Assembly: GCA_963575745.1 (NCBI GenBank)
Contig: CAUYUJ010019348.1
Span: forward strand, 671,728-735,727
DNA from: Prorocentrum cordatum
Lineage: Eukaryota > Sar > Dinophyceae > Prorocentrales > Prorocentraceae
Reading direction: 5' to 3'
Length of the DNA: 64,000 nucleotides
In this document: piece by piece, positions 1 through 64,000 of the stretch
Layout of the letters: the number at the start of each line of letters is the position of its first letter
Numbering within the stretch: position 1 is the first letter of the stretch
The notes under the pieces: model-generated
What the model saw: only the letters and a program-made list of their open reading frames with translations
What the model was told of the DNA's origin: nothing
The model's database searches: none
Position numbers and translations under genes: made by a program

Positions 1-99
1 CCTCGACTATCACCTTTGCCCCTCAATATGGGCTTTGGGGGGAAGAGCTTGAGCCAGAAACCAAGATACGGCACACTCGTCAGTTGGCTGTTCTCCTGC

Positions 100-265
100 T
101 CATTTTCTTTTTTCTTCCCCAAGTGTTCCCCCAAGAGTTTCCACAACAGCTGGGGGAACACATGCTCCAATACCCTGGCCAAACTTTACCACGCGGTTTG
201 GCCACACAGGCGTCTTCCAAAGGCAGGGGGCAGCGGTGGTTCGCCGCAGGCGTCGCCGATAAATC
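100..265. repeat. Dispersed satellite body, copy 1 (family E)
   Basis: About 160 bp that recurs in diverged form near 3531-3700, 36395-36545, 37725-37890, 38195-38360 and 59385-59545. Shared landmarks are TTCCACAACNGCTGGGG, a stretch containing TTGGCC and CGGCCACA, and a short hairpin GGCGG-TGATT-CGCCGC close to the right end. In the other copies a pyrimidine tract and arrays of CCCAAGATGGCC-like units lie to the left. Both strands are open in places, but the frames differ between copies, so a repeat is preferred over a gene family. Confidence 0.6.
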
Positions 266-989
266 CGCAACATCACCAACAACTTCTAGAACCCCGCTCA
301 AACCTCGCACACCCAGCTCGTTCTCTCCCTCCTCCCTCTGCTCCCTCGCTAGGATGGACCCTCCGCTTGCGCAACTCGCCTTCTTGATTGCAGCAGCTTC
401 AAAGCCAGCCATGCTGAAGCCCAAACGAGCAGCAGCCGATCCATGTACCCCCTTCCTCCAAGATGCACGAATTGGGCGGGGGTCATGCTGAGCACAAGGC
501 TCCGTCCAGCCACCAACCGCACAAACTCTGTCTGTAGCGTTCGAACCCTGACTGAAAGAGAAGCCAAGGCAACTCTCGTTCTCTGGTGGGCCAGCGCGCT
601 GGCTGGAGGGGAAGGGTCCATAGCTTGGCGAGTCTCAGCACAGCTTCCCACGCGTACCTTCCACATGTAGCGTACGTCAAAACTTGGCAACTCTTAGACG
701 GTGCAAGCGAGCGTTCTCACATCAGCAGCCAAGTAGCAGCCTACTGCAGACTCTGTCCCTGAAGTGCCGCTGGGGGAGACAACTCCGGAGGGGAATTTCA
801 GAGTGAGGATGCACCGGGTGCTGAGCCTAGACTTGTCTGTCCACCGTAGTCGGGCGAAGAAGGGTAAGAGGAGGAGGAAGAGGAGGAGGATCAATGAGTA
901 CACTACAGAACCTTACCCAATCCGTCGCCGAGCGTATCATCTGAAACCTAGTGCTGATATTCCGATCCTGAACGCTGATGCTTTCCGCC
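266..989. other. No recognisable gene
   Basis: Only short overlapping open frames on both strands, none with a recognisable domain. A purine-rich patch lies at 855-890. Nothing else could be supported. Confidence 0.5.
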
Positions 990-1182
990 TGGTGACTCGG
1001 GGGCGCGCAAACATGGATTAGCGACCCATGGATTTGGCGCGCGGTCGCCAAATCCATGGATCGGGGGAATTGCCCTCCCCACAATGCGGCCGGCGGCGAC
1101 GGAAACCCGCGACTTCCTGGGAAACGGGACCCGTCGCTATTCCACGCCCCCTTAATCCATGTTTGCGATCGCCTGAGTGACT
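990..1182. repeat. Nested inverted repeat (fold-back / MITE-like)
   Basis: The outer arms both contain GCAAACATGGATTA (left near 1005-1020, right as its reverse complement near 1150-1165) and align imperfectly for about 27 bp. Inside is a perfect 14-bp inverted repeat, left arm 1026-1039 (CCATGGATTTGGCG), 6-nt loop, right arm 1046-1059. No transposase frame lies inside. A non-autonomous fold-back element is the simplest reading; no target duplication could be fixed. Confidence 0.55.
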
Positions 1183-2940
1183 CTCTGGGCAATCAAGGCC
1201 CTTCAACGAAGGCTCCCCCGAACCTCAAGAAGCCCCCCCAAACCTCCAAAATATCCCCGCCCGCGACCGCTGGAGGGGGGTCGGCGACCCTGCGCCTTCG
1301 ACCCCTCCCCTCCCTCTCCCGCCCCGAGCGGTGCCCCAAAGCCCACCTCTCTCTCCCGCATCCGTCTTCCCAAATCTTCTCTCCTCCCTTCCTCCCTCCC
1401 TCTCCTCTCCTGGAAATCCTGGGACCACCATACCCCGTTCCATAGGAACCGCAAGGACAGGAATCTTGAAGAAGGAAAGACGACATGAGCACAAACTTTC
1501 GGCGCTCGATCTGCGCTGGGCCCCCCTGACGGCGCCTCAAGCGCCGCCCCTGGAGCAGCGATACAGGAGGGGCACTGGCCCAGCGGGGGGAACCATCGAC
1601 CTGGATCGGCGATACATCGCCGTTAGATCGGCGACAGGCCCCCGATAGCGGATCCGCAACGTCCAGGGCGAGGTGGGGATATCGCACCCGATCAGCGATT
1701 CATGGGCGAATGGATGGGACGCACAAGTACATACTAGTTCAGTGTGTCCTCCTTAGAGGCGTGCGTCCGACCCGAACATATAATAGTACAACCATATTGT
1801 AGTATATGTCTTCCCGAGCGGTATGGCCAGAAATCGCCCGCCACGAAGCATACAATAAGCAAACGCGTTCCACTACTCGCAAAGTGCCTACTCGCAAACG
1901 GTGATATACCATAAGACTTTTCGGCGCGCGCGTCGCCCCCCTTAGGGGGGGGAGGGGGGACTACGCACACATAGTATCAGTATGTTGGGGTGACGCCGAA
2001 TTGGGGGGGTCCATGCATCCATCTCCGAGCCCATACCCCCTTGCAGCAACGTTGCCCCTGACCTCTCATTGGCTGCAAGCGGAGCTCCTCTGCGCACCGT
2101 CCCCCCACTCCCCACGTGGAGGAGCAACAAAACCGCCGCCCACGAGCCGAGGCTGCCGCTACGCAGGGGCCGGCGCGCCCCCGGCAAAAGGCAGAGTCGA
2201 GGTTGATTGGAGAGGAGACGCGAGAGGACACACGACCCTTCCGAGGGCCACCTTGCCACAGGAATGAAGTGGGCATGGGTCGCGAAGCACAGGATACCGG
2301 GGTACCCTGAAATTTGGCGGGGTCGGCCAACTAACCAACCTGGACTGCAGGAGGGCCCTGGCGGGAGAGAAGCCCGTCGGCCTGCCCCGTGGTAGCCCGA
2401 CGGGCTCATGTAGGCCGCGCCGAGGAGGTTCTCCGGCGGCGGCGTCAGAGACATCGACATCGACATCGACGTCGTCGTCGTCGAGGGGTAGGGGATGTGG
2501 TAGGCGGAGGAGGGGAGCAGGGGGGAGGAGGGGAGGAAGGAGGAGCAGGAAGGGGAGGAGGACCAGGCGGAGGAGGGGCACGAGGCGGGAGAGAAGGTAC
2601 GACGAGTGAGAGGGGAAGGATGGGAAGTGGCAGGAGAGGCAAAAGAAGCCTCCTCCTCCTCCTCTCCCCCTGGGGCTTCTTCCTAGCGCGCCGGCCACCC
2701 GGAAGGCTTACCCAGAGGTGGCTGCAAACGCTTTTCCCGCTCCTTCAACTGCGCGCGCTGCAGGCTGGCAGGGTCGGACCCCGCAAAGACGATTTGCACG
2801 CTCGACCAGGTTGGCCTCCCGCGGCGGCAGCGACGGCACCTTCCGACCGCCGTCCGCCTGCGGGAACCCCACGAAGTTCATATGGCCCAAGATGGCCTCC
2901 ACGGCTGCCCAATAGCGTCCAAACTGCTTCCAAGTTTGCC
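1183..2940. other. GC-rich, low-complexity, no gene seen
   Basis: Contains a C/T-rich tract (about 1240-1430), a GACATC/GTC trinucleotide run (about 2446-2480) and a GA-rich tract (about 2490-2640). The long frames here are compositional (Pro/Arg/Gly-rich) and overlap on opposite strands, so none is called. Confidence 0.5.
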
Positions 2941-3700
2941 TAAGAAGCCTCTTAGACGGCCCAAGATGGTCTCAAGATGACGGCAGACGGCTCAAGAGGC
3001 CCACAAGAGGCCTCAAAGGCGGCCCAAGAGGCCTCCAAGAGGTCTCCCAGGAAGGCTCGAAGAGGTCAAAATCAATGATTTTCAATTGGTTTTGAAGGAT
3101 TTGGGAATTTGCTTTTTCGGCCTTCCGACGGCCCGAGATGGCCCAAGAGCTCCCCAAGATCGCCCAGGAGGCCTCCAAGATGGCTCCAGAACGGCCCAAG
3201 AGGCCCCCAAGACGGCCCCAAGCGTGCCCCGAGAGGCCCCCAAAACGCCCAAGATGGCCTCCAAGACGGCCCTCGAGCACCCCAAGAGGGCCCCAAATCG
3301 GCGCAGAGAAGCCCCCAAAGGCCTCCAAGAGGCCCAAGGAAGAGGCCTCCAAAATGCCTCCAAGAGACTCCCAGGAAACTCCCGGGAGGCCCCAAGAATG
3401 CCCCCAGAGGCTCCCAAGATGCATCCTCTTCCTCCTCCTCCTCCTCCTCCTCCTCCTCCTCCACCTCCCCCTCCTTCTCCTCTTCCTCCACCTTCTCCTC
3501 CTCCTCCTCCTCCTCCCATCTTTCCCGCCACCCTCCCCCAAATGTTCCCTTTCCCCGCAAGGTTTCCACAACGGTTTGGGGAACACACGATCAGATAGCT
3601 TGGCTGAGCTCTGGCCATAACGTTCGGCCACATGGGCGATTGCAAAAGGCAGGGGGCGGCGGTGATTCGCCGTAAGCGTCGTCAATGTGCCGCCCTGCCA
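2941..3700. repeat. Satellite unit: CCCAAGATGGCC array, pyrimidine tract, family E copy 2
   Basis: From 2941 to 3420 degenerate units of the type CCCAAGATGGCCTCCAAGA are repeated many times. At 3421-3530 a (TCC)n tract follows, then the conserved family E body at 3531-3700. On the minus strand the array reads as Gly/Leu/Trp-rich peptide repeats, an effect of the unit. The same three-part order is seen at 36160-36545, 37465-37890 and 37975-38360, and without a clear pyrimidine tract at 58970-59545. Confidence 0.65.
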
Positions 3701-4052
3701 CTCTGGTGCACGACGTGCTAAGCACTAAGCATTTTTCGGGGTACCCTTGAAATTTCTAGTGGGCCTTCGGCCCATACCGCCGGCCACCTGGAAGGACGCG
3801 GAGGGACGCGTAAAGACTTGAACGTCCTAAACGAATCGCCCCAAGACGGCTAAGATGGCTCAAGCTGGCCGCTCAGATGCCGACGAGACGGCAAAAAGGC
3901 CTCGAAGACGGTCCCAAGACTTTTCCACTCCAACACGGGCCGAGATGATCCCAAGATGGCCCAAGATGGCCTCAAGATCGCCAAAAATGGTCCAGGAGGC
4001 CTCCAAGAAGGCCCAAGAGGCCTCCACGAAAACTTCGAAGAATACTAAGGCA
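3701..4052. other. Left flank of copia-A
   Basis: Continues with CCCAAGATGG-type units up to about 4030 and a GGGCC-TTC-GGCCC palindrome near 3763. The copia-A LTR begins at 4053. The five bases before it are AGGCA; the right flank of the element begins with GGCC, so a target duplication is only suggestive. Confidence 0.5.
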
Positions 4053-4276
4053 AGCTTGAAGGGGGCTGGAAGGCCCAGCCAACAGCTTCGCCTCAGGCGA
4101 AGCCAAGCTCCCGCTCTGTTGTACCGTAGTAACGATAGTCCCGATATGAGAAGAGATGCCATCTCAAGCAATAGAAAGATCCTTTTGGTCTCGATAGCGA
4201 TTGTGTGCCTAGCAGTGAGGCACAGCCATATTTGGGCGGCCGGCCACTCCTCACGTCCATCTGCTTGCTTTAGAAG
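4053..4276 (-). repeat. copia-A 3' LTR
   Basis: Aligns with 35803-36070 over about 195 bp with roughly 14 differences, then lacks a segment of about 36 bp that carries the GGCTCAAG-loop stem present in the 5' LTR. The ends follow the copia-B LTR pattern: the + strand begins AG and the far end is TTTAGAAG. Neither end has the usual TG...CA termini. Confidence 0.75.
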
Positions 4277-4476
4277 CGGGGGGGGAGGGAGACGAAGTGT
4301 GAGCCCGTGGCCCCTAGACAGCAGGCATATCAGCCAGCATACACAAGGACAGAAAAGGAACCGAGTTAAAACAAGTGGGCCCGCTAGCAAGTTGCCTCGC
4401 ATGTACGTGACGTACTCATCAGGCGGCGTCAGAACTTGATGCCTGGCCGGCCCGATATGAAGTATCTCTCTTCAGG
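4277..4476 (-). other. copia-A 3' untranslated region with polypyrimidine tract
   Basis: In sense orientation the bases next to the LTR (4277-4294) are a C/T tract, where a purine-rich plus-strand primer would normally lie. Copia-B has the same kind of tract at the same place (19883-19900). One 14-nt GNRA-type hairpin lies at 4387-4400 (sense GCGAG-GCAA-CTTGC), outside any coding sequence. Confidence 0.55.
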
Positions 4477-5184
4477 TCATGTTTGGAGGCTTGTATACCT
4501 CCCATGACTTGCAGGAGCATTTCTCTGTCGAATCTTCCTTCGGCGTGGCCATCCGCAGTCATATCGCGGGTGTCGCACCACTGAATGCTGTGCACGATTC
4601 CACGCTACATCAATCATATGTCGTATCCAACTGATGTGTCCTAAAAGGGCACGCGCAGTCGGCTTCTTCAAGTCTTTGCTTGACAAGGACTTACAAACAT
4701 ACTCAGCACCGATTGGCAAAATGACCTTGATGCTCAGGCCACCCAACTCATGTACATCTTTCAACTGAGTGGGCGCGAGCGGCCCCACGTGGAGCTCGTG
4801 TAGAGTCACAATCGTGGGATAACAGTCCTCCAAATTATGGGCTGCTGCCAGTGTCTCTGCTGAATAGCTCGAGCGGGCCTGCAGACGGTGAGACTTGCAA
4901 TGCGCATCAATCAAGTGAAGGGCAGGTTTACCGGATGACGTGCTTCTACGTCGTAGCAGGTTTGCCCCGCGAATACCATAGCCTTTGACGTCGTCATCGG
5001 CGTCTCCACTCAGGCGTCGATATTCTGAGGCGCTATGTAGGTCGACGTCGCCCGTAGGATTCGTCGCCTGGTAGACGATCTTCTTCGGGCAGGCCTGTAG
5101 CTTTCTGGTGATCGCGTTCAGTCGTCGCACTTGAATGTCGGTCGGTTCTTGGACGCGCTGTAGAGATGCAACATGCTCCATCAA
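4477..5184 (-). pseudogene. copia-A RNase H domain
   Basis: About 235 residues matching the copia-B RNase H throughout. It has the copia-type blocks S-S-Y-S-A-E-T-L-A-A-A and I-G-A-E-Y-V-C-K-S-L-S-S-K-D-L, and the C-terminal part degrades relative to copia-B. RNase H would degrade the RNA of the RNA:DNA hybrid during reverse transcription. It lies in the same frame as the RT and is separated from it by an in-frame TAG at 5191-5193. Copia-B has a TAA at the same codon. Probably inactive, given the other lesions in the element. Confidence 0.75.
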
Positions 5185-5190
5185 CCACGC

Positions 5191-6195
5191 CTAAGTGATT
5201 AGTGCATATGCCAGCGCACCCCTGAGGCTGACGAACATGTCTGCCGCCATCTTGGTTGCCCGAGCGTCAGCGTCGGCGCCAGTTAGTTCGGGATGTTGTA
5301 TGGGGCGGAACTGTCTGATATATTCATCTTGATCCAAAATGACATTGCCGTCCCCGTCCTTCGTGTATCTCACAGCACAATTGGTATACGTGTGCTAGTT
5401 GATTTTGCACTTACAAAAAGTATCTTCAATGCATTTGACATTTTTTTGTCTATGGTGTTTTCCGGCCATATTGATGTCATCAACGTGCTTCGCCGTGAAC
5501 AAATTGTTGCTCGTCTCGAACTCCTCGTCGTAGGACGTGGGTCGGAGACCGCATCCACTGGTGGTCCTCCTGAGCTTAAGTGAGAGAGCCCGTGGAGCGT
5601 CTTCGGTGCCTGTGCCTGATTTCAAGCACTGTAGACAGTGCTTTGACTCGTCGTAGTGCTCGAATCCTGGGAGAGTTCGGAGCGCTGTGGCCGATCCAGG
5701 CGGCAAAGTAAAACACACCACACGTTCATTTTCACCAGTAGCCTCAGCAAGTTCCCGATAGGTCAATCCCTTCAGGAAGGCCATGTTGATGTCGAAGGAA
5801 GCAATGGTCCACTGCTTCTTGCGCGCTGCCGTGCTTGCGAGCAACCTCTGGCTTGACCGTCTCTCAGTTCCCGAAAATGTTTCTACGTCGAAGGCTTCAA
5901 AATCCATGAAACCTCGGAGAACCAAGCGTAGTCGGATGGTACGTTCCATCTCGCCCTTCTCGTTCTTCACGAACTTCCATGCGTTCACGTATCTCGAGGA
6001 CATGATGTTCGACTATTTTGCTAACTCCTGCGTCTTAAACCATTTTCTGTCGAACCATGCCTGGAGTTCAGTGTAGAGGGCCTTCGATATTTTACCGGGA
6101 TTCGCCTGAATGTCAACTTCAGTGAAGAGGTCGTCTTCCTTGACGACCACAGCTCGCTTTGCAGCGGCGGCTACGTATACCCGCATAGTGGTCAC
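5191..6195 (-). pseudogene. copia-A reverse transcriptase
   Basis: One continuous frame apart from TAG codons at 5395-5397 and 6013-6015; copia-B has Lys and Ala codons there. The RT core is recognisable by R-L-V-L-R-G-F-M-D, D-I-N-M-A-F-L-K-G-L, V-V-C-F-T-L-P-P-G and the catalytic box K-H-V-D-D-I-N. Copia RTs usually have YVDD; His at the first position is shared with copia-B, so it is a lineage trait and not damage. Distal finger and thumb blocks follow (Y-T-N-C-A-V-R-Y, H-P-E-L-T-G). The enzyme would copy the element RNA inside virus-like particles. Confidence 0.8.
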
Positions 6196-6408
6196 CCGGC
6201 CGGCATCTTATATCATGTGTTGTTGCTCGGACAAGACTACCTTCGACGCTTCTGCCGTAAAGCATAGTTCGACATATCGACCATTTTCGTCTGAGTCGAG
6301 TCCGTAGCTGTCGTCTTCGACCATGGTGCACACATGGGGGCGTAGTACGTCTCCTCGGTGTCGGAGTCGCGAGTGCGCCCCCACTTCGGCAGGTGTCCCC
6401 GCTGTTCA
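6196..6408 (-). pseudogene. copia-A integrase-RT linker remnant
   Basis: In one frame it reads Y-Y-A-P-M-C and M-V-D-M-S-N-Y, which corresponds loosely to the acidic linker of copia-B at 21901-22365. The segment leads into the RT frame. No known domain is visible. Confidence 0.4.
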
Positions 6409-8738
6409 TCAGCTACAGTGATCAGCACACTTTGATCTGGAAATGTGTGTAGGCATGGCGAACAGGTCCTCTGGTGGAGTTGCCTCAAACAGTTCCCTTT
6501 CCTCTTGTAGTTCTGCATGCCACACCTCCATAACATGCGACTCAAGATCAGCCTCTGATTCTTCGTAGATCGTAGAGAGCCGTCCGTCATCATGTGATGG
6601 TTCGGCTTCTGAGGCTTCTCTTGTGGTTCCACCCGCTGTCTGTGTATCTGCCAATTCCTCAAATTCTGACATGTCCTGATCAAAACCTGCCTGAGGTTTA
6701 GTGGACTTCAAGCATTTGATAATTCGTGAAAATGCTGATCCAATTCTGTCGTGTGTATTCAGAGCAGTACATTCTACTTCATAATAATGAAATCCTGGAT
6801 CCACGTCGTTGTCATAATGGACCAATGCGCAGCTGTCGGCATAAGTAACCGGAGGCAGCTCAGGGATACCCATGGCTAGCCTGACAGGAACGACATTCTC
6901 AATGCGAAAGAAATTTCTAACAAGGTACTGTAGAGCCAAGTGTACCTTAGGAGATACACGGCTTGCGGTCGTCATCTGAAGCGCCCCTTGCTTGGTCGGC
7001 ACATAGCCAAAGGTCAAAGCAGGTCTCCCCGCTGATAGGCTGGCTACGACACTGTGCGTAGTGCAGTGCTGTCGGAGCCAATCTCTTGGGCTATGAGTGC
7101 TTCAATGTTTGACAGATGCCTTGCCTCGCCGTATTGTACTTGAACGTCTCGATTGCCCACTCGGATGATGACCTGACCCCTTTTCGGGATCATTCTTTCC
7201 AACTGGGGAAAGGCCATTCCAGCTTCCCCAATCATCCTTCGCGGTCGTAGGGCGATGGTAATCGACAACAAGTCTCTTTCCTCATAATCGCGCTGACCAG
7301 TAATAGTCGTCTTAGTGCGTAAGGCGCGATTGGTCTTAGCTGCTGCTGTGGCCTGTGTGATAGCTTCAATACATACCCTGCGTATCGTCTGCCCACGAGA
7401 ATTGTTTCCGTCGGCTGCTCGTGGTCCAAGACAGGTAGGTCCGGAAGCATTGCTGGTTGCCGTCCAAATAGAGTTTTGCATGGAGCCACCTCGCTATGAA
7501 AGGTGAACGCGCTGGCGGCGAACAGGGCCTCGTGCAGTAGTCGGGTGAGCACAAGAGGTATATCTAACCTATGGAGTTCAGCCTCCATGGCGTCAAGAAA
7601 ACGACGTAGGATGCCATTTCTGGCCTCGATCGTTGTAGCGCGCAATCAACGCGCGCTTAGTTCAGTGCCTTTTGCCTCGGGGACTGCTTTCGCAGTGTCG
7701 TTGGTAAGGGCGCCCTCTCCATCAGAGTAGAGTACCTTTGCCGGTCCAGACTGCATCCAGCACTGATGATATGCATCCAAGGTACCGGTCATAGTCTTGT
7801 CTGGTATCTCGATCCTAGTAGCATACCGTATACAGCGATCGATAATGTGGAAGATCTTGTGTTCTTGTTTGTAAAACATCAGATCACATTCCACCTCCTC
7901 ATTGAATTTGCTAGGTAGTGCAGTAGAAAGCATAACAGTGTGCCCAGGCTTGTCCCAAGCTCTGCATTCTCGGCATGTGTCGCTGACACCTGCTCATTAG
8001 GTTGAATCTGACACTGTCCAGACCTATCTTGCTTAAGACGAATATCATCTTAGGCTCCTTCGCATGGAACCAACGTAGGTGTAACTTTCGCAACTCGCGC
8101 TTTACCACGCTGGGGTCAAGGCTTCGTACGTTTTGTAAACTGATTTGTACATCGAACCGTGACCAGTCTGGTAGTCGTGGTCGTGCAGCAAGGTTCCCCG
8201 CCGGTGGTGGCGGAGGTGCTTCTCCACCTTGTTGTCGACCACGTCTGACTCTAACCTGTGGTAGCCGGAGATGGCCATCCGAACCACCAGCTCTACTCGT
8301 GGCAGGTCGCCCTGCAGCGGGCTCAGCTGCATGTCTTCCATCAATAATGTCGTGGCAGCTTGCGCTTGCGGTAGGTCCAGCTCCAGAGCCGGGTCTCGGT
8401 GCTCTCAGCCGCGTAAATGGTGATGCTGGTGGCGCCTCGGGTGGCGGTGCTGCTAACTCAGCAGGATCTGGTGGTGCAGGTCCTGCTGCCGGCTCGGCGG
8501 GAACCGGCGGTGTTTGTCCATGATTGTCGGGCAACTTCCAAGGCGCGGCAAACTTGCATTTGCCGGGTGCGAGTGCGCGCCCAGGCGTGTTCTTCCCGTA
8601 GTTCTTCTTAGAGCTCGGACATTCCCAATGGCAGTCACCCTTATCGCACCACCTGCAACGTCTCGGATCTTTATCATGAGAGGGAGAACGCATGTTAACG
8701 TCATCCGCGCATGCAGGACAAACGAGCCCTCCCGATGG
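6409..8738 (-). pseudogene. copia-A integrase, frameshifted, plus C-terminal linker
   Basis: Starts with a Cys/His cluster (C-P-A-C near 8730, C-R-W-C, C-H-W-E-C) equivalent to the N-terminal zinc cluster of copia-B integrase. The zinc-binding H-x3-H lies at about 8070. Catalytic-core blocks D-L-M-F, Y-S-D-G-E-G-A-L and I-E-A-R-N-G-I-L (D, D, E) are visible, but a frameshift separates the last from the first two near 7650. The C-terminal part (6409-7017, F-G-Y-V-P...L-A-L-Q-Y-L-V-R-N) is intact and ends in a frameshift near 6420. Hairpins of the GNRA family lie at 7019-7032, 8188-8201 and 8302-8315. Integrase would insert the cDNA into the genome. Confidence 0.75.
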
Positions 8739-8744
8739 TGGTCT

Positions 8745-8928
8745 CTAGGAGACCACGCGCGAACCCTACCCCTACCCCCCGCGGCTTCTGAAGGGGAAGG
8801 TGGGGTTCACTTCGTTCGGGTGCTCTCGAGCGAAGTGAACCCCGCCCTCCCCCTCAGAAATCGCGCGTGCGTGTGTGTATGTGCGTGTGTGGGGGGGGCA
8901 GGGGCGGGGTTCGCACGCGGCCCCCTAG
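8745..8928. repeat. Fold-back element inside copia-A
   Basis: Imperfect inverted repeat with arms of about 75-80 bp starting and ending at CTAG. The central 13-bp arms (GGGGTTCACTTCG and its complement) are perfect around a 16-nt loop; outward, the arms align as CGCGGCTTCTGA / CGCGATTTCTGA and GCGCGAACCCTACCCC / GCGTGCGAACCCCGCCCC. The right arm has gained a GT/GTGC microsatellite. It separates the end of the methyltransferase-like gene from the integrase; copia-B has only about 40 bp there, so this is an insertion into copia-A. Confidence 0.65.
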
Positions 8929-9721
8929 CGTCGTAATCGAGCCATCAGGTTGTCGAGGGAGACTCGGGTCATCCACATCGCATCCCCTTGCGTAATGGAC
9001 CAAAGCGGTGGGCGAATGCGGGTAGCCATGAAAAGGATCGCGAGTTACCTGGAAGAGGTCGTGTGCGACCTGAACAGCCTCGACGAAGAGTGACTGCATC
9101 TTCGAAGTATATTGTGCAGCCATGGACAGTTCCTTGTTACATACCGACGCGAATTGATACTGGCCAGTACATCGCTTCCGTTCAAAAAAGGGTGGATAAA
9201 ATACGATGGTCGGTCATGATACCGGTCGGCTTTCGTATCAGTACCCCATGGGAGTCACGTGAGCCAGTAGTGCATTGACCAATGTTCACCTTGCAAGTGC
9301 CCTTGCTTTTGGCCAACGTAGTCCATGGTGGTATCTGATCTACCCAAGTCCCCACTGGTTGTTCTCGTAAGTAGAATCGTCGAATATCATTTTGACGTAC
9401 AGCCACTTTCCCACATAATTTGAAATGTGGCACGTCGTACTTATGATGTGCATGCCAGGTGTCATAGTTATCCTTGGCACTGGCATAGGAAGGTAAAACA
9501 GTTGTTCTGCAGTTGGGCTGCAGTATGACAACCTTGACGAAACAAACGTCTAGATAATGCATCACTGCATCCTGGGCATCCTTGCTGACAAGGTCAACGA
9601 AGGCGCGTTTGCCGAGGTTTCCCCCTGAAGACAGACCTCGGCTGAATGCTAGTTGGGAGATGCCTCCACTTCCTACGCACAATTCTAACATTTCTACCTT
9701 GTTGCGTCGTCCGTAGCACAA
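8929..9721 (-). pseudogene. copia-A methyltransferase-like protein, second part
   Basis: Begins in frame as M-L-E-L-C-V-G-S-G-G-I-S, a motif-I-like nucleotide/SAM-binding turn, followed by S-R-G-L-S-S-G-G and V-D-L. A second half has R-E-Q-P-V-G-T-W-V, a G-Q-C-T-T-G block and R-K-P-T-G-I. From memory, this pairing of blocks (E-x-P-x-x-W, Q-C-x-x-G, K-P-T) recurs in proteins of dinoflagellate copia-like elements; its activity is not established. Copia-B has the same protein at 24617-25374. The frame is lost at about 9182 and recovers at 9123 down to the fold-back insertion. Confidence 0.45.
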
Positions 9722-9729
9722 GGTGGGGA

Positions 9730-11290
9730 TCAGGAGAATACGTCTGCATAGGATTCAGCAGGTTGCCCCGCAAGTAGCGTGATGAAGGTCTCCTCTCCAT
9801 CGTCGCAATCCGTGTCGGAGTCCAGAGGTACGTCGGTGTAGTGCGTACTACATCCGTGTCCTTTCAGGTCGTCTCCACAGTCGTCGTTGCCTTCTTCGAC
9901 TATTTGGGGTATCTTGCGTGGTTTGATGCCAGCTTCTTTGTCTGCTTTATGTATTTTGTTGCATAATTCTGGCATCGGTTGGTAGTGCTGTCTGTTTCTC
10001 TGTCTCAGGTGAGCGAAGTGTCGGAAATTCGGGAATGGAGGGGACCACGCGGCCGCGCTGAATCGAAGGGGGAGGGGGACGATCATCGTCGATGATCGCC
10101 ACTCGCCTTGAGCGTGGACGTGAGCTGCCAGCTCCCAAGAGAGTCGGTTCCGGCTGCTCCCAGTACAAGCGGGTACGGATGTTGGTAACACCATTGGGTA
10201 ATGGTGCGTTGGAGTTGTGCCCGATAGGCTGGTCCTGGATCTTGATGTCTTGGATGATCGCGTTGTCGTCCAGCTTCATCGTCACCCGTCTAACAACATG
10301 GTCCCACTCGGGACCATTCTTAGGAGACTGAACGTACGTTCGAGCTCCTCTATCACTTCGAGTATGGATACTGAGATGTACAGCACTTGTGTGATTTCTT
10401 TGCTTTTTATGTAGATCTATTTGATCCATTAGCCTTGCGGCCATGATCGCTAGCGTCTTGTTGCGCCATTCGGCCTTCTGAGCACCTTGTCCATACCAAT
10501 CTAGAATATGCTCAATAGGTTCTGCAGGATTCCCTGCTACGTTGCATGCGCATCACCATAGGTTGGTCGGGATGCGCGTGCACGCAGTCGCCACTTGCAG
10601 ATATGATCCACTGGGCAACGTGTTAGCGCGGTCGTACTTGCGGCCGAAGTGGCAGAAACGCGTACGCATGACTTGCAAATCAAGATCTTCAACAGCTTCT
10701 CGTATGGGACCTTGTTTCCAAAAGTGCCCAGGTGGTCCCACAAGTACAGTGGTCATGCGTAGTGCCCGAGCCTTGGACATCAAATTTTGGATGCGCTGGT
10801 AGTGTGGCCCTGCCCTCTTACCAGGCAGCCTCACATGCCAGCTAGCAGGTGTTGCCACCCACAACAGTTGGTGATCGCCCGAGAGTAATGCACCCAAATA
10901 CTGTGTACCAGTGGAAGTCATTACCTCTGTATGTGTAATACGGTCACACATGTATCCACGGGCTCGGAGTTCAGCGCAAGCTGTCCGTATATCCTCAATG
11001 ACAAATGCACGAGAATGATAATGATGCGACAATCCTTGTTTTTCTGCAGCGGCCACGCAGCCGGGTCCACTGGCGTTCGTGGCAGCCGCGCAGCCGGGCT
11101 TGCCACGGTCCCTGGCGCGCACTGCCGGTGCCTGAGAAAAGTATGCAGGTTCCCCCGCGTTTGCTGACAGGACCTGAGTGCGCGGCCTGTCTGAGCAAGC
11201 GCGAGTGGCCGTGGCACGCGCCTGCCCCCGTCACTCGTTCGGCGATGGGGGCGTCCAAATGCCTGTGCCATGCTGCTCTGCAGAGTCGCT
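9730..11290 (-). pseudogene. copia-A methyltransferase-like protein, first part
   Basis: Three frames together match copia-B 25378-26748. The first (10553-11122) holds A-F-V-I-E-D-I-R, V-G-P-P-G-H-F-W-K and R-F-C-H-F-G...P-S-G-S-Y-L-Q-V-A-T. The second (9947-10444) holds V-R-R-V-T and T-R-L-Y-W. The third (9730-10194) holds the acidic tail E-E-G-N-D-D-C-G-D-D-L. The C-H-F-G ... S-x-x ... T pattern resembles the Q-C-x-x-G ... K-P-T pattern of the following protein, so the two may be paired domains. Frameshifts lie near 10550 and 10190. Hairpins at 9758, 10524 and 11145. Confidence 0.4.
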
Positions 11291-11324
11291 GCTCGAAGTA
11301 AAAATATCAAACTTCTCAACGGCA

Positions 11325-13554
11325 TCATCCCCTTTCCGCAGGTGCCCCTGCCCGTGCGTCGGGAGGCGCCCACTTCGCGCCCTCCTCGTAGATGGCCTGA
11401 TATGTTTTCGCCTGCAAACTGCGGAGGGCGAAGTCCTTGTCGGCCGAGGTAGGGTTAGTCCCAAAGGACATATTCCTGCGATGCCGTGTCTTCAAGGTGT
11501 TGTTCACCAAAGACTGGATCGTGAAAGTGAACGTCTCGTCGTGGATAGAGAAACTGGTGCCCTTCTTATCTTGGGACATCATGTATGCGTGAGCATCATT
11601 CACAGCAGGTGTCCCTGCAATTGGCTCTGGCTCAAATGCCTCCTTGACGAGCAATGGAGCTTCTTCGCGCTGAGGATTGGCCGCGATAGCAAGCGACATC
11701 GACCCTTGCTCCTCAGTAGCCGTCTCGTACTCGTCAGCCTTGAGTGCCAGATGTCCAGAAGGTGTCTTCATCTGGTCGAGTACTCTGGCACCTTTTCCGG
11801 ATCGAACCTTATACATCTCCACGCCAGGGATGGTCATCTTCTCGCGCCCCTGCTCAAGGACCAGGATGGCCCTCATGGTGGAAGGGCTCCTCAGGCCCAA
11901 ATGGCAGGGAGGCTCCCCCAGAACATTCAGCTACATGCGCTGAGTGCGCGTCGAGTCTCGGCGCAGCACGTTGCCCCACAGGTTCTCCCCTTTCTTTGCA
12001 TTCAATCTTGCAGTGCAAGGATTTATCGCAGATCGCGGCGCCATGTCCCGCTCCTGACACGTAGGGCCTCTTCGTCAGGTTCAGCCTATTAATGGCGTGT
12101 CCGTGGGGGCGTGATACCTGTTCTAAGGTCTGCGCCGTCTCTACTCCAATACTATTGATATTACTGCCAGTATCCAGAATACTACTCATCATATCATTGA
12201 TCATAGTTTTACTGTTAGCTGCCAAACCTAGCTCATGGCGTTGACCAAATAGTCCAGGTACTTCAGGCACCGTCGTGCCATGCATGCCTTCGCGGCGCCT
12301 CTGCTCCAACACCCAATCATTTCGTGACGAAGATGTGAAACCATGCATATATCCACGAGTCTCGTCTTCCGAGATGGGATTTCTTTCAAAGATCCAGGCT
12401 GTGGGATATTCGTCATGCGTACATGGGTCTGATGCGGAGGTAGTGGGTGTGTTCAGGAACGTGTCCTCATCCGCGCGCATGCCCATCTGACCATCAGAAA
12501 TTATCATACATACCGCATGCAGCATATCGCGTTCGGATATCCCACTTTTGCCACTACGCATGCTTACACGGCCCTCCGTCCTGCGCTGATAACGTGGGCG
12601 AAGGTCTCGCCCATATGGCATGTATGCGCGTGAAGACTGAAGCCACTGAGCGTTCCCGTCGGTAGCCCTTTCCATGCGCCTCAACCACGTATCGTTCACC
12701 GGCGCCGAAGGTGGTGCTGATCTAGCAGGTGCCCCTGCGTTGTTATCGGTCTCTGCCACCAATGGCATACGCGCGTCTATAGCAGGTGCCCCTGTAGGTG
12801 CGGTTGCCTCCGTTACTAGCCCCGCGTTGGCTGGTGATGCAGGTCGCCCCGCTGGTGTCGTCATCGAGACTGCCGCGGTGCCCGCCATCGTCGCCGTGAC
12901 GCGTTTGAGCTCTTCACGGAGGTCCCTGAGCTCTTTCGCCCCTCGGAGTATATCTTCGTGACGACTGAGTGTCTCCTGATCTCCGGCAAGGGCGCAGTGG
13001 AACTCGGCAGTAATGAGGCCAACACCCCTGCAAATAGCGCAGGGGGCCTCACTTGCGGAACCATCCATGTTCCCATCCAGCGATCTATCCACATGAGCGT
13101 GCACCACTCGATCCCCGCATTGTGCGTGAAATATGTGGCCGCACTGGAGACGCCGGACCTTGTCGTGGTTCATGAACTGGTCCAGTCATATGGCACACTT
13201 ACCAACGTCGCCGTCACTGATGATGGGCGGTGTTGCCGATAGCCTGATACGCGTCTGACGCTCCAGGGTGGACTCACCCGCCTCGAACCGAATAGGTGAT
13301 ACCGTCGGTACCTGCATTGATGCAACCATGGCTGGACTGCTCGCAGGTGTCCCTGCTGTATTGCGATCAGCAGGTTGCCTCGCGCTGCTCAACATTCTGT
13401 CGGCCTGACGATCCTGATTTCGGCGCTGGCGAGAAGCCTGCATAGCCAAGTTGGGCTGCTGCGCCTCGTGTATGGCTAGGATCTCAGGGCGCAACTCTCC
13501 CATGGTCGGCGGCAGTGCTAGGCCTGGGGCCTGTTGCTGCACATCTTGATCCAT
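11325..13554 (-). pseudogene. copia-A RING-H2 finger / retropepsin fusion
   Basis: The N-terminal Gln/Ala-rich leader ends in a RING-H2 finger: K-C-A-I, then an in-frame TGA at 13186 exactly where the second zinc-ligand Cys should be, then R-L-Q-C-G-H-I-F-H-A-Q-C and A-P-C-A-I-C-R. After a Pro/Ala-rich linker comes a retropepsin with a canonical I-L-D-T-G-S-N-I-N-S-I-G active site (about 12135-12180). A frameshift near 11885 separates the end of the protease (V-L-E-Q-G-R-E-K) from its C-terminal tail. RING fingers commonly recruit E2 ubiquitin conjugases; the protease would process the polyproteins. Hairpins at 11338, 11605, 12725, 12782, 12839, 13343 and 13370. Confidence 0.7.
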
Positions 13555-13587
13555 GGAGGGGGCCAGATACCCATAGTGAGGTATCTG

Positions 13588-16500
13588 TCATGGCACACCT
13601 GATGCATACCCTGAGCAACGCGTCAGCTGCGACTGGTAGTAATCGTCGGCCGTCGCCCGAACAAATGGGTTCTCGGGCTGTGTTCCCACTCGGGGAATAC
13701 CACTCACCTGAGCGCGATCGTCAGGATAGAGTAGGTGATCCGTTGGCGCTGCTGTTGGACGATCAGCAGACGTTGGATCGTATGTCGGATGACTGAAGAA
13801 TGCTGGCACGTATCCGAACCGATTGGGGTTATCCGGTGATGGATTCGGATCAGGAACATACTCCCACGGCGGCGTCCAGTTGGCACTCGGGAGGTCAATG
13901 CCGCCCCTCCACATACTCCGAGCGGCTTCACGCATCTGCCGATACATCCACTCTTGCTGACCAACTGAACTTCTCTGTACGGCATATAGGTCAGGAGAAG
14001 CAAGTTGCCCCGCATGTGGACGTGGCGATGCAAATGGCGATGCCGCCTGTAAAGCCTGATAGAGCTGCGGATCCATCCGGTGCTTTGGAGCCTAGCCTGC
14101 AGGCTGTTGTTGCTTCCAGCACTCTGTGGAGTACCAAATGGCGTAGTAGCTCTGCTCACTGGAGCAAATGAAGCAGGTTGCCCTGCAAGAACTGGCAGTT
14201 GTTGCACATGAGCACGCCACGGATCGTTGGCGTACAAAGTGTCGGAGGACGCGATACCACTTGAAGTAATGCCTGTCACATCGGCGCTCTGAGCCTGTAT
14301 CCATGATCCATCAGATCCCCCTGCAGGTGTCCCCGCATGAGATACGCCCATCATGAGCACAGTTGAGAACGCGACCTCCTGAACCGTTGGCGGATCGGGA
14401 CACTTCTGATTGTAGGGGGTCTCTGGGACGAACCAATCCTTCAAAATTGATGCATCATTGCGGATCTCGTACATATCTTCTATCTTACCGCTCGAATGCG
14501 GCTGATTACTGTCCCGCAGTTATAAAAGATTGACCCACATCTGTCCCACGCGATTGCACTGACAAGTATTAGCTGGGCAAAACCCCGATCAACTGGACGA
14601 TGTGGGTTGGTGGAATCCTGCCATCCCGGCCCGCTGCCATGACGATGTCATTCGCTGAGCGCCAAATCGGAATGTTGTCCCGAATCAAGTTCTTCATGCT
14701 AACCATGACCAGGACCTCGGAATCGACGCGCAGGCGGGACTGAATCCGATTGTCACCAAGAGGGTATGGGCAACCATGTACAAACTGTCTGCCCCTCTTC
14801 TTGCTGGTGTCATCGGAGCGGCATGATAATCCAATACTAAAGATACTCGGTCGATTCTCCCATTGAGTTCCATGGATGAAATAACAGGATGCCCCAGGAG
14901 CCGAAAAGTCCGTAATTTTCAGATATATAAAATGACTCGGGGCACTTGATACCAGGGCTGCTGTGTCCGTTACTTGGACGGATGCAGTACGTGTCGTGCT
15001 TCTCGGAGGAAATCTTCAACTTCTTGATATGCAGCCTATTCTTGCTGACTCACCAACCATGGCAATAAGTTCCAGAGCAGCATGAGCCTGGTACGCCCAG
15101 TGCTGGTTTTTGAGCTTGTAGCGTACCCTGTCCAGGTGCTTGGGGTGCTAGCCCTCGCATCCATCAGCAGGCCAATTGTTGAGTAACTGTGGTTATTCGG
15201 CCCATCCGTCGCACTCATCATACGATGTTACTTCCCGGCTGGATATGTCCGACACTTGACCTCCATGAGAAGGCTTGTGACGGAGGGCCGTCGTCAGCCA
15301 CTTTAAACCTTGCGCTGATCTTCGCGCTTGAACTTCGACCTGTTCACATTTTCTGATATGAGAATGTTTTCTAACTGTCCCCTTTCAGAGTCAGACGTGA
15401 GTACTGGGCATTTCCGCATAATGTTGCGCACTACATGGCGCGTGTGTGAACCTTGGCCACGATGAATAACAACATCCACGATCTTGCACTGCACCGCCAT
15501 ATTATCGGTCAGACCCGTCGTCAACCCGCGGATGATACGCTGGGTTGATCTTCGCGCGATTGGACGTGCGCATCTTTCCCCAGAACTCTCGGCACTCCGC
15601 TGGCACCTCCAACGCGGGGGCAGGATGCCCCGCTGAACTCTGAGCAGGTTGCCCCGCGGAACTCTGCGCAGGTTGCCCCGCGGAACGTGGGACTGCCACT
15701 GGTGCGGCAGATGCTGCGGCGCTCGTCGCCGATATGGCAACGCCAGCAGATACTCTGGGCGTCCGTGGAGTTCCTGGCGGGGTAGTGATATCGAAGTCTT
15801 GGCGTTTCTTCTCCTTGATGTCGAAGGACTCGGCCGTCTTATCTCTGGGCGCTGCCCCTGGCACCTTTGACGTGGTAGCAAGGAGCTTCTCAGTGCCGCG
15901 CTTCGTGGAGGAAGCGCCCCTTGCCCTTCCTTCCAGTGCGGGCGCCCATCCTGCCCCGTGCGCCCGACCTGGTGCAGGGCCGCGACGCGGCACAGGCTCC
16001 TTTGGAGTAGGCGTACTGATGCCCTGAAATCTAGCTGCTGCGGCGGCCGCTGCTGGTCCTCTGGATCGTTGTCGATCAGCAGGTTGCCCCGCATGTCGCT
16101 GCTGCTTGCTGTCCCCGAGGCTGGGATCATCTGGCCTTTTCCTCTTCATTGTCTTGGGCTTAAGCTGATCAGGACCAAGAGATGGGCTTGGTGAGTCAGA
16201 AGATGGAGGAAGATCGACCGCCCCTGGCTTTGGCTTAGGAATTGCCCATGCCGTGGCTCCTGCCGGCGCCCCAGGCACGCAGCGCATGGGGCCTCGGTCA
16301 GGATTCAGATCGACGCCACCCGGCTTCCTGAGGGCCATATTCTCAATGGGGATATTGCGCTGACTTGAAACCAAATAAGCATCGGCGTCTCGACTTTCGA
16401 CTATGTTTGCCTTCACCCAGCCGGTATTTTCAGCACGGTAAGCAATCCGCCTCCCAGGAGATAGATCCATATCTCTTGTGACAACGTAATCGGGGTCGGG

Positions 16501-17190
16501 GTCGAACGGAGTATCTGCATGACACGTGGCGCCCGCGTCGCCCGAGTTGCTGGACTCGCAGCCTGCAGGGGCAGCGTCCGTAGGATCAACTTCTTCAGCT
16601 ATTTCATCATCTTCATCTTCACCAGCTTCTGGTTGGCCTTCTTCTTCTGATCTACGATCTGCAGGTTTCCCCGCGTGCCACTCGCGATTGAACTGCGCCA
16701 GAAAGTGAGTGGATGTCAGCTTCTGCCAAACGAGGATTGAATGGGCTATTTCTTCAGAGGTGGCGGGGTCGGAATCTTTCTCCGTCAGCCGCTCGCGATA
16801 TGGCGTAGTGTTGGGATCAGTGCAGTGGCCCCGACCATCTCCATGAGACCAAACCCACGGTGTTCTCTTGCATTTCGGCCTTCTTGATGGGCGTCTCAGG
16901 GGGCAGCCGAGCCCGTGATCAGCATAACTGTGGCATGTGCAACGAACGCCCCTGCGCAGCTTTCGACCCGGGATGATGGCCCTTTTGATGTCGCGCTCGA
17001 CACTCTTTTCTTGTGATTTGGTAGACACCGCCTTTGAGAGCATGGTACTTCCTGCATAATCTCGTTTGACCTGGCGAAGAGAATACCAGCGCCGCATTTG
17101 ATGCTCGGTCCAACCCTGAGCCAGCGAGTATTCCATCTGGCTTGCGGGTATGTGCTGACGGGCCAATTCAGCTTCAGTGTAGCCGTTCAA
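13588..17190 (-). pseudogene. copia-A Tpt1-like RNA 2'-phosphotransferase protein
   Basis: Equivalent of copia-B 28592-32536. The 5' frame (15303-17190) is a 562-residue Pro/Ala/Lys-rich chain with a Cys-rich patch (C-T-C-H...C-P). The Tpt1-like domain follows in pieces across about 14570-15520, broken by several frameshifts. The 3' part (13588-14474) is the Pro-rich tail shared with copia-B (Y-A-N-D-P-W, G-Y-V-P-A-F). Many hairpins lie within (14000, 14173, 14323, 15620, 15644, 15668, 16079, 16661); in this frame they mostly read A-G-Q-P-A. The gene is not functional as it stands. Confidence 0.65.
14570..15520 (-). other. Degenerate Tpt1/KptA-like domain of copia-A
   Basis: Three diagnostic blocks survive in different frames. 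One is F-K-V-A-D-D-G (about 15275-15300). The next is C-I-R-P-S-N-G-H-S-S-P-G (about 14950-14995), the R-x-x-x-G-H-S signature of RNA 2'-phosphotransferases. The last is W-R-S-A-N-D-I-V-M-A-A-G-R-D-G-R-I-P-P (about 14635-14700), matching the S-x-N-x-V-L-x-x-G C-terminal block. They line up in order with copia-B 30180-30985. The sequence is well diverged from copia-B, so the domain is an old component of the family and not a recent capture by one copy. Confidence 0.6.
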
Positions 17191-19607
17191 GCGCTGTATG
17201 TCACCTTCTGCATAGTCTCCTCCTCAATGTTGGTTATCTCGAGGCGGGCTTCCCCGCGAACAATCCCTCCTTGGGGGGCGTGCGGTCTAGTCGCCTGCCA
17301 TGGCGGGGCCATTGGGGCCCCCGCGCCAGGAGGATGAGGGCGCCGAGCGCCGCTCGAACGAGCACCGCTAGAGCGGGCTCGCATGCGATCTGGCGAATGG
17401 CTGGGAGCCCGACCGCGACGTATCACGCAGCCATCGTCTCCCCGTCCGTCCTCCTCGTCCACTGGGGAGAGACTTGGATCGCCATGATAACTCTTCTTCG
17501 CCCAGGCCCGGCGGCTTGGCGAACGCCGCTGGCGGCTGGCGGATCGATCTGACACAACCAACGCATGCTGACATGTTTCATTATGACCAAACTCATATTG
17601 AATACGCTCAGATAGATCACCAGCGTCGCGCGGGTGTTCCCGCGGAGGATCACCATCAATGTATTCCATGTTTGTCGGATTTCCATTCGCATCTTTTCTC
17701 ATTTGATGCAGGAATGGTAGAATCTGAATCCGTAGGTGCCCCCGCCATACCAAAGTCACCTTCGACGGGCATGTGAAAGTTCTCGACAAGCTCAATATCA
17801 GCAGGTTGCCCCACAATGGGTACGCCCAGCCATTCTGCCAAATCGATGTCATTGTGGCCAGTGAGCACCTCCTCGAACAGCTCGTCGGCACAATCCTCGA
17901 GAGCCATGCTGGCGCTTAGGCGCCGGGCAACCGTGAAATGAACAATTGTGGCTGAGCCGTCGGCAGGGTCGGCGGCTAACAGCGACTCCCAATCAACATG
18001 CTGTATGTCGCAGTCCGTTCGGGCCAGGTGCGTCGACGGACCCCTGCCTCTTCCATCACCTTGGGAGCATTCGCGCCGGACATGTTGTGTGCTGTGGCAT
18101 GTGTCGCTCTCCATAGTTTTACCCTTGGCATCCTTTGGATTTCCTCGTCGCCCTTTACCTTTGCCTGATGTATGCCTGCGGTTTCTGCCAAAACATTTCT
18201 TCATGCTGAGGTCCAGTAAGAGGCGCTAGGAATGCTGGTGTACCTTTGCCATGTAATCGCCGACGCTTACCTTTGCCTTTACTACGATCCTTGCCTTTTC
18301 CTTCAAGTGACCGCCATGCAATACGTCTTACTTTTCGGGCTGATTTATTCATGAACCTCCGCCAACGACGATTGTGTTTTTGATGGCCCCAAAACAACCA
18401 TGGAGCTTGTTGCTCTTCAGTAAGGTATGCAAGTATATAAGAATAATCCGAAGCGGTAACTTCGTCGTCGGAAGACGCATCCGCAACGGCGCCGGAGTCG
18501 AAGTCGGACTCGGCGGGCTGCCCCGCTGAGCCCAGGTCATAGCTTGTACAGAGGAAGCAGCGTCAGGCGGTCCCCTAGGCCTGGCCCAGGAGTCCTGCGA
18601 CCCTCAGGCCGTTTCACCATTCTGAGCCAGCAGTATAGTGGCCTCAGTTGACTGTGGATCATCGTTCCAGACGTTGTTCGCAGGTTGCCCTGCGTTGGCC
18701 TCTACGTGGAAGGTCTCGGTCCGGTGACCGTGGCTAAAGATACCACCAATATTGCCAGGTGTCCTCTCAGCTATGTGAGCATTTGACCTCATGCGTTCCA
18801 GTCGAGCGCCAACTTGTTGTTGGCCCCTCGGCATGCGGTGGTTCAGAGGCTGCAAGAATTGTTGTGCACGCGATGTCCCCTCTCCAAGAACTCGGAATGG
18901 AATTGTTGTTGGGATCTGGAAGTTGGGGATATTGAAGCCGGCTGTTTCAGCTTCGCAACGGGTCATCTCAAATCGTGCTAACGTCTGGTCGATACGTTCA
19001 CCCGCATGGACTCGAAAGTCAATAAGAGCCGTGCCAGAGTTGAGTTGGCGTTCCTCTTCTAGGCTTTCGAACTTCGTGATGAAGAGGAACATAATGTAGG
19101 TGACGCCGTCGGTGTGGCGACCGCCTATATTGACGCCAAAATTGATAACTACTGGGGGGGGCCTTCATGGCTGTAGTCCGTGCGAGACCTCCCGAACCTC
19201 GCTGCAATGCTGCGGCTTGCTGGGAGGGCGTCATATTGCCTGTGGTTACATTGATCCAGGCATGTACTTCGCGGACGAATTCGCGAAATGGTACTTGACC
19301 GGCGGGGTCCCAGCGGGGGCCGGTCGTTCTCGCGTCGTCTCCGCCCCGCATATGTCCGACCGCGCACCCAACAGCGACCCATATGAGCCCAAAGATAGTA
19401 ACCCCAATCCAATGGCCTCGTAGGTCGTAGTCGCATGTAGTCGGTTGGGACTTATGTTGCGTCGTCGTAAGTCTGCGTGGGGTCGGAGGCGGCAGTATGT
19501 CGCATCGCATGTTTCCATGCATTATGTCTTCGAAGAGACTTCGAATTTGAGTAGGTGGGTGGACTTCAGGAGTGTAGTAGCGCAGGGATGTAAGGTGTGA
19601 GTGGGAG
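17187..19607 (-). pseudogene. copia-A Gag, central and C-terminal part
   Basis: Continues the Gag begun at 35628-35802, beyond the copia-B insertion. The frame 19019-19607 has a membrane segment (W-I-G-V-T-I-F-G-L-I-W-V-A-V-G) and M-T-P-S-Q-Q-A-A-A-L-Q-R-G. A run of G at about 19150 shifts the frame; 18604-19092 continues with K-F-E-S-L-E-E-E-R-Q-L and P-N-F-Q. Later pieces hold the basic RNA-binding region (R-R-W-R-R-F, about 18350) and a zinc knuckle in which the first Cys is Ser (S-x2-C-x4-H-x4-C, about 18090). Hairpins at 17244, 17630, 17732, 17801, 18513 and 18680. Confidence 0.7.
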
Positions 19608-19612
19608 ACCTT
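19608..19612. repeat. Target-site duplication ACCTT, left copy
   Basis: ACCTT directly precedes the copia-B 3' LTR at 19613. The same five bases directly follow the 5' LTR at 35623-35627. Five bases is a usual duplication length for copia integrases. It fixes the outer boundaries of copia-B. Confidence 0.85.
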
Positions 19613-19882
19613 AGTCGAAAATGAGCCTGGTAGGTCAAATCGCATCCGTCTCCATGGGAGGCGGATGAGCTCACATTGCATCCAATTCCATGTCGAAGGA
19701 ATACGATATGGGGAGTGGATGGGTATGATAGGATAAGATCGATGTATCGGTCTTTCCAGCACATAGCGAACACTAAGGTAAGTGTCCGGGCAAATAGGGC
19801 GCGCGTGCCTTGAGCCAGAGGCAACGGCGCGCGAGCTATACTCCTGATACTATAACATCTCCCAAAGAGCTACCCTTAAAGT
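19613..19882 (-). repeat. copia-B 3' LTR
   Basis: 270 bp, about 96.7% identical to 35353-35622 (9 mismatches counted). Both edges are fixed by the target duplication outside and by the primer-binding site beside the other LTR. Sense termini are ACTTTAAG...TTTTCGACT, not TG...CA. Contains the spliced-leader-like stem-loop (19809-19827). Confidence 0.9.
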
Positions 19883-20259
19883 CGGGAGGGGAGGAGACGG
19901 AGAGTATAGCCGCGCAGCCGTTAGGCTCTACAAAGGCCGCGCGCACGACTGTTTGCAAGAAAACAGTGTGTACAGTCTGACCTGACACCAGACTGCAAGG
20001 CGAGTTTCCTCGCAAAGCATTTCACGCAAAATACGAGACAGCCCCTTCGGACGATGAAGGGCTATCGGCTCAGCTAGAGGTAAACCAAACGGGCCATGCC
20101 TCACCGAGCAAACAGGTATTAAGGCAAATAGCATAAATCATATAAAGCCGGCTCGTTGCCAGGCGTGAAATGTGAGGCTCGTTTCCGAGCAACTAGAAGG
20201 GCGCCTCTGTAGTAGGCGCCCGTGCTGGCAAATTGGACCGCGGAGGCAACAAGGACATA
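19883..20259 (-). other. copia-B 3' untranslated region
   Basis: No coding frame follows the RNase H stop. Next to the LTR lies a sense-strand pyrimidine tract (19883-19900), where a polypurine tract is expected. Three hairpins of the GNRA family lie here: 20000-20013 (GCGAG-GAAA-CTCGC), 20151-20164 (GCAA loop, one mismatch) and 20177-20190 (GCTCG-GAAA-CGAGC). Their presence outside coding sequence argues against a protein-level cause. Confidence 0.6.
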
Positions 20260-21027
20260 CTAAAATTGATTAGACTTGGGTTTGTTTCTGTCCTCGGGAC
20301 CCCGAAAAGGAACAAACTGCTTCACGTCATACTTGAATGACTGAGTGCCTGACATCACTTCCAAAAGCAGCTCCCGATCGATGCCTCCCTTTGTATGCCC
20401 ATCTGCGGTCATATATCTAGTATCGCACCACTGCACGTTATGTACTATACCTATATCCATGAGCTCACGTATCCAGCTGATATGTCCAAGCAGAGTCCGT
20501 TCTGTCGGTATCTTAAGATCCTTGCTTGATAATGAGTTATAAACCGACTCAGCGTCTATGGTAAGAGATACTTTAATGGCTAGCCCTCCAACTTCACGCA
20601 TATCTCGTAGTTGTCGTGGAGTCAGAGCCCCTGCCTTGAGCTCGTGGAGAGTGATGAGCGTAGGGTAACACTCATCGGGGTTGTGCGCAGCTGCGAGTGC
20701 CTCCGCAGCATAGCTGGACCTCACCTGCAGTCGGTGTGATTTGCATAGTCCGTCACAGAGGTGAACGACGGACTTGCCTTGAGGCGAGTTTCCTCGCCGT
20801 AGTACATTGGCCCCGCGTGTGCCGTAGCCCTTGGTCTCATCATCATCCTCCCCGGTGAGCTTCCGATACCCCGAATCGCTGTGTATGTCAACTTCGTTCG
20901 TCGGCTTCATCCGAGGGAAGGTGATGCGTTTCGGGCTGCTGATCAGCTTTCGCGTCACAGCATTCAGACGTCTGACTTGCAGGTTGGTGGGCTCTTGGTT
21001 TTTCTGGAGAGAGACCACGTATACCAT
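20260..21027 (-). CDS. copia-B RNase H
   Basis: About 255 residues. Copia-type RNase H blocks are clear: S-S-Y-A-A-E-A-L-A-A-A-H, I-D-A-E-S-V-Y-N-S-L-S-S-K-D-L, L-L-G-H-I-S-W-I-R-E-L, and the last motif M-T-A-D-G-H-T-K-G-G. Acts on the RNA strand during reverse transcription in the virus-like particle. It is in the RT frame and separated by a single TAA (21037-21039); copia-A has TAG at the same codon, so the junction may be a conserved readthrough stop or coincident decay. One hairpin at 20784-20797 encodes R-R-G-N-S-P; the aligned copia-A segment has the same length. Confidence 0.8.
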   Translation of the reverse strand: MVYVVSLQKNQEPTNLQVRRLNAVTRKLISSPKRITFPRMKPTNEVDIHSDSGYRKLTGEDDDETKGYGTRGANVLRRGNSPQGKSVVHLCDGLCKSHRLQVRSSYAAEALAAAHNPDECYPTLITLHELKAGALTPRQLRDMREVGGLAIKVSLTIDAESVYNSLSSKDLKIPTERTLLGHISWIRELMDIGIVHNVQWCDTRYMTADGHTKGGIDRELLLEVMSGTQSFKYDVKQFVPFRGPEDRNKPKSNQF

Positions 21028-21036
21028 GAGCCAGAT

Positions 21037-21900
21037 TTAAATAAGAAGGGCATAGGCGAGGGCTCCTCGCAAGCTGACGAACATGTCGGTAATGAGTTTC
21101 GTGGCTTTGGCATCGGCCGCCGCTCCTGTAAGTTCTGGGTGTGTGATAGGACGTAGTTGATTGATATACTCGTCCTGATCCATGATCACATCCCCTTGAT
21201 CATTCTTAGTGTAGCGAACGGCGCAGTTCGTATATGAGTGTTTGTTAAGCTTGCATTTGCCAAACACCTTGTCGACACGCTGTACATAGTCGTCTATATT
21301 TTTCTCTAGGCCTGTCATGTTAATATCATCGACATGTTTTGCCGCTAGCAAACCTTGGCTGATTTCAAACTCAGGATCATAACTGGTCGGTGTAAGGCCT
21401 ATAACTCGTGTGGCCGTGCGAAGTTTGAGAGAGAACGCTCTTGGGGCGTCCTTTGTACCCGTTCCTGGTTTGAGGCACCTGAGGCAGCATCGGCTTTCGT
21501 CATAGGATGAGAAGCCGGGTAGTGCACGAAGTACCTGGGCACTTCCCGGTGGAAGGGTGAAGCAAACCATGCGAGTTTCCTCGCCGGTGGCATGGGCAAG
21601 TTCCTCATAGGTCAGACCCTTGAGGAACGCCTTGTCGATATCCATGGATGCTAAGATCCACTCTGGATGGCATGCCGCCTCACTTGCCAGGAGTCTTTGG
21701 AACTGCCTTCGGGCGGTTCCCGAGAAAGTTTCCACATCGAAAGCCTCAGTACCCATAAATCCACGAAGGACAAGTCTGAGACGAATGGTTTTAACGTTCT
21801 CGGTACCCACCTTCACAAACTTCCACTTATATACATACCTGGATGTCATGATGTTGGAAGCTTTGGATAAATCATACATTTCAAAGCATCGGTTATCAAT
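21037..21900 (-). CDS. copia-B reverse transcriptase
   Basis: RVT_2-type copia RT, about 280 residues from the first Met. Blocks: R-L-R-L-V-L-R-G-F-M-G, A-S-M-D-I-D-K-A-F-L-K-G-L, M-V-C-F-T-L-P-P-G, and the catalytic box K-H-V-D-D-I-N-M near residue 180, with His for the usual Tyr as in copia-A. A TGA at 21901-21903 replaces the Trp codon that copia-A has just upstream, cutting it from the linker in the same frame. Hairpin at 21571-21584 sits in the A-T-G-E-E-T-R stretch; copia-A has an unstructured sequence of equal length there. Confidence 0.85.
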   Translation of the reverse strand: MDNRCFEMYDLSKASNIMTSRYVYKWKFVKVGTENVKTIRLRLVLRGFMGTEAFDVETFSGTARRQFQRLLASEAACHPEWILASMDIDKAFLKGLTYEELAHATGEETRMVCFTLPPGSAQVLRALPGFSSYDESRCCLRCLKPGTGTKDAPRAFSLKLRTATRVIGLTPTSYDPEFEISQGLLAAKHVDDINMTGLEKNIDDYVQRVDKVFGKCKLNKHSYTNCAVRYTKNDQGDVIMDQDEYINQLRPITHPELTGAAADAKATKLITDMFVSLRGALAYALLI

Positions 21901-22365
21901 TCAGATTTTGAGTTCAGTGTACAAAGCTTCACTAACCTCTTTTGGATGTGCTGCTATGTCGGCGTTGGTGAGTAGGTCATCTTCTTTGACTACCACAGGA
22001 CGTTTAGCAGCAGAGGATACATATACTCTCATCGTTGCGACAATATCGGTGTCGGGCTGTGCAAGTTGAGTCTGATCCAACACTACCTTTGACATTTCTG
22101 ATGTAAAACATAACTCAATATAGGGACCATATTCATCACTGTCAAGAGAGTAGCTCTCGTCAGGTGTGGTTGAGCAGAGAGAGACCAGACAGGGCTCTCG
22201 TGGTTCAGGCTCGTCTCCGAGCGTGTCCGATAATACGATATCTTCTTCGTCCACAGATGCTGAAACCAAAGCACATTGGTCGGGCAGCATGGTTGTTGGG
22301 ACGCAGTAGAGATAATCGTCGGTAGTTGTCGTAGGATGAAGTCCATACGTAACTCGTCGCACCAC
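21901..22365 (-). CDS. copia-B acidic linker between integrase and RT
   Basis: About 154 residues, rich in Asp, Glu, Ser and Thr, ending V-V-V-K-E-D-D-L-L...A-L-Y-T-E-L-K-I. Part of the Pol polyprotein; no catalytic motif. It is out of frame with the integrase (shift near 22345) and in frame with the RT, from which one TGA separates it. Hairpin at 22209-22222 has a GAGA loop. Confidence 0.6.
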   Translation of the reverse strand: MVRRVTYGLHPTTTTDDYLYCVPTTMLPDQCALVSASVDEEDIVLSDTLGDEPEPREPCLVSLCSTTPDESYSLDSDEYGPYIELCFTSEMSKVVLDQTQLAQPDTDIVATMRVYVSSAAKRPVVVKEDDLLTNADIAAHPKEVSEALYTELKI

Positions 22366-24614
22366 TCTTCCAGCATCATAGCTTCGATATTATGTTCCTT
22401 GTTTTCCTCATAGATTGTCGACAGACGGCCTTCACTCGGCGATGAAGCACCTGGGGTATCTGGAGGAGGCCTGTTTCCAGGCGAATCGTGTTCTCCAGAC
22501 GTGTTGCTTGAGTGCTGATACTTGGCCAGGTCGTCGTGAAATCCTAAGGAAGGGACACGTGAAGTCAAGCATTGGATAAGTCTGGAATGAGCGCTACCAG
22601 TGATTTGAGAAATGTTCAGGCCAGTGCCCACACACTCATAGTAGTGGAAGGCTGGGCTGATATCATTGTCGTAGTGGATCAGCGTAGACCTGGTGGCGTA
22701 CGTTACTGCAGGTAGACTTGACACACTTTTGGCCAATATAACTGCTACTACATGTTCTACTGGGAAATAATTTCGCACGAGATACTGTAGTGCTAGATGT
22801 ACGCGCGGGTGAAACTTGCTGTCGTCTGAAAGATTGAGGTTTCCCTTGTAGTCTGGGATGTAGCCGAAGACTTTGGCAGGTTTCCCTGCGCCAAGGTGTG
22901 CCGCATACGTAAGGACGGTTGGCATGGCCATACTATCCAGGCCAAGTTCCCGTGGGAGGAGACATTCAATGCATAGTGTGTGACGAGCGTCAGGATACAT
23001 CACAATTACCTCATGAGATCCTGCCTTGACAACAATATGTCCTCTTTCAGGCACGTTACGGATCACGGGGAATGGGCCGTTCCAGCCTCCATGATCGCCC
23101 TTAGTGGCAGTGGGTCGATGGTAGTCGACTAGATCCCCTGCTGAGTAAAGGCGAGCACCATCTGGAGCCGTTTTAGCCCTGAGAGCACGATTTGTCTTGG
23201 CCACAGCAGTGGCTTGCGTTATGGCTTCTAGGCTAACTTCCCTCACACGACGTTCCCGTTCGTGTCCTGATGTCTCGGGTCCTCTGGGAAAGTCAAGGGT
23301 GTCGAGATCAGGAAGAAAGGAGGGCTGGCGTCCAGTGTGTGCTTGGTATGGCGATACTCCGTTGTAGAACGTAAAGGCGTTGGTAACGAAGATGCCTTCA
23401 GCCAATACTCTAGTGAATACAACAGAGATGTTGTGTCGATTCAGCTCTTCCTCAATCATGTGGAGGACGCCCCTGAGAATGCCGTTTCGTGATTCAATTG
23501 AAGTCGCGTGTTGGCCAGGCGCTCGGATACGGAGTTCTGTACCCTTATTGGCCATCATGGCCTTAGCGGCATCATTGTTCAGGGCGCCTTCTCCGTCTGA
23601 GTATAAGACTTGGAAGGGTCCATGATAGGCAATCCAGCAGTAGTGGTAGGCGTCAAGTATAGCATCACGCTCTCTGTCGGAGATTTCTTGGCCTGCTGCC
23701 AAGCGAATACAACGATCCACGATGTGAAATATGGTCCGTTTCTTGTCAAACATGAGGTCCAGTTCGCCTTCATCGAGCCAATTACCAGGAAGGCTCACCG
23801 AAGGTAATGTTGAGTTTCCTGGACGTTCCCATGCTCTGCATTCCCGGCAGGTATCGCAAACTTCTTTGATCATATCCAGTCGAACGTTGTCCAATCCCAC
23901 TTTGTCTAGGATTAGCCTCATCTTGGGTTCCTTCGCATGATACCACCGCAGGTGCAGTTTACGGAGTTCCTTTTTAACGACGTGAGGTTCATGACTACGG
24001 AGATTTTGCAGACTGCGTTGGATGTCAAATCTCGTCCAGTCGGGTAGTCGTGGAGCCCCCGAGCCGGTGGAGGCAAGAGGGTTCCTTGTAGCTCTCCGCA
24101 GTCGGTCTCCTTCGTCAACTGCATCTGGTGGTGGTGGTACGCCTTGTAGGCGGCCACGACGGGCCGCTACCTGTGGCGCTTCGCTAGAGGGCGCAGAAGG
24201 CGTGTTTCCACGCTCGGGGGCGCCTCGTAGCATGTCGTAACTGCTGGCACCAGATGTCGGATCAACGTTACCGAAGGATCGTGGTCGCGGTGGCCTGGCG
24301 TGTGCGCCTTGGCGGCCACCTGACGCTGAAGCTTGGCCCTCACCAGGTTTGGGTAAGGGTTTCCACCAAGCAGGCACGGTCTTACCTTCGGGGTCGCGGT
24401 CATCTGGGAGTTTAAATGTTTCAGCAAAACGACATTTACCATATTCGGTATCGAGGTGGTTCTTAACACCTTTGCTTCTCGTAAGATCCCTCTGGCATGC
24501 GGGACATGGCCAATATACAGAGATGGAATCATGATACTTACACTGCGTAGGGTCTCTGTTGTGGCTAAGACTGTCCTTTCGGGCGTTGTCGATGCATGCC
24601 GGGCATCCGGCCAC
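22346..24614 (-). CDS. copia-B integrase
   Basis: The open frame runs 22083-24614, with the true reading leaving it near 22345. An N-terminal Cys/His cluster (C-P-A-C, C-P-A-C-Q) is followed by a second region with H-x3-H (L-H-L-R-W-Y-H, about residue 218) and C-x2-C (C-D-T-C, about 245), the usual integrase zinc finger. Catalytic D, D, E occur in E-L-D-L-M-F (about 285), Y-S-D-G-E-G (about 338) and S-I-E-S-R-N-G (about 372). The C-terminal part has an SH3-like D-L-V-D-Y-H-R block and an F-G-Y-I-P region shared with copia-A. Inserts the cDNA, here presumably with 5-bp staggered cuts. Hairpins at 22469, 22876 and 24200. Confidence 0.85.
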
Positions 24615-24616
24615 CT

Positions 24617-25374
24617 TTAGGATATACGATCACCGATGCGTCTCATACCTTCGCCTAGTTCGGCTTGATCCGGAATGTCAGCAGGGTGAGCATGTGCAGT
24701 ACTTGTAGGCGCGTTTTCGCGCGTTGTATCAATGGCTTTCGCCAAATAGACGGCTTCCGCAGTCGTCGAGTGTATTTTTGTGCCAGTGAAAGCTCTCTGT
24801 TGCACGGTTGTGCGTGCACATGCTGACCGTTGCATTTGAGTCCCTCAAAGGGTTTAAGAATCGTCTCGTCGTTGCTGGTGATATTTGTCGGCTTCTTAAT
24901 GTAGTCACCAGCCGTATCTTTCAGTCCCGTCGCACACTGATCAATGCGCACGGTTGTAATGTGTGGTCGGTTGGCGAGTTTATTCCATGGGGAAATATCA
25001 TCCACCCATGTTCCTGTAGGTTGTTCGCGTATAAACCACCTCCGAGCATCATCTTGAGCAACAGCAATTTTACCACAATAAGTTATGTGTGGTAAATCTT
25101 ATGTGTGGTGCTGTTCCCAAGTGTTGTGATTGACTTTGTAGTTGTAGTAGGATGGTGGTCCTGTGGTGCGGCAACTGGGTTGTAGCATGGCAACTCGTAC
25201 GTAGTATATAGCGAAGTAATGATCTACAACCCGCTGCACCGAGGGGTCTCCCAGGTCGACAAATGTGGTCTTGTCTAGGCTGCCTCCTGAGGAGAGTCCC
25301 CTTGAGAAGGAAAGCTCTGAGATACCACCCTCACCGCCACAAAGCTCCAACATATCCACGCAGTTGTCATGACC
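24617..25374 (-). pseudogene. copia-B methyltransferase-like protein, second part
   Basis: Begins V-D-M-L-E-L-C-G-G-E-G-G-I-S, like a SAM-binding motif I, followed by S-R-G-L-S-S-G-G and Q-P-S-C-R-T-T. The second half has R-E-Q-P-T-G-T-W-V-D-D, I-D-Q-C-A-T-G-L, I-K-K-P-T-N-I and K-C-N-G-Q-H-V-H-A. These blocks suggest the methyltransferase-like module seen, as far as I recall, in other dinoflagellate copia elements; the substrate is unknown. A TAA at 25099 falls where copia-A has Tyr, and a frameshift near 24700 breaks the C-terminus. A hairpin-like element with AAAA loop lies at 24709. Confidence 0.45.
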
Positions 25375-25377
25375 ACA

Positions 25378-26748
25378 TCATAGTGTAGCAACTATGCCGT
25401 ATATGTTAGCGCGTGTGTCGGGCATAGATGTGGGGAGGGTAAGGAACAGGTCATCGTCCTCATCGGAGCTTATCAGCTCAATAGGGACGTCAGTACTCCA
25501 GGTCGCCATAAGATCCTGTCCGAGTCCTGACAAGTCGTCGCCGCAATCGTGGTTTCCGTCTTCAACGTGATTTTTGATGCGACGAGGCTTGATGCCTGCT
25601 TCCTTTTCGGCTTTGAGCCTTTCCTTCTGCTTGATACGCGATTCTGTAGGTAAGACTTGCTCGTTTTGTTCGCCGGTCTTTGTGCCCATTGTCGTGGTTG
25701 AGTGGGTGCATGCGTCAATCGCCAGAGTCGGGAGGGGGAGAGAACAGTCATCTATGATGACGCGTCGAGGTTTCTGTGGTGATTGAGTCGGCTCGTTTCC
25801 GAGCAAGACCGGTTCTTCGGGTTGCCAGTACAACCGAGTGCTGATGTCGGCAACCCCTGCAGGTAGTGGTGCATGCCAATCATGCCCTGTTGGTTGACCG
25901 GCTACTGCGATGTCCTGGATAACCGCATTGGTATCCAGGTTAATTGTTACACGTCGGATAACATCGGACCATTTCGGTCCTCCCTTGTTGGTCGTCACGT
26001 AGTGATGGATGTTATGGTCCGTGCGTGTATAGGTGTTCATATATACAGGCGCGTTTCCGTGCGTGGTGGTGCTCCCCAGGATGTTGTCGTTCAGATGACG
26101 GGTGAGTGCAGTACGTGTCTGAGCTCGCCATTCAGCATGCCGTGCCGTATGGCCGTACCAATCCAACACATGTTGTGGTATCGCCTGTTTGCATGTGCGT
26201 GCCCACAGTTTCGAGCTAATCGGTATTGATGTCGCTACCTGCATATAAGTACCACTCGGTGTACTGTCTTGCATATTAAACCGAATACCGAAATGACACA
26301 AACGCATCCGTATCACTGACAACTTAAGATTTTCCAGAGTATCACGTACTGGAGATAACTTCCAAACATATCCTGGGGGACCAAATGATATGATTTTCAT
26401 ACGGAGTTTCCTGGCTTTTATCAAAAGGTTTTGGATACGTGACCAATGTGGGGCCACTCTCTTTCCTGGAGTTCGTGCATACCAGTCACCCAGGGTACTA
26501 ATCCATATGACAGTGTAATCTCCACTGATCACCGCACCCAGGTAATCTGTGCCCACACTCGTCATAAGCTCATTGTGGGAAATACGATCACAGATGTATC
26601 CTCGGGTGCGGAGGTCGGCACAAGCCTCTCTCGTATCTTCAATGACAAAAGCCCTCTTACTAAGGCAGGTTACCCCGCTGTCCTTGTTACCCCCCGGCTT
26701 TTCGGCCAACAGGCAAGACGACGAGGGGGCGACGTCGCCCTGCCATCT
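25378..26748 (-). CDS. copia-B methyltransferase-like protein, first part
   Basis: About 443-455 residues, open in the same frame as the RING-retropepsin before it, from which one TGA (26749-26751) separates it. There is no ATG at the head, so readthrough or a polyprotein is likely. N-terminal blocks: R-A-F-V-I-E-D-T-R, F-G-P-P-G-Y-V-W-K, R-L-C-H-F-G-I...P-S-G-T-Y-M-Q-V-A-T. Then a basic/aromatic region (V-R-R-V-T-I-N-L-D) and an acidic C-terminus. The C-H-F-G ... T pattern mirrors the Q-C-A-T-G ... K-P-T pattern downstream. Function inferred only. Hairpins at 25791, 26049 and 26665 (GTAA loop). Confidence 0.45.
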   Translation of the reverse strand, partial: RWQGDVAPSSSCLLAEKPGGNKDSGVTCLSKRAFVIEDTREACADLRTRGYICDRISHNELMTSVGTDYLGAVISGDYTVIWISTLGDWYARTPGKRVAPHWSRIQNLLIKARKLRMKIISFGPPGYVWKLSPVRDTLENLKLSVIRMRLCHFGIRFNMQDSTPSGTYMQVATSIPISSKLWARTCKQAIPQHVLDWYGHTARHAEWRAQTRTALTRHLNDNILGSTTTHGNAPVYMNTYTRTDHNIHHYVTTNKGGPKWSDVIRRVTINLDTNAVIQDIAVAGQPTGHDWHAPLPAGVADISTRLYWQPEEPVLLGNEPTQSPQKPRRVIIDDCSLPLPTLAIDACTHSTTTMGTKTGEQNEQVLPTESRIKQKERLKAEKEAGIKPRRIKNHVEDGNHDCGDDLSGLGQDLMATWSTDVPIELISSDEDDDLFLTLPTSMPDTRANIYGIVATL

Positions 26749-28680
26749 TCAAGATAAAGAAGATGTGCCTGCAATGTCTGCCAGCATCTGGGCTTCCCTC
26801 AGATGCTGGAGCTCAGCACTGCAGCGCGCCGTGGCCTCAGAGGCGGATTGCTCCGCAAATGCTGTCAGCATGGGTGGATTATCCATCAGCTGTTTCAGCA
26901 CGCCTCTGGACCTCGCGTCGCTGACTGTCTGCAGCTCACGGTTAGTGTACCCCATCACTATCTTCCGGCGGGACCGTGCAGCGTCCATGGGTGCACTTCT
27001 ACCATGCTGGGCCAGTGCCCTGACAACGAAGCAATCGAACGTCTCAAGATCGTCGATGCTGTCGCCTCGCATAGTGGCCTTGGCGAGCGTCTCCATCAAC
27101 CCCTGAGGCAGGTTTCCCTGCAATTGCTCGCGCTCCTGCGCCGGGGTCGGCTCGCCCGTCAGCACCGTCTGGAATGACGTGCTGCTTGAGCTCGAGGCGG
27201 GTTGCCCCGCAGCTCCAAAACGATCACACCTGATCGACAGATGCCCTGACGGCAACTTCGTCGTCGGCATGATCTTGGAGCCCTCAGGGAGCTCCATCTT
27301 GACCTGCCCCTTCCCAGGGAATATCAGCTTCTCCTGGCCTCGTTCAAGCACAATGATTGTGCGTTTGTCCTGCATACGACCGAGGCCTAGGATGGCTGGC
27401 AAGTCTTTGCCACAGCCTGACACAATGTTCGTCTTGTACGAATCGAGCTGGGTCGACCCCTGGTACTCGCAAGCAATGCTGAATGTGCCTACGGTATCCG
27501 CTGGGGCCGACCCTTCTCCCACTCCGTTGATGTTCAAACGAGAGCGGGGCTCGAACGTACAAGTACGGCCGTGTGCCTCAGCAGCCTGGACGAACTTGCG
27601 GCTCGTGTTTTCACCCATGATGTCGATCTTCGAGCCTACATCGATGAGGATAGAGTTTCCGCCATCGTCCAAGAACGTCTTACTCGGCTGCTTGATGTGC
27701 ACCGTTTCTGAAGTGTCGGCTGTGCTGTTTGGCGGGCTTCCCCGCAGGTCAGTTGTACTCCCTGGCGGGTTACCCCGCATGACGCTGGCATTGCCTTCGG
27801 CCATACGTACCAGGTCGATGTACTGGAAGTACGACACGTGCTCGACATGATCGCCACGCTCCTCCCGCCAGTTGGCATACTCATCACGTATGCTCTTATA
27901 CTGCTCGCGGGTCGTGCGTCTCGTCAGCGTCAGATACGAGTGAAGGGCAATGTCCTGCAACCCCTCATTCGTGAGGTGACCCCTGTACTGCAGCCACTCC
28001 TCGAACTCCTCGTTCGTCGCTGTGATATCGATGGCCCCGGCTGCTGTTGCTGCTGTTGCCACTGAGGAATCTGAGAGGCCAAACGACGCACCATCAGTCT
28101 CAGGGTTGTCGGCATCCAGCATAAAGGTTGTGTGCGCATTATCCATTTGATTCTGGAAATGCCGAACACGCAACTCACGCAGCTGGTCAGGGTCCAGTGC
28201 CATCTCTGCCCCGCCCCCACTCTGGGGAGACATCTGAGGAGTGTTAGGCAGGTTTCCCTGCTGAGGTGCCGTCATCGGGATAAGCCGATCGAGGTATCCC
28301 GTCTCCATCGGCGGCCTCACCTCCTCTGGCAGGTTTCCCTGCTGCTGGGGCTGAGCTGTCTGCCTATCTAGCATCCTAGCCGTCATCTCCTCCACCATGC
28401 TCCTCAACTCCCGCAGCTCCCTCGCTGCTTGCTCAGGAGTCTGAATGAAGGAGTCGGTCCACGGGAATGATGACGCTATGATGCCAGGTGCTCGGCAGAT
28501 AGCACACGGTGGCTGCTGAGGGTCTCCCTCGCGCTGATTTGCGACATGGCCCACCGCATTTGAATTCCAGCACCCCTCATGGAACAAGTGATTACACCTC
28601 AAACGGTAAACACTTTCCCTGGGCTGAAATTCTTCGAGACATACCGCACAGGTATCTTCCATCCCAGTGAAAACTTCCAC
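26749..28680 (-). CDS. copia-B RING-H2 finger / retropepsin fusion
   Basis: 643 residues from ATG at 28680. Residues about 11-60 form a RING-H2 finger (C-A-V-C-L-E-E-F, L-R-C-N-H-L-F-H-E-G-C, P-P-C-A-I-C-R). A coiled-coil-like and Gln/Pro-rich linker follows, then a retropepsin-like domain whose active site reads I-L-I-D-V-G-S-K-I-D-I-M-G near residue 345. Copia-A has L-D-T-G-S at that place, so Thr is Val here, which may impair the enzyme. Flap and tail blocks I-I-V-L-E-R-G-Q-E-K and L-P-S-G-H-L-S match copia-A. The frame is also open upstream of the ATG (V-Y-P-R-A-A-D-V), consistent with a frameshift from the preceding gene. Seven hairpins lie in it or at its edge. Confidence 0.8.
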   Translation of the reverse strand: MEVFTGMEDTCAVCLEEFQPRESVYRLRCNHLFHEGCWNSNAVGHVANQREGDPQQPPCAICRAPGIIASSFPWTDSFIQTPEQAARELRELRSMVEEMTARMLDRQTAQPQQQGNLPEEVRPPMETGYLDRLIPMTAPQQGNLPNTPQMSPQSGGGAEMALDPDQLRELRVRHFQNQMDNAHTTFMLDADNPETDGASFGLSDSSVATAATAAGAIDITATNEEFEEWLQYRGHLTNEGLQDIALHSYLTLTRRTTREQYKSIRDEYANWREERGDHVEHVSYFQYIDLVRMAEGNASVMRGNPPGSTTDLRGSPPNSTADTSETVHIKQPSKTFLDDGGNSILIDVGSKIDIMGENTSRKFVQAAEAHGRTCTFEPRSRLNINGVGEGSAPADTVGTFSIACEYQGSTQLDSYKTNIVSGCGKDLPAILGLGRMQDKRTIIVLERGQEKLIFPGKGQVKMELPEGSKIMPTTKLPSGHLSIRCDRFGAAGQPASSSSSTSFQTVLTGEPTPAQEREQLQGNLPQGLMETLAKATMRGDSIDDLETFDCFVVRALAQHGRSAPMDAARSRRKIVMGYTNRELQTVSDARSRGVLKQLMDNPPMLTAFAEQSASEATARCSAELQHLREAQMLADIAGTSSLS

Positions 28681-31600
28681 ATCTGCTGCTCTGGGATATA
28701 CCCGCCGCTCTCTCCAATACCGTCTCGGAGGGCATGAAGGCTGCTGGGGGAGCTCCTGATGGATCCAGCACCTCCGGCACCCCGGCAGCTGGCACGGAGG
28801 CTGTAGGCGTCACAGCGGGCGAGTTTCCTCGCAAGGGCGAGCCTCTATTTCTCACAACCTCAAGTGCGGCTGCAAGTGAATGATCACGTACGTTCTGCAC
28901 GGCCTGTCTGCGCCTAAAGCATGCCCGTTGAGTGTGGCATGTCTGCCTGATATAATCAGGCACACCTCTACTGCCAGACGATATCGAATGGGCAGTGGGC
29001 TGGACAGCCACATCTGGCGTCGTCGGCGCAGGCATAATGGCCATGTGCGGATACATTGACTGATCACTACAGCGCACGTTAGTGAGGCTGTGGAACTGAT
29101 CCGCCATTTCACGAACAAACTTGTTCGGGACTCTAGACCCATCAGGGTACAGTGGCGGATTCATGCGTGCTGGCGGTGGCCTCTGGCCCTGGGCCATGCT
29201 CGGGTGAGCATTGAAGGCTGGGATGAAGGCTCGCTGCCGAGCAGGATCCATTGGATTGGGACCCTCAGGCTCCCAGGACCAGGCCGGCCTCCACCTCTGA
29301 CCACTCGGGTGAGGCAGATTGTGGCTCTGCACCTGCTGCACAGCGGCCGCCACTCTTGCACGGTAGTTATCAGGCACACCAGCGACTGTGGTTTGTCCAG
29401 CAAACGGTCGATGATGGCTTGGAGTGCCGGGCAGGTTTCCCTGCTGACTCGTTGGAGTGCCGGGCGGCATCATGTTCAGGAGAGCTGTGCCATGCTCGGC
29501 CCTGGCCGCTGCGATCCTCTCCATGAGAGTGCCGTTCGTGGCAGGGCGGCCAGGAGTCCCGAACGGAGACTGTGCAGGTGGCGTAGCCATTGGGGTCATG
29601 CCCTTCGGTGTGTGCATACTCTGCGAGGGGCTACCATGCATCTGCTCAAATCGAGCAGGCTCTCCAAAGATGCGGCCGAACGTCTGCGGGTCTCCCTGCG
29701 GCTCAGGCATCTCAGCTCTGAGTCCATTTATAGGCAGGTTTCCCTGCATGGCCTGACGATTTCGCGTCGCCATGGCGGACATTGCTCCCTGGCCAGCGGC
29801 CCAGGGGTCTTGTTGGTATAACCTGTCCGCCAATTGCTCCACCTGTTCAGGGTTCAGAGCGGCCGCTATCTGGTCCAAGTCCGAGGTGCTGATGGCCTGC
29901 CAAGACACGGCGCTGGGCCCTTGGCTTGGGGCTCGGCTTGGAGCCGCGCTCCCGGCCTCGCTCTCGGTGATCATGAAGATCTGATGGACCTCAGGCTGGT
30001 TTCCCAGCGTGGCGGGACTGTAGTGGTCCCCAACCTCCCTGTGGAGGTAGACCATGGGAGGGTCGACGCCCTCTTGGTCGCGGGACCACTGGTATTCGAC
30101 GCTGGCACTGCCAACGTCAGCCCACCTGCCAGGGGCTGAAAGCATGGCGGGGGGGACTCGCGCCTGGCGATCCCCCATGTCCTCGGGATTGCGCCAGTGC
30201 TTCCCCGTGGCAAGGTCCTCTACATGGGAAATGTAGTACGGTTCGATGATACCGTTATTTCCCTCGGACAAAAGGACTCCGTTCTCAGACCAACAGAACT
30301 TCATACCATCTTGCATGGCCTTGTGCCAATGTACGAAGATGATGATGTCGGAGTCTGGGTCCCACCCACTGTCTACGGCACGACGGCGGACCGTCGGCAC
30401 GAACTGGATGCGCGACCGGCCTGTCCCCCGTTTCTTCGTGTTGTGCTCGGGTCTACAGGACAAGCCGTGCCGCATAATGCCTTCGAAGGCACCCCACCGA
30501 GTGCCATGCATGGCGACCTCGGGGTACGGGGCTGGTCTCCCGGCAAGTTGGTCGCACAGTACAATATAATTGTACAGCGACCATGGAGCTTTCAATGTCC
30601 ATGAATGCCCCTGAGAGGCGCGGATGAAGATCTCGGGCTCGCCGGAGTCCCGCGCTAACACCTTGAACTGAAGGCGTTCTTTTTCTTCTCCGTCTGGTTC
30701 ACGGACATGAGCCACTTCCATCATGATGGCCGCCAAATGGTCCACCGATCGACCATATAGGTTCGCGGTGATGACCTTGGCCTCGTCATGTCTGGGATTG
30801 TACCCATCATGCCTCGATCGCCCGGTTTTCCATGGATACTTATTCACGAGCTCTACAAGGTTAATCCAGCCATCATGATCATCGAATGTAGCTAGATCCC
30901 ACACAGGATCATGTGCTCTATCCGGCGCATGTCTGCATATCCTACTGAGAGCTTTGCTCAGTTGTTTGAGGGTGTGATTGGATCTTGGGATAATGTTGTC
31001 TTGCCTGCATTTTCGCATGAATTCCTCATCCACCGAGCGTATCGGTGGAAGATTTCGCAGAGCAAGTCTATCCCTGACCACACTCGGACTGTCACTGGTG
31101 AAAGACGTGTCTCCTGGGCGGTGCAGCTGATCCACGGGCGGGTTTCCCCGCGCAGGAGCCTCTGTCGCTGAAGAGGCTGCGGCTCCTGAAGAGGAGGAAG
31201 CTGCAGCGGCAGCGCCAGGCGGGTTTCCCCGCGGTGATCCGCGACTGGCGCTACCCCTAATCGTCGGCACCCAGGTACCCCTAGACAGAGCACCTTCGTC
31301 GGATCTTTTGGAGCGGGCCGCCGCAGGCGAAGCTGGCGCAGGGGCGTACCCTGTGCGCTCGAAAGCCATCGCCTTCTTAGCAATGGAACTGCTGCGACTA
31401 GGCGGGCGTCTCCGTTCCTCCCCAGGGTCCTGAGGTTGCTGCTTGGGCTCAGATCCTTGTGCTGGAGTTGCGCCAATCGGTGATCTCGGCGTTTCGGAGT
31501 GAGGCGCCTCCATGTGCACATCTGGCCCAAGGTCCTCAAAGCGTGCTTTCGGTTTCACTTCCGAGGACAGCTTCGGCGCTAGGGTTTCACTCTTAGCCTT

Positions 31601-32536
31601 CGATTGTAGTGGGAGCGGGGGCTTCTTAGCCCCCTTCATGTAAATCTTTTGGGAGTCCATCAGCATTTGGCGAGTTGCCTCGCGTGTGCGTTCTTCTGCT
31701 ATTCGCATGCGTTCCTCATCCGCCTCAACTCGCTGGGCCTTCTGTTCATCCTTGGTTGCTAGCCCTGGTTGTTGTGACTGGCTGGAGACGCCGGGCGAGT
31801 TTCCTCGCATTCCAGGAAGACTAAAGAGCGTGTCTTTTTCTTCCTGGGTCATGGGCACCAGTCCCCGTGGAGCCGGAGGAGGCTTATCCTCTTCGTCTTT
31901 CGGCTCCACGTGACCCATGATCCCGAGACGACGATTGATCTCTGCGATCTCGTCCTGCGTCATGGGGATCAGTGGCGGATGGCCCTCCTTATGAGGAGTT
32001 TTACCCCTGTTTGGGCTCAGACATTCATTATTTCCTACGGGGCATCCCGGCCTGTGGTTCGGGAACGGCTGGGAACAAGGTCCGCAAGCTGCTTGAGGCC
32101 TATACAACTTGCGAGCCGCGATAACGTTTCGCAGCTGTGTCCGCACTTCTTCAATTTCAGGGCGGCGGATGTTTGTTGCCAGTTGATATCCTCCGCGGAT
32201 GGCCTTACCCTGGGCGCCCCTATAGGCAGGGTTGCCCTTGCCGAAGGCCGAGTGTTCCCCTTTACGGCGTCTTGGGCCATTGCCTATACTCTCGAGGAAG
32301 CCGCGCCTGTGGATGTGGCTCTCCTCTGACACGCGGATGGGAACGAGACCTTCCAACATTCTCATCAGAAGAGGCTGCCGAAGCAGCCTGATCGGAAGCC
32401 GGCGGAGGCGCCTGCGGAGGCTCCTGTGCGATCCCAGGTGGATCGGCCAATAGAGGCAGGTTTCCCTGCTGGCTGGAGCTCGGCGCAAATGGCGCTTGTG
32501 CCGATGGTGATGGTGCTTCAGGCTCGTCAGGATCAA
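28592..32536 (-). CDS. copia-B Pro-rich protein with Tpt1/KptA-like RNA 2'-phosphotransferase domain
   Basis: 1314-codon open frame; the first 70 or so residues overlap gag in another frame and are probably not used. Order: a Cys-rich patch (C-G-P-C...G-C-P-V-G-N-N-E-C), Met/Glu/Gln-rich charged segments repeating P-M-T-Q-D-E-I/P-M-T-Q-E-E-K, a Ser/Pro/Ala linker, the Tpt1-like domain (residues about 515-785), then a long Pro/Met/Gln-rich tail. It overlaps gag by 275 nt and the RING gene by 89 nt, each time at a +1 offset, suggesting frameshift expression. Thirteen hairpins lie in it (28819-32456). A homologue is present in copia-A. Confidence 0.75.
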   Translation of the reverse strand: MILTSLKHHHHRHKRHLRRAPASRETCLYWPIHLGSHRSLRRRLRRLPIRLLRQPLLMRMLEGLVPIRVSEESHIHRRGFLESIGNGPRRRKGEHSAFGKGNPAYRGAQGKAIRGGYQLATNIRRPEIEEVRTQLRNVIAARKLYRPQAACGPCSQPFPNHRPGCPVGNNECLSPNRGKTPHKEGHPPLIPMTQDEIAEINRRLGIMGHVEPKDEEDKPPPAPRGLVPMTQEEKDTLFSLPGMRGNSPGVSSQSQQPGLATKDEQKAQRVEADEERMRIAEERTREATRQMLMDSQKIYMKGAKKPPLPLQSKAKSETLAPKLSSEVKPKARFEDLGPDVHMEAPHSETPRSPIGATPAQGSEPKQQPQDPGEERRRPPSRSSSIAKKAMAFERTGYAPAPASPAAARSKRSDEGALSRGTWVPTIRGSASRGSPRGNPPGAAAAASSSSGAAASSATEAPARGNPPVDQLHRPGDTSFTSDSPSVVRDRLALRNLPPIRSVDEEFMRKCRQDNIIPRSNHTLKQLSKALSRICRHAPDRAHDPVWDLATFDDHDGWINLVELVNKYPWKTGRSRHDGYNPRHDEAKVITANLYGRSVDHLAAIMMEVAHVREPDGEEKERLQFKVLARDSGEPEIFIRASQGHSWTLKAPWSLYNYIVLCDQLAGRPAPYPEVAMHGTRWGAFEGIMRHGLSCRPEHNTKKRGTGRSRIQFVPTVRRRAVDSGWDPDSDIIIFVHWHKAMQDGMKFCWSENGVLLSEGNNGIIEPYYISHVEDLATGKHWRNPEDMGDRQARVPPAMLSAPGRWADVGSASVEYQWSRDQEGVDPPMVYLHREVGDHYSPATLGNQPEVHQIFMITESEAGSAAPSRAPSQGPSAVSWQAISTSDLDQIAAALNPEQVEQLADRLYQQDPWAAGQGAMSAMATRNRQAMQGNLPINGLRAEMPEPQGDPQTFGRIFGEPARFEQMHGSPSQSMHTPKGMTPMATPPAQSPFGTPGRPATNGTLMERIAAARAEHGTALLNMMPPGTPTSQQGNLPGTPSHHRPFAGQTTVAGVPDNYRARVAAAVQQVQSHNLPHPSGQRWRPAWSWEPEGPNPMDPARQRAFIPAFNAHPSMAQGQRPPPARMNPPLYPDGSRVPNKFVREMADQFHSLTNVRCSDQSMYPHMAIMPAPTTPDVAVQPTAHSISSGSRGVPDYIRQTCHTQRACFRRRQAVQNVRDHSLAAALEVVRNRGSPLRGNSPAVTPTASVPAAGVPEVLDPSGAPPAAFMPSETVLERAAGISQSSRCGSFHWDGRYLCGMSRRISAQGKCLPFEV
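30180..30985 (-). other. Tpt1/KptA-like RNA 2'-phosphotransferase domain in copia-B
   Basis: Blocks in family order: L-S-K-A-L-S-R-I-C-R-H-A (the L-S-K-x-L-S-x-x-L-R-H start of Tpt1), D-G-W-I-N-L-V-E-L-V, R-L-Q-F-K-V, I-R-A-S-Q-G-H-S-W (signature R-A-x-Q-G-H-S), M-H-G-T-R-W-G-A-F-E-G-I-M-R-H-G-L, S-R-I-Q-F-V (H-I-H-F in typical members), D-S-G-W-D-P-D-S-D-I-I-I-F-V, then G-M-K-F-C-W-S-E-N-G-V-L-L-S-E-G. Known enzymes use NAD+ to remove the 2'-phosphate left when tRNA-type ligases join RNA, via an ADP-ribosylated intermediate. The R-H, Q-G-H-S and S-x-N blocks are kept; the H-x-H is replaced. Confidence 0.8.
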
Positions 32537-35504
32537 AGTCCACCTCTACCTCACCGTTGACTTCCATCATGAGGATTGTGGCTTCGTCCTCGCCTAGCCC
32601 GCAACCGTCGCCCTCTTCTTCTTCTGATGTAGAACTACCAATAATGATGGCCATTGGCGCAGCCGGGACAGGCAGGTTTCCCTGCATAGCCGGCGCCTGT
32701 GCGTCGCTCGGCTGTCCCGGGGTAGGAGGTGCGGTTGTCGGCTCAGGCTCGTTGCCGAGCACAGGCTGCCCAACAATGTTACGCATGGCCGTGTTATTTG
32801 GCCATAGTCCCGCCGCCTGGAGACCCCATCCTGGCGGAGGAAGAGCCTGGCCGCGCATGGCGATGACCCTTTCAAGGGCATCGTGCCATCTCCCTCGGGA
32901 GTACCACACATGCCTCTGCACGTCCTCAGGGCGCACGCTGTCGATAAGGGTCAAAGCTGCCAACACTAACTCCGAGTCGTCACAGGCATCCGTGTCCTGC
33001 AGCATCATGATGCCAGCTTCGATGCTTTCTTGACTCTCGGGGTATGCGATGGGCAATACCTCGTGCATCCTCATGAGGGTTTGCAGTAGTGTGCGTGGTC
33101 CGTACTCGCCTGGAGCAAGCGAACCAGGGGGTACAAATGGGACCTCTGGTGCGCCTGCAATGAAAGCTTGAACGAACGCTTGAGACTCCATTTCTATAAG
33201 TTCATCGTTATTTCGGGGATAGATAGGCCTGCTTCCAGGCGGGAGTTCGGGAGGAGGTTGGAGGTTGCGGTCAACCTCTGAAGGCGAGGCCTCTACAGTG
33301 ACGTCCTCGTCACTGCTCTCGTAGGCCATGATGTTGCCTGGGTTCCCGAACATCCAGTCGAAGAAAGATAAAGGCTGGTTTCCCAGCGTTCCGTGTTCCA
33401 CGGGAGTGAGCTCGTTGTTGCCAACAACGAACCTGCGGACGCACTCGAGATAGTACGCGTACAATCCATGACCATACGCCTCGAGCTCGTCGACGTTGTC
33501 CATGCAAGTGGCCCAAGTGTAAAATATCTGTTCCATGGCCTCAAAATCTTGGAGGCTCAGATATTCGATGAATGGTCCACTTGAGCCAAAATGGACCTCG
33601 GTCGATCTGCCCTTTCCATTTCCCTTCGCTGGACAATCTCTCACAAGATGGTCGGTACTGTCGCACTCATGGCACTTAAGAACCTGGCCGTCTCTACCTC
33701 GCGGGTTTCCCCGCCTACCCTTGCCTTTTCCTGAAGTCTCTCTACGGCCTTTGCCACGGCCCTTTCCCCCGAAGAATATCTCATCATATTGTTCATCTGA
33801 GAGCCTCTGGAGGAATGCCGCGATGCCTCGTCCGTTCAACCTCCGACGGCCTCGTTTACCTTTACCTTTTCCTTTGAAGCTCCTCCGTATCCTCCTCCTA
33901 ACACGACGCACTGGTTTTCGCGCGAACCTCCTCCACCTCCGTTTAGCCTGTTGTAATAACCAAAACAAGTGTTCAGCACGCTGATTGCCATTATCCATAT
34001 TCACGATATCTGACCAATCGAAAGCTTCAACACCGTCTGATGATATAGTAGCTGCGTCGGTGCCGGAGTCGAAATCCTCGTCTCCCAAGTAGGTGGATAC
34101 ACCGTCGGCTAGGGGGTTTGATTCACCCCATAGAGAACGGTGTGGTTGAGGTTCTCTAGAAGGAGGGCTGGTTGCCCAGCTTGGTTGTGATCGATCTCCT
34201 GCTAGTAAAGCAATGGATTCTCCAGGATCATCGGCCCATATGCTTGAGGGCCCGTTTCCAGGCTGGGCTTCAGTGGTTAAGGTAGTGTAGAAATTCCAAC
34301 TACCAGATCCCCTTCCCCTTCCAAACACAGATCCTATGTTGCCAGGAGACCGTTCTGATAGGTGACCTATAGAACGCGTCCTCTCGAGCAACTCATCATG
34401 CTGTTGTTGTGTTCGGGGCATTTGATGATTGAGTGGCTGCAAGGGTTGCATGGCTCGCTGGTTGCCGACGCCTAAGGCGCGGAACAGGATCGTGGTTAGT
34501 AGTTGGAAGTTGGGATGGTCAAGCCCCACCGACTGTGCCTCAAGTCGGGCCATTTCGAATCGGGTAAGAGTGACATCGTTTCGTTCTCCGCGAGGCACGT
34601 GGAAGTCGATGAACTGTGCGCCGGAAGTGAGCTGGCGCTCATCTTCCAGGCGCTCGAACTTCATGCTTAAGAGGAACATGATGTAGGTCACTGGGTCGGT
34701 GTGGACCCCATCGATGTCAGCACCATAGTTGATAATGTCAGGCGGTACCCTCATGGCGAGTGTCCTCGCTAGGCCACCCAGGCCGCGTTGTATGGCGGCC
34801 GCTTGGGCCTGTGGCGTCATGCGTCCGCTTGTGACGTTGAGCCACGCGTTGCCCTCATAAACGTACTCGCGGAAAGGTACGTTGCCTTGAGGGTCCCAGT
34901 ATGGGCCATGTGTTTGCCCATCGGTGCTGTTGTCTCCACGACGCATGCGTCCGATTGCTGCCCCCAGCGCGAACCATATGATAGCGAAGATAACCAGCCC
35001 AAGGCTGTGTAAATAGGGGTGGTTATTAGGCGCGTTGCCGCGCTGGAGTAGCGCCTTGTCGAGTCTTCGAGGCGCTCTATCTGGCGGATATCTCCGCCCA
35101 TGCTTCAAGTGCTGCGCTTTTGGCTCGTTGCCGAGCGGTTGGTAGTAGCGCAATGATGAAGCATATATGGTACCGATGTTGTTGTCTAGACGTCGTACCT
35201 CTCGTGTTGCTTCTTGCGCTTGGATAGATCCTCGTAAACGTACTGGGAGTGGTAGCGCAGGGTGGTAAGTGGTCACGAGGATCGTGCCGAAGAGTACAAG
35301 GATGAGAAGAGCAAGAGCTGACCACACGAGAGCGCGGCCAGCTCCGCTACCAAGTCGAAAAAGAGCCTGGTAGGTCAAATAGCATCCGTCTCCATGGGAG
35401 GCGGATGACCTCACATTGCATCCAATTCCATGTCGAAGGAATACGACACGGGGAGTGGATGGGTATGATAGGATAAGATCGATGTATCGGTCTTTCCAAT
35501 ACAT
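32262..35504 (-). CDS. copia-B Gag with two membrane segments and a zinc knuckle
   Basis: The ATG at 35504 lies inside the 5' LTR and the frame runs through the primer-binding site, giving about 1080 residues; a later start is possible. Two hydrophobic segments occur at residues about 58-79 and 166-186, the second conserved in copia-A. Then come the Gag core M-T-P-Q-A-Q-A-A-A-I-Q-R-G, K-F-E-R-L-E-D-E-R-Q-L and P-N-F-Q-L, a highly basic region (about 517-555: R-R-W-R-R-F-A-R-K), Gly-Lys-Gly repeats, and a C-x2-C-x4-H-x4-C zinc knuckle near residue 610. The acidic C-terminal third ends at 32262. It packages the element RNA; membrane association is inferred. Eleven hairpins lie in this frame. 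Confidence 0.8.
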   Translation of the reverse strand: MYWKDRYIDLILSYPSTPRVVFLRHGIGCNVRSSASHGDGCYLTYQALFRLGSGAGRALVWSALALLILVLFGTILVTTYHPALPLPVRLRGSIQAQEATREVRRLDNNIGTIYASSLRYYQPLGNEPKAQHLKHGRRYPPDRAPRRLDKALLQRGNAPNNHPYLHSLGLVIFAIIWFALGAAIGRMRRGDNSTDGQTHGPYWDPQGNVPFREYVYEGNAWLNVTSGRMTPQAQAAAIQRGLGGLARTLAMRVPPDIINYGADIDGVHTDPVTYIMFLLSMKFERLEDERQLTSGAQFIDFHVPRGERNDVTLTRFEMARLEAQSVGLDHPNFQLLTTILFRALGVGNQRAMQPLQPLNHQMPRTQQQHDELLERTRSIGHLSERSPGNIGSVFGRGRGSGSWNFYTTLTTEAQPGNGPSSIWADDPGESIALLAGDRSQPSWATSPPSREPQPHRSLWGESNPLADGVSTYLGDEDFDSGTDAATISSDGVEAFDWSDIVNMDNGNQRAEHLFWLLQQAKRRWRRFARKPVRRVRRRIRRSFKGKGKGKRGRRRLNGRGIAAFLQRLSDEQYDEIFFGGKGRGKGRRETSGKGKGRRGNPRGRDGQVLKCHECDSTDHLVRDCPAKGNGKGRSTEVHFGSSGPFIEYLSLQDFEAMEQIFYTWATCMDNVDELEAYGHGLYAYYLECVRRFVVGNNELTPVEHGTLGNQPLSFFDWMFGNPGNIMAYESSDEDVTVEASPSEVDRNLQPPPELPPGSRPIYPRNNDELIEMESQAFVQAFIAGAPEVPFVPPGSLAPGEYGPRTLLQTLMRMHEVLPIAYPESQESIEAGIMMLQDTDACDDSELVLAALTLIDSVRPEDVQRHVWYSRGRWHDALERVIAMRGQALPPPGWGLQAAGLWPNNTAMRNIVGQPVLGNEPEPTTAPPTPGQPSDAQAPAMQGNLPVPAAPMAIIIGSSTSEEEEGDGCGLGEDEATILMMEVNGEVEVDFDPDEPEAPSPSAQAPFAPSSSQQGNLPLLADPPGIAQEPPQAPPPASDQAASAASSDENVGRSRSHPRVRGEPHPQARLPREYRQWPKTP
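33580..33602 (-). other. Spliced-leader-like sequence inside copia-B gag
   Basis: In sense, ACCG, five bases, then CATTTTGGCTCAAG; the last 15 bases (CCATTTTGGCTCAAG) match the 3' part of the dinoflagellate spliced leader exactly. It is translated in frame as T-E-V-H-F-G-S-S, just after the zinc knuckle. Copia-A does not keep it at the aligned place. Confidence 0.45.
35341..35352 (-). promoter_or_regulatory. copia-B primer-binding site
   Basis: Sense TGGTAGCGGAGC directly after the 5' LTR, with no spacer. Its complement ends in CTCCGCTACCA, as expected for a tRNA acceptor end with CCA, and is close to the 3' end of eukaryotic initiator tRNA-Met, the usual copia primer. Related sites: 35791-35802 (copia-A), 37191-37202 (copia-D), 58714-58725 (copia-C). 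Confidence 0.8.
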
Positions 35505-35622
35505 AGCGAACACTAAGGTAAGTGTCCGGGCAAATAGGGCGCGCGTGCCTTGAGCCAAAGGCAACGGCGCGCGAGCTATACTCCCGATACTATAACATCT
35601 CCCAAAGAGCTACCCTTAAAGT
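35353..35622 (-). repeat. copia-B 5' LTR
   Basis: 270 bp, paired with 19613-19882. The primer-binding site abuts it on one side and the ACCTT duplication on the other. Contains the Gag ATG (35504) and a stem-loop with spliced-leader-like loop (35541-35577). TGTTATAGTATC occurs about 20 bp inside the sense 5' end, resembling a usual copia LTR start, but both LTR copies extend beyond it. Confidence 0.9.
35541..35577 (-). promoter_or_regulatory. LTR stem-loop with spliced-leader-like sequence
   Basis: Sense GCGCGCCGTTGCC, loop TTTGGCTCAA, then GGCACGCGCGC: a GC-rich stem with two small bulges. The 19 bases CCGTTGCCTTTGGCTCAAG match the dinoflagellate spliced leader except for one substitution and a two-base gap. 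Copia-C has an equivalent stem with different sequence and a TGGTTCAA loop (near 58870-58905), and both are followed by CCCTATTTGCC. The copia-A 5' LTR has GTCGGCTCAAG at the same place. Confidence 0.6.
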
Positions 35623-35627
35623 ACCTT
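35623..35627. repeat. Target-site duplication ACCTT, right copy
   Basis: Matches 19608-19612. Copia-A gag continues immediately outside both copies. Confidence 0.85.
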
Positions 35628-35802
35628 TGCTTGGACAGAGGTATCGCTGCGAGTATCCTTGCGGTACTGCGTAGTTATATACATTCTTCCGCGCAATTCC
35701 ATTGCACCCTGATGTTCCACCATATTTGTAGTCCACCAGCTACTGCCGTGAATGGTGAGGAGTCGAGCTAGAGCTGACCACCATAGGCCAGCCCCGCTAC
35801 CA
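35628..35802 (-). pseudogene. copia-A Gag, N-terminal part, cut by copia-B
   Basis: Reads from the 5' LTR through the primer-binding site (K-L-G-S-G-A-G-L-W-W-S-A-L) to a segment that aligns with copia-B Gag (L-G-S-G-A-G-R-A-L-V-W-S-A-L) and stops at the copia-B insertion. The next copia-A residues, S-L-R-Y-Y-T-P, are found on the other side of copia-B near 19590. This continuity is the main evidence for nesting. Confidence 0.8.
35791..35802 (-). promoter_or_regulatory. copia-A primer-binding site
   Basis: Sense TGGTAGCGGGGC, one base different from copia-B, directly adjoining the 5' LTR at 35803. The same initiator tRNA-Met-like primer is inferred. Confidence 0.7.
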
Positions 35803-36070
35803 AGTTTGAAGGGGGCTGGAAGGCCCAGCCAACAACTTCGCCTCAGGCGAAGCCGAGCTCCCGCTCTGCTGTACCGTAGTAGCGATAGTCCCAGTATGAG
35901 AGGAGATGCCATCTCAAGCAATAGGAAGATCCGTTTGGTCTCGATAGCGATTGTGTGCCTCGCAATGAGGCGCAGTCATATTTGGGCGGCCGGCCGCTTG
36001 AGCCGACGCGGCCGCGGGCGCACGCTCGCTTCCACTCCTCACGTCCCTCAGCTCGCTGTATAATAAGAAG
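35803..36070 (-). repeat. copia-A 5' LTR
   Basis: 268 bp; matches 4053-4276 apart from a segment of about 36 bp present only here (about 35997-36035) that holds a GGCTCAAG loop between CGGCCG arms. The + strand starts AGTTTGAAGG and ends near TAATAAGAAG. The right edge is less certain than for copia-B because no exact target duplication could be found. Confidence 0.7.
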
Positions 36071-36545
36071 GCCAACATCAATGTCTTTCCTTAGTCGTTT
36101 CAAATGCCTTGCATTGGGTGTTTGAAGAATTTGGGCGTTTGCTCATGTTCCGCTTTCCCACTGCCCAAGATGGTCCCAGCGGCCACCAAGATGGCCCAGG
36201 AACTCCTCAGAAGCGGCCCCCGAGGTAGCCTCCTGACGGCCCAAGAGGATCCGAAGGCTACAAAGAGGTCCAAGGAAACCCCGAAGAGGCCCTCAGGAAA
36301 CTTCCAGGAGGCCGCAAGAGTGCCCCAAGAGGCTCCCAAGAGGCCTCCTTCTCCTCCTTCGCCTCCTTTTTCCTCCCTCTCCTCCTCGTTTTTTTCATCC
36401 CCACGTGTTCTCCGAAAGGTTTCAGCAACGGCTGGGGGTGCACATGATCCGATAGCCTGGCCGAGCTCTGGCCACAACGTTCGGCCACCTAGGTTCTTCC
36501 AACAAGCAGGGTGTGGCAATTCGCCGTAGGCGTTTTGATCCGCCG
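36071..36545. repeat. Satellite unit with family E copy 3
   Basis: Opens with TTTGAAGAATTTGGGCGTTTGCT, similar to the start of the unit near 3090, so copia-A landed in or beside this satellite type. CCCAAGATGG-like units lie at 36160-36350, a C/T tract at 36345-36400 and the conserved body at 36395-36545. Confidence 0.6.
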
Positions 36546-37202
36546 CCCCGCACGGCGATGTTGCGCGCACGGCCCCCTAACCCTCTCTGGAGAGCTGCAG
36601 TTTGCTGATGCGGGGCCATGCGAGCACCTGCGAAAGCCAGCCATTCGGTGATCATCGGCACATTCCTGTACGTTCCCAGCTGAATCCCAACATTGGGGGT
36701 CTGTTGTTGTCGCTGTCTCGATTACGGTGACTATGTCTGCTAACGGATCCATTGCACAACCATCTGAGAAAATAGATAACCGCCTCCACACGTTTCAGCC
36801 GTGAGTTAATTCTACTCAGGCGCATTTCCTCTAGCAATTCCCGTTTTCGTGAGTGCGGTCAAACGTCGAGGTTGGAGGCTTCGCACATTTCCGTGCGGTA
36901 TGTTTCCTGGCTCGGGTCGTTGGGACTTGGTGTCCGATTCTCCGCTCGGAGGGACTACAGGTCTGATGGGCTTGACGTGCGACAACACTATGAAAATATG
37001 TTGAACCTCGCATGTTGGCTCTGGTAAGTCGAGCTCGTGTCTAAGCTCATACCCGGAATCCATAATAGATCCACGGAATCGCGGATGGAGTTTGGGCCCT
37101 TAGTCGGGAGTGAAAGCGTTCACGTGGACCGTGCCAACAAAAACAAGCAGGTACGATCACATGGGGGGTAACCGCACGAGAGTGTGGCCAACTCCGCTAC
37201 CA
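36540..37202 (-). pseudogene. copia-D: gag fragment with primer-binding site
   Basis: Primer-binding site at 37191-37202 (complement of ACTCCGCTACCA). Downstream in sense, a Gag-like N-terminus reads T-K-T-G-I-A-R-G-N-A-P and, nearer 36600, R-M-A-P-H-Q-Q-T-A-A-L-Q-R-G-L-G-G, which matches the M-T-P-Q-A-Q-A-A-A-I-Q-R-G-L-G-G block of copia-B. One hairpin lies at 36883-36896 (sense GCACG-GAAA-TGTGC). The rest of the element is missing; satellite family E replaces it on the left. Confidence 0.6.
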
Positions 37203-37372
37203 GACCGAACTCAACATGGTAACGGCATGGTGCATTGCTACCTCTCACACTGGAAGTCTGGAGGCACTTTATAATGTGTGAAGATCAGGGCGGCATGTCC
37301 TTTCCTCTTAAATGGTTGGTTGGTTTGGGTCCTGTTGGTTCCGTGCCCCTCCCAGAGAGAGAGAGAGAGAGA

Positions 37373-37404
<32 letters not shown>

Positions 37405-37464
37405 ACACATAGAGAGAGAGGTTGATATAATAAACAAAACAACACAACACAGAGAAGCCCAAGG
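37203..37464 (-). other. copia-D 5' LTR remnant and GA microsatellite
   Basis: By position, sequence right of the primer-binding site should be LTR, but it does not align with the other LTRs beyond a few bases. A (GAGA)n microsatellite occupies about 37352-37420. Confidence 0.35.
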
Positions 37465-37890
37465 CTGCCTGTAAAGGCCCCCAAGACGGCCTCCGAAGGC
37501 CAAGAGGTTGTCTAAAGATCCCCAGAGGCCCCCAGGAGACCCCCAGGAAGCCCAAGAGGCCCCAAAGAGGCATCAATCAGCTCCTTTAAAAGGCTCCCAC
37601 CAGGAAGCCCCCAGGAGGCCCGAAGTGGGTCTCAAGACACCTTTTCAATTTCCTCCTGCTCCACCTTGTCATCCTTCTTCTTCTCCTCCTCCTCCTCCTC
37701 CTCCTCCTCCTTCCTTTTCCTCTCCCATGTGTTCCCCCGAGGGGGTCCAGACGGCTGGGGGGCACATGGTCCGATAGTTTGGCCAGATTTTGGCCCAACG
37801 CTTGGCCGCGTTAGTGCTTCCAAAATTGGGGGGCGGCGGTGATTCGCCGCAGGCGTCTTCGATGCGCCGCCCCCTGTGGCTTGCCACTGG
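37465..37890. repeat. Satellite unit with family E copy 4
   Basis: CCCCAGGAGGCCC-type units to about 37630, a (CTCCTC)n tract at 37660-37720, then the conserved body with TGGGGGGCACATGGTCCGATAG and the GGCGGTGATTCGCCGC hairpin. Confidence 0.6.
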
Positions 37891-37974
37891 GGTGCATGGC
37901 GTGCTGGACGTGTGGTTGCTTTGGTGCTTTTTGGAAATTTCCAATGGGGTCTCGTCTGCTGACCAAAAGCCCTA

Positions 37975-38400
37975 ACACGGCCTCCGACGGCCAAGGGGCT
38001 CGTTGAAAGGCCCCCGCGGACCCCGGGATCCCCCCAGGAGGCCCCCAAAAAGCCCCAGGAGGCCTCCAAGAAACTCTTCATATGGCCCCAGCAGGCTCCC
38101 AAGAGGCCCCAAGAGGGTTTCAAGAGGCCTCCCATGTGTTCTCCTCCTCCTGTTCCTCTTCCGTTTCCTCTCTCTCCTTTTTTTTTTCCCCTCGCCTCCC
38201 ACGTGTTCCCCCCGAGGGTTCCACAACGGCTGGGGGGAACGCATGGTCCAATAGCTTTGCAGACCGTGGGCCCAACGCGGCCGCACTATCTGGGCGTCTC
38301 CTAATAAGGCAAGGGGCGGCGGTGATTCGCCGCACACATGTTGAATCCGTCGCCCCCCGTGCTTGGCACAGGGGTGACCGCCGCGCCTAACTGTAAATTA
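37975..38400. repeat. Satellite unit with family E copy 5
   Basis: Same three-part order as the preceding copy: CCCAGGAGGCC units, a C/T tract at 38140-38190, and the conserved body ending in a GGCGGTGATTCGCCGC hairpin near 38320. Confidence 0.6.
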
Positions 38401-38559
38401 AGTGTCGGTCCTTTTCGAACATGTCCGACTGGCCTTCGGCCCGCTACGCCGCGTTCCCCCCCGCCACCGCGTGAGGGCCGAAACGTCGGTGAAACTCGTT
38501 TCCAAGACTACCACGATGGCTCGAAATTGTTTCAAGAATGCCCCCCCCCCCCAAAAAAA

Positions 38560-38620
38560 AAAAGAATGTATGTATGTATGTATGTATGTATATATATATA
38601 TATGTATACATATATATATG
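38560..38620. repeat. ATGT/AT microsatellite at the edge of YR-F
   Basis: (TATG)n then (TA)n. A similar (TA)n and (ACAT)n tract lies at 45178-45245 on the other side of YR-F, suggesting that the element sits inside a microsatellite. Confidence 0.7.
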
Positions 38621-39063
38621 AGCTTAGGCTGCTACCCGTGCCAAGATCAATTTTTCTTCGGCATGCTCCGCTGCTTCGAAGCAATTCAAGAGAACGAGCG
38701 GCAGGCGGTGACAGGGCAGCACGAGGGCGCTGACCTGAACAGACTGAGCGAGCGGCACTCAAGACTCTGAGCCCCCTGGGTTGGCGAAGTGACGCCCAGG
38801 AAGGTGGAAGATGGGGACGGCAGGCGGGTCCTGGAAAAACTTGAGCATAAGTTGCGAACTACGGCACTGAACGCAGCAAGAGATCATTAATGTGCAAGCA
38901 CAACGCATGAGCTTAGGCTGCTACCCGTGCCAAGATCAATTTTTCTTCGGCATGCTCCGCTGCTTCGAAGCAATTCAAGAGAACGAGCGGCAGGCGGTGA
39001 CAGGGCAGCACGAGGGCGCTGACCTGAACAGACTGAGCGAGCGGCATTCAAGACTCTGAGCCC
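38621..39063 (-). repeat. YR-F terminal split repeats (a, b, a)
   Basis: 153-155 bp repeat a appears at 38621-38773 and 38909-39063 with almost no differences (the end reads CATTCAAGACTCTGAGCCCC in one copy and CACTCAAG... in the other). Between them lies a linker of about 57 bp and repeat b at 38831-38908. Confidence 0.85.
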
Positions 39064-39830
39064 CTACCCACTGCCATCCAGTGTCTTGGCCTTGGCCACC
39101 ACCAGCGCTGCGAGATCTTTGCAGAGCGCCGCAGGGTAAGGACGCGCTCTCGAGGTCCAGAACACACCGAGCGGGTCTTTACCCTTCAGTGTTATGTGCG
39201 CCTTACCAGTGGCACTACACCTTTTTTGACAGCCTGTACACAGGCGGAGGGGCGGCTGCGCTGGCAGCCAATTGTTTAGCAAAAAGGTTGTCGACTTTTT
39301 CCAGGGGACCTGATACTGGCAGTAATCAACAGAAGCCCACTCGGCGTGAGCTTCGCGGGCCCTGTCCAGAAGTTCCGGGACCAGCCAGAGGCGAGACGAG
39401 CGAGGGTTCTCGAGAGAGAAAGGGACTCCCGCCTCGACGGCAGCAGCCAGCAGGCGCAGAACATTAGCGAGCAGACGATTGGCGATCCTAACCTTCTCAG
39501 CGTCCGCCGCCGCCAGCCGAGGGAGGCCGTGCACATTCGCGTCGTCCCTGAGTGGCGGCGGACCCCGTCCATCATTCTTCCTTGCCCGGCTCCGCGTTTT
39601 GCAGTCCAGGCCAACATGCGCCCCCGCGACCTCCTTCCGTGAGATCCTCAATGCCAGACTGTCGATGAGGGATTCATCAAGAAGGTCGGCTCGCGGGTCA
39701 TCAGCGTAGCCCCAGCCTTCCGAAGCCCAGCCGGCGGCGTGGACGGCCTTGGCAAATGCGGCGGAGCCGCACATGAGCTCGATGAACGGCCTGGCACGGG
39801 CGCGGGCTGCGGCACCTTGGCAGAAGGTGC
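39064..39830 (-). CDS. YR-F methyltransferase-like protein
   Basis: The frame is open further upstream but becomes convincing from about 39830. Blocks: F-I-E-L-M-C-G-S-A-A-F (SAM-binding motif I-like), L-D-C-K-T-R-S-R-A-R (in the place of P-C-x-x-x-S of cytosine methyltransferases), P-F-S-L-E-N-P-R-S-S-R-L-W (E-N-P motif) and V-D-Y-C-Q-Y. These are in the order of C5-cytosine methyltransferases, but the Pro-Cys is D-C here. It overlaps the recombinase frame at a -1 offset. YR-G has a clearer copy. Target unknown. Confidence 0.55.
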
Positions 39831-41999
39831 GGGGCGGCGCATGCTGGGCGCGGGCGCCGCCTGCAGCCGCGCCGACGGCGTGGCCGTCCGCGGCCTCTGG
39901 GGCCGCGCCAGGAGCCTCTCGAGCTCGGCGTGCAGCTTCGCGGGCGCCGCCTCGGCCCTGCGGCGGACGTCGTCCGGGAGCGCCGCAAGCTCCTGCTGCG
40001 CCAGCGCATGGGCCTCGTAGCGCCTCATCGTGTAGTCGCTGGCCCACCGCCCGCGCCTCTTGATCTCGCCCATGGATCGATACCTCTTGAGGCGATCGTG
40101 CGACGGGCCCCCGTGGCGGAGCTGGTAGGGCACGCGCCTGGTGGGCACCTCGGCCCGCTCCAGCGACTGGCGCCACAGGACGCCGAGCTGCGCGGCGGTG
40201 AGACGGAACAGCGGCGCCTGCGGGTCTCCCGACCTCGCGCGCGCCAGCGGCGGGCCCAGCCAGGGCACCTCGACCGAATCGAGGAGCAAGCTCTCGTCCG
40301 ACAGGCTGGTCTTGCTGCACTCGCCCCTCGCGCTGGGGCGCAGGTTGAAGCCGTAGTCCGCGCGCGAGCGGGGGAAGAGGTCCTGCTCGCGCAGGCCGAC
40401 GGCCTCGGAGGGCCTGAGGTACACCCAGAACATCGTCACCACCATGAGCGCCGCGTGCGGGGACCCCAGCTGCGTGGCCATCACCAGTGCGACCAGTGCG
40501 ACCAACTGCCAGGGCATAGGCGGGCGCGTCTGGCCTGGGCCCAGGCGCTTCCAGCCCTGGGGGGCCCGACAGAAACGCGGCAGGCGGAGCGGCCCCTTTC
40601 GGGAAAAATCGGGGTGCGCCGAGATGTACGCGGCATATGTTTTCAGGACGGCGGCTCTCTCGAGCCCGATGCTCCAGGCGTAATCGGCGTAGTTCATCAG
40701 CGCCAGGTCGACCTGAGCAGCGGTGCGCAGCGGCGGCCCGAAGCGGTCCACGAACGTCTGGAAGTCGTCGAGGGCGTCCTTGTAGTATGCCTGGGTCTCG
40801 GGCGCCACCGCGTTCCACTCCAGGAAGCTCCTCTCGTCCCCCCCCCCACCATCGCGAACGGCCCCGAGGCCCGCAGACGGTGAGCGATCCTCTCCTCCTT
40901 CGTCGCCCCAACGAACGGCCTGCCCTTCAGGAAGCTCTTCTGCACAATCTTGGGGCTGGCAGCCGGGCGCTTGACGGACACCGCGCGGGGCAGGCGAGAT
41001 ACCTCCCGACTTGGCATCCCAGCGCCTCGACCCTTCATCGGAAGGGTTGAGCTCCGAAGGTATCCACCGATGCTCGAACCGCGACGCAGTGGCGACGGAG
41101 TAGGCAGCCTCTCTGCGGCAGCACAGCAGAAGGGGGTAGGAGGAGCATCGCCCACGTCCGAGCGCGAGCACGGTGCCGAGGTTGTCCCCGAAACGCAGAT
41201 GACGGAGACCAAAGGAGGCCTGTGCCCTTGTGATATGACGTGATGTCATGTTCGAAGCCCTCCCCTCGATAATCGTGATGGGCTCCTTGACGTGAACCCT
41301 GGCCGAGACCACCTGCTTCCACTGGGGGCCTTGCAGAGCCTGGACGGGCACCTCTGTGAACTGCGGGTTGAGCTCCCAGGGGTCCTTCACAAGGTCCATG
41401 CTGGTACTCCTGGGGGCCTTGACGGTCTCGATGTCGCTGAAGACGTCGAACGGCCCCTCCGAGGCCTCGTCGCATCCAGAACGGGCTCCCAGAGCTGACC
41501 GGCGTGCCGAGATAGCCGAAGGCATGCGATATCTCCATCTCTCACTGACTGACCCGACGCGCTTGACAAGATCCGATGACAGTGTTGTCTGGCACGTCGC
41601 CATACCCGTCAGGCAAGCGTCGTAGGCGAAGACAGTCGGCGACCACTGAAGCCGAAGGTTAGCAGACATCAGCGGCAGCAAGCGACGGCACTGCTCGACT
41701 TCGCGGGCAGCTGAGGGCCAGAGACGGGCTCGCACGTGATAGCAATCTCTGACGAAATCATACAAACTCCTGAGGATCGAGAGCAGCTCCCTCTTCAGCA
41801 TCAAATGATCAATGAGATGACCCACGTACCTCTCCACCTCCCTCCCCGTGACTCTAGGGCGCTGCTCTAGCCACAGTGAGGCCTGGCGGAGGCGCTCGGA
41901 GCGCTCGGGCCGTGAGAAAACTCGCCCAGACGCGCCGTCGATCAGGCGGCCGAGGCTGGTGAAGACGTCGGTGGCCTCAACCACCTCGTGGATCTGCAC
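39648..41999 (-). CDS. YR-F RT thumb, RNase H and tyrosine recombinase
   Basis: Starts with the RT thumb/connection (V-Q-I-H-E-V-V-E-A-T). The RNase H part has F-A-Y-D-A-C-L-T-G, F-G-D-N-L-G-T-V-L-A and W-I-P-S-E-L-N-P-S-D-E-G-S-R. The recombinase core has W-V-Y-L-R-P-S-E-A-V (first Arg, about 40400), Y-Q-L-R-H-G-G (second Arg box, about 40115) and R-G-R-W-A-S-D-Y-T-M-R-R-Y (Trp and Tyr nucleophile, about 40030). The recombinase would integrate circular cDNA. Same frame as the RT upstream, separated by TAG at 42012-42014. Confidence 0.8.
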   Translation of the reverse strand: MQIHEVVEATDVFTSLGRLIDGASGRVFSRPERSERLRQASLWLEQRPRVTGREVERYVGHLIDHLMLKRELLSILRSLYDFVRDCYHVRARLWPSAAREVEQCRRLLPLMSANLRLQWSPTVFAYDACLTGMATCQTTLSSDLVKRVGSVSERWRYRMPSAISARRSALGARSGCDEASEGPFDVFSDIETVKAPRSTSMDLVKDPWELNPQFTEVPVQALQGPQWKQVVSARVHVKEPITIIEGRASNMTSRHITRAQASFGLRHLRFGDNLGTVLALGRGRCSSYPLLLCCRREAAYSVATASRFEHRWIPSELNPSDEGSRRWDAKSGGISPAPRGVRQAPGCQPQDCAEELPEGQAVRWGDEGGEDRSPSAGLGAVRDGGGGDERSFLEWNAVAPETQAYYKDALDDFQTFVDRFGPPLRTAAQVDLALMNYADYAWSIGLERAAVLKTYAAYISAHPDFSRKGPLRLPRFCRAPQGWKRLGPGQTRPPMPWQLVALVALVMATQLGSPHAALMVVTMFWVYLRPSEAVGLREQDLFPRSRADYGFNLRPSARGECSKTSLSDESLLLDSVEVPWLGPPLARARSGDPQAPLFRLTAAQLGVLWRQSLERAEVPTRRVPYQLRHGGPSHDRLKRYRSMGEIKRRGRWASDYTMRRYEAHALAQQELAALPDDVRRRAEAAPAKLHAELERLLARPQRPRTATPSARLQAAPAPSMRRPAPSAKVPQPAPVPGRSSSSCAAPPHLPRPSTPPAGLRKAGATLMTREPTFLMNPSSTVWH

Positions 42000-42011
42000 G
42001 CCATGCTTCCT

Positions 42012-43457
42012 CTAGGCGTCGCAGATCTGGTGCATCAGGACATTGCATTTGTGAGGGTCAGTGCCGATCACGTTGATGTTATCGCAATAGGGTAGGAGGC
42101 AAGGGACCCCCCCGTCGAGCGGGGGCACCGGACCGTGATCGGTCAGCACCCGCGGGAACCCGAGCCCCGAGGCAGAGCAGCAGACGTGCGCATTCGCACG
42201 CTGCCCAAGCCAGAAAGCCCAAGACCAGCCCATCGGCACGACCCGCAGGAACGGCCAGACCCAGCCCCCTGAGGGGCCCTCGGGAGTGTCCACTGCCTCA
42301 ACCCCCCATTGCGACAACGAAGCCTGTGACACCGGCGGCAGCGAGAAGAACAGTCCCAGCTCCTCCCTCAGGCCGAGAGCGTAGAAGTAGTTGCGCACAT
42401 CAGCCTGGGCACAGAAGAACTTGGTGCTGAAGCTGCCGTCCTCCTCACGATCATCAGGTAGCTGAAGGCGACCGCACGCAGCCGATGTCCCCATGGCCAG
42501 CGGCGGCGGGTCGCGAAAACGTCGATTTGGCACCCTAGCATCCCAGACGAGACGCTGTGCTCCACTCTTCTTGGCCACGAAAAAAGGTGTGACCAGGTCC
42601 TTCGGGCGGTACGTGAACCCCAGCATGTTAGCCTTCACCAGGTCGCCGATGAAGGTGTTGTACGCCACAGGGTCACGCTTCAAAACTTCGTCCATGTAGG
42701 GAGTGACGGGCGGCTCGCTATCCAAGACGCGGGACCACTCGTCGGGAGTCTTCATCATCGCTTGCTCGTAGTCCAGCACGTAGTTCCTCCCGATCCCGTC
42801 GAGCACCGACTCGACAGGAGGTATGACCGCACCCACTTCTGGGATGTCGACTCGGGATCTGACGTACCTTACCACGGGACTCGGTGCCTCGTCCGCGGTG
42901 TAGGACAGGCTGGAGGCCAGGAGCTCCTTCGCGGCTCCACGGCGAGAAAAGTGAGTGTCAGACTTCGGGGCCATCCTGACCTCGTTCAAAATGGTGGCGG
43001 TCGCGAGTCGCTGAGCCGCCGTGATGGGCCCACGCTGCTCGCAAGGAGGATGGAGAGCGTTGAGGCCCGCAATGGCATCATTGGCACACTGCTCCGTCTG
43101 CCGCCTGTGAGCCAGCCTTCGCCTCGTCGACGTAGACGCTGGCGCAGAAGTAGGCGGAGTCGGCTGAATGGAGGGCAGCGGGAACAGATCACGCTGGCGA
43201 TCTTCAGCTGCTCTCAGCCCAGGAGGGCGTCCCATGTCACACGATCCTCGGACGGTCGGTACCTCCCGATCCCCGAAGGCTGCCCTGGCTGGAGGATGTG
43301 AGGTGCGTGCCGCTGGGCCCCCACGGCCACAGTCGGTCGGTACCCCACGACCCTCAGCGCCAGGAACAGCGCGAGGACGGAAGGTGCGTGCCGCCGAGGC
43401 GCCACAGGCCTTGTGTCCGTCGCGGGCCGGCCAGCCCCCGCGACTGGGAGCCGTCAT
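42012..43457 (-). CDS. YR-F reverse transcriptase
   Basis: 481 residues. RT blocks: L-V-W-D-A-R-V-P-N-R-R-F, F-C-A-Q-A-D-V-R-N-Y-F-Y-A-L, F-F-S-L-P-P-V, V-P-M-G-W-S-W-A-F-W and the catalytic box L-L-P-Y-C-D-N-I-N-V-I-G, where most RTs have Y-x-D-D; the second Asp is Asn. YR-G has H-V-D-N at the same place. Ends at a TAG just before the thumb that continues in the same frame, so the stop is an internal lesion or a readthrough site. Confidence 0.8.
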   Translation of the reverse strand: MTAPSRGGWPARDGHKACGASAARTFRPRAVPGAEGRGVPTDCGRGGPAARTSHPPARAAFGDREVPTVRGSCDMGRPPGLRAAEDRQRDLFPLPSIQPTPPTSAPASTSTRRRLAHRRQTEQCANDAIAGLNALHPPCEQRGPITAAQRLATATILNEVRMAPKSDTHFSRRGAAKELLASSLSYTADEAPSPVVRYVRSRVDIPEVGAVIPPVESVLDGIGRNYVLDYEQAMMKTPDEWSRVLDSEPPVTPYMDEVLKRDPVAYNTFIGDLVKANMLGFTYRPKDLVTPFFVAKKSGAQRLVWDARVPNRRFRDPPPLAMGTSAACGRLQLPDDREEDGSFSTKFFCAQADVRNYFYALGLREELGLFFSLPPVSQASLSQWGVEAVDTPEGPSGGWVWPFLRVVPMGWSWAFWLGQRANAHVCCSASGLGFPRVLTDHGPVPPLDGGVPCLLPYCDNINVIGTDPHKCNVLMHQICDA

Positions 43458-44677
43458 GCTCCCTGCCCGCCAGTGCCGCTGGCGTCGGTCCTGCCGCCCC
43501 CCTTGCCGCGGCGCAGCTTATGCTCCTCCTTCGCCTTGCGAGCCTCCTTGAGGATCGCGGCCCGGTCGCGCATGCCCGCGGCAACGTGGCGCTGCAAGTC
43601 GGGCGCGACCGCGGCGCCCTGGCGATGAGTGGCCCAGCCCATGAACTCGTCGGCCGCGGAGTAGTCCGGGTTCGAGGGAGAGGCCGAGTGAGCGTCTTCT
43701 ATGACCTGAATCCGGCGCACGACGAGCTCAGCGCTCTGGAGCGCTGGGGCATTGAGCTGATCCACGGTCACCATCGTCTCCAGCACGTGGCACAGAACCT
43801 CGTGTTCGTGAACCGAGCGATCTCCATCAGGGATACGCGCCGACCTCAGCCAGTTCGAATGATGAGTGACTGGCGTGAGCCCGGCATCACGATACGACCG
43901 CAGCACCCAGTCAGTAGTGCGAGGCCCCTGCAGCATGATGCCGCCCTCGGGCTCGTCCACGATCTGCATGTCCACGGCCTCGCTGCATGGGCGGCGGCGC
44001 GCCCCCTGCTGGTTGAAACGCACGGGCAGCACGCGCAGGTCGTCCACGACGAAGGCGTCCACGTCGGCCATGGCCACCTGGCGCGCTCCGACGAAGCCCC
44101 CAGCATGAGGCACCAGCGCCAGGTCTCCGTGAACGACGGCGCCCTGCGGGAGCGGGTCAGGCATCTGCTCGCCGCGCCGCATCCCCTGGTAGTCCTCGAT
44201 AGCCAGCCACACTGTGCCAGCCGCTGCGGGGGCGGCCGCGGCCCCAGCGCGCGGGACTCCTCCCACCACGCCAGCGCCGCGAGGTACGATGGCTCCCTGG
44301 GGCGCGGCCGCCGCGGGAGGACCCGCCGCGGGCGCCGCGGCGGCGGCGGGGGCAGCGGCAGCAGGCGGCGCCACGCCCCCGACGAGGAGCGAGCCCTCGC
44401 GGATCAGCTGCTGGACCTCCGCCGCCGTCGGCACCTGGCGGAAGCGGTAGACGTGGGCCGGGTTGACCCCGGGCGGGGTCGCGCCCTGCGTCCCCGACCA
44501 CCGCTCATCTCTGAGGTCGTCCGACGTCGCATATTCTGCATAATGGTCTCCATCAGGCGAATACGTGCTGACGAGACCTGGATCCCCTATCGAGACCCCC
44601 GTCACGAGCCTTTCATGATACACCGGCGGTCCAGGCAAGTCGTACTGGAAGAGTACATAGTCACCTACTCTCGCCAT
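43454..44677 (-). CDS. YR-F ORF1, Gag-like
   Basis: 407 residues. N-terminal half M-A-R-V-G-D-Y-V-L-F-Q-Y-D-L followed by a (P-A-A-A)n region; C-terminal half conserved with YR-G (V-D-Q-L-N-A-P-A-L-Q-S-A-E-L, then a basic Lys/Arg-rich coiled tail K-E-A-R-K-A-K-E-E-H-K). No zinc knuckle seen. By position it is the structural protein of the element. It starts within the last codons of the upstream small ORF (ATG overlap). Confidence 0.6.
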   Translation of the reverse strand: MARVGDYVLFQYDLPGPPVYHERLVTGVSIGDPGLVSTYSPDGDHYAEYATSDDLRDERWSGTQGATPPGVNPAHVYRFRQVPTAAEVQQLIREGSLLVGGVAPPAAAAPAAAAAPAAGPPAAAAPQGAIVPRGAGVVGGVPRAGAAAAPAAAGTVWLAIEDYQGMRRGEQMPDPLPQGAVVHGDLALVPHAGGFVGARQVAMADVDAFVVDDLRVLPVRFNQQGARRRPCSEAVDMQIVDEPEGGIMLQGPRTTDWVLRSYRDAGLTPVTHHSNWLRSARIPDGDRSVHEHEVLCHVLETMVTVDQLNAPALQSAELVVRRIQVIEDAHSASPSNPDYSAADEFMGWATHRQGAAVAPDLQRHVAAGMRDRAAILKEARKAKEEHKLRRGKGGGRTDASGTGGQGA

Positions 44678-45083
44678 TGCGTCTCCTGATCAGCTGCAGC
44701 TGCTCCCGCGCTCGATCTCCCACTCCCGCCGACTCGGCGTCGGCACGGCCGCCGCGCCGCCAGACTGCACCGCCGAGCCCGAGCCCCGCGGAGACTCCCG
44801 CCAGGTACCCCCAGCAGGCCGAGGGCACGTCAAGCCCGTCAGGCCCGAGCGCCACTCCTGCAGGCGGGCAGGAGAGGTTCACCAGCGGCACGGGGCACGC
44901 TGGCGCGGGGCAGGCCAGCGCTGGGCAGACCTGGACGGGGCACGTGACGTTCGCGGGCGGGCACGCCAGCGAGACAGCGGGGCACTGGGGCACCGCCGAG
45001 AGCAGGGATTGGCGCAGCGCCAGCAGCTCGAGAGCGCGGACCCCTGCGGTCTGGAAAGACTCGATGAGGGCGGACTGAGCCCC
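44661..45083 (-). CDS. YR-F small ORF with Cys-Pro repeats and a membrane segment
   Basis: About 140 residues from M-G-A-Q-S-A-L-I-E-S-F. A C-P-x-x repeat region (C-P-A-V, C-P-P-A, C-P-V-Q, C-P-A-L) precedes a hydrophobic segment W-G-Y-L-A-G-V-S-A-G-L-G-L-G-G and a basic tail. Overlaps the start of ORF1 by 17 nt. Not recognised; a membrane or secreted accessory protein is possible. Confidence 0.45.
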   Translation of the reverse strand, partial: GAQSALIESFQTAGVRALELLALRQSLLSAVPQCPAVSLACPPANVTCPVQVCPALACPAPACPVPLVNLSCPPAGVALGPDGLDVPSACWGYLAGVSAGLGLGGAVWRRGGRADAESAGVGDRAREQLQLIRRRNGESR

Positions 45084-45100
45084 CATCCGGGAAATCCTCT

Positions 45101-45174
45101 CCTGGAAAAACTTGAGCAAAAGTTGCGACATACGGCACTGAACGCAGCAAGAGATCATTAATGTGCAAGCACAA

Positions 45175-45178
<4 letters not shown>
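45101..45178 (-). repeat. YR-F split repeat b, 5' copy
   Basis: Starts CTGGAAAAACTTGAGC and ends CACAACGCAT; matches 38831-38908 with a few differences. The (TA)n microsatellite begins immediately to the right. Confidence 0.85.
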
Positions 45179-45249
<71 letters not shown>

Positions 45250-45677
45250 GTCCGGGCGTTTACTACACTGAACAGGACGATGCATATTTATCGTGGTGAG
45301 AGCGCGAAGGCAACACGACGTGTGCCGCCGCTGAGCGAAAACACAGACTGCAAGAAAGAAGCGAGAATAATATTCGATCGAGCCTCGAGCTCGAGACCGC
45401 ACCACATTCGAAAGTGGGGTCTTGCCTCAAGCAAGGTAGGGTGGGCGGGAGCCTTGAGAATTACGGAACACAGTTCGAGCGCGGCCAAATCTGTCACCAC
45501 TGGGCTTAAAGTTGTGAAAACATTCAGCCCGGGCGTTTACTACGCTGACCAGGACGATGCATATTTATCGTGGTGAGAGCGCGAAAGCAACACGACGCGC
45601 GCCGCCACTGAGCGAAAACACAGACTGCAAGAAAGAAACGAGAATAATATTCGATCGAGCCTCGAGCTCGAGACCGC
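45250..45677 (-). repeat. YR-G terminal direct repeats
   Basis: 151-bp repeat at 45250-45400 and 45527-45677, with a spacer of about 126 bp. The arrangement resembles the a-b-a end of YR-F. A matching b copy at the other end of YR-G (near 51.5 kb) was not found, so the far terminus may be lost. Confidence 0.65.
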
Positions 45678-45861
45678 GCCCGATCCCACATTGGTAATCT
45701 GGCCAGCTAGGGCCGCATCACAGGCCACTATAAAGACTATGCAACCGGTGACTCTTCAAGTTTTCAGCAGTACTGATCATGCAGGCAGCGGCGGTAGAGG
45801 CGAAAGCGGGAGGGTACGGAGTCGCGATGCTCGTCCACTTGCGCCCTCCGGGCGCATTTCA

Positions 45862-46470
45862 TCAGAGCTCGATGTGACGCTCTTTTGTACGGCTACAGAC
45901 TCCCTGCTTCCCACGGCACGCGAGGCAAAGGTCGAGCGGGCTGCCCCCGTGCCAAACGCCAACTCGCGTCGCCTTTTTCCAGGGCGCACCATATCGGCAG
46001 AAGTCTGAGCAGGCGTCAAAGAAAACAGAGCTAAGCATGAGAGCCTTCATTTGCGGCGTCCACACCGCACGATAGAAGTCCTTGGATTCTCGAGGAAGAC
46101 TGGCACGTTGATGGACATACACATCTTGATCAATACAACACTGAACATGAACGAGGCATTGCCAATCCTGATGCGCTCCTGTTCAGCCTCCGAAAGGTCT
46201 GGAACTCCGAAGGGCAAGTCGCTGCTACGAATGGGCCTTCCCAAGGCGCGAGTCCAAGACGTGCAAGGTGTGCCGAGCCAAAGCGCCCCAACACAGCCTG
46301 AGGATAACCAGCCTTTGATGACTTTTTGAAAGGACGGATCCAGGTGGTCTTCTCTCGCATTGTGTGCACTATCGACGGAGAGAGAGGGCGATCTCCCTGA
46401 GCGCGCAGAGCGTCTCCAACTCTTCCAGCACCTGAGAATAACTCCAAGAAGACCAGCCTCTTCATGGAAC
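45862..46470 (-). pseudogene. YR-G methyltransferase-like domain
   Basis: Spread over three frames. V-F-L-E-L-F-S-G-A-G-R-V-G-D-A-L (about 46405-46455, motif I), W-L-G-T-P-C-T-S-W-T-R-A-L (about 46245-46285, with the P-C of cytosine C5 methyltransferases), V-F-L-E-N-P-R-T-S (about 46075-46105, E-N-P motif) and F-C-R-Y-G-A-P-W-K-K-A-T. The motif order fits a C5-cytosine methyltransferase-like fold, and the catalytic Cys is present. Broken by frameshifts. Confidence 0.6.
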
Positions 46471-47871
46471 GGACTTGCGGAGTAGCGCTGGCCCTGAAAC
46501 ATCGCTGCAGATATCTGCGGACTTCGTCCTCGGAGAAGTCGCCAGCAGGCCGCGGAGGATGGCGCCGCCTGGGCCCAAAGCAGCGGCGAGGCGCGAGGGC
46601 AGCCGCACCGCCGACAGCGGACCCACGATGCCCTCGGACATCACGTTGCTGAAATTCGCCTCCACGGCGCGTCCTAGCACAAATATGTCCTCGGGCACCT
46701 TCGCCATCTCTAGGAGGAGGCGCGTGGTCTTCCCGTACTTCTTGAGACATGTGAGGGTGGCCCACCAGCCTCGGACCTTGACCTCCTCTTGGCTCCTGGA
46801 GCCGGTCACAAGGTCGTCGCTCGCGCCGCCGCGCCTCAGCGAGTAGAGGTGGGGCGACAGCGGGTCGAGGCCGAGGATCCGCGCCAGCGACGCGAAGAGG
46901 CGCTGCAGCTCCGCGGGCGAGAAGTCCCAGAGGCTGCCGTCAGGGTGCGACTGGGCCTTGAGGGCCTCCAGCGAGGGCAGCAGCCAGTCGCGGCGGTCGA
47001 GCAGGACAGCTGCGTCGATCATGCCCGTCTTGCCCGGGTCTCCGACCGACGCGTCGTGGAGGAGCAGCCCCCGCGAGCTGCACTGGCGGCCGGCCGCGAT
47101 CTTCGGCGCCACCAGGTGCGAGCCGCGCAGCTGGAACGTCTCGAGCGGCCGCAGGTAGGCGATGAACTTGAGTGCCGCCCAGATGCACATACGCGGGTGG
47201 CCAAGGTGGCGGAGACAGCCCGCCGGGGCAAGGGCCGCCGCTCGAGGGAGCGGGAGCCTCATGCGCGGAGGCACCCTCCGCCGCCAGGCCACCAGGCAGC
47301 GGGTCGCTCTGGGGAGCTTCTCGGCCGTCGCCTTGTAGAGCTCCGGCAGGCAGCGCGACAGGCTGGCCAGCAGCTTCAAGGCCTCCTCGACGCTCGACCC
47401 CTCCAGGAACTCCGCGTTGAAGTACGAGACCAGGAGGGTGTCCAACTCCTGCGGCGAGCTCCAGTCCGTCCCGATGCTCTGGCAGAAGCTGGCGAATGCG
47501 GCGGCGGCTGCGCCCAGGCACAGGCGCTCGGTGCCCGGCTCGATGGCCGGGCGCTCCAGCAGGCTGAGGCTGCCGCTCGCCAGCCGCTGCTGCGCCAGGC
47601 GGGTCGCTGACGACGCTGGCTGCCCCTTGAGCAGGCCGGCCCGCGACGCTGGTCGAGCCATCGTCCGCGCCCGCCTCCCGCGAGCGGCCTTCGGCGCCAT
47701 GCCGAGAGTCGTGGACGCCACCGGAGGTGTCCGCCTCCGAGAGCACAGGGAAAGGTGGAAGCGGTGGAGGGGTGTCAGCCGCCGGAGCGCTGGAGCCAGG
47801 AAGGCTACGCTGCTGACGCTCTCGGTGATGTGGCCCAACGAACCAGCCCAGCATACCCCGAGAGGGTGCAT
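46462..47871 (-). pseudogene. YR-G tyrosine recombinase
   Basis: 469-codon frame. Core blocks: F-I-A-Y-L-R-P-L-E-T-F (first Arg, about 47150), L-Y-S-L-R-R-G-G-A-S-D-D (second Arg box, about 46825) and a W-W...L-K-K-Y-G-K-T-T-R end (nucleophile Tyr, about 46735). The N-terminal SAM-like region is Ala/Leu-rich. It runs in a different frame from the RNase H, which overlaps it. Confidence 0.65.
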
Positions 47872-48733
47872 CTGAAATGTTGAGCTCCGAGGGGGCCCAT
47901 CTGATGTGGAACCGGGACCCAGACACCAACGATAAACAGGCCAGCTTGCGAAGAGGCCGAAGAAGGTGATGAGAGGCGCCTCGGCCCTTGCAGGCCGCGA
48001 ACGCCAACGGCAAGTTGTCTGCCAGCAGGGCCGCTCTCCGATCGAGCGCCTCCGAGGACCTCAGGATGTGCTTGGCGGCCACCATGAGGGCCTCACCTTC
48101 AATCTCCAAGATGTTGGCGGGCCCGAAGACCTTCGAGGCGAGCACGGTGACCCACGGGCCCTCCAGGATGTCCCTCGGCACCTCCTCGAACCTGGCCTCC
48201 GAAACCTCTAGAAACTTCTGAACATCTGTGAACTCGTCGACGGGGTCTCCAGAGGCTCGAGGCACCCGATCAGGACATGCAGGAAGCGAGCTGCCAGCGG
48301 GCTGCCCGCAGACGTCGGAGGGAAGGTTGAAGGCGTTTTTCCGAGCTCGCTCAGCGCCCGCAACATGATGCCTCCAGCGCTCTGCGCACCGACCGACGAT
48401 GCCAGCATGCTCCGGCGCCGCGACTCGAGTGCACACACCGATGCCGGAGAGGGAGGCGTCGGAGGAGGCAATAACATTATGCCAAGGGATATCGATCTTG
48501 GTGAACAGAAAGGGGAGGACAAACCGAAACGTCCACAGCTCTTGCCGAACACTCGGCCGCAGCTTCTGCGGGGTCTCGTCCACAGACTGCATATACTTAT
48601 AACGCTGAAGAAGGCCAGCACCTCTCCCCGAAGAAGCGCAATCCTGGTGATGTGCCCCATGATTACCTGCAGAGCCGAGCCGCTGCACACGCCCCGCCTG
48701 AGCAAAGCCTCGATACCGCACCGAAGACGCCAC
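47860..48733 (-). pseudogene. YR-G RNase H
   Basis: Within a frame open to 46940. V-I-A-S-S-D-A-S-L-S-G-I-G-V, I-L-E-I-E-G-E-A-L, L-L-A-D-N-L-P-L-A-F-A and W-A-P-S-E-L-N-I-S-D-A-P-S-R correspond in order to the D, E, D, D blocks of the YR-F RNase H. Beyond about 47860 this frame is a shadow of the recombinase. Confidence 0.65.
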
Positions 48734-48746
48734 ATATTTTTGGCCT

Positions 48747-49911
48747 TCACCGCAACCGTTGATCCGTTGGTGAACTCAGACCGACGCACGACACATCACG
48801 GCTGGCAGGGCTCAACTCATGCACTGAAAGCCCCAGGGGCTCCAATCGGCGGCATACTCTGTCCAGGCCGCCCTGAACTGCGGCTCGATCCGAGCCAAGG
48901 ATCATGGAATTATCGACATGCCCAGCACCCGCCGTGTCCGACGCGGGCTGGAGAGACACAGCCAGCAGTCCGTCCTCGATCGTGTTCGTGGCATCGAAAT
49001 CCTCGCTCACCAGGGCGTGCCGAAGAACGCTCTGACAGATGCGCAGGGCCCAGGGCCATCCCATCGGAAGAACGCAGACGCACGGAGCTATCATTTCATG
49101 AGGGGCCACTGGGGTCTCGTCGAGTTCCACGATACCCAAATGCCTAGCTGCGATCGCGGGCAGCCTAAACATCTCGTCAAGGCCTTCGGGGATCGCAAGC
49201 CTATAAAAAAGCACACTCGATGTCACCAGCTGCAAAGAACGTCTCCCTCCCTACGTTCTCCAACCCCGAGAAGGCTCCCGGCGCCGGAAGACGTGTCCGA
49301 GGAGGGTCAACAAAATTGGTATTAGCAGCTCTCGTGTCAAAGATGAGTCTGAGGTCGCCAGATTTTTTGGCGACGAAAAACACGCCCACGGTGGCAGAAC
49401 GTCCTGCGGCTCTGCGATACTTCACCAACCCGCGCTGCCTAAGCTCTGCTACAAAATCGCCATAGGCAAGCGGGTGATGCATCAGAACTGGATCAGTGTA
49501 GGGCCCATTCGGACACAGCTCCGCGCGCAGAGATTCCGCAGCAGCAGGCGATCTTAGCATGTGATCGCGCCAGCGGCCGAGCCAATCCGAGTCGGCCCGC
49601 GCGAGACAGTCGGCGAGCGCCGACGGGGCGTTGCCCCTAGCGGGCCAAGAGACGCTGCTCTTGACATACTGCCGTTGGACCTGACCCAGCAAAGAGCGGG
49701 TCGAGGGCTCCCTTGCGAAACGAAGGGTCGCCAGGAGGGGCGGGGGCACCGAGGTAAGCCGACTCGATGTTCCGAAGGGCGCGCTCCTGACTAGCATTCC
49801 GCACCGAGGAGGGCGGAGTACTGAAACCGAAAAACTGGTTGAGGCAAGCCACGCCATCACGAGCCCAGGCCAGAGCGCGAGGACTTCGCGCCAGCCGCCG
49901 GGCGGTGCCAC
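48747..49911 (-). pseudogene. YR-G reverse transcriptase
   Basis: Two frames. 49201-49911 holds F-F-V-A-K-K-S-G-D-L-R-L-I-F-D-T-R-A-A-N and F-F-A-A-G-D-I-E-C-A-F. 48747-49235 continues with L-F-Y-R-L-A-I-P-E-G-L, V-L-P-M-G-W-P-W-A-L and the catalytic box G-A-G-H-V-D-N-S-M-I-L-G. His and Asn for Tyr and the second Asp parallel the Y-C-D-N of YR-F. Frame change near 49220. Confidence 0.7.
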
Positions 49912-50070
49912 GTGAGAGAGATGCCTTAACGCGGGCGTCAGAGCCAGCGCCAGGAGCAGGGAGCGGAAAGATGTCCCGATGCTGGGCAGGACACTGGGCA
50001 GACGCCTCTGAGCAGTTAATTTCAGCTCGTGCAGGCAGGCCAGCCGGAGACGCAGCTGGCCGGGGAAGCA

Positions 50071-51480
50071 TCACCCCTGCTCCTGCTCTTTGTTGCCCTT
50101 GGGGCCCTTCTTGGGGCGCGCCAGGACGCGCTCCTCGCGCGCCTTCCGGCGCTCCTTCATCACAGAGTATTCCTTCGAAAGCCCACTGTCGATCCACTCA
50201 AAGAGTGCGGGCATGATACAAAGGTTACCGCGCGCAAGGTCCGCGCCTCGCGCGAGGTGGGTGTCGAAGCGATCATCGCTCCCCCCCGCGATCTTGCCCC
50301 GGCGGCGCTCCTCGGCCACCTGGAGCTCGCGGGCGGCCAATTCGGCCGAAGCAACATTCGGCAAGTTGAGCTGGTCGCAACCTGCATGCACATTCGTGCG
50401 AGTCGACATGGGGATCACCAGGCTGAAGTTTGCAATCTGCTCATCATTTATTGTGGCGTCCGAGAGGTGTGCACCCGTCTGGTACAGTGAACCTGCAGAC
50501 CCATAAACAAGTTCTAGGGCTAGGGCCCCGCACGGGCCAGTCATCCCACGCATCTTCCGTGAAGAGCGACACTGCGTCTCTGAACTCCCGAAAACGACCG
50601 CCCGTAGCACCGTGCAGCACTGGGCGCGCCCGAGCGTCGCCATGAGCGCCGACGGCCGGGGGGGGCGCAGCTGCCGCGGCAGGAAGAGGCGGTGGAGCTC
50701 CAAGCGCCCCCGCGGCGGCCGGCGCGACAGGGCCTCCTGCCCCCGCGGCCTGAGCGGGAGGGGCAGCGGGCCCGGGCGCAGGGCTCGAGGGCAGCAGCGA
50801 GACGAGCGAGGCCCCCTCCAGGGGCGGGAACAGCCCCGTCCGCGGCGGCGACCCCTCCAGGGGCGCTGGCCGCGGGCAAGAAGGCGGGCGGAGGTGCAGC
50901 GGCTGGCGCAGCGCCGCCGGCGGGGCCGCCTGCCCGCGGGGGGCCCGCAGCGCCGCCAGCAGCAACGCCGGGGGCGCCAGCCGCTGGACCTCCCCCCGCG
51001 GCGGCCGGGACAACCGCAGCGGCATCTCCCCCTGCGGGCGCGCCGGCCACGGGTGCCCCGCCCACCAAGGGATGGGCGACGCCCGCCGGGGGTTCCAGCC
51101 CCAACCGCACGCGCGCCAGGGTGGGCTCGGCGACCGTCGGCAGCACGCGGAACCGGCGGTAGGCGGCGCGCGGGCTAGCCTGCGCCGCGATCGAGTCGGG
51201 GCCAGGGAGCCTGACCCAGTCGAGCGCATCCCCGCCGCGCAGCAGCTCCTCCTCGTACTCATCGCGGTCTGGGGCCATGACGCCCACGCCCGCGAGGTAA
51301 GTGAGCGGAGTGCCGACGCAGCATCGCACGTGCCAGAGCTCTGGCCCGCCAACGTTGCACCGCATGGCGAAGAACTCCCCTTTCACAAGGCCGAGGGGGT
51401 GGGCGCCAGCGGCCGCCGCCGCCATCGCTGCGCACGAGCAGCCCCTCGGGCGCGCGCGGCCGCCGACTGGCCCTGACATC
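50071..51480 (-). pseudogene. YR-G ORF1, Gag-like
   Basis: The N-terminal frame (about 51000-51480) reads V-K-G-E-F-F-A-M-R-C-N-V-G-G-P-E-L-W-H-V and ends in Ala/Gly/Pro-rich sequence. The C-terminal frame (50071-50600) has C-D-Q-L-N-L-P-N-V-A-S-A-E-L, equivalent to V-D-Q-L-N-A-P-A-L-Q-S-A-E-L of YR-F, and a Lys/Arg-rich tail. A frame change lies near 50600. Confidence 0.55.
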
Positions 51481-52796
51481 GGCCGTCTTGAGAAACTCAA
51501 GAAGCGCCCGCGCGTCTTGAGTCTTAGTCAAGACGCTTGAGAAAACTCAGGGCACCCCGAAAAACTCAAGACATCCGTCAGAACAGCGATGCACACTCCA
51601 CAACAATCAAGATAACCAAAATAAGCAAGGTAAACAACAATAATCAATATATTCAAATACAATGTTGCGCGGCAGCTGGAACAGCTGGAGCAGTTGGAAG
51701 AGGGGAAGAGGAGAGGGGGGCGGAGGAGGAGGGGGAGGAGCAGGGCGCTACAAATTGTAATCGAGCAACTTCATGATCTGAGCACTTATGTTGAAGTGTT
51801 TTTTTTCTGCTCTGCGCCGTGCGTTCCCGCTACAGGCCTCCCGTTGCCCCTGGAGCGCTGTCGGAGGAGTTGCGTTTCTTCCTGCTGTGGCGGTCTTTTT
51901 GGGCCTGTTTTTGGGGGCCTTGGATAGGTCTTTGTGGGCCTGCTTTGGGGGGTCCTGGGAGTCCTTGGGCTTGCTTTCGTTTCGTTTGACTCTTTGGAGA
52001 TATTGTTGGCTCTGCTTTGGGATTTAGTTTTTGTTTGGTTGTTCTTTCCCTTTTTTCCTGGGTTGAGCCTTGAGGGGCCTTGCGGGTCCAGTGGCTGGGC
52101 CTTGGGGGTCATTTTTGGGGCCTGTTTTTCTCGTTGTTCAACGCGCAGAGTTCGCGAGGCCTCGGCCATGCATGAACGCGTAAAACGTCATTTCTCACGT
52201 TCAAACGAAGAGCGTGGGGAAACGCGCTGTGCACAGGGCAGCACTTGGCGCGCGCCTTGCACAGTGAAACAGATGGGTGAAACGGATGGGTGAAACGGAT
52301 GGGTGAAACGGATGGGCGAAACATGCGCGGGCAACGATTGAAGAAGAAAAAACAGACATCATGGGCGTTTGTCGATCCGGACGACTTACTCAGAATGTCC
52401 GGACCGATCCCCCCCCCAATCCTTTCAATCCCTCCCCATTCAATCCCTTCAACCCTTCTTGCGAATCATTTCTCACGTTGAAAAGAAGAAGGTTCGGGCA
52501 AGGTTCGGGCGTGTCTGGGGGCGCTTCTGGCGGCGGGGCGGCGTCCTGGACTGCCGCGCTCACGTCCGCAGGGGAATCGCGTAAAGCTTCATGTCTTACG
52601 TTGAAAGGAAGAACGTATAGGGCGCGGCGGCGGTGACAGGCGTGAACAAATAAAAAAAAATATCCCGGCAAAGCAACCGAACAGCGATGTGTAGAAACAT
52701 ATATGAAAGCATTCCCCTTAAGATTCAGATGGAAATCCAGTTGTAGAATTCTGCTGTTCTCGCAGTCGTAGTCGCATTCGCGATGACAGTCGCAGC
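51481..52796. other. No gene recognised
   Basis: Starts with repeated CTTGAG/CTCAAG words (51490-51570), then AT-richer DNA (51590-51670), a GGAGGAG tract (51700-51745), a T/G-rich stretch (51790-52130) and short repeats of GGGTGAAACGGAT (52270-52320). ORFs are compositional. Confidence 0.5.
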
Positions 52797-53124
52797 GGCA
52801 ACGGCAGTCGCAGTCACAGCCTCGACCTCAGCCTGCCTCAGCCTCAGCCTCAGCCTGCCTCAGCCTCAGCCTGCCTCAGCCTGCCTCAGCCTCGGCCTCA
52901 GCCTGCTTCAGCCTCAGCCTGAGTCTGCCTTCAGCCTCGGCCTCGGCCTCAGCCTGCCGCAGCCTCAGCCTGCATCAGCCTCAGCCTCACCCTCAGCCTG
53001 CCTCAGCCTCAGCCTCAGCCTGCCTCAGCCTCAGCCTCAGTCTGCTTCAGCCTCAGCCTCAGTCTGCCTTCAGCCTCGGCCTCAGCCTCAGCCTGCCTCG
53101 GCCGCAGCATCAGCCTGCCTCAGC
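52797..53124. repeat. CAGCCT minisatellite
   Basis: Imperfect repetition of CAGCCTCAGCCTGCCT over about 320 bp. The frames through it encode Ser/Leu/Gln/Pro repeats only. Confidence 0.85.
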
Positions 53125-53480
53125 ATTCAAAATGTGGCCCAGGAACGAAGTTCTGGGAACTAGAAGAACACGAAGTGGCCTACAGTTGGCTCCGGGCATT
53201 CAAAATGTGGCCCGGGAATGGAATTCTGGGAACTTGAAAAGCACGAAGTGGCCTACAGCTGGCCCCGGGCATCCAAAATGTGGCCCGGGAATGGAGTTCT
53301 GGGAAATCGAAGAGCACGAAGTGGCCTTCAGTTGGCTCCGGGCATCCCAAATGTGGCCCGGGAGTGGAGTTCTGGGAAGTCGAAGACCACGAAGTGGCCT
53401 ACAGTTGGCTCCGGGCATTCAGAATGTGGCCCGCGAATGGAAGTCTGGGAGGTCGAAGAGCACGAAGTGCGCGACTGTTT
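53125..53480. repeat. 73-bp tandem repeat, nearly five copies
   Basis: Units begin at 53125, 53198, 53271, 53344 and 53417 with ATTCAAAATGTGGCCC-like starts; the last is cut short. The period of 73 is not a multiple of three, so the reading frame rotates between units and the long ORF across them is not a gene. Confidence 0.85.
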
Positions 53481-53525
53481 GCGAAAAACGAGCGCGGCGG
53501 CAGCCGCGCCGGGTCCCGCCCCGGG

Positions 53526-53625
53526 NNNNNNNNNNNNNNNNNNNNNNNNNNNNNNNNNNNNNNNNNNNNNNNNNNNNNNNNNNNNNNNNNNNNNNNNNNN
53601 NNNNNNNNNNNNNNNNNNNNNNNNN
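53526..53625. other. Assembly gap (100 N)
   Basis: A run of exactly 100 N, a common placeholder for a gap of unknown size. It follows directly on the 73-bp tandem array, which may have broken the assembly. Confidence 0.95.
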
Positions 53626-54700
53626 TCCCAACTCCATTGAGATACATCGTTTCCGAAAGATCGCGACGTGCGGCATGGAAGCCGTGTTATCTGGCATGAT
53701 GTCTGACTATGTCAATGCGCGAGCCGATCTCCACTATGATAGACAGTCGGCCGTCGGACAGCATGTTTTTGAGCGGGTCCTTGCTGTTGAACAAGATGTC
53801 CATTGGGCGCGCTCGCGCGGACATCTGTCGCGCTCGCGCAGCGTCTCGGCCGTTGTTCGACCGCCCACTCTTCCATGGAAACGCGCCCTGAGGCATGCCC
53901 CCAAACGGCAAGCCACCCGTAGCGCTCGTCAGTGGTCACAGGCTCGAGCGACAAGATCCTGTGGATGTCGTCGCGCACCTGGCGCGCATGATGGACCGCG
54001 CCTGCGACGAGTGGGGCTCGCGGGCGCCCGGGGCGAACGGGGCCCCGCGGACGACGCTTCTGCTCTACATCATCGGCAGGCGCGTCGAATTCTGCAGACT
54101 GCGCGCTTGGAAGCTAGTCGGCGAAAACTGCCAGCGTGGTCGCGAGAGCGTTCGCTCCACGAATGCAACCCTTCAGTCGCGAGGCGTGATGCTGATAGGA
54201 TAAAAGCGCCAACTTAGGCCGCCCCCCCAAGAGACGCGCTCTCCGCCCCTGATGTTGCAGGTCCTCGGGCAAAGATGGCCCCGCGCTGTTTGGCGGTGCC
54301 GGCTCTGGGCAGGCTGCGCCGCCCGAAGAGAGGGGGGGGGGGGGCGAGGGGAAGGGCGAAAAACGCAACGAGCAGACCCAACCCAGCAGGAGGAGAAGGG
54401 AAGCGGCAAAAGCAGCAGCAGCAACAGGCAAGCGCGCACGTCGGGGGCGGGCGGGGGGCGGAGGGGCGGGGGCCGTCGGCGGCGAACGGGGGTTCGCCGT
54501 GCGTCGTCGTGGCGCTGGGGGTCGTCGCGGGTCGTCTGGGGCGGTCGTGGCCCAGGGGTCGTCAGGGGGCGGGAAGGGCGGAGGGCCGTCGTGTCGCTGG
54601 GGGTCGTCGTGAGTCGTCGGGGGAGGGGCGGAGGGTCGTCGCGGGTCAGGGGTCGTCAGGGGAAGGGAAGGGCGGAGGGCCAACCGGTGCCGACGACGAC
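53626..54700. other. No gene recognised; G-rich tract
   Basis: 53626-54200 is of ordinary composition without a recognised frame. 54320-54680 is strongly G-rich (GGGGGCG, GTCGTCG words). Confidence 0.45.
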
Positions 54701-54710
54701 TCAGATGGCG

Positions 54711-55477
54711 TCAGCCGCGGCCGCCGCCGCGGCTGCTGCGAGGCGCGCAGCGGGCGCCCCAGCCGCCGGCTGCAGCCGTCGCAGCACCGCCCGCGCGTTC
54801 TCCCGTTGAAGGGAGACTGAAAATCGCTGGGCGTGCCAGTCTGCCACCGCGGCCGCTTCCTCCCCGGTGGCGTCCGCCACCCGCTTGGCCAAGATCGCGA
54901 AAGCTCTCCTGGCCTCGCGCCCCCGCCCGCCACCGTGGGCCTCTTCCACCATGGGTATGAAGGTGAAGCCCCGCGCCGCGCGCTGGCGCTTGGTCTCCAG
55001 GCGTTGCCGCTCGAACTCCTCGCGCCTCTCCGTGGCCGCGCTGGGGGGCGCGGCAGACGCGGCGAGGAGGTCGGCGCGTGTGCCAGACGTGGCCGCGAAG
55101 TCCCAAGCTGCCGGCACCCCGTTGCGCCACCTGGGCAGGTAGGCGTCCGCGGGGCGCCTGTCGCCTGCGTCCAGGTCTGGGCTGTCCTGCTCGCCGCCCG
55201 GCGGCCCCTCGTTGGCGGCGCGCGGCGGGAGGGGCCCTGGGCGCTCCAGCTCCGCCCCGGCGAAGCCTGCCGCTTGCGCGCCGAAGAACCCATGATTCCT
55301 GAGTGCGTTGTAGCGCTTCGTCCTGTCGCCGCGGCAGGAGCAAGCAATTGCGCGGTCTAGCCAGACGTCCATCGCCTCTCCGCGAGCGGGGCAGAAGTCC
55401 TCCTGGACCATGAACTGCACGCGGAGTCGCCGCTGGACAACCACCTGCACGAGACCGATGTTGCATCGCAGCAGCAA
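54711..55477 (-). pseudogene. LINE polyprotein C-terminal region (restriction-like endonuclease type)
   Basis: About 250 residues without an upstream RT. Blocks recognised from dinoflagellate non-LTR elements: C-S-C-R-G-D-R-T-K-R-Y-N-A-L-R-N-H, R-R-P-A-D-A-Y-L-P-R-W-R-N-G-V-P-A-A-W-D-F-A, F-I-P-M-V-E-E-A-H-G-G-G, and R-F-S-V-S-L-Q-R-E-N-A-R-A-V-L-R-R-L. The R-P-A-D ... D-F ... E-x-K spacing resembles a PD-(D/E)xK nuclease. A 5'-truncated copy would be typical for a LINE. The assignment rests on remembered family patterns. Confidence 0.5.
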
Positions 55478-55508
55478 TTCGGCCCCTGACTTTCGTCCCG
55501 GGTTCGGC

Positions 55509-55632
55509 TTAGTGAAGTGATGAATTTCGGGGCCCTTACGTTGGAAGAAAACATCACTTCACTAATCTGGGGCCCCTGGGGCCTCAGTGGGCCCTGGGGC
55601 CCAAAATTAATGAAGCGATGGTTTTCGGGCCT
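55509..55632. repeat. Three-armed palindromic element
   Basis: TTAGTGAAGTGATG (55509-55522) and its perfect complement CATCACTTCACTAA (55552-55565) form one inverted repeat. The second arm pairs again, imperfectly, with TTAATGAAGCGATG near 55606-55620, around GGGGCCC blocks. It lies just beyond the LINE fragment. Origin unknown; a MITE or nested hairpin is possible. Confidence 0.5.
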
Positions 55633-56269
55633 CGGAACCTGGCAGAGGCCGCGCGGGAAGCGGGCGCCCGCGGCTTCGCAGGGCGGCGCCTGGAGGAAAG
55701 CGCCGGCGCCAGGTGCTTGGAGCAAGTTCAGGTGCGCCCGCGCGGCTATCGAGGCGCCAGTCTGGAGGCTTGCGAGCGCCGCGTCGTCAACGGCGTCGCT
55801 GAGTCTCTTCTGGTTGCCGTGCATCATCACGACCGTTGCCTGATGGGGGCTGGCCTGACTGCGAGAGCTCAGCGGATAATCCACCCGGCGGGGCTGTTCC
55901 TGTCTTGGAGGAAGCGGCCTTCGCCGGCCTGTGCCACTGTTGGTGGTCTGCTGCTGCTGCTGCTCACGCCTCTACAACCGACGGCTATTTGCCGGGCCGC
56001 ATGGCCGCGGTGCAGGCGTCTCCGCGTCGTCGTGGGTTGTGGTCGTGGTCCGCCCCTGTGGCGTGATGTCGTCGTTTGGCGCGTCCGCTGGCGGCGCGTC
56101 CGCCTGTGGTTGGGCGGTTTGCAGGCGCGCCCGCCCACAGCTGGCGCCGCTGTGCCGAGACCTGGGACTGCGGCGAAATGAGCTCAGCAGCCGCGGTCGG
56201 CTGCGACTCATCACCGCGATGTTCAGTACGCGGACATGACGACGCAATACTGCCAGGGCCACGGCGCGC

Positions 56270-56425
56270 CGCGCGGGGGGCCTCCATAGTAACGCCCCGC
56301 AGCTGGTTGCCCACATGTGCCCTGTTCACGCCATCTCAGCATGCGCCGCGGCACTGATGCCCAGGGTCTCCCTCGGCTGGAAAGGCTGCGGGCACGCCGC
56401 GCACTAAATGAGCTCAGTGTCTTCT
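56270..56425 (-). pseudogene. copia-C RING-finger remnant
   Basis: I-E-D-T, three residues and a TAG, then C-A-A-C-P-Q-P-F-Q-P-R-E-T-L. This matches M-E-D-T-C-A-V-C-L-E-E-F-Q-P-R-E-S-V of copia-B. The H-x2-C part is degraded. Confidence 0.45.
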
Positions 56426-57079
56426 ATCGTCGGCATCTGCGCGTTTGGCCTGAGCCTCCCTTGTCTCTCCCGCGTGGACTCAATGGCAAAGTATGCTGGT
56501 GGCAATGTCGCGATGGCGTATCAAATGCTACTCTGCGCGCTCGTGCGTTCAGGCCTTTCGGCCGCTGCACGCGCGTTGGCGCGTCGGGCGTCGTTGCGGG
56601 CCCGCGTCGCAGCAAACAAATTCTGATTGGGCGCCATACTCGCTTGCGTAACATGGCATATCCCTCTGGCGCTCTCCGCGGCCGAGCAAGTGAGCGCCAA
56701 TATCGAGGCGCCAGTCCCCTGCGCCTGCGTCTCCGCGTCCAATGGCGCGGGTCGGTGAGCCACGCGCGGCCGCGGCGCAGGGCCCGCCGCCCGCGTGGCA
56801 GACATCCCGCGGAACTTCTCCGTCGTCTCCCTCGTGCAGCGATCGGGCGGAACGGCCCCGCCAGCGCGGTCCTGCCCACTCGCGCCACGATAATATTCGG
56901 GGTGCACTGGCGGGCCCATGGGCGGCGCTGGCGGCCGCGAGGAGATCCTGCCAAGCGTGGGCGCAGGCCCAACACTGGCATGTATTGTGACCTGCTAGCC
57001 GACGTCGGGTCGGGGCTCGGATCGGGGCTCCAAGGGCATGGCGGCGCCCCGCCCCATGGCCACCTCTCGAGGCGACCCG

Positions 57080-58700
57080 CGACGTCTACCCCGAGGGCCC
57101 GCATCTGCAAGTGGCGAAGCCTCTGTGTAATTGTCGGTTGCGACGGCCGCCCTTTCCGCGGCCCTTCGCCCGTCGGTGGGCCGCTCTCCGCAATGCCCTG
57201 CGCACTCGCCGCGCAAGCCTCTTAATGCACCGTCTCCGACGGCGCCGTGCATGTCGGTAGCCCGCGGATAAGTATTCAGCGGTTTCTGCGTCGCCGAGGC
57301 CGGGGGTAAATCCGACATGTCTATGCGTTCGGTTCTGTCGGATGATAACGCGTCGGCATCCGTGCCGGGGTCGACGGGCATATCCCCAGTGGAGGTTGGA
57401 GGTTGAGCCCCATGGGGCAGTCTGGCTCTCAGGAGCCGCGTGCGATTGGGCGTTGGAAGGCTGCCCCCAACTTTGTTGCGTTGACGACGTCGGGTAGCTT
57501 CTGCCAGTCCCATGGCCCGGAGGGGCCGTCGATGCCGAAGCAATGGCCTCTCCTGGGCCGCGTGGGTCGCCAGCTCGCACGTTGCTGGGCGCGGCTGCGT
57601 CTCCGCCGGCGCCCGCCATGCATGCGTTCGCGTTTCCGCGCCCTGTGCCCCCCAGCAGCGCGTTTCCGACGTTGCCGGCAGCGCATTCAGCCAGATGCCC
57701 GAAGCCACGCGCGCGGCCCATCAGCGCGCGCATTGCAGCTGACTCCGCGGCATCTGACCGTTGAGAGGCAAACGTATTTGAGCAGCCCTGCCAGGGCCGA
57801 ACATTAGGGCTCTAAAGAGCACTTTTGTGAGTGACAAAAGTTCGGTATGGCAAAGCCGACTGAGTCAGTCTCATGACGGGCCATTTCGAGCTGGGCGAAG
57901 ATCGAATCCGTTCTCTCGCCTGGCTCGGCCCTGAAGTCTATGAGCGCCGTCCCTGAGGCGAGCTGTCGCTCGTCCTCGAAGTTCTCGAATAATTTGGCGC
58001 TTAGGAGAAGCATGTTGTGCGTTGCGGGGTCCGCGTGGGCACCTTGCATCACCGCTCCGTAGTTGATGATCATGATCTGGGGAGAGATTCGCATCGATAT
58101 TGTGCGTGCCACCCGCCCAGACCGCGCTGCAACCGCCGCGCATCCTGTCGTTGTGGGGTGACACGTGCGCTCGTGACGTTCAGCCACGCATGTGCTCCAC
58201 AAGTGAACTCGAGGGACAATGCGTCCCCTGAGGGGTCCCAGTGTGGGTCCCTTCTTGCATGGCCGCCTCCATCATTGTGGCTACCGCGTTGCATGTATCC
58301 TATAGCATATCCAATGGCCAACCAAGGAATGCTGAAGGCAATGTGCTTTCAACAACGATTGCATGAGGAATCATTGGTCGTCCTCGGGATGTCCATCGCC
58401 GTTCGGCGGAAGATTGGCTGTGGAGGCGTATCCCCGTGTTGGTTCAAAAATATGGGGTTCGCGATTCCGCGTAGTGGGCCCTTATGTTGTTACCGAACTC
58501 GTCGTAAATTGAAGTGGAATTGCGTAAAACCGGGGCGTATACGTTTTCTGGATTGGTCATGCGGATGCCGCCCACTGTGGATATCGCGTGTCCGATGAGG
58601 GCGTTTCCCCTGCTTGCCGACAGTCGCGCTCTGACGTCGCAGTGGTGTCGGCAGCATGCCAAACCATGCCGTGGATACATATAGACAGAGCTAGCAACAA
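57080..58700 (-). pseudogene. copia-C Gag
   Basis: Reads through the primer-binding site as L-L-G-N-G-A-G-P. Downstream are a membrane-like stretch (W-L-A-I-G-Y-A-I-G-Y-M), W-D-P-S-G-D, A-W-L-N-V-T-S-A-R-V-T-P-Q-R-Q, L-F-E-N-F-E-D-E-R-Q-L-A-S-G, D-P-G-T-D-A-D, and the basic region R-R-R-R-R-C-I-K-R-L-A-R-R-V-R-R. These match copia-B Gag in order but lie in several frames (changes near 58200, 57810 and 57230). Confidence 0.6.
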
Positions 58701-58713
58701 CTGGGTGGGGCCA

Positions 58714-58950
58714 GCTCCGTTACCAAGTAAAACGCAGGATGGTGACCATGTGGTACTAGGTCGGGCGGTTGATGAGAGATGGTGTACCATCCAGAAGACT
58801 GATCGGGTCTTGTTTTCGGTACGATCGTAGATTGCTGCGTCCACAGTCAATCTAGGCAAATAGGGCGCCGGCGTCTTGAACCAGACGCCGACGGCACGCT
58901 CGCCACGTTCGCTGTACATGTGCTCCTCTGAACCCCGGCTTCAGACTTCA
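58714..58950 (-). repeat. copia-C primer-binding site and 5' LTR remnant
   Basis: Primer-binding site 58714-58725, then + strand AGTAAAACG, the same AGT start as the other LTRs. A stem-loop near 58870-58905 has arms GGCGTC/GACGCC and loop TGGTTCAA, followed in sense by CCCTATTTGCC, as in copia-B. The rest of the LTR is diverged and its right edge is uncertain. Confidence 0.55.
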
Positions 58951-58969
58951 GAATCCCATCTGGCTTCCA

Positions 58970-59545
58970 AGGCGCTTCCAACACAACCAAGATGGCCTCA
59001 AGAGGGCCCGAAAAGGATCAGCGGGAGATCTCTTGGGCAATCTTGGGGGACCTGGCGGGCTGTCTCAAGACACCAACGCCCTTGAACAACAATGCGTTAT
59101 CAGTGTTCAGATTCTCGCCTTTTCGGCGTCTGGGGCGGGAACACCCCACGACGTCCCAACTAGGCACCCCAAACAGCCCAAGATAACCCAAATACTGCCG
59201 TAAACGGTCCGAAGCACGCCACACGGCAGCTCGGAGAGGCCCCACGAGACGGCCTCCCACGGCGCCAGATGGCCCTCGAGCGCCCTCCGACCACCCCATA
59301 AATCTTCAACCGTGCCCGAGGGGGCCACGGGAGGCCCCCAAGAAGGCCCCAGGAGGCCCCCCAGAAGGCCCCAGGAGTCAGACGATTGTCCCAATGCACC
59401 CCCAGTGGTGTCTCCAACGGCTGGGGGCACACGCAGTCCACCAGCGTGGCCGCGCTGCCGCTCGACACCTCGCAATACAGGCGTTCCCAGAAAGCAAAAG
59501 GCGGTGGCGAATCGCCGTATGCGTCTTCTATAACGATAGGCAATT
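58970..59545. repeat. Satellite unit with family E copy 6
   Basis: CCCAAGATGGCC-like and AGGCCCCAGGAGGCC units at 58985-59380, then the conserved body (TCCAACGGCTGGGGGCACACG...GGCGGTGGCGAATCGCCG) at 59385-59545. Confidence 0.55.
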
Positions 59546-59754
59546 TGGATGGCCGAAGCAACCGTCCACCCACTTGTGCGTGTCACGCCGTCTCCCCAGT
59601 GAGCAGCACGTCTACAGGGCAGACGAAAAACAACGGGACTGAGTAGAACATGCGAGGGAGCTGGATCGACGTGACCAAAGCCCGTGCAGGTATCGCCACG
59701 ACGGACCTGAGAACGAGGACAGGTGGGGGGGTTAGTGGGTTGCTTGGCGGTGGA

Positions 59755-59778
59755 GTGCGTGTGCGCGTGCGTGTGCGT

Positions 59779-59828
<50 letters not shown>

Positions 59829-59907
59829 GCGTGTGCGTGTGCGTGTGCGTGTGCGTGTGCGTGTGCGTGTGCGTGTGCGTGTGCGTGTGCGTGTGCGTGT
59901 GCGTGTG

Positions 59908-59938
<31 letters not shown>

Positions 59939-59995
59939 ATGTGTGTGCGTGTGTGTGCGTGTTTTTGTGTGTGTGCGTGCGTGCGCGAAGCGGGC
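59755..59995. repeat. GTGCGT / GT microsatellite
   Basis: About 240 bp of GTGCGT and GT repeats. The long Val/Cys/Arg or His/Thr frames through it are artefacts of the repeat. Confidence 0.95.
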
Positions 59996-61009
59996 CCGAG
60001 CCAGAGACCGCGACGCTCGGCCGTGGCCCCTCCGCAAAGAGCAGTTACATGTAAGGCTCTGGGGCAGCTCCCGCAAGGCACCCGCGGACGCCCTCATCCG
60101 TCCACATGGCATGGGTGCTGGCAAGTGTCAGAAACAAAAACTCCGAGTGGGATCCGCTCGAGCCAACGCAGACAATCCAGGCCCCTCTGGGAGATTGTTC
60201 CCGGGGGCACCTGCCGGGATGGCAGTGTCCGTATTTCCAGCGCTGGCTGCAAAGCCCATGTCCACTTCTGGTGTTCCTCTATTGTTTTAGCAACGGGCCT
60301 CAACAACATGGCGAATGGCAGCCGATCCCGCCCTCCCAAAACGGGGGCGAGGATGCAGGAGGGAAGCGAGGAGGGAAACGAGGAAGGATGCGAGGAGGGA
60401 CGATGACGAGGCGAGGGCAGGGGAACGAGGATGAAGAGGACGCGGAGGGCCTGTCTCTGGCCCCAATTCTGCGAAGTGTGCAGCAGGAGGGGAAAGCCAG
60501 TCTCCTGGTGGCCCTGCGCCCAAGCGCTGGCCATGCCCTTCGCGCCGAAGCCGCCGGCGGAGCCGCTGAACCCCAGGGCGCCGTAGCCGCCGCTCGCCTG
60601 AGCGGCGGTTCGCCCCCTCCTCGCCGACACTGATATATCTCTCTTCGTCGTCCGCGTCCCGTGCGGGCGCGATTGTGGCGTGTCTCGCGTACTCCTTGAC
60701 ATGCGTTTGGCGTGCCAATTGTCCCACGCCCTTGTACGCATGTGGCGCGTCTGCCCACGCGACCAGACGGATGCGCGGCAAGGATGCACGCCCCTTGTTC
60801 GCCCATGTCGAGGCTCTTCGAGCGGGGCTGGCCATCGAAAGGGGTTAAGGATGGACTGGAGAGGCAATGATGCAAGGGTACCCTTGGGAAAGTTACCCAC
60901 CATCGATTTCGACTGTGCCGCTCTCGGCCAAGGCAACAGCCTACCATTGCAAGTACCGCGATAGACTCAATCTTCTGACCGCCTAAAACGGTCCGTTCGG
61001 CCCTTTGAG
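59996..61009. other. No gene recognised
   Basis: Ordinary composition with overlapping ORFs on both strands, including a 280-codon minus-strand frame (60094-60936) without recognisable motifs. A GGAGGGA-type tract lies at 60340-60440. Confidence 0.45.
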
Positions 61010-61345
61010 TGACCACAAAAGGACGGCCACGAGACGGCCAAAGGCGGCCTCAGAGGATTCCCAAGTCTCCGAACCCGTCAGGAGGGTCTTAAAATGGAGA
61101 ACCCGAGCTGAAATCTCGGATGCTTTCCCGACAGACCCAAGCAACCTCCAAGAGGCCCCCGAGAGGCCCCACAGATGCTCCCAACAGGTCCCACGAGGCT
61201 CCCAAAAAGCCCCCGCGAGCACGCAGGCAAGTGCCAACGATGCTACAATGAGCGCCCAAAAGGCTCCCATGACGGCCTCAAAGGGAGTCCAAGAATGGCC
61301 CGAGATGGGGGAGACGAACAGTCATCTCGAGCCGTCTATCCCGAG
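61010..61345. repeat. CCCAAGAGGCC-type satellite array
   Basis: Degenerate units (CAACCTCCAAGAGGCCCCCGAGAGGCC and similar) like those at 2941-3420, without a recognisable family E body to the right. Confidence 0.5.
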
Positions 61346-61559
61346 ACGCCTGTGACTGCTCACGCAAAACTTCCCGGAAACTACCACCACCTCTAAGCGC
61401 CGCAGTGGCGACGAACACACAAGCAAAAGTCTGCGATGGAACCGACCGGGCGCCGGCGGGATGAGCGAAGCGATTCAATTCGGCGGGCCCCCTGCGGGCC
61501 TTGGCCTTGTTGTAGGCTCCGAGGGTAGATGATGATATGAGAAAGAGCGTGTTCTACCG

Positions 61560-62545
61560 CTGCTGGCGGAAAACCGGAGGGGGTCACTACCGGTTCGAAC
61601 CCCTCCCCCCCCCCCTCCGGAAAACCGGGGGGGGTCACTACCGGTTCGAACCCCTCCCCCCCCCCCCAGCTCATCATGAAAAGGGGGGGGGGTCACTACC
61701 GGTTCGAACCCCCCCCCCCCCTCGAAAACCGAGTGGGGGTGCGGACAGAGGTGGGGACGGTGTTGGTGGGACAGTGGTGAGGGGACAGCGGGACAGTGGT
61801 GGGGACAGTGGGACAGTGGGACAGTAGAGGGCCGGTAGTGGTGGGGACAGTGGTGAGGACAATGGTGGGAACAGGGGGGACAGTGGACAGTGGTGGGGAC
61901 GGTGGTGGTGGTGACAGTGGTGTGGGCACAGTGGGAATGAGGTGGAAACAATGGGACAGTGGAGGGTACAATGGTGGTGGGGACAGTGGTGAAGGCGGTG
62001 GCGAGGACGGCGGTGGGACAATGGGACAGAGGTACAGTGGGGACAGTGGTGGGGACAGTGGTGGTGGGAACAGTGGGACAGCTCAGTGGGACAGCGGCGG
62101 AGTCAGTGGGACAGTGGGGACAGTGGGGATAGTCGGGCAGTGGTTGGGGCCGTGGAGACAGTGGGGAGAGTGGAACCGTGGTGGGAACAGTGGCGGGGAC
62201 AGTGGGGACAGTGCGACAGTGGTGGGGGCACTGGTGGGGACACAGTGGGGACAGTGGTGGTGAGGACAGTGGTGCTGGGAACAACAGTGGAGGATGTGAT
62301 GCGGACGGTGGTAGGGACCGGGAGTCGTTTGCTGGCGGTGAGTGGGGGCGTGGGGAGGGGTTCGAACCGGAGTGATCCCCCTCCGGTTTTCGAGGGGGGG
62401 GGGGTTCGAACCGGTAGTGACCCCCCCGGTTTTCCGGATCCGGAGGGGGGTGGGGGGGGAGGGGTTCGAACCGGTAGGACCCCCCCGGTTTTCGAGGGGG
62501 GGGGAGGGGGGGGGAGGGGAGGGGGGGTTAGGAGAGGGGGGGGGG
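61560..62545. repeat. ACAGTGG minisatellite between inverted GGTTCGAA repeats
   Basis: Left arm (61569-61730): three copies of GGGGGTCACTACCGGTTCGAACCCC separated by C/G homopolymers. Middle (about 61780-62300): GGTGGGGACAGTGG minisatellite. Right arm (62355-62540): three copies of the same block in reverse orientation (GGGGTTCGAACCGG). The palindromic core CCGGTTCGAACC contains a match to a Pol III B-box (GGTTCGAAC). Confidence 0.7.
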
Positions 62546-62640
62546 TTTGCCGGGGGGGGGGGGGGGGGGGGGGGGAGGGGGGGGTTCCAGCAGGGGGGGG
62601 GGGGGGATTTTCGGAGGGGGGGGGGGGGGGGCGACCCCCG
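62546..62640. repeat. Poly-G tract
   Basis: G runs of 9-24 bases broken by short words. G-quadruplex-prone and a likely source of sequencing error. Confidence 0.8.
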
Positions 62641-62809
62641 GGTTTCGGAGGAAAACGTTGGCAATTTTCCACAGTAAAGCGGCGGTTGATCACGCTCTCT
62701 CTGATATGAGGGTGATGGTGATAGCGATGGTGACGGTGATGCTGCTGCTGATGTTAATGATGAGGATGATGCTGACGATGACGACGATGACGACGCCGCC
62801 GTCGACGAC

Positions 62810-62818
62810 GACGACGAC

Positions 62819-62878
<60 letters not shown>

Positions 62879-62885
62879 CATGATC
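62810..62885. repeat. GAT/ATG trinucleotide microsatellite
   Basis: About 70 bp of perfect GAT repetition preceded by GAC/GAT variants. Confidence 0.95.
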
Positions 62886-63430
62886 AAATGCTCCACTGCG
62901 CGAAGTCTTCGACCGATTACAACATCACGCGAAAGAAATCTGCGTTGCGACACTTCGGTCGCATTCAAGGAGCGGCCCGGTAAAGACAAATTCTGCAAAT
63001 ACAAACCCGAAGGAGGAGGGGGAGGCGGAGGAGAGGAGGAGGAGGAAAGGGGCGAAGCAAAGCTGATGTTAGGTGTCCAGCAAACGGGAAAACGATGCCA
63101 ACTGTGCCTCGCCGGCAACCAAATCCGCCGACCGTTGGCGGCGAAGCGTCGACATCTCATTACGAGCGTCGTCAGCCCACCCGGCGTCGGCAGAAGCCGC
63201 TGCACCATCTCACCCAACGAATCACGAAGGCTTCGAAGTCGTTGCACTTCCTGGCGCGCATCCATCGTATCTTGATCCACTTCGCGCCGCTTCTTTAGCA
63301 TATCCTGCTCGAGGGCTGAAACACATACGTGGGCGTCACAGCCTCCACCGAGATCGCCATGCGGAACTCCCTGGGCGCTTCCATCAATACCTCCAGCAGA
63401 AGCATGAGCGCCCTCAGCAAGAAGACCATG
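62886..63430. other. No gene recognised
   Basis: Between two GAT microsatellites. A minus-strand frame covers it (62690-63559) with some coiled-coil-like sequence (R-E-V-D-Q-D-T-M-D-A-R-Q-E-V-Q-R-L), but His and Ile homopolymers from the microsatellites form both ends. It could be a fragment of a real gene; no domain was recognised. Confidence 0.3.
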
Positions 63431-63433
63431 ACC

Positions 63434-63517
<84 letters not shown>

Positions 63518-63545
63518 GTGATGGTGACGGTGATGATGATATGGA
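63431..63545. repeat. ATG trinucleotide microsatellite
   Basis: About 100 bp of perfect GAT/ATG repetition ending in GGTGATGGTGACGG variants. Confidence 0.95.
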
Positions 63546-64000
63546 TGAGAAACATGCACAACTGCATGCTAAGAACCGCCTCGCCCATCCTGCCGGCCAC
63601 CGCGGGCCAGGACTGCATCACAGCTCCTAGGACACGTAAACAATACGAGTTACCTGCACCATCAAGACCACGAGAGCCTCAATCCAGCACACCCCTCACG
63701 CATGTCCTGCTTCATACTCTCCTTCTCTTGGGACACGTGAAAGAGCGAATGATCCGCACTCTCGGGCTCCACTGGCACGTAAAAACACTAATTATTTGGA
63801 CCTCCAGGCTCATGGGATACGTAAGAACACTAGTGATTCGCCTGCCTAATCTCCTGGGAGCCTCAACTCGGCACACCCCTCACGCACGTCGTGCATGTCG
63901 GGCGCTCACCTGGCCACCGAGACGGCTCCTTGGAGCCTCCACTCGGGTCCACGGGACACGTCGTGCCCCATGGACCCAAAAAGCCTCTTAGCGGGCCACC
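63546..64000. other. No gene recognised
   Basis: Short repeated words (GGGACACGTGAAAGAGCG / GGGATACGTAAGAACAC; CTCACGCACGTCGTGC) suggest a diverged minisatellite. No supported coding frame. Confidence 0.4.

Follow-up and report, generated by a model that had tools for sequence, protein, structure and literature searches.

The window, a stretch of 64,000 nucleotides from Prorocentrum cordatum, contains two nested copia-type LTR retrotransposons, both on the minus strand, with element B inserted into the related element A (Table 1). The LTRs of B are 270 nucleotides long and 97% identical to each other. A 5-nucleotide target duplication (AAGGT) and the primer site TGGTAGCGGAGCTGG after the 5′ LTR (TGGTAGCGG...) complete the combination of LTR pair, duplication and primer site by which Ty1/copia elements are recognised. 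Integrase ahead of an RVT_2 reverse transcriptase, the order in this group, was found through B's relatives carrying PF07727; the scanned frames of B itself gave no Pfam match to integrase or RVT_2, and its RT stretch aligns 80% to protein P0029. The LTR pair of A, whose ends and target duplication are indistinct, is 93% identical over the aligned part, and A shares the domain order of B at 24-67% protein identity. Moreover, B encodes a Tpt1/KptA-like domain, an RNA 2′-phosphotransferase (PF01885, 9.4e-21), to which A aligned weakly. The first frame of B encodes a putative Gag with a knuckle whose Pfam match lies below the curated cut-off; by eye, the basic stretch and knuckle are kept in the distant Gag relatives P0017-P0019.

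Table 1. Elements, LTRs and listed hairpin sites in the window; L and P numbers denote element copies and proteins used for comparison.
Feature	Position	Strand	Remarks
Element A, related copia-type LTR retrotransposon	4051..35995	-	interrupted by B; LTR pair, domain order
Element B, copia-type LTR retrotransposon	19613..35622	-	16.0 kb, inserted in A; LTRs, target duplication, primer site, IN/RT relatives
5′ LTR of A	35801..35995	-	aligned part
5′ LTR of B	35353..35622	-	
B first frame, putative Gag	32262..35564	-	candidate hairpin reader (inferred role); position, basic region, C-x2-C-x4-H-x4-C knuckle
3′ LTR of B	19613..19882	-	
3′ LTR of A	4051..4245	-	aligned part
B hairpin	35123..35136	-	
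B hairpin site	35084..35097	-	loop GATA here, of GNRA type in L029 and L031; pair 5 changed on both sides
B hairpin	35030..35043	-	
B hairpin	34250..34263	-	A counterpart 18680 at same protein position, one base shifted
B hairpin	34167..34180	-	
B hairpin	33701..33714	-	
B hairpin	33374..33387	-	
B hairpin	33227..33240	-	GAAG loop; both-side T-A/C-G in L029, its pair 5 broken
B hairpin	32747..32760	-	
B hairpin	32672..32685	-	
B hairpin	32456..32469	-	
B hairpin	31795..31808	-	both-side A-T/G-C change in copies
B hairpin	31670..31683	-	
B hairpin	31219..31232	-	
B hairpin	31138..31151	-	
B hairpin	30531..30544	-	single C-A mismatch; L029 and L031 perfect
B hairpin	29995..30008	-	
B hairpin	29734..29747	-	
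B hairpin	29686..29699	-	one mismatch; left out of diversity and pair-change counts
B hairpin	29431..29444	-	
B hairpin	29229..29242	-	GCAG loop; GCAA in 14/18
B hairpin	28819..28832	-	
B hairpin	28329..28342	-	both-side A-T/G-C change, 3 copies
B hairpin	28248..28261	-	
B hairpin	27765..27778	-	
B hairpin	27732..27745	-	GAAG loop; GAAA in 17/19
B hairpin	27197..27210	-	
B hairpin	27108..27121	-	
B hairpin	26843..26856	-	
B hairpin	26665..26678	-	
B hairpin	26049..26062	-	A-C mismatch; A-T in 17/19
B hairpin	25791..25804	-	LGDE peptide in P0029
B hairpin	24709..24722	-	AAAA loop; other 18 copies GNRA
B hairpin	24200..24213	-	
B hairpin	22876..22889	-	A (7019) and C (L035) counterparts at this protein position; peptide shared with P0029
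B hairpin	22469..22482	-	
B hairpin	22209..22222	-	GAGA loop
B hairpin	21571..21584	-	within RT domain
B hairpin	20784..20797	-	
B 3′ UTR hairpin	20177..20190	-	GAAA loop 17/17; stem kept except one U-G
B 3′ UTR site	20151..20164	-	one mismatched pair; T-A paired in 4/17
B 3′ UTR hairpin	20000..20013	-	
A hairpin	19507..19520	-	
A hairpin	18680..18693	-	AGQPA shared with P0016; lost in L027
A hairpin	18513..18526	-	GCAG loop, GCAA in L027; AGQPA shared with P0016
A hairpin	17801..17814	-	second pair U-G; C-G in L027
A hairpin	17244..17257	-	GAAG loop; broken in L027
A hairpin	16661..16674	-	pair 3 G-U, but A-U in L027
A hairpin	16079..16092	-	not kept in L027, which has another few bases off
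A hairpin	15668..15681	-	one of three 24 nt apart
A hairpin	15644..15657	-	one of three 24 nt apart
A hairpin	15620..15633	-	one of three 24 nt apart; loop GCAT (L027: GCAA)
A hairpin	14323..14336	-	GACA loop
A hairpin	14173..14186	-	
A hairpin	14000..14013	-	
A hairpin	13370..13383	-	one mismatch
A hairpin	13343..13356	-	GACA loop
A hairpin	12839..12852	-	
A hairpin	12725..12738	-	GGCA loop
A hairpin	11605..11618	-	GACA loop
A hairpin	11338..11351	-	GGCA loop
A hairpin	11145..11158	-	
A hairpin	10524..10537	-	GAAT loop; GGGA in L033
A hairpin	9758..9771	-	
A hairpin	9293..9306	-	GGCA loop
A hairpin	8302..8315	-	
A hairpin	8188..8201	-	GAAC loop
A hairpin	7019..7032	-	protein position matches B 22876
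A hairpin	6389..6402	-	GACA loop
A candidate hairpin	4592..4605	-	GAAT loop
A hairpin	4387..4400	-	final one before 3′ LTR

Number, orientation and design of the hairpins

Strict hairpins were defined as sequences with GC...GC ends, five standard pairs and a GNRA loop (GC-NNN-GNRA-NNN-GC). The whole window contains 49 on the minus strand and a single one on the plus strand; 47 of the 49 lie within A and B, all in element sense (33 in B, 14 in A), as the original prediction had stated. Allowing one step away from pairing or from GNRA yielded 75 hairpins (45 in B, 30 in A), close to the roughly 68 that had been claimed. A few of these 75 reflect chance or conservation of the protein, among them 34756 and 23691, whose loops are not GNRA. 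GNRA loops on any 5-bp stem occur 60 times in the elements in sense and 9 times in antisense orientation, and 30 dinucleotide shuffles gave a mean of 7.13 (7.1±2.1) with a maximum of 12, so that both controls proposed with the prediction stay at background. Likewise in keeping with it, the remaining 31,949 nucleotides of the window show no excess, with 9 such structures on each strand.

The hairpins occupy all three reading frames, the GGN-AAC frame being the commonest in B (judged by the longest open frame), and three B sites past the last long frame fall into the 3′ UTR, both as anticipated. The LTRs are indeed free of hairpins, which carries little weight, given an estimated expectation of only about 1.5. 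Along B, the 42 listed sites follow each other at a mean interval of 369 nucleotides, a spacing not clearly more even than random. An Rfam search of 4051-35995 on both strands returned 0 matches above the curated score. Local folding predicts a mean pair probability of 0.77 for 33 B hairpins, and 0.57, not much weaker, for GC-ended hairpins of the antisense strand of B, many of which are complements of the same sites.

The B motif GCNNGGNRACNNGC, chosen without regard to pairing at two inner pairs, has 36 sense and 0 antisense occurrences. Both inner pairs are Watson-Crick at 30 of these 36 sites, as compared to a mean of 5.6 and a maximum of 15 in 10,000 shuffles of the partners, which bears out the claim that each stem comes with its own matching partner. 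Two features go beyond the original prediction: of the 33 strict B hairpins, 32 close with a G-C pair, and 31 have a C directly 3′ of the stem. The stems of A are less varied (GCRGG-GNNA-CCTGC, pair 3 often being G-U). Beyond the motif the flanks, inspected by eye for duplications, have no common sequence.

Constraint among copies and relatives

B was compared with 18 copies from the same genome (4.13 Gb), which are 77-99% identical in pairs. At 23 B hairpin sites diversity is 0.034 inside and 0.122 outside the hairpins. At third codon positions it drops from 0.234 outside to 0.040 inside, and in the 3′ UTR from 0.144 to 0.036. Moreover, the constraint profile tracks the B hairpin base by base: stem positions range from 0.000 to 0.052 (mean about 0.017), loop base 2 reaches 0.139, loop bases 3 and 4 show 0.089 and 0.067, and the C after the stem (0.059) is followed by a base at 0.335. 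Correspondingly, copies differ at loop base 2 of one and the same site (GAAA, GTAA, GGAA, GCAA). Because diversity collapses at third codon positions and in the 3′ UTR, and because the profile follows the structure, these comparisons of sequence support the notion that dispersed RNA hairpins are under purifying selection, with stem and loop class kept at each place, as shown for B; the predicted selection on RNA structure is hereby supported. The A-family copy L027 has lost some of the A sites, namely 18680, 17244 and 16079.

The proposed covariation holds with a qualification. Broken pairs are few (26 of 2,115 cells in the 3′ half and 12 of the 350 in the 5′ half), and four changes at orthologous B sites alter both sides of a pair; against this, 25 types of one-sided stem change break a pair, more than the 15 that lead to G-U. 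Since stems are mostly invariant within orthologous sites, the covariation argument rests mainly on the comparison between sites and between elements.

Genome-wide, one paired motif (loop GAAA) was found 5,935 times versus 91 for its reversed control, and a second (loop GNRA) 6,025 times versus 848, whereas one mispaired combination (loop GNRA) stayed near background (917 versus 667). Of 315 G[ND] sites in 25 related proteins, 92 have peptides compatible with a hairpin stem of at least 4, with 52 expected (P 1.6e-8, the sites not being independent); after removal of conserved GN columns, 27 of 87 are compatible by Watson-Crick pairing (P 0.002) and 41 of 87 with G-U included (P 5e-6). Some of these peptides imply other stems or loops. 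Of the 10 B sites that P0029 covers, 9 keep a compatible peptide, as read off the alignment, and AGQPA occurs four times in P0016 and PGNR seven times in P0034. The 15 outgroup proteins, which include P0017-P0019, show no excess (20 of 116, expected 20). The third family examined, C, is much poorer: its 9.5 kb hold 11 sense and 4 antisense 5-bp stems with GNRA loops, of which type the GC-ended number 7 and 3.

Candidate readers of the hairpins

Taken together, the conserved hairpins point to an unrecognised signal in the element RNA. In full-length sense RNA each would form a stem of 5 bp, in most cases closed by a G-C pair, below a loop of the GNRA or at times the GNNA type. Because stem letters differ between sites and loop base 2 varies freely, a reader would most likely recognise the hairpin shape together with fixed letters, namely the GC ends, the G-C closing pair and the loop A, in B also the C after the stem, rather than one sequence. 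We consider it close to an even chance that the hairpins are cis-acting elements read above all by the element's own Gag, which may aid selection and condensation of the genomic RNA. With its basic region and one zinc knuckle, the putative Gag could use numerous weak sites along the 16 kb to pick and condense its own RNA, by analogy with the dispersed packaging signals of some RNA viruses. As in those, many stem-loops over the genome share a recognition motif, and they are conserved in related genomes beyond coding need. Several results weigh against this reading: the distant Gag relatives keep basic stretch and knuckle while the outgroup set they belong to lacks the peptide excess, family C has far fewer hairpins, L027 lacks some A sites, antisense folding is not much weaker, the spacing is not clearly regular, and pair-breaking one-sided changes outnumber those to G-U.

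A host RNA-binding protein might instead read the hairpins, for example so that so long an RNA is exported from the nucleus, stabilised, translated or shielded from host surveillance; the constraint map would suit any trans reader of the fold, and both coding sequence and 3′ UTR carry sites. We nevertheless deem this improbable, as no excess is seen elsewhere in the window and a single host reader poorly explains stems and loops that differ between A and B. Somewhat less probable still is action in cis only, by compaction of the 16-kb RNA, GNRA-helix docking or helping reverse transcriptase along its template. GNRA loops are classic tertiary contact elements and the hairpins are predicted to form locally, but the free variation of loop base 2 among copies at the same site disfavours loop-specific tetraloop receptors, and such action would not account for the C conserved behind the B stem. 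That a tiny selfish hairpin module copied itself around the element, conservation being a leftover of recent spread, would account for one stem recurring in several members (GCRGG/CCTGC in A, the repeated peptides of P0016 and P0034) and for the three A hairpins at 24-nucleotide spacing. This is rather unlikely: the well-aligned B sites 22876 and 21571 have no matching insertion, flanks share nothing outside the motif, and sites are kept while their neighbours change. No clean hairpin insertion was found where the alignment is good; variable linkers harbour many of the sites.

Cleavage or ligation sites tied to the RNA 2′-phosphotransferase domain of B appear very unlikely, given the short stem and the long frames that continue through the hairpins. 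A signal at the DNA level, as a cruciform or a protein site in double-stranded DNA, has the slightest chance: the comparisons made are all of DNA, yet the strict sense orientation, the G-U pairing in A and the sense-strand GNRA class speak against it.

Reading by Gag could be extended to a family RNA barcode, in which hairpins with family-specific stems and loops would let competing families package their own RNA, the set being renewed as reader and hairpins change together. We regard this as conceivable, if doubtful. The flavours indeed differ: RGG/CCT in A, mixed stems with GAAA loops and the 3′ C in B and, judged by peptide, mostly GNGA in P0029, PGNR in P0034 and HGNV in P0030.

Relation to known systems and significance

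In retroviruses and Ty1, selective packaging of RNA is usually ascribed to a single region close to the 5′ end. Ty1 is likewise a copia-type element whose Gag has a basic RNA-binding region, although without the knuckle of the putative B Gag. Ty1 Gag is reported to prefer RNA bearing one packaging signal with an involved 5′ pseudoknot (PMC8396678), unlike the putative signals here, which cover the whole element. The packaging signals of MS2, STNV, parechovirus and enterovirus E resemble the array in comprising many short stem-loops or sites over coding RNA with a common recognition motif; coat protein contacts were measured there, whereas protein binding by the present hairpins is a proposal. 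Those positive-strand RNA virus signals differ from ours, which reside in an LTR retrotransposon and have GNRA loops. Moreover, the genomes of these viruses are far shorter than the elements. Lambda boxB, with few sites and a role in transcription, has a 5-bp stem and a GNRA-like pentaloop read by the short arginine-rich N peptide; the likeness is one of stem length, loop and basic-peptide reader, and no relation is claimed. Small mobile hairpins repeated many times are known as byp elements in yeast mitochondrial DNA. The RHE hairpins of sponges are reported to be similarly small, repeated and mitochondrial (PMC2800124). Unlike such organelle hairpins, ours lie inside retrotransposon genes in one orientation and are kept under selection, and no insertion of one was seen at well-aligned sites. 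Literature searches aimed at such hairpin arrays found no description.

If the proposed role is true, dozens of small, strongly conserved hairpins arrayed over coding as well as non-coding sequence would give a retroelement another means of labelling its own RNA. As the motifs recur thousands of times in the genome and related metagenomic elements have peptides that fit them, standard RNA-binding and probing methods can address the reader, the code and how it changes with time. The data also show synonymous sites of transposon genes to be under RNA-level selection, which bears on the dating and Ka/Ks of such elements.

Two nested elements and their hairpins

Two nested LTR retrotransposons, both on the minus strand, occupy the region, with element A enclosing element B (see table). 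They have a common domain order and show 24-67% protein identity, and they are assigned to the copia type because relatives of their IN/RT frames carry RVT_2 (PF07727). One distant relative bears the database name Effrenium voratum, a dinoflagellate. Relatives of the elements were not found in the viral_contigs and genome_contigs collections, and Rfam gave no match in the region of A and B (4051-35995, both strands). The GC content of the window is 58.6% by base counts.

Features of the window (positions in the window)
Feature	Position	Strand	Remarks
Element B	19613-35622	minus	270-nt LTRs 97% identical; 5-nt duplication AAGGT; primer site directly after 5′ LTR
Element A, LTR pieces	4051-4245 and 35801-35995	minus	93% identical
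RNA 2′-phosphotransferase-like domain in B (Tpt1/KptA)	28592-32536	minus	PF01885, 9.4e-21; unusual LTR-retrotransposon cargo; A aligns weakly to this stretch
RING finger domain in B	26749-28680	minus	
Long conserved region upstream of integrase	24657-26750	minus	ELCGG...PSC motifs; residues 1-650 of the related protein P0029
Microsatellites and tandem arrays beyond A and B	59695-60022, 53123-53482, 52825-53124, 62706-63583		
100-N gap	53526-53625		

The related protein P0017 unites a RING finger and a Gag-like part. In a Pfam scan of P0029, RVT_2 was the sole match above the cut-off; the conserved region upstream of the integrase is reminiscent of a methyltransferase, which we take to be a candidate only. 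In PMC5890265, methyltransferases are described on dinoflagellate LINE and DIRS elements, which differ from A and B.

Strict hairpins, that is 14-nt motifs with GC ends, five standard pairs and a GNRA loop, number 49 on the minus strand versus one on the plus strand of the whole window, and 47 of the 49 lie inside the elements (33 in B, 14 in A). When any 5-bp stem with a GNRA loop was counted on both strands and in shuffled controls, the elements yielded 60 in element sense versus nine in antisense, with 7.13 ± 2.05 in the shuffles, and the remainder of the window gave nine on either strand. The dispersed sense-strand family of the original prediction is thus borne out. The relaxed list for A and B comprises 75 entries. 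Two candidate sites were set aside: 28170, with just four pairs, and 8097, which has four pairs in A but five in an A-family copy (L033). Sites 34756 and 23691 were rejected, as the protein sequence is conserved there and the loops are non-GNRA. Even spacing of the hairpins was not significant (0.08 of random arrangements at or below the observed value).

The motif of B, GC-NN-G-GNAA-C-NN-GC-C, is sharper than first described: of the 33 strict hairpins, 32 close with a G-C pair and 31 have a C directly after the stem. Element A follows GC-R-GG-GNNA-CC-T-GC, with pair 3 often G-U. Among the matches of B to GCNNGGNRACNNGC, which does not require the inner pairs to match, both inner pairs are Watson-Crick in 30/36; re-dealing the partners 10,000 times gave 5.6 on average and at most 15. 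Chance or composition as the cause is rejected by this result and by the shuffles. Applied to A, where a single stem dominates, this pairing test is weak (both Watson-Crick in 4/15, P 0.04; 14/15 allowing G-U). Across the 4,128,499,153 bases of the own genome that were scanned, a paired motif with loop GAAA occurs 5,935 times versus 91 for its reversed control, and a second paired motif with loop GNRA 6,025 times versus 848, whereas one mispaired combination of both motifs with loop GNRA yields 917 versus 667.

Constraint on the hairpins among element copies

Twenty stretches were taken around genome motif matches, 18 of them B-family (79-92% to B by BLAST) and two A-family (L027 and L028, omitted from the B alignment). 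The isolated matches L001, L027 and L028 were A-family in all three cases examined. The alignment of B with the 18 copies (pairwise 0.77-0.99; L022 trimmed by 1,900 nt) allowed comparison of 23 B sites, with site 29686 in neither the diversity nor the pair-change count. Mean pairwise diversity is 0.034 inside versus 0.122 outside the hairpins. By codon position, the values inside and outside are 0.023 and 0.072 (position 1), 0.038 and 0.054 (position 2), and 0.040 and 0.234 (position 3, about six-fold lower inside); in the 3′ UTR they are 0.036 and 0.144. A protein motif as the cause is rejected, since the constraint is also seen at third codon positions and in the 3′ UTR. There, site 20177 retains a GAAA loop in 17/17 and an intact stem except for one U-G, while its flanks vary.

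Within the hairpin, diversity is 0.000-0.052 in the stem and 0.139, 0.089 and 0.067 at loop bases 2, 3 and 4; 3′ of the stem it is 0.059 at the first base (C) and then 0.335. Loop variation at the same place in B copies stays mostly within the GNRA class (GAAA, GGAA, GTAA, GCAA, GAGA). At site 28329, nine copies (L009, L014, L016-L019, L021, L023, L024) have GNNA non-GNRA loops (GACA, GATA, GGCA) with the stem intact, and at other B sites GNNG, AAAA or other loops occur in single copies. Loops of the GNNA non-GNRA kind are also used by A at several sites. The A-family copy found in L027 and L033 retains most A sites, with G-U and A-U interchanging at pair 3, but has lost 18680, 17244 and 16079.

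The stems had also been predicted to covary. This holds between sites, whereas within sites the pattern is mostly conservation. In the 3′ half of B, 2,115 cells comprise 2,041 Watson-Crick, 48 G-U and 26 broken pairs; in the 5′ half, where 18 sites were compared in four sequences (L032 excluded, as its 5′ part aligns unlike the others), the numbers are 332, 6 and 12, respectively. Both sides changed at four pairs (sites 28329, 35084, 33227 and 31795). Conservation is the within-site message because one-sided changes leading to G-U (15 types) are not more numerous than those leading to a broken pair (25 types). The argument for pairing therefore draws on the between-site comparison and the four both-side changes. 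Taken together, the hairpins are shown to be RNA-type, present in sense only, and under purifying selection.

Hairpins in related elements

A third family, represented by L035, has one uninterrupted open frame of 2,199 residues and is about 65-68% identical to both A and B at the DNA level. It is abundant in the own genome (e.g., G000:C2:1713198-1713746); an RT query gave 8,206 first-look candidates there, of which 150 were scored. L035 is much poorer in GNRA hairpins with 5-bp stems than A and B (11 sense versus four antisense). Seven sense versus three antisense hairpins are GC-ended, the closing pair being G-C in 5/7, and one of the seven lies at the AGKPA place common to A and B. Two antisense GC-ended GNRA hairpins stand 15 nt apart at L035:3059-3087, reverse strand (6415 and 6430 in reverse-strand coordinates).

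For relatives known as proteins only, putative hairpins were read from peptides with codons assumed, G[ND] standing for GGN-AAY or GGN-GAY, i.e. GNAA or GNGA loops. Three stretches of P0029, with 66-80% identity to B, take in ten B sites; as read from the alignment, nine of these have a hairpin-compatible peptide (among them the B/P0029 pairs LGNE/LGDE, PGNR/PGDR, RGNT/HGDV, HGNA/HGDV, AGKPA/AGKPA, EETR/EATR); at RGNS/RGSS the loop would be GNAG. The A-like Gag P0016 contains four AGQPA peptides, three of which coincide with A sites while the fourth is additional. Repeated peptides likewise occur in P0034 (PGNR, seven times), P0030 (HGNV, four times) and P0025 (HGNV and HGDV, three times each). 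A pattern search of the own genome for the P0034 hairpin gave one match (L034), which resembles neither A nor B.

In 25 family proteins, codon choice would permit a stem of at least four pairs at 92/315 G[ND] sites versus 52 expected (P 1.6e-8, which overstates the significance, as the same sites recur in related proteins and are not independent); in 15 outgroup proteins 20/116 sites are compatible, as expected. After removal of conserved GN columns, which also removes some true sites, the signal is weaker and still significant (27/87, P 0.002; with G-U 41/87, P 5e-6). Moreover, pairing between the middle bases of codons flanking G[ND] is seen in 62 cases versus 41.4 expected, and the controls show no excess (166 versus 157.3 and 209 versus 239.9 expected).

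Origin and possible reader of the hairpins

The hairpins may have spread as a module by insertion, which remains compatible with the many sites within variable linkers. However, at the well-aligned places 22876 (AGKPA versus AGKTPE in relatives) and 21571 (GEETR versus GEQER, GEKER and GENER) the hairpin arose without length change, and a clean empty site was not found among the compared sites.

A trans-acting reader would recognise the shape that the hairpins share, and the element's own Gag would be the likeliest one, because the first frame of B, interpreted as Gag, combines, by eye, a strongly basic stretch with a C-x2-C-x4-H-x4-C knuckle (matches to Pfam knuckle models fall short of the cut-offs), and because Gag must find the element RNA. 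Reading by a host protein is possible, as is a purely structural role. In the open-licence PubMed Central literature we found no account of GNRA hairpins in LTR/copia or dinoflagellate retrotransposons, nor of dispersed GNRA stem-loop packaging signals; in functional terms, the closest parallel to the hairpin array is offered by the dispersed packaging signals of RNA viruses. A comparable basic stretch is present in Gag relatives from lineages that lack the peptide signal, which counts against an element-specific code; the differences in stem and loop between families are what such a code would give.
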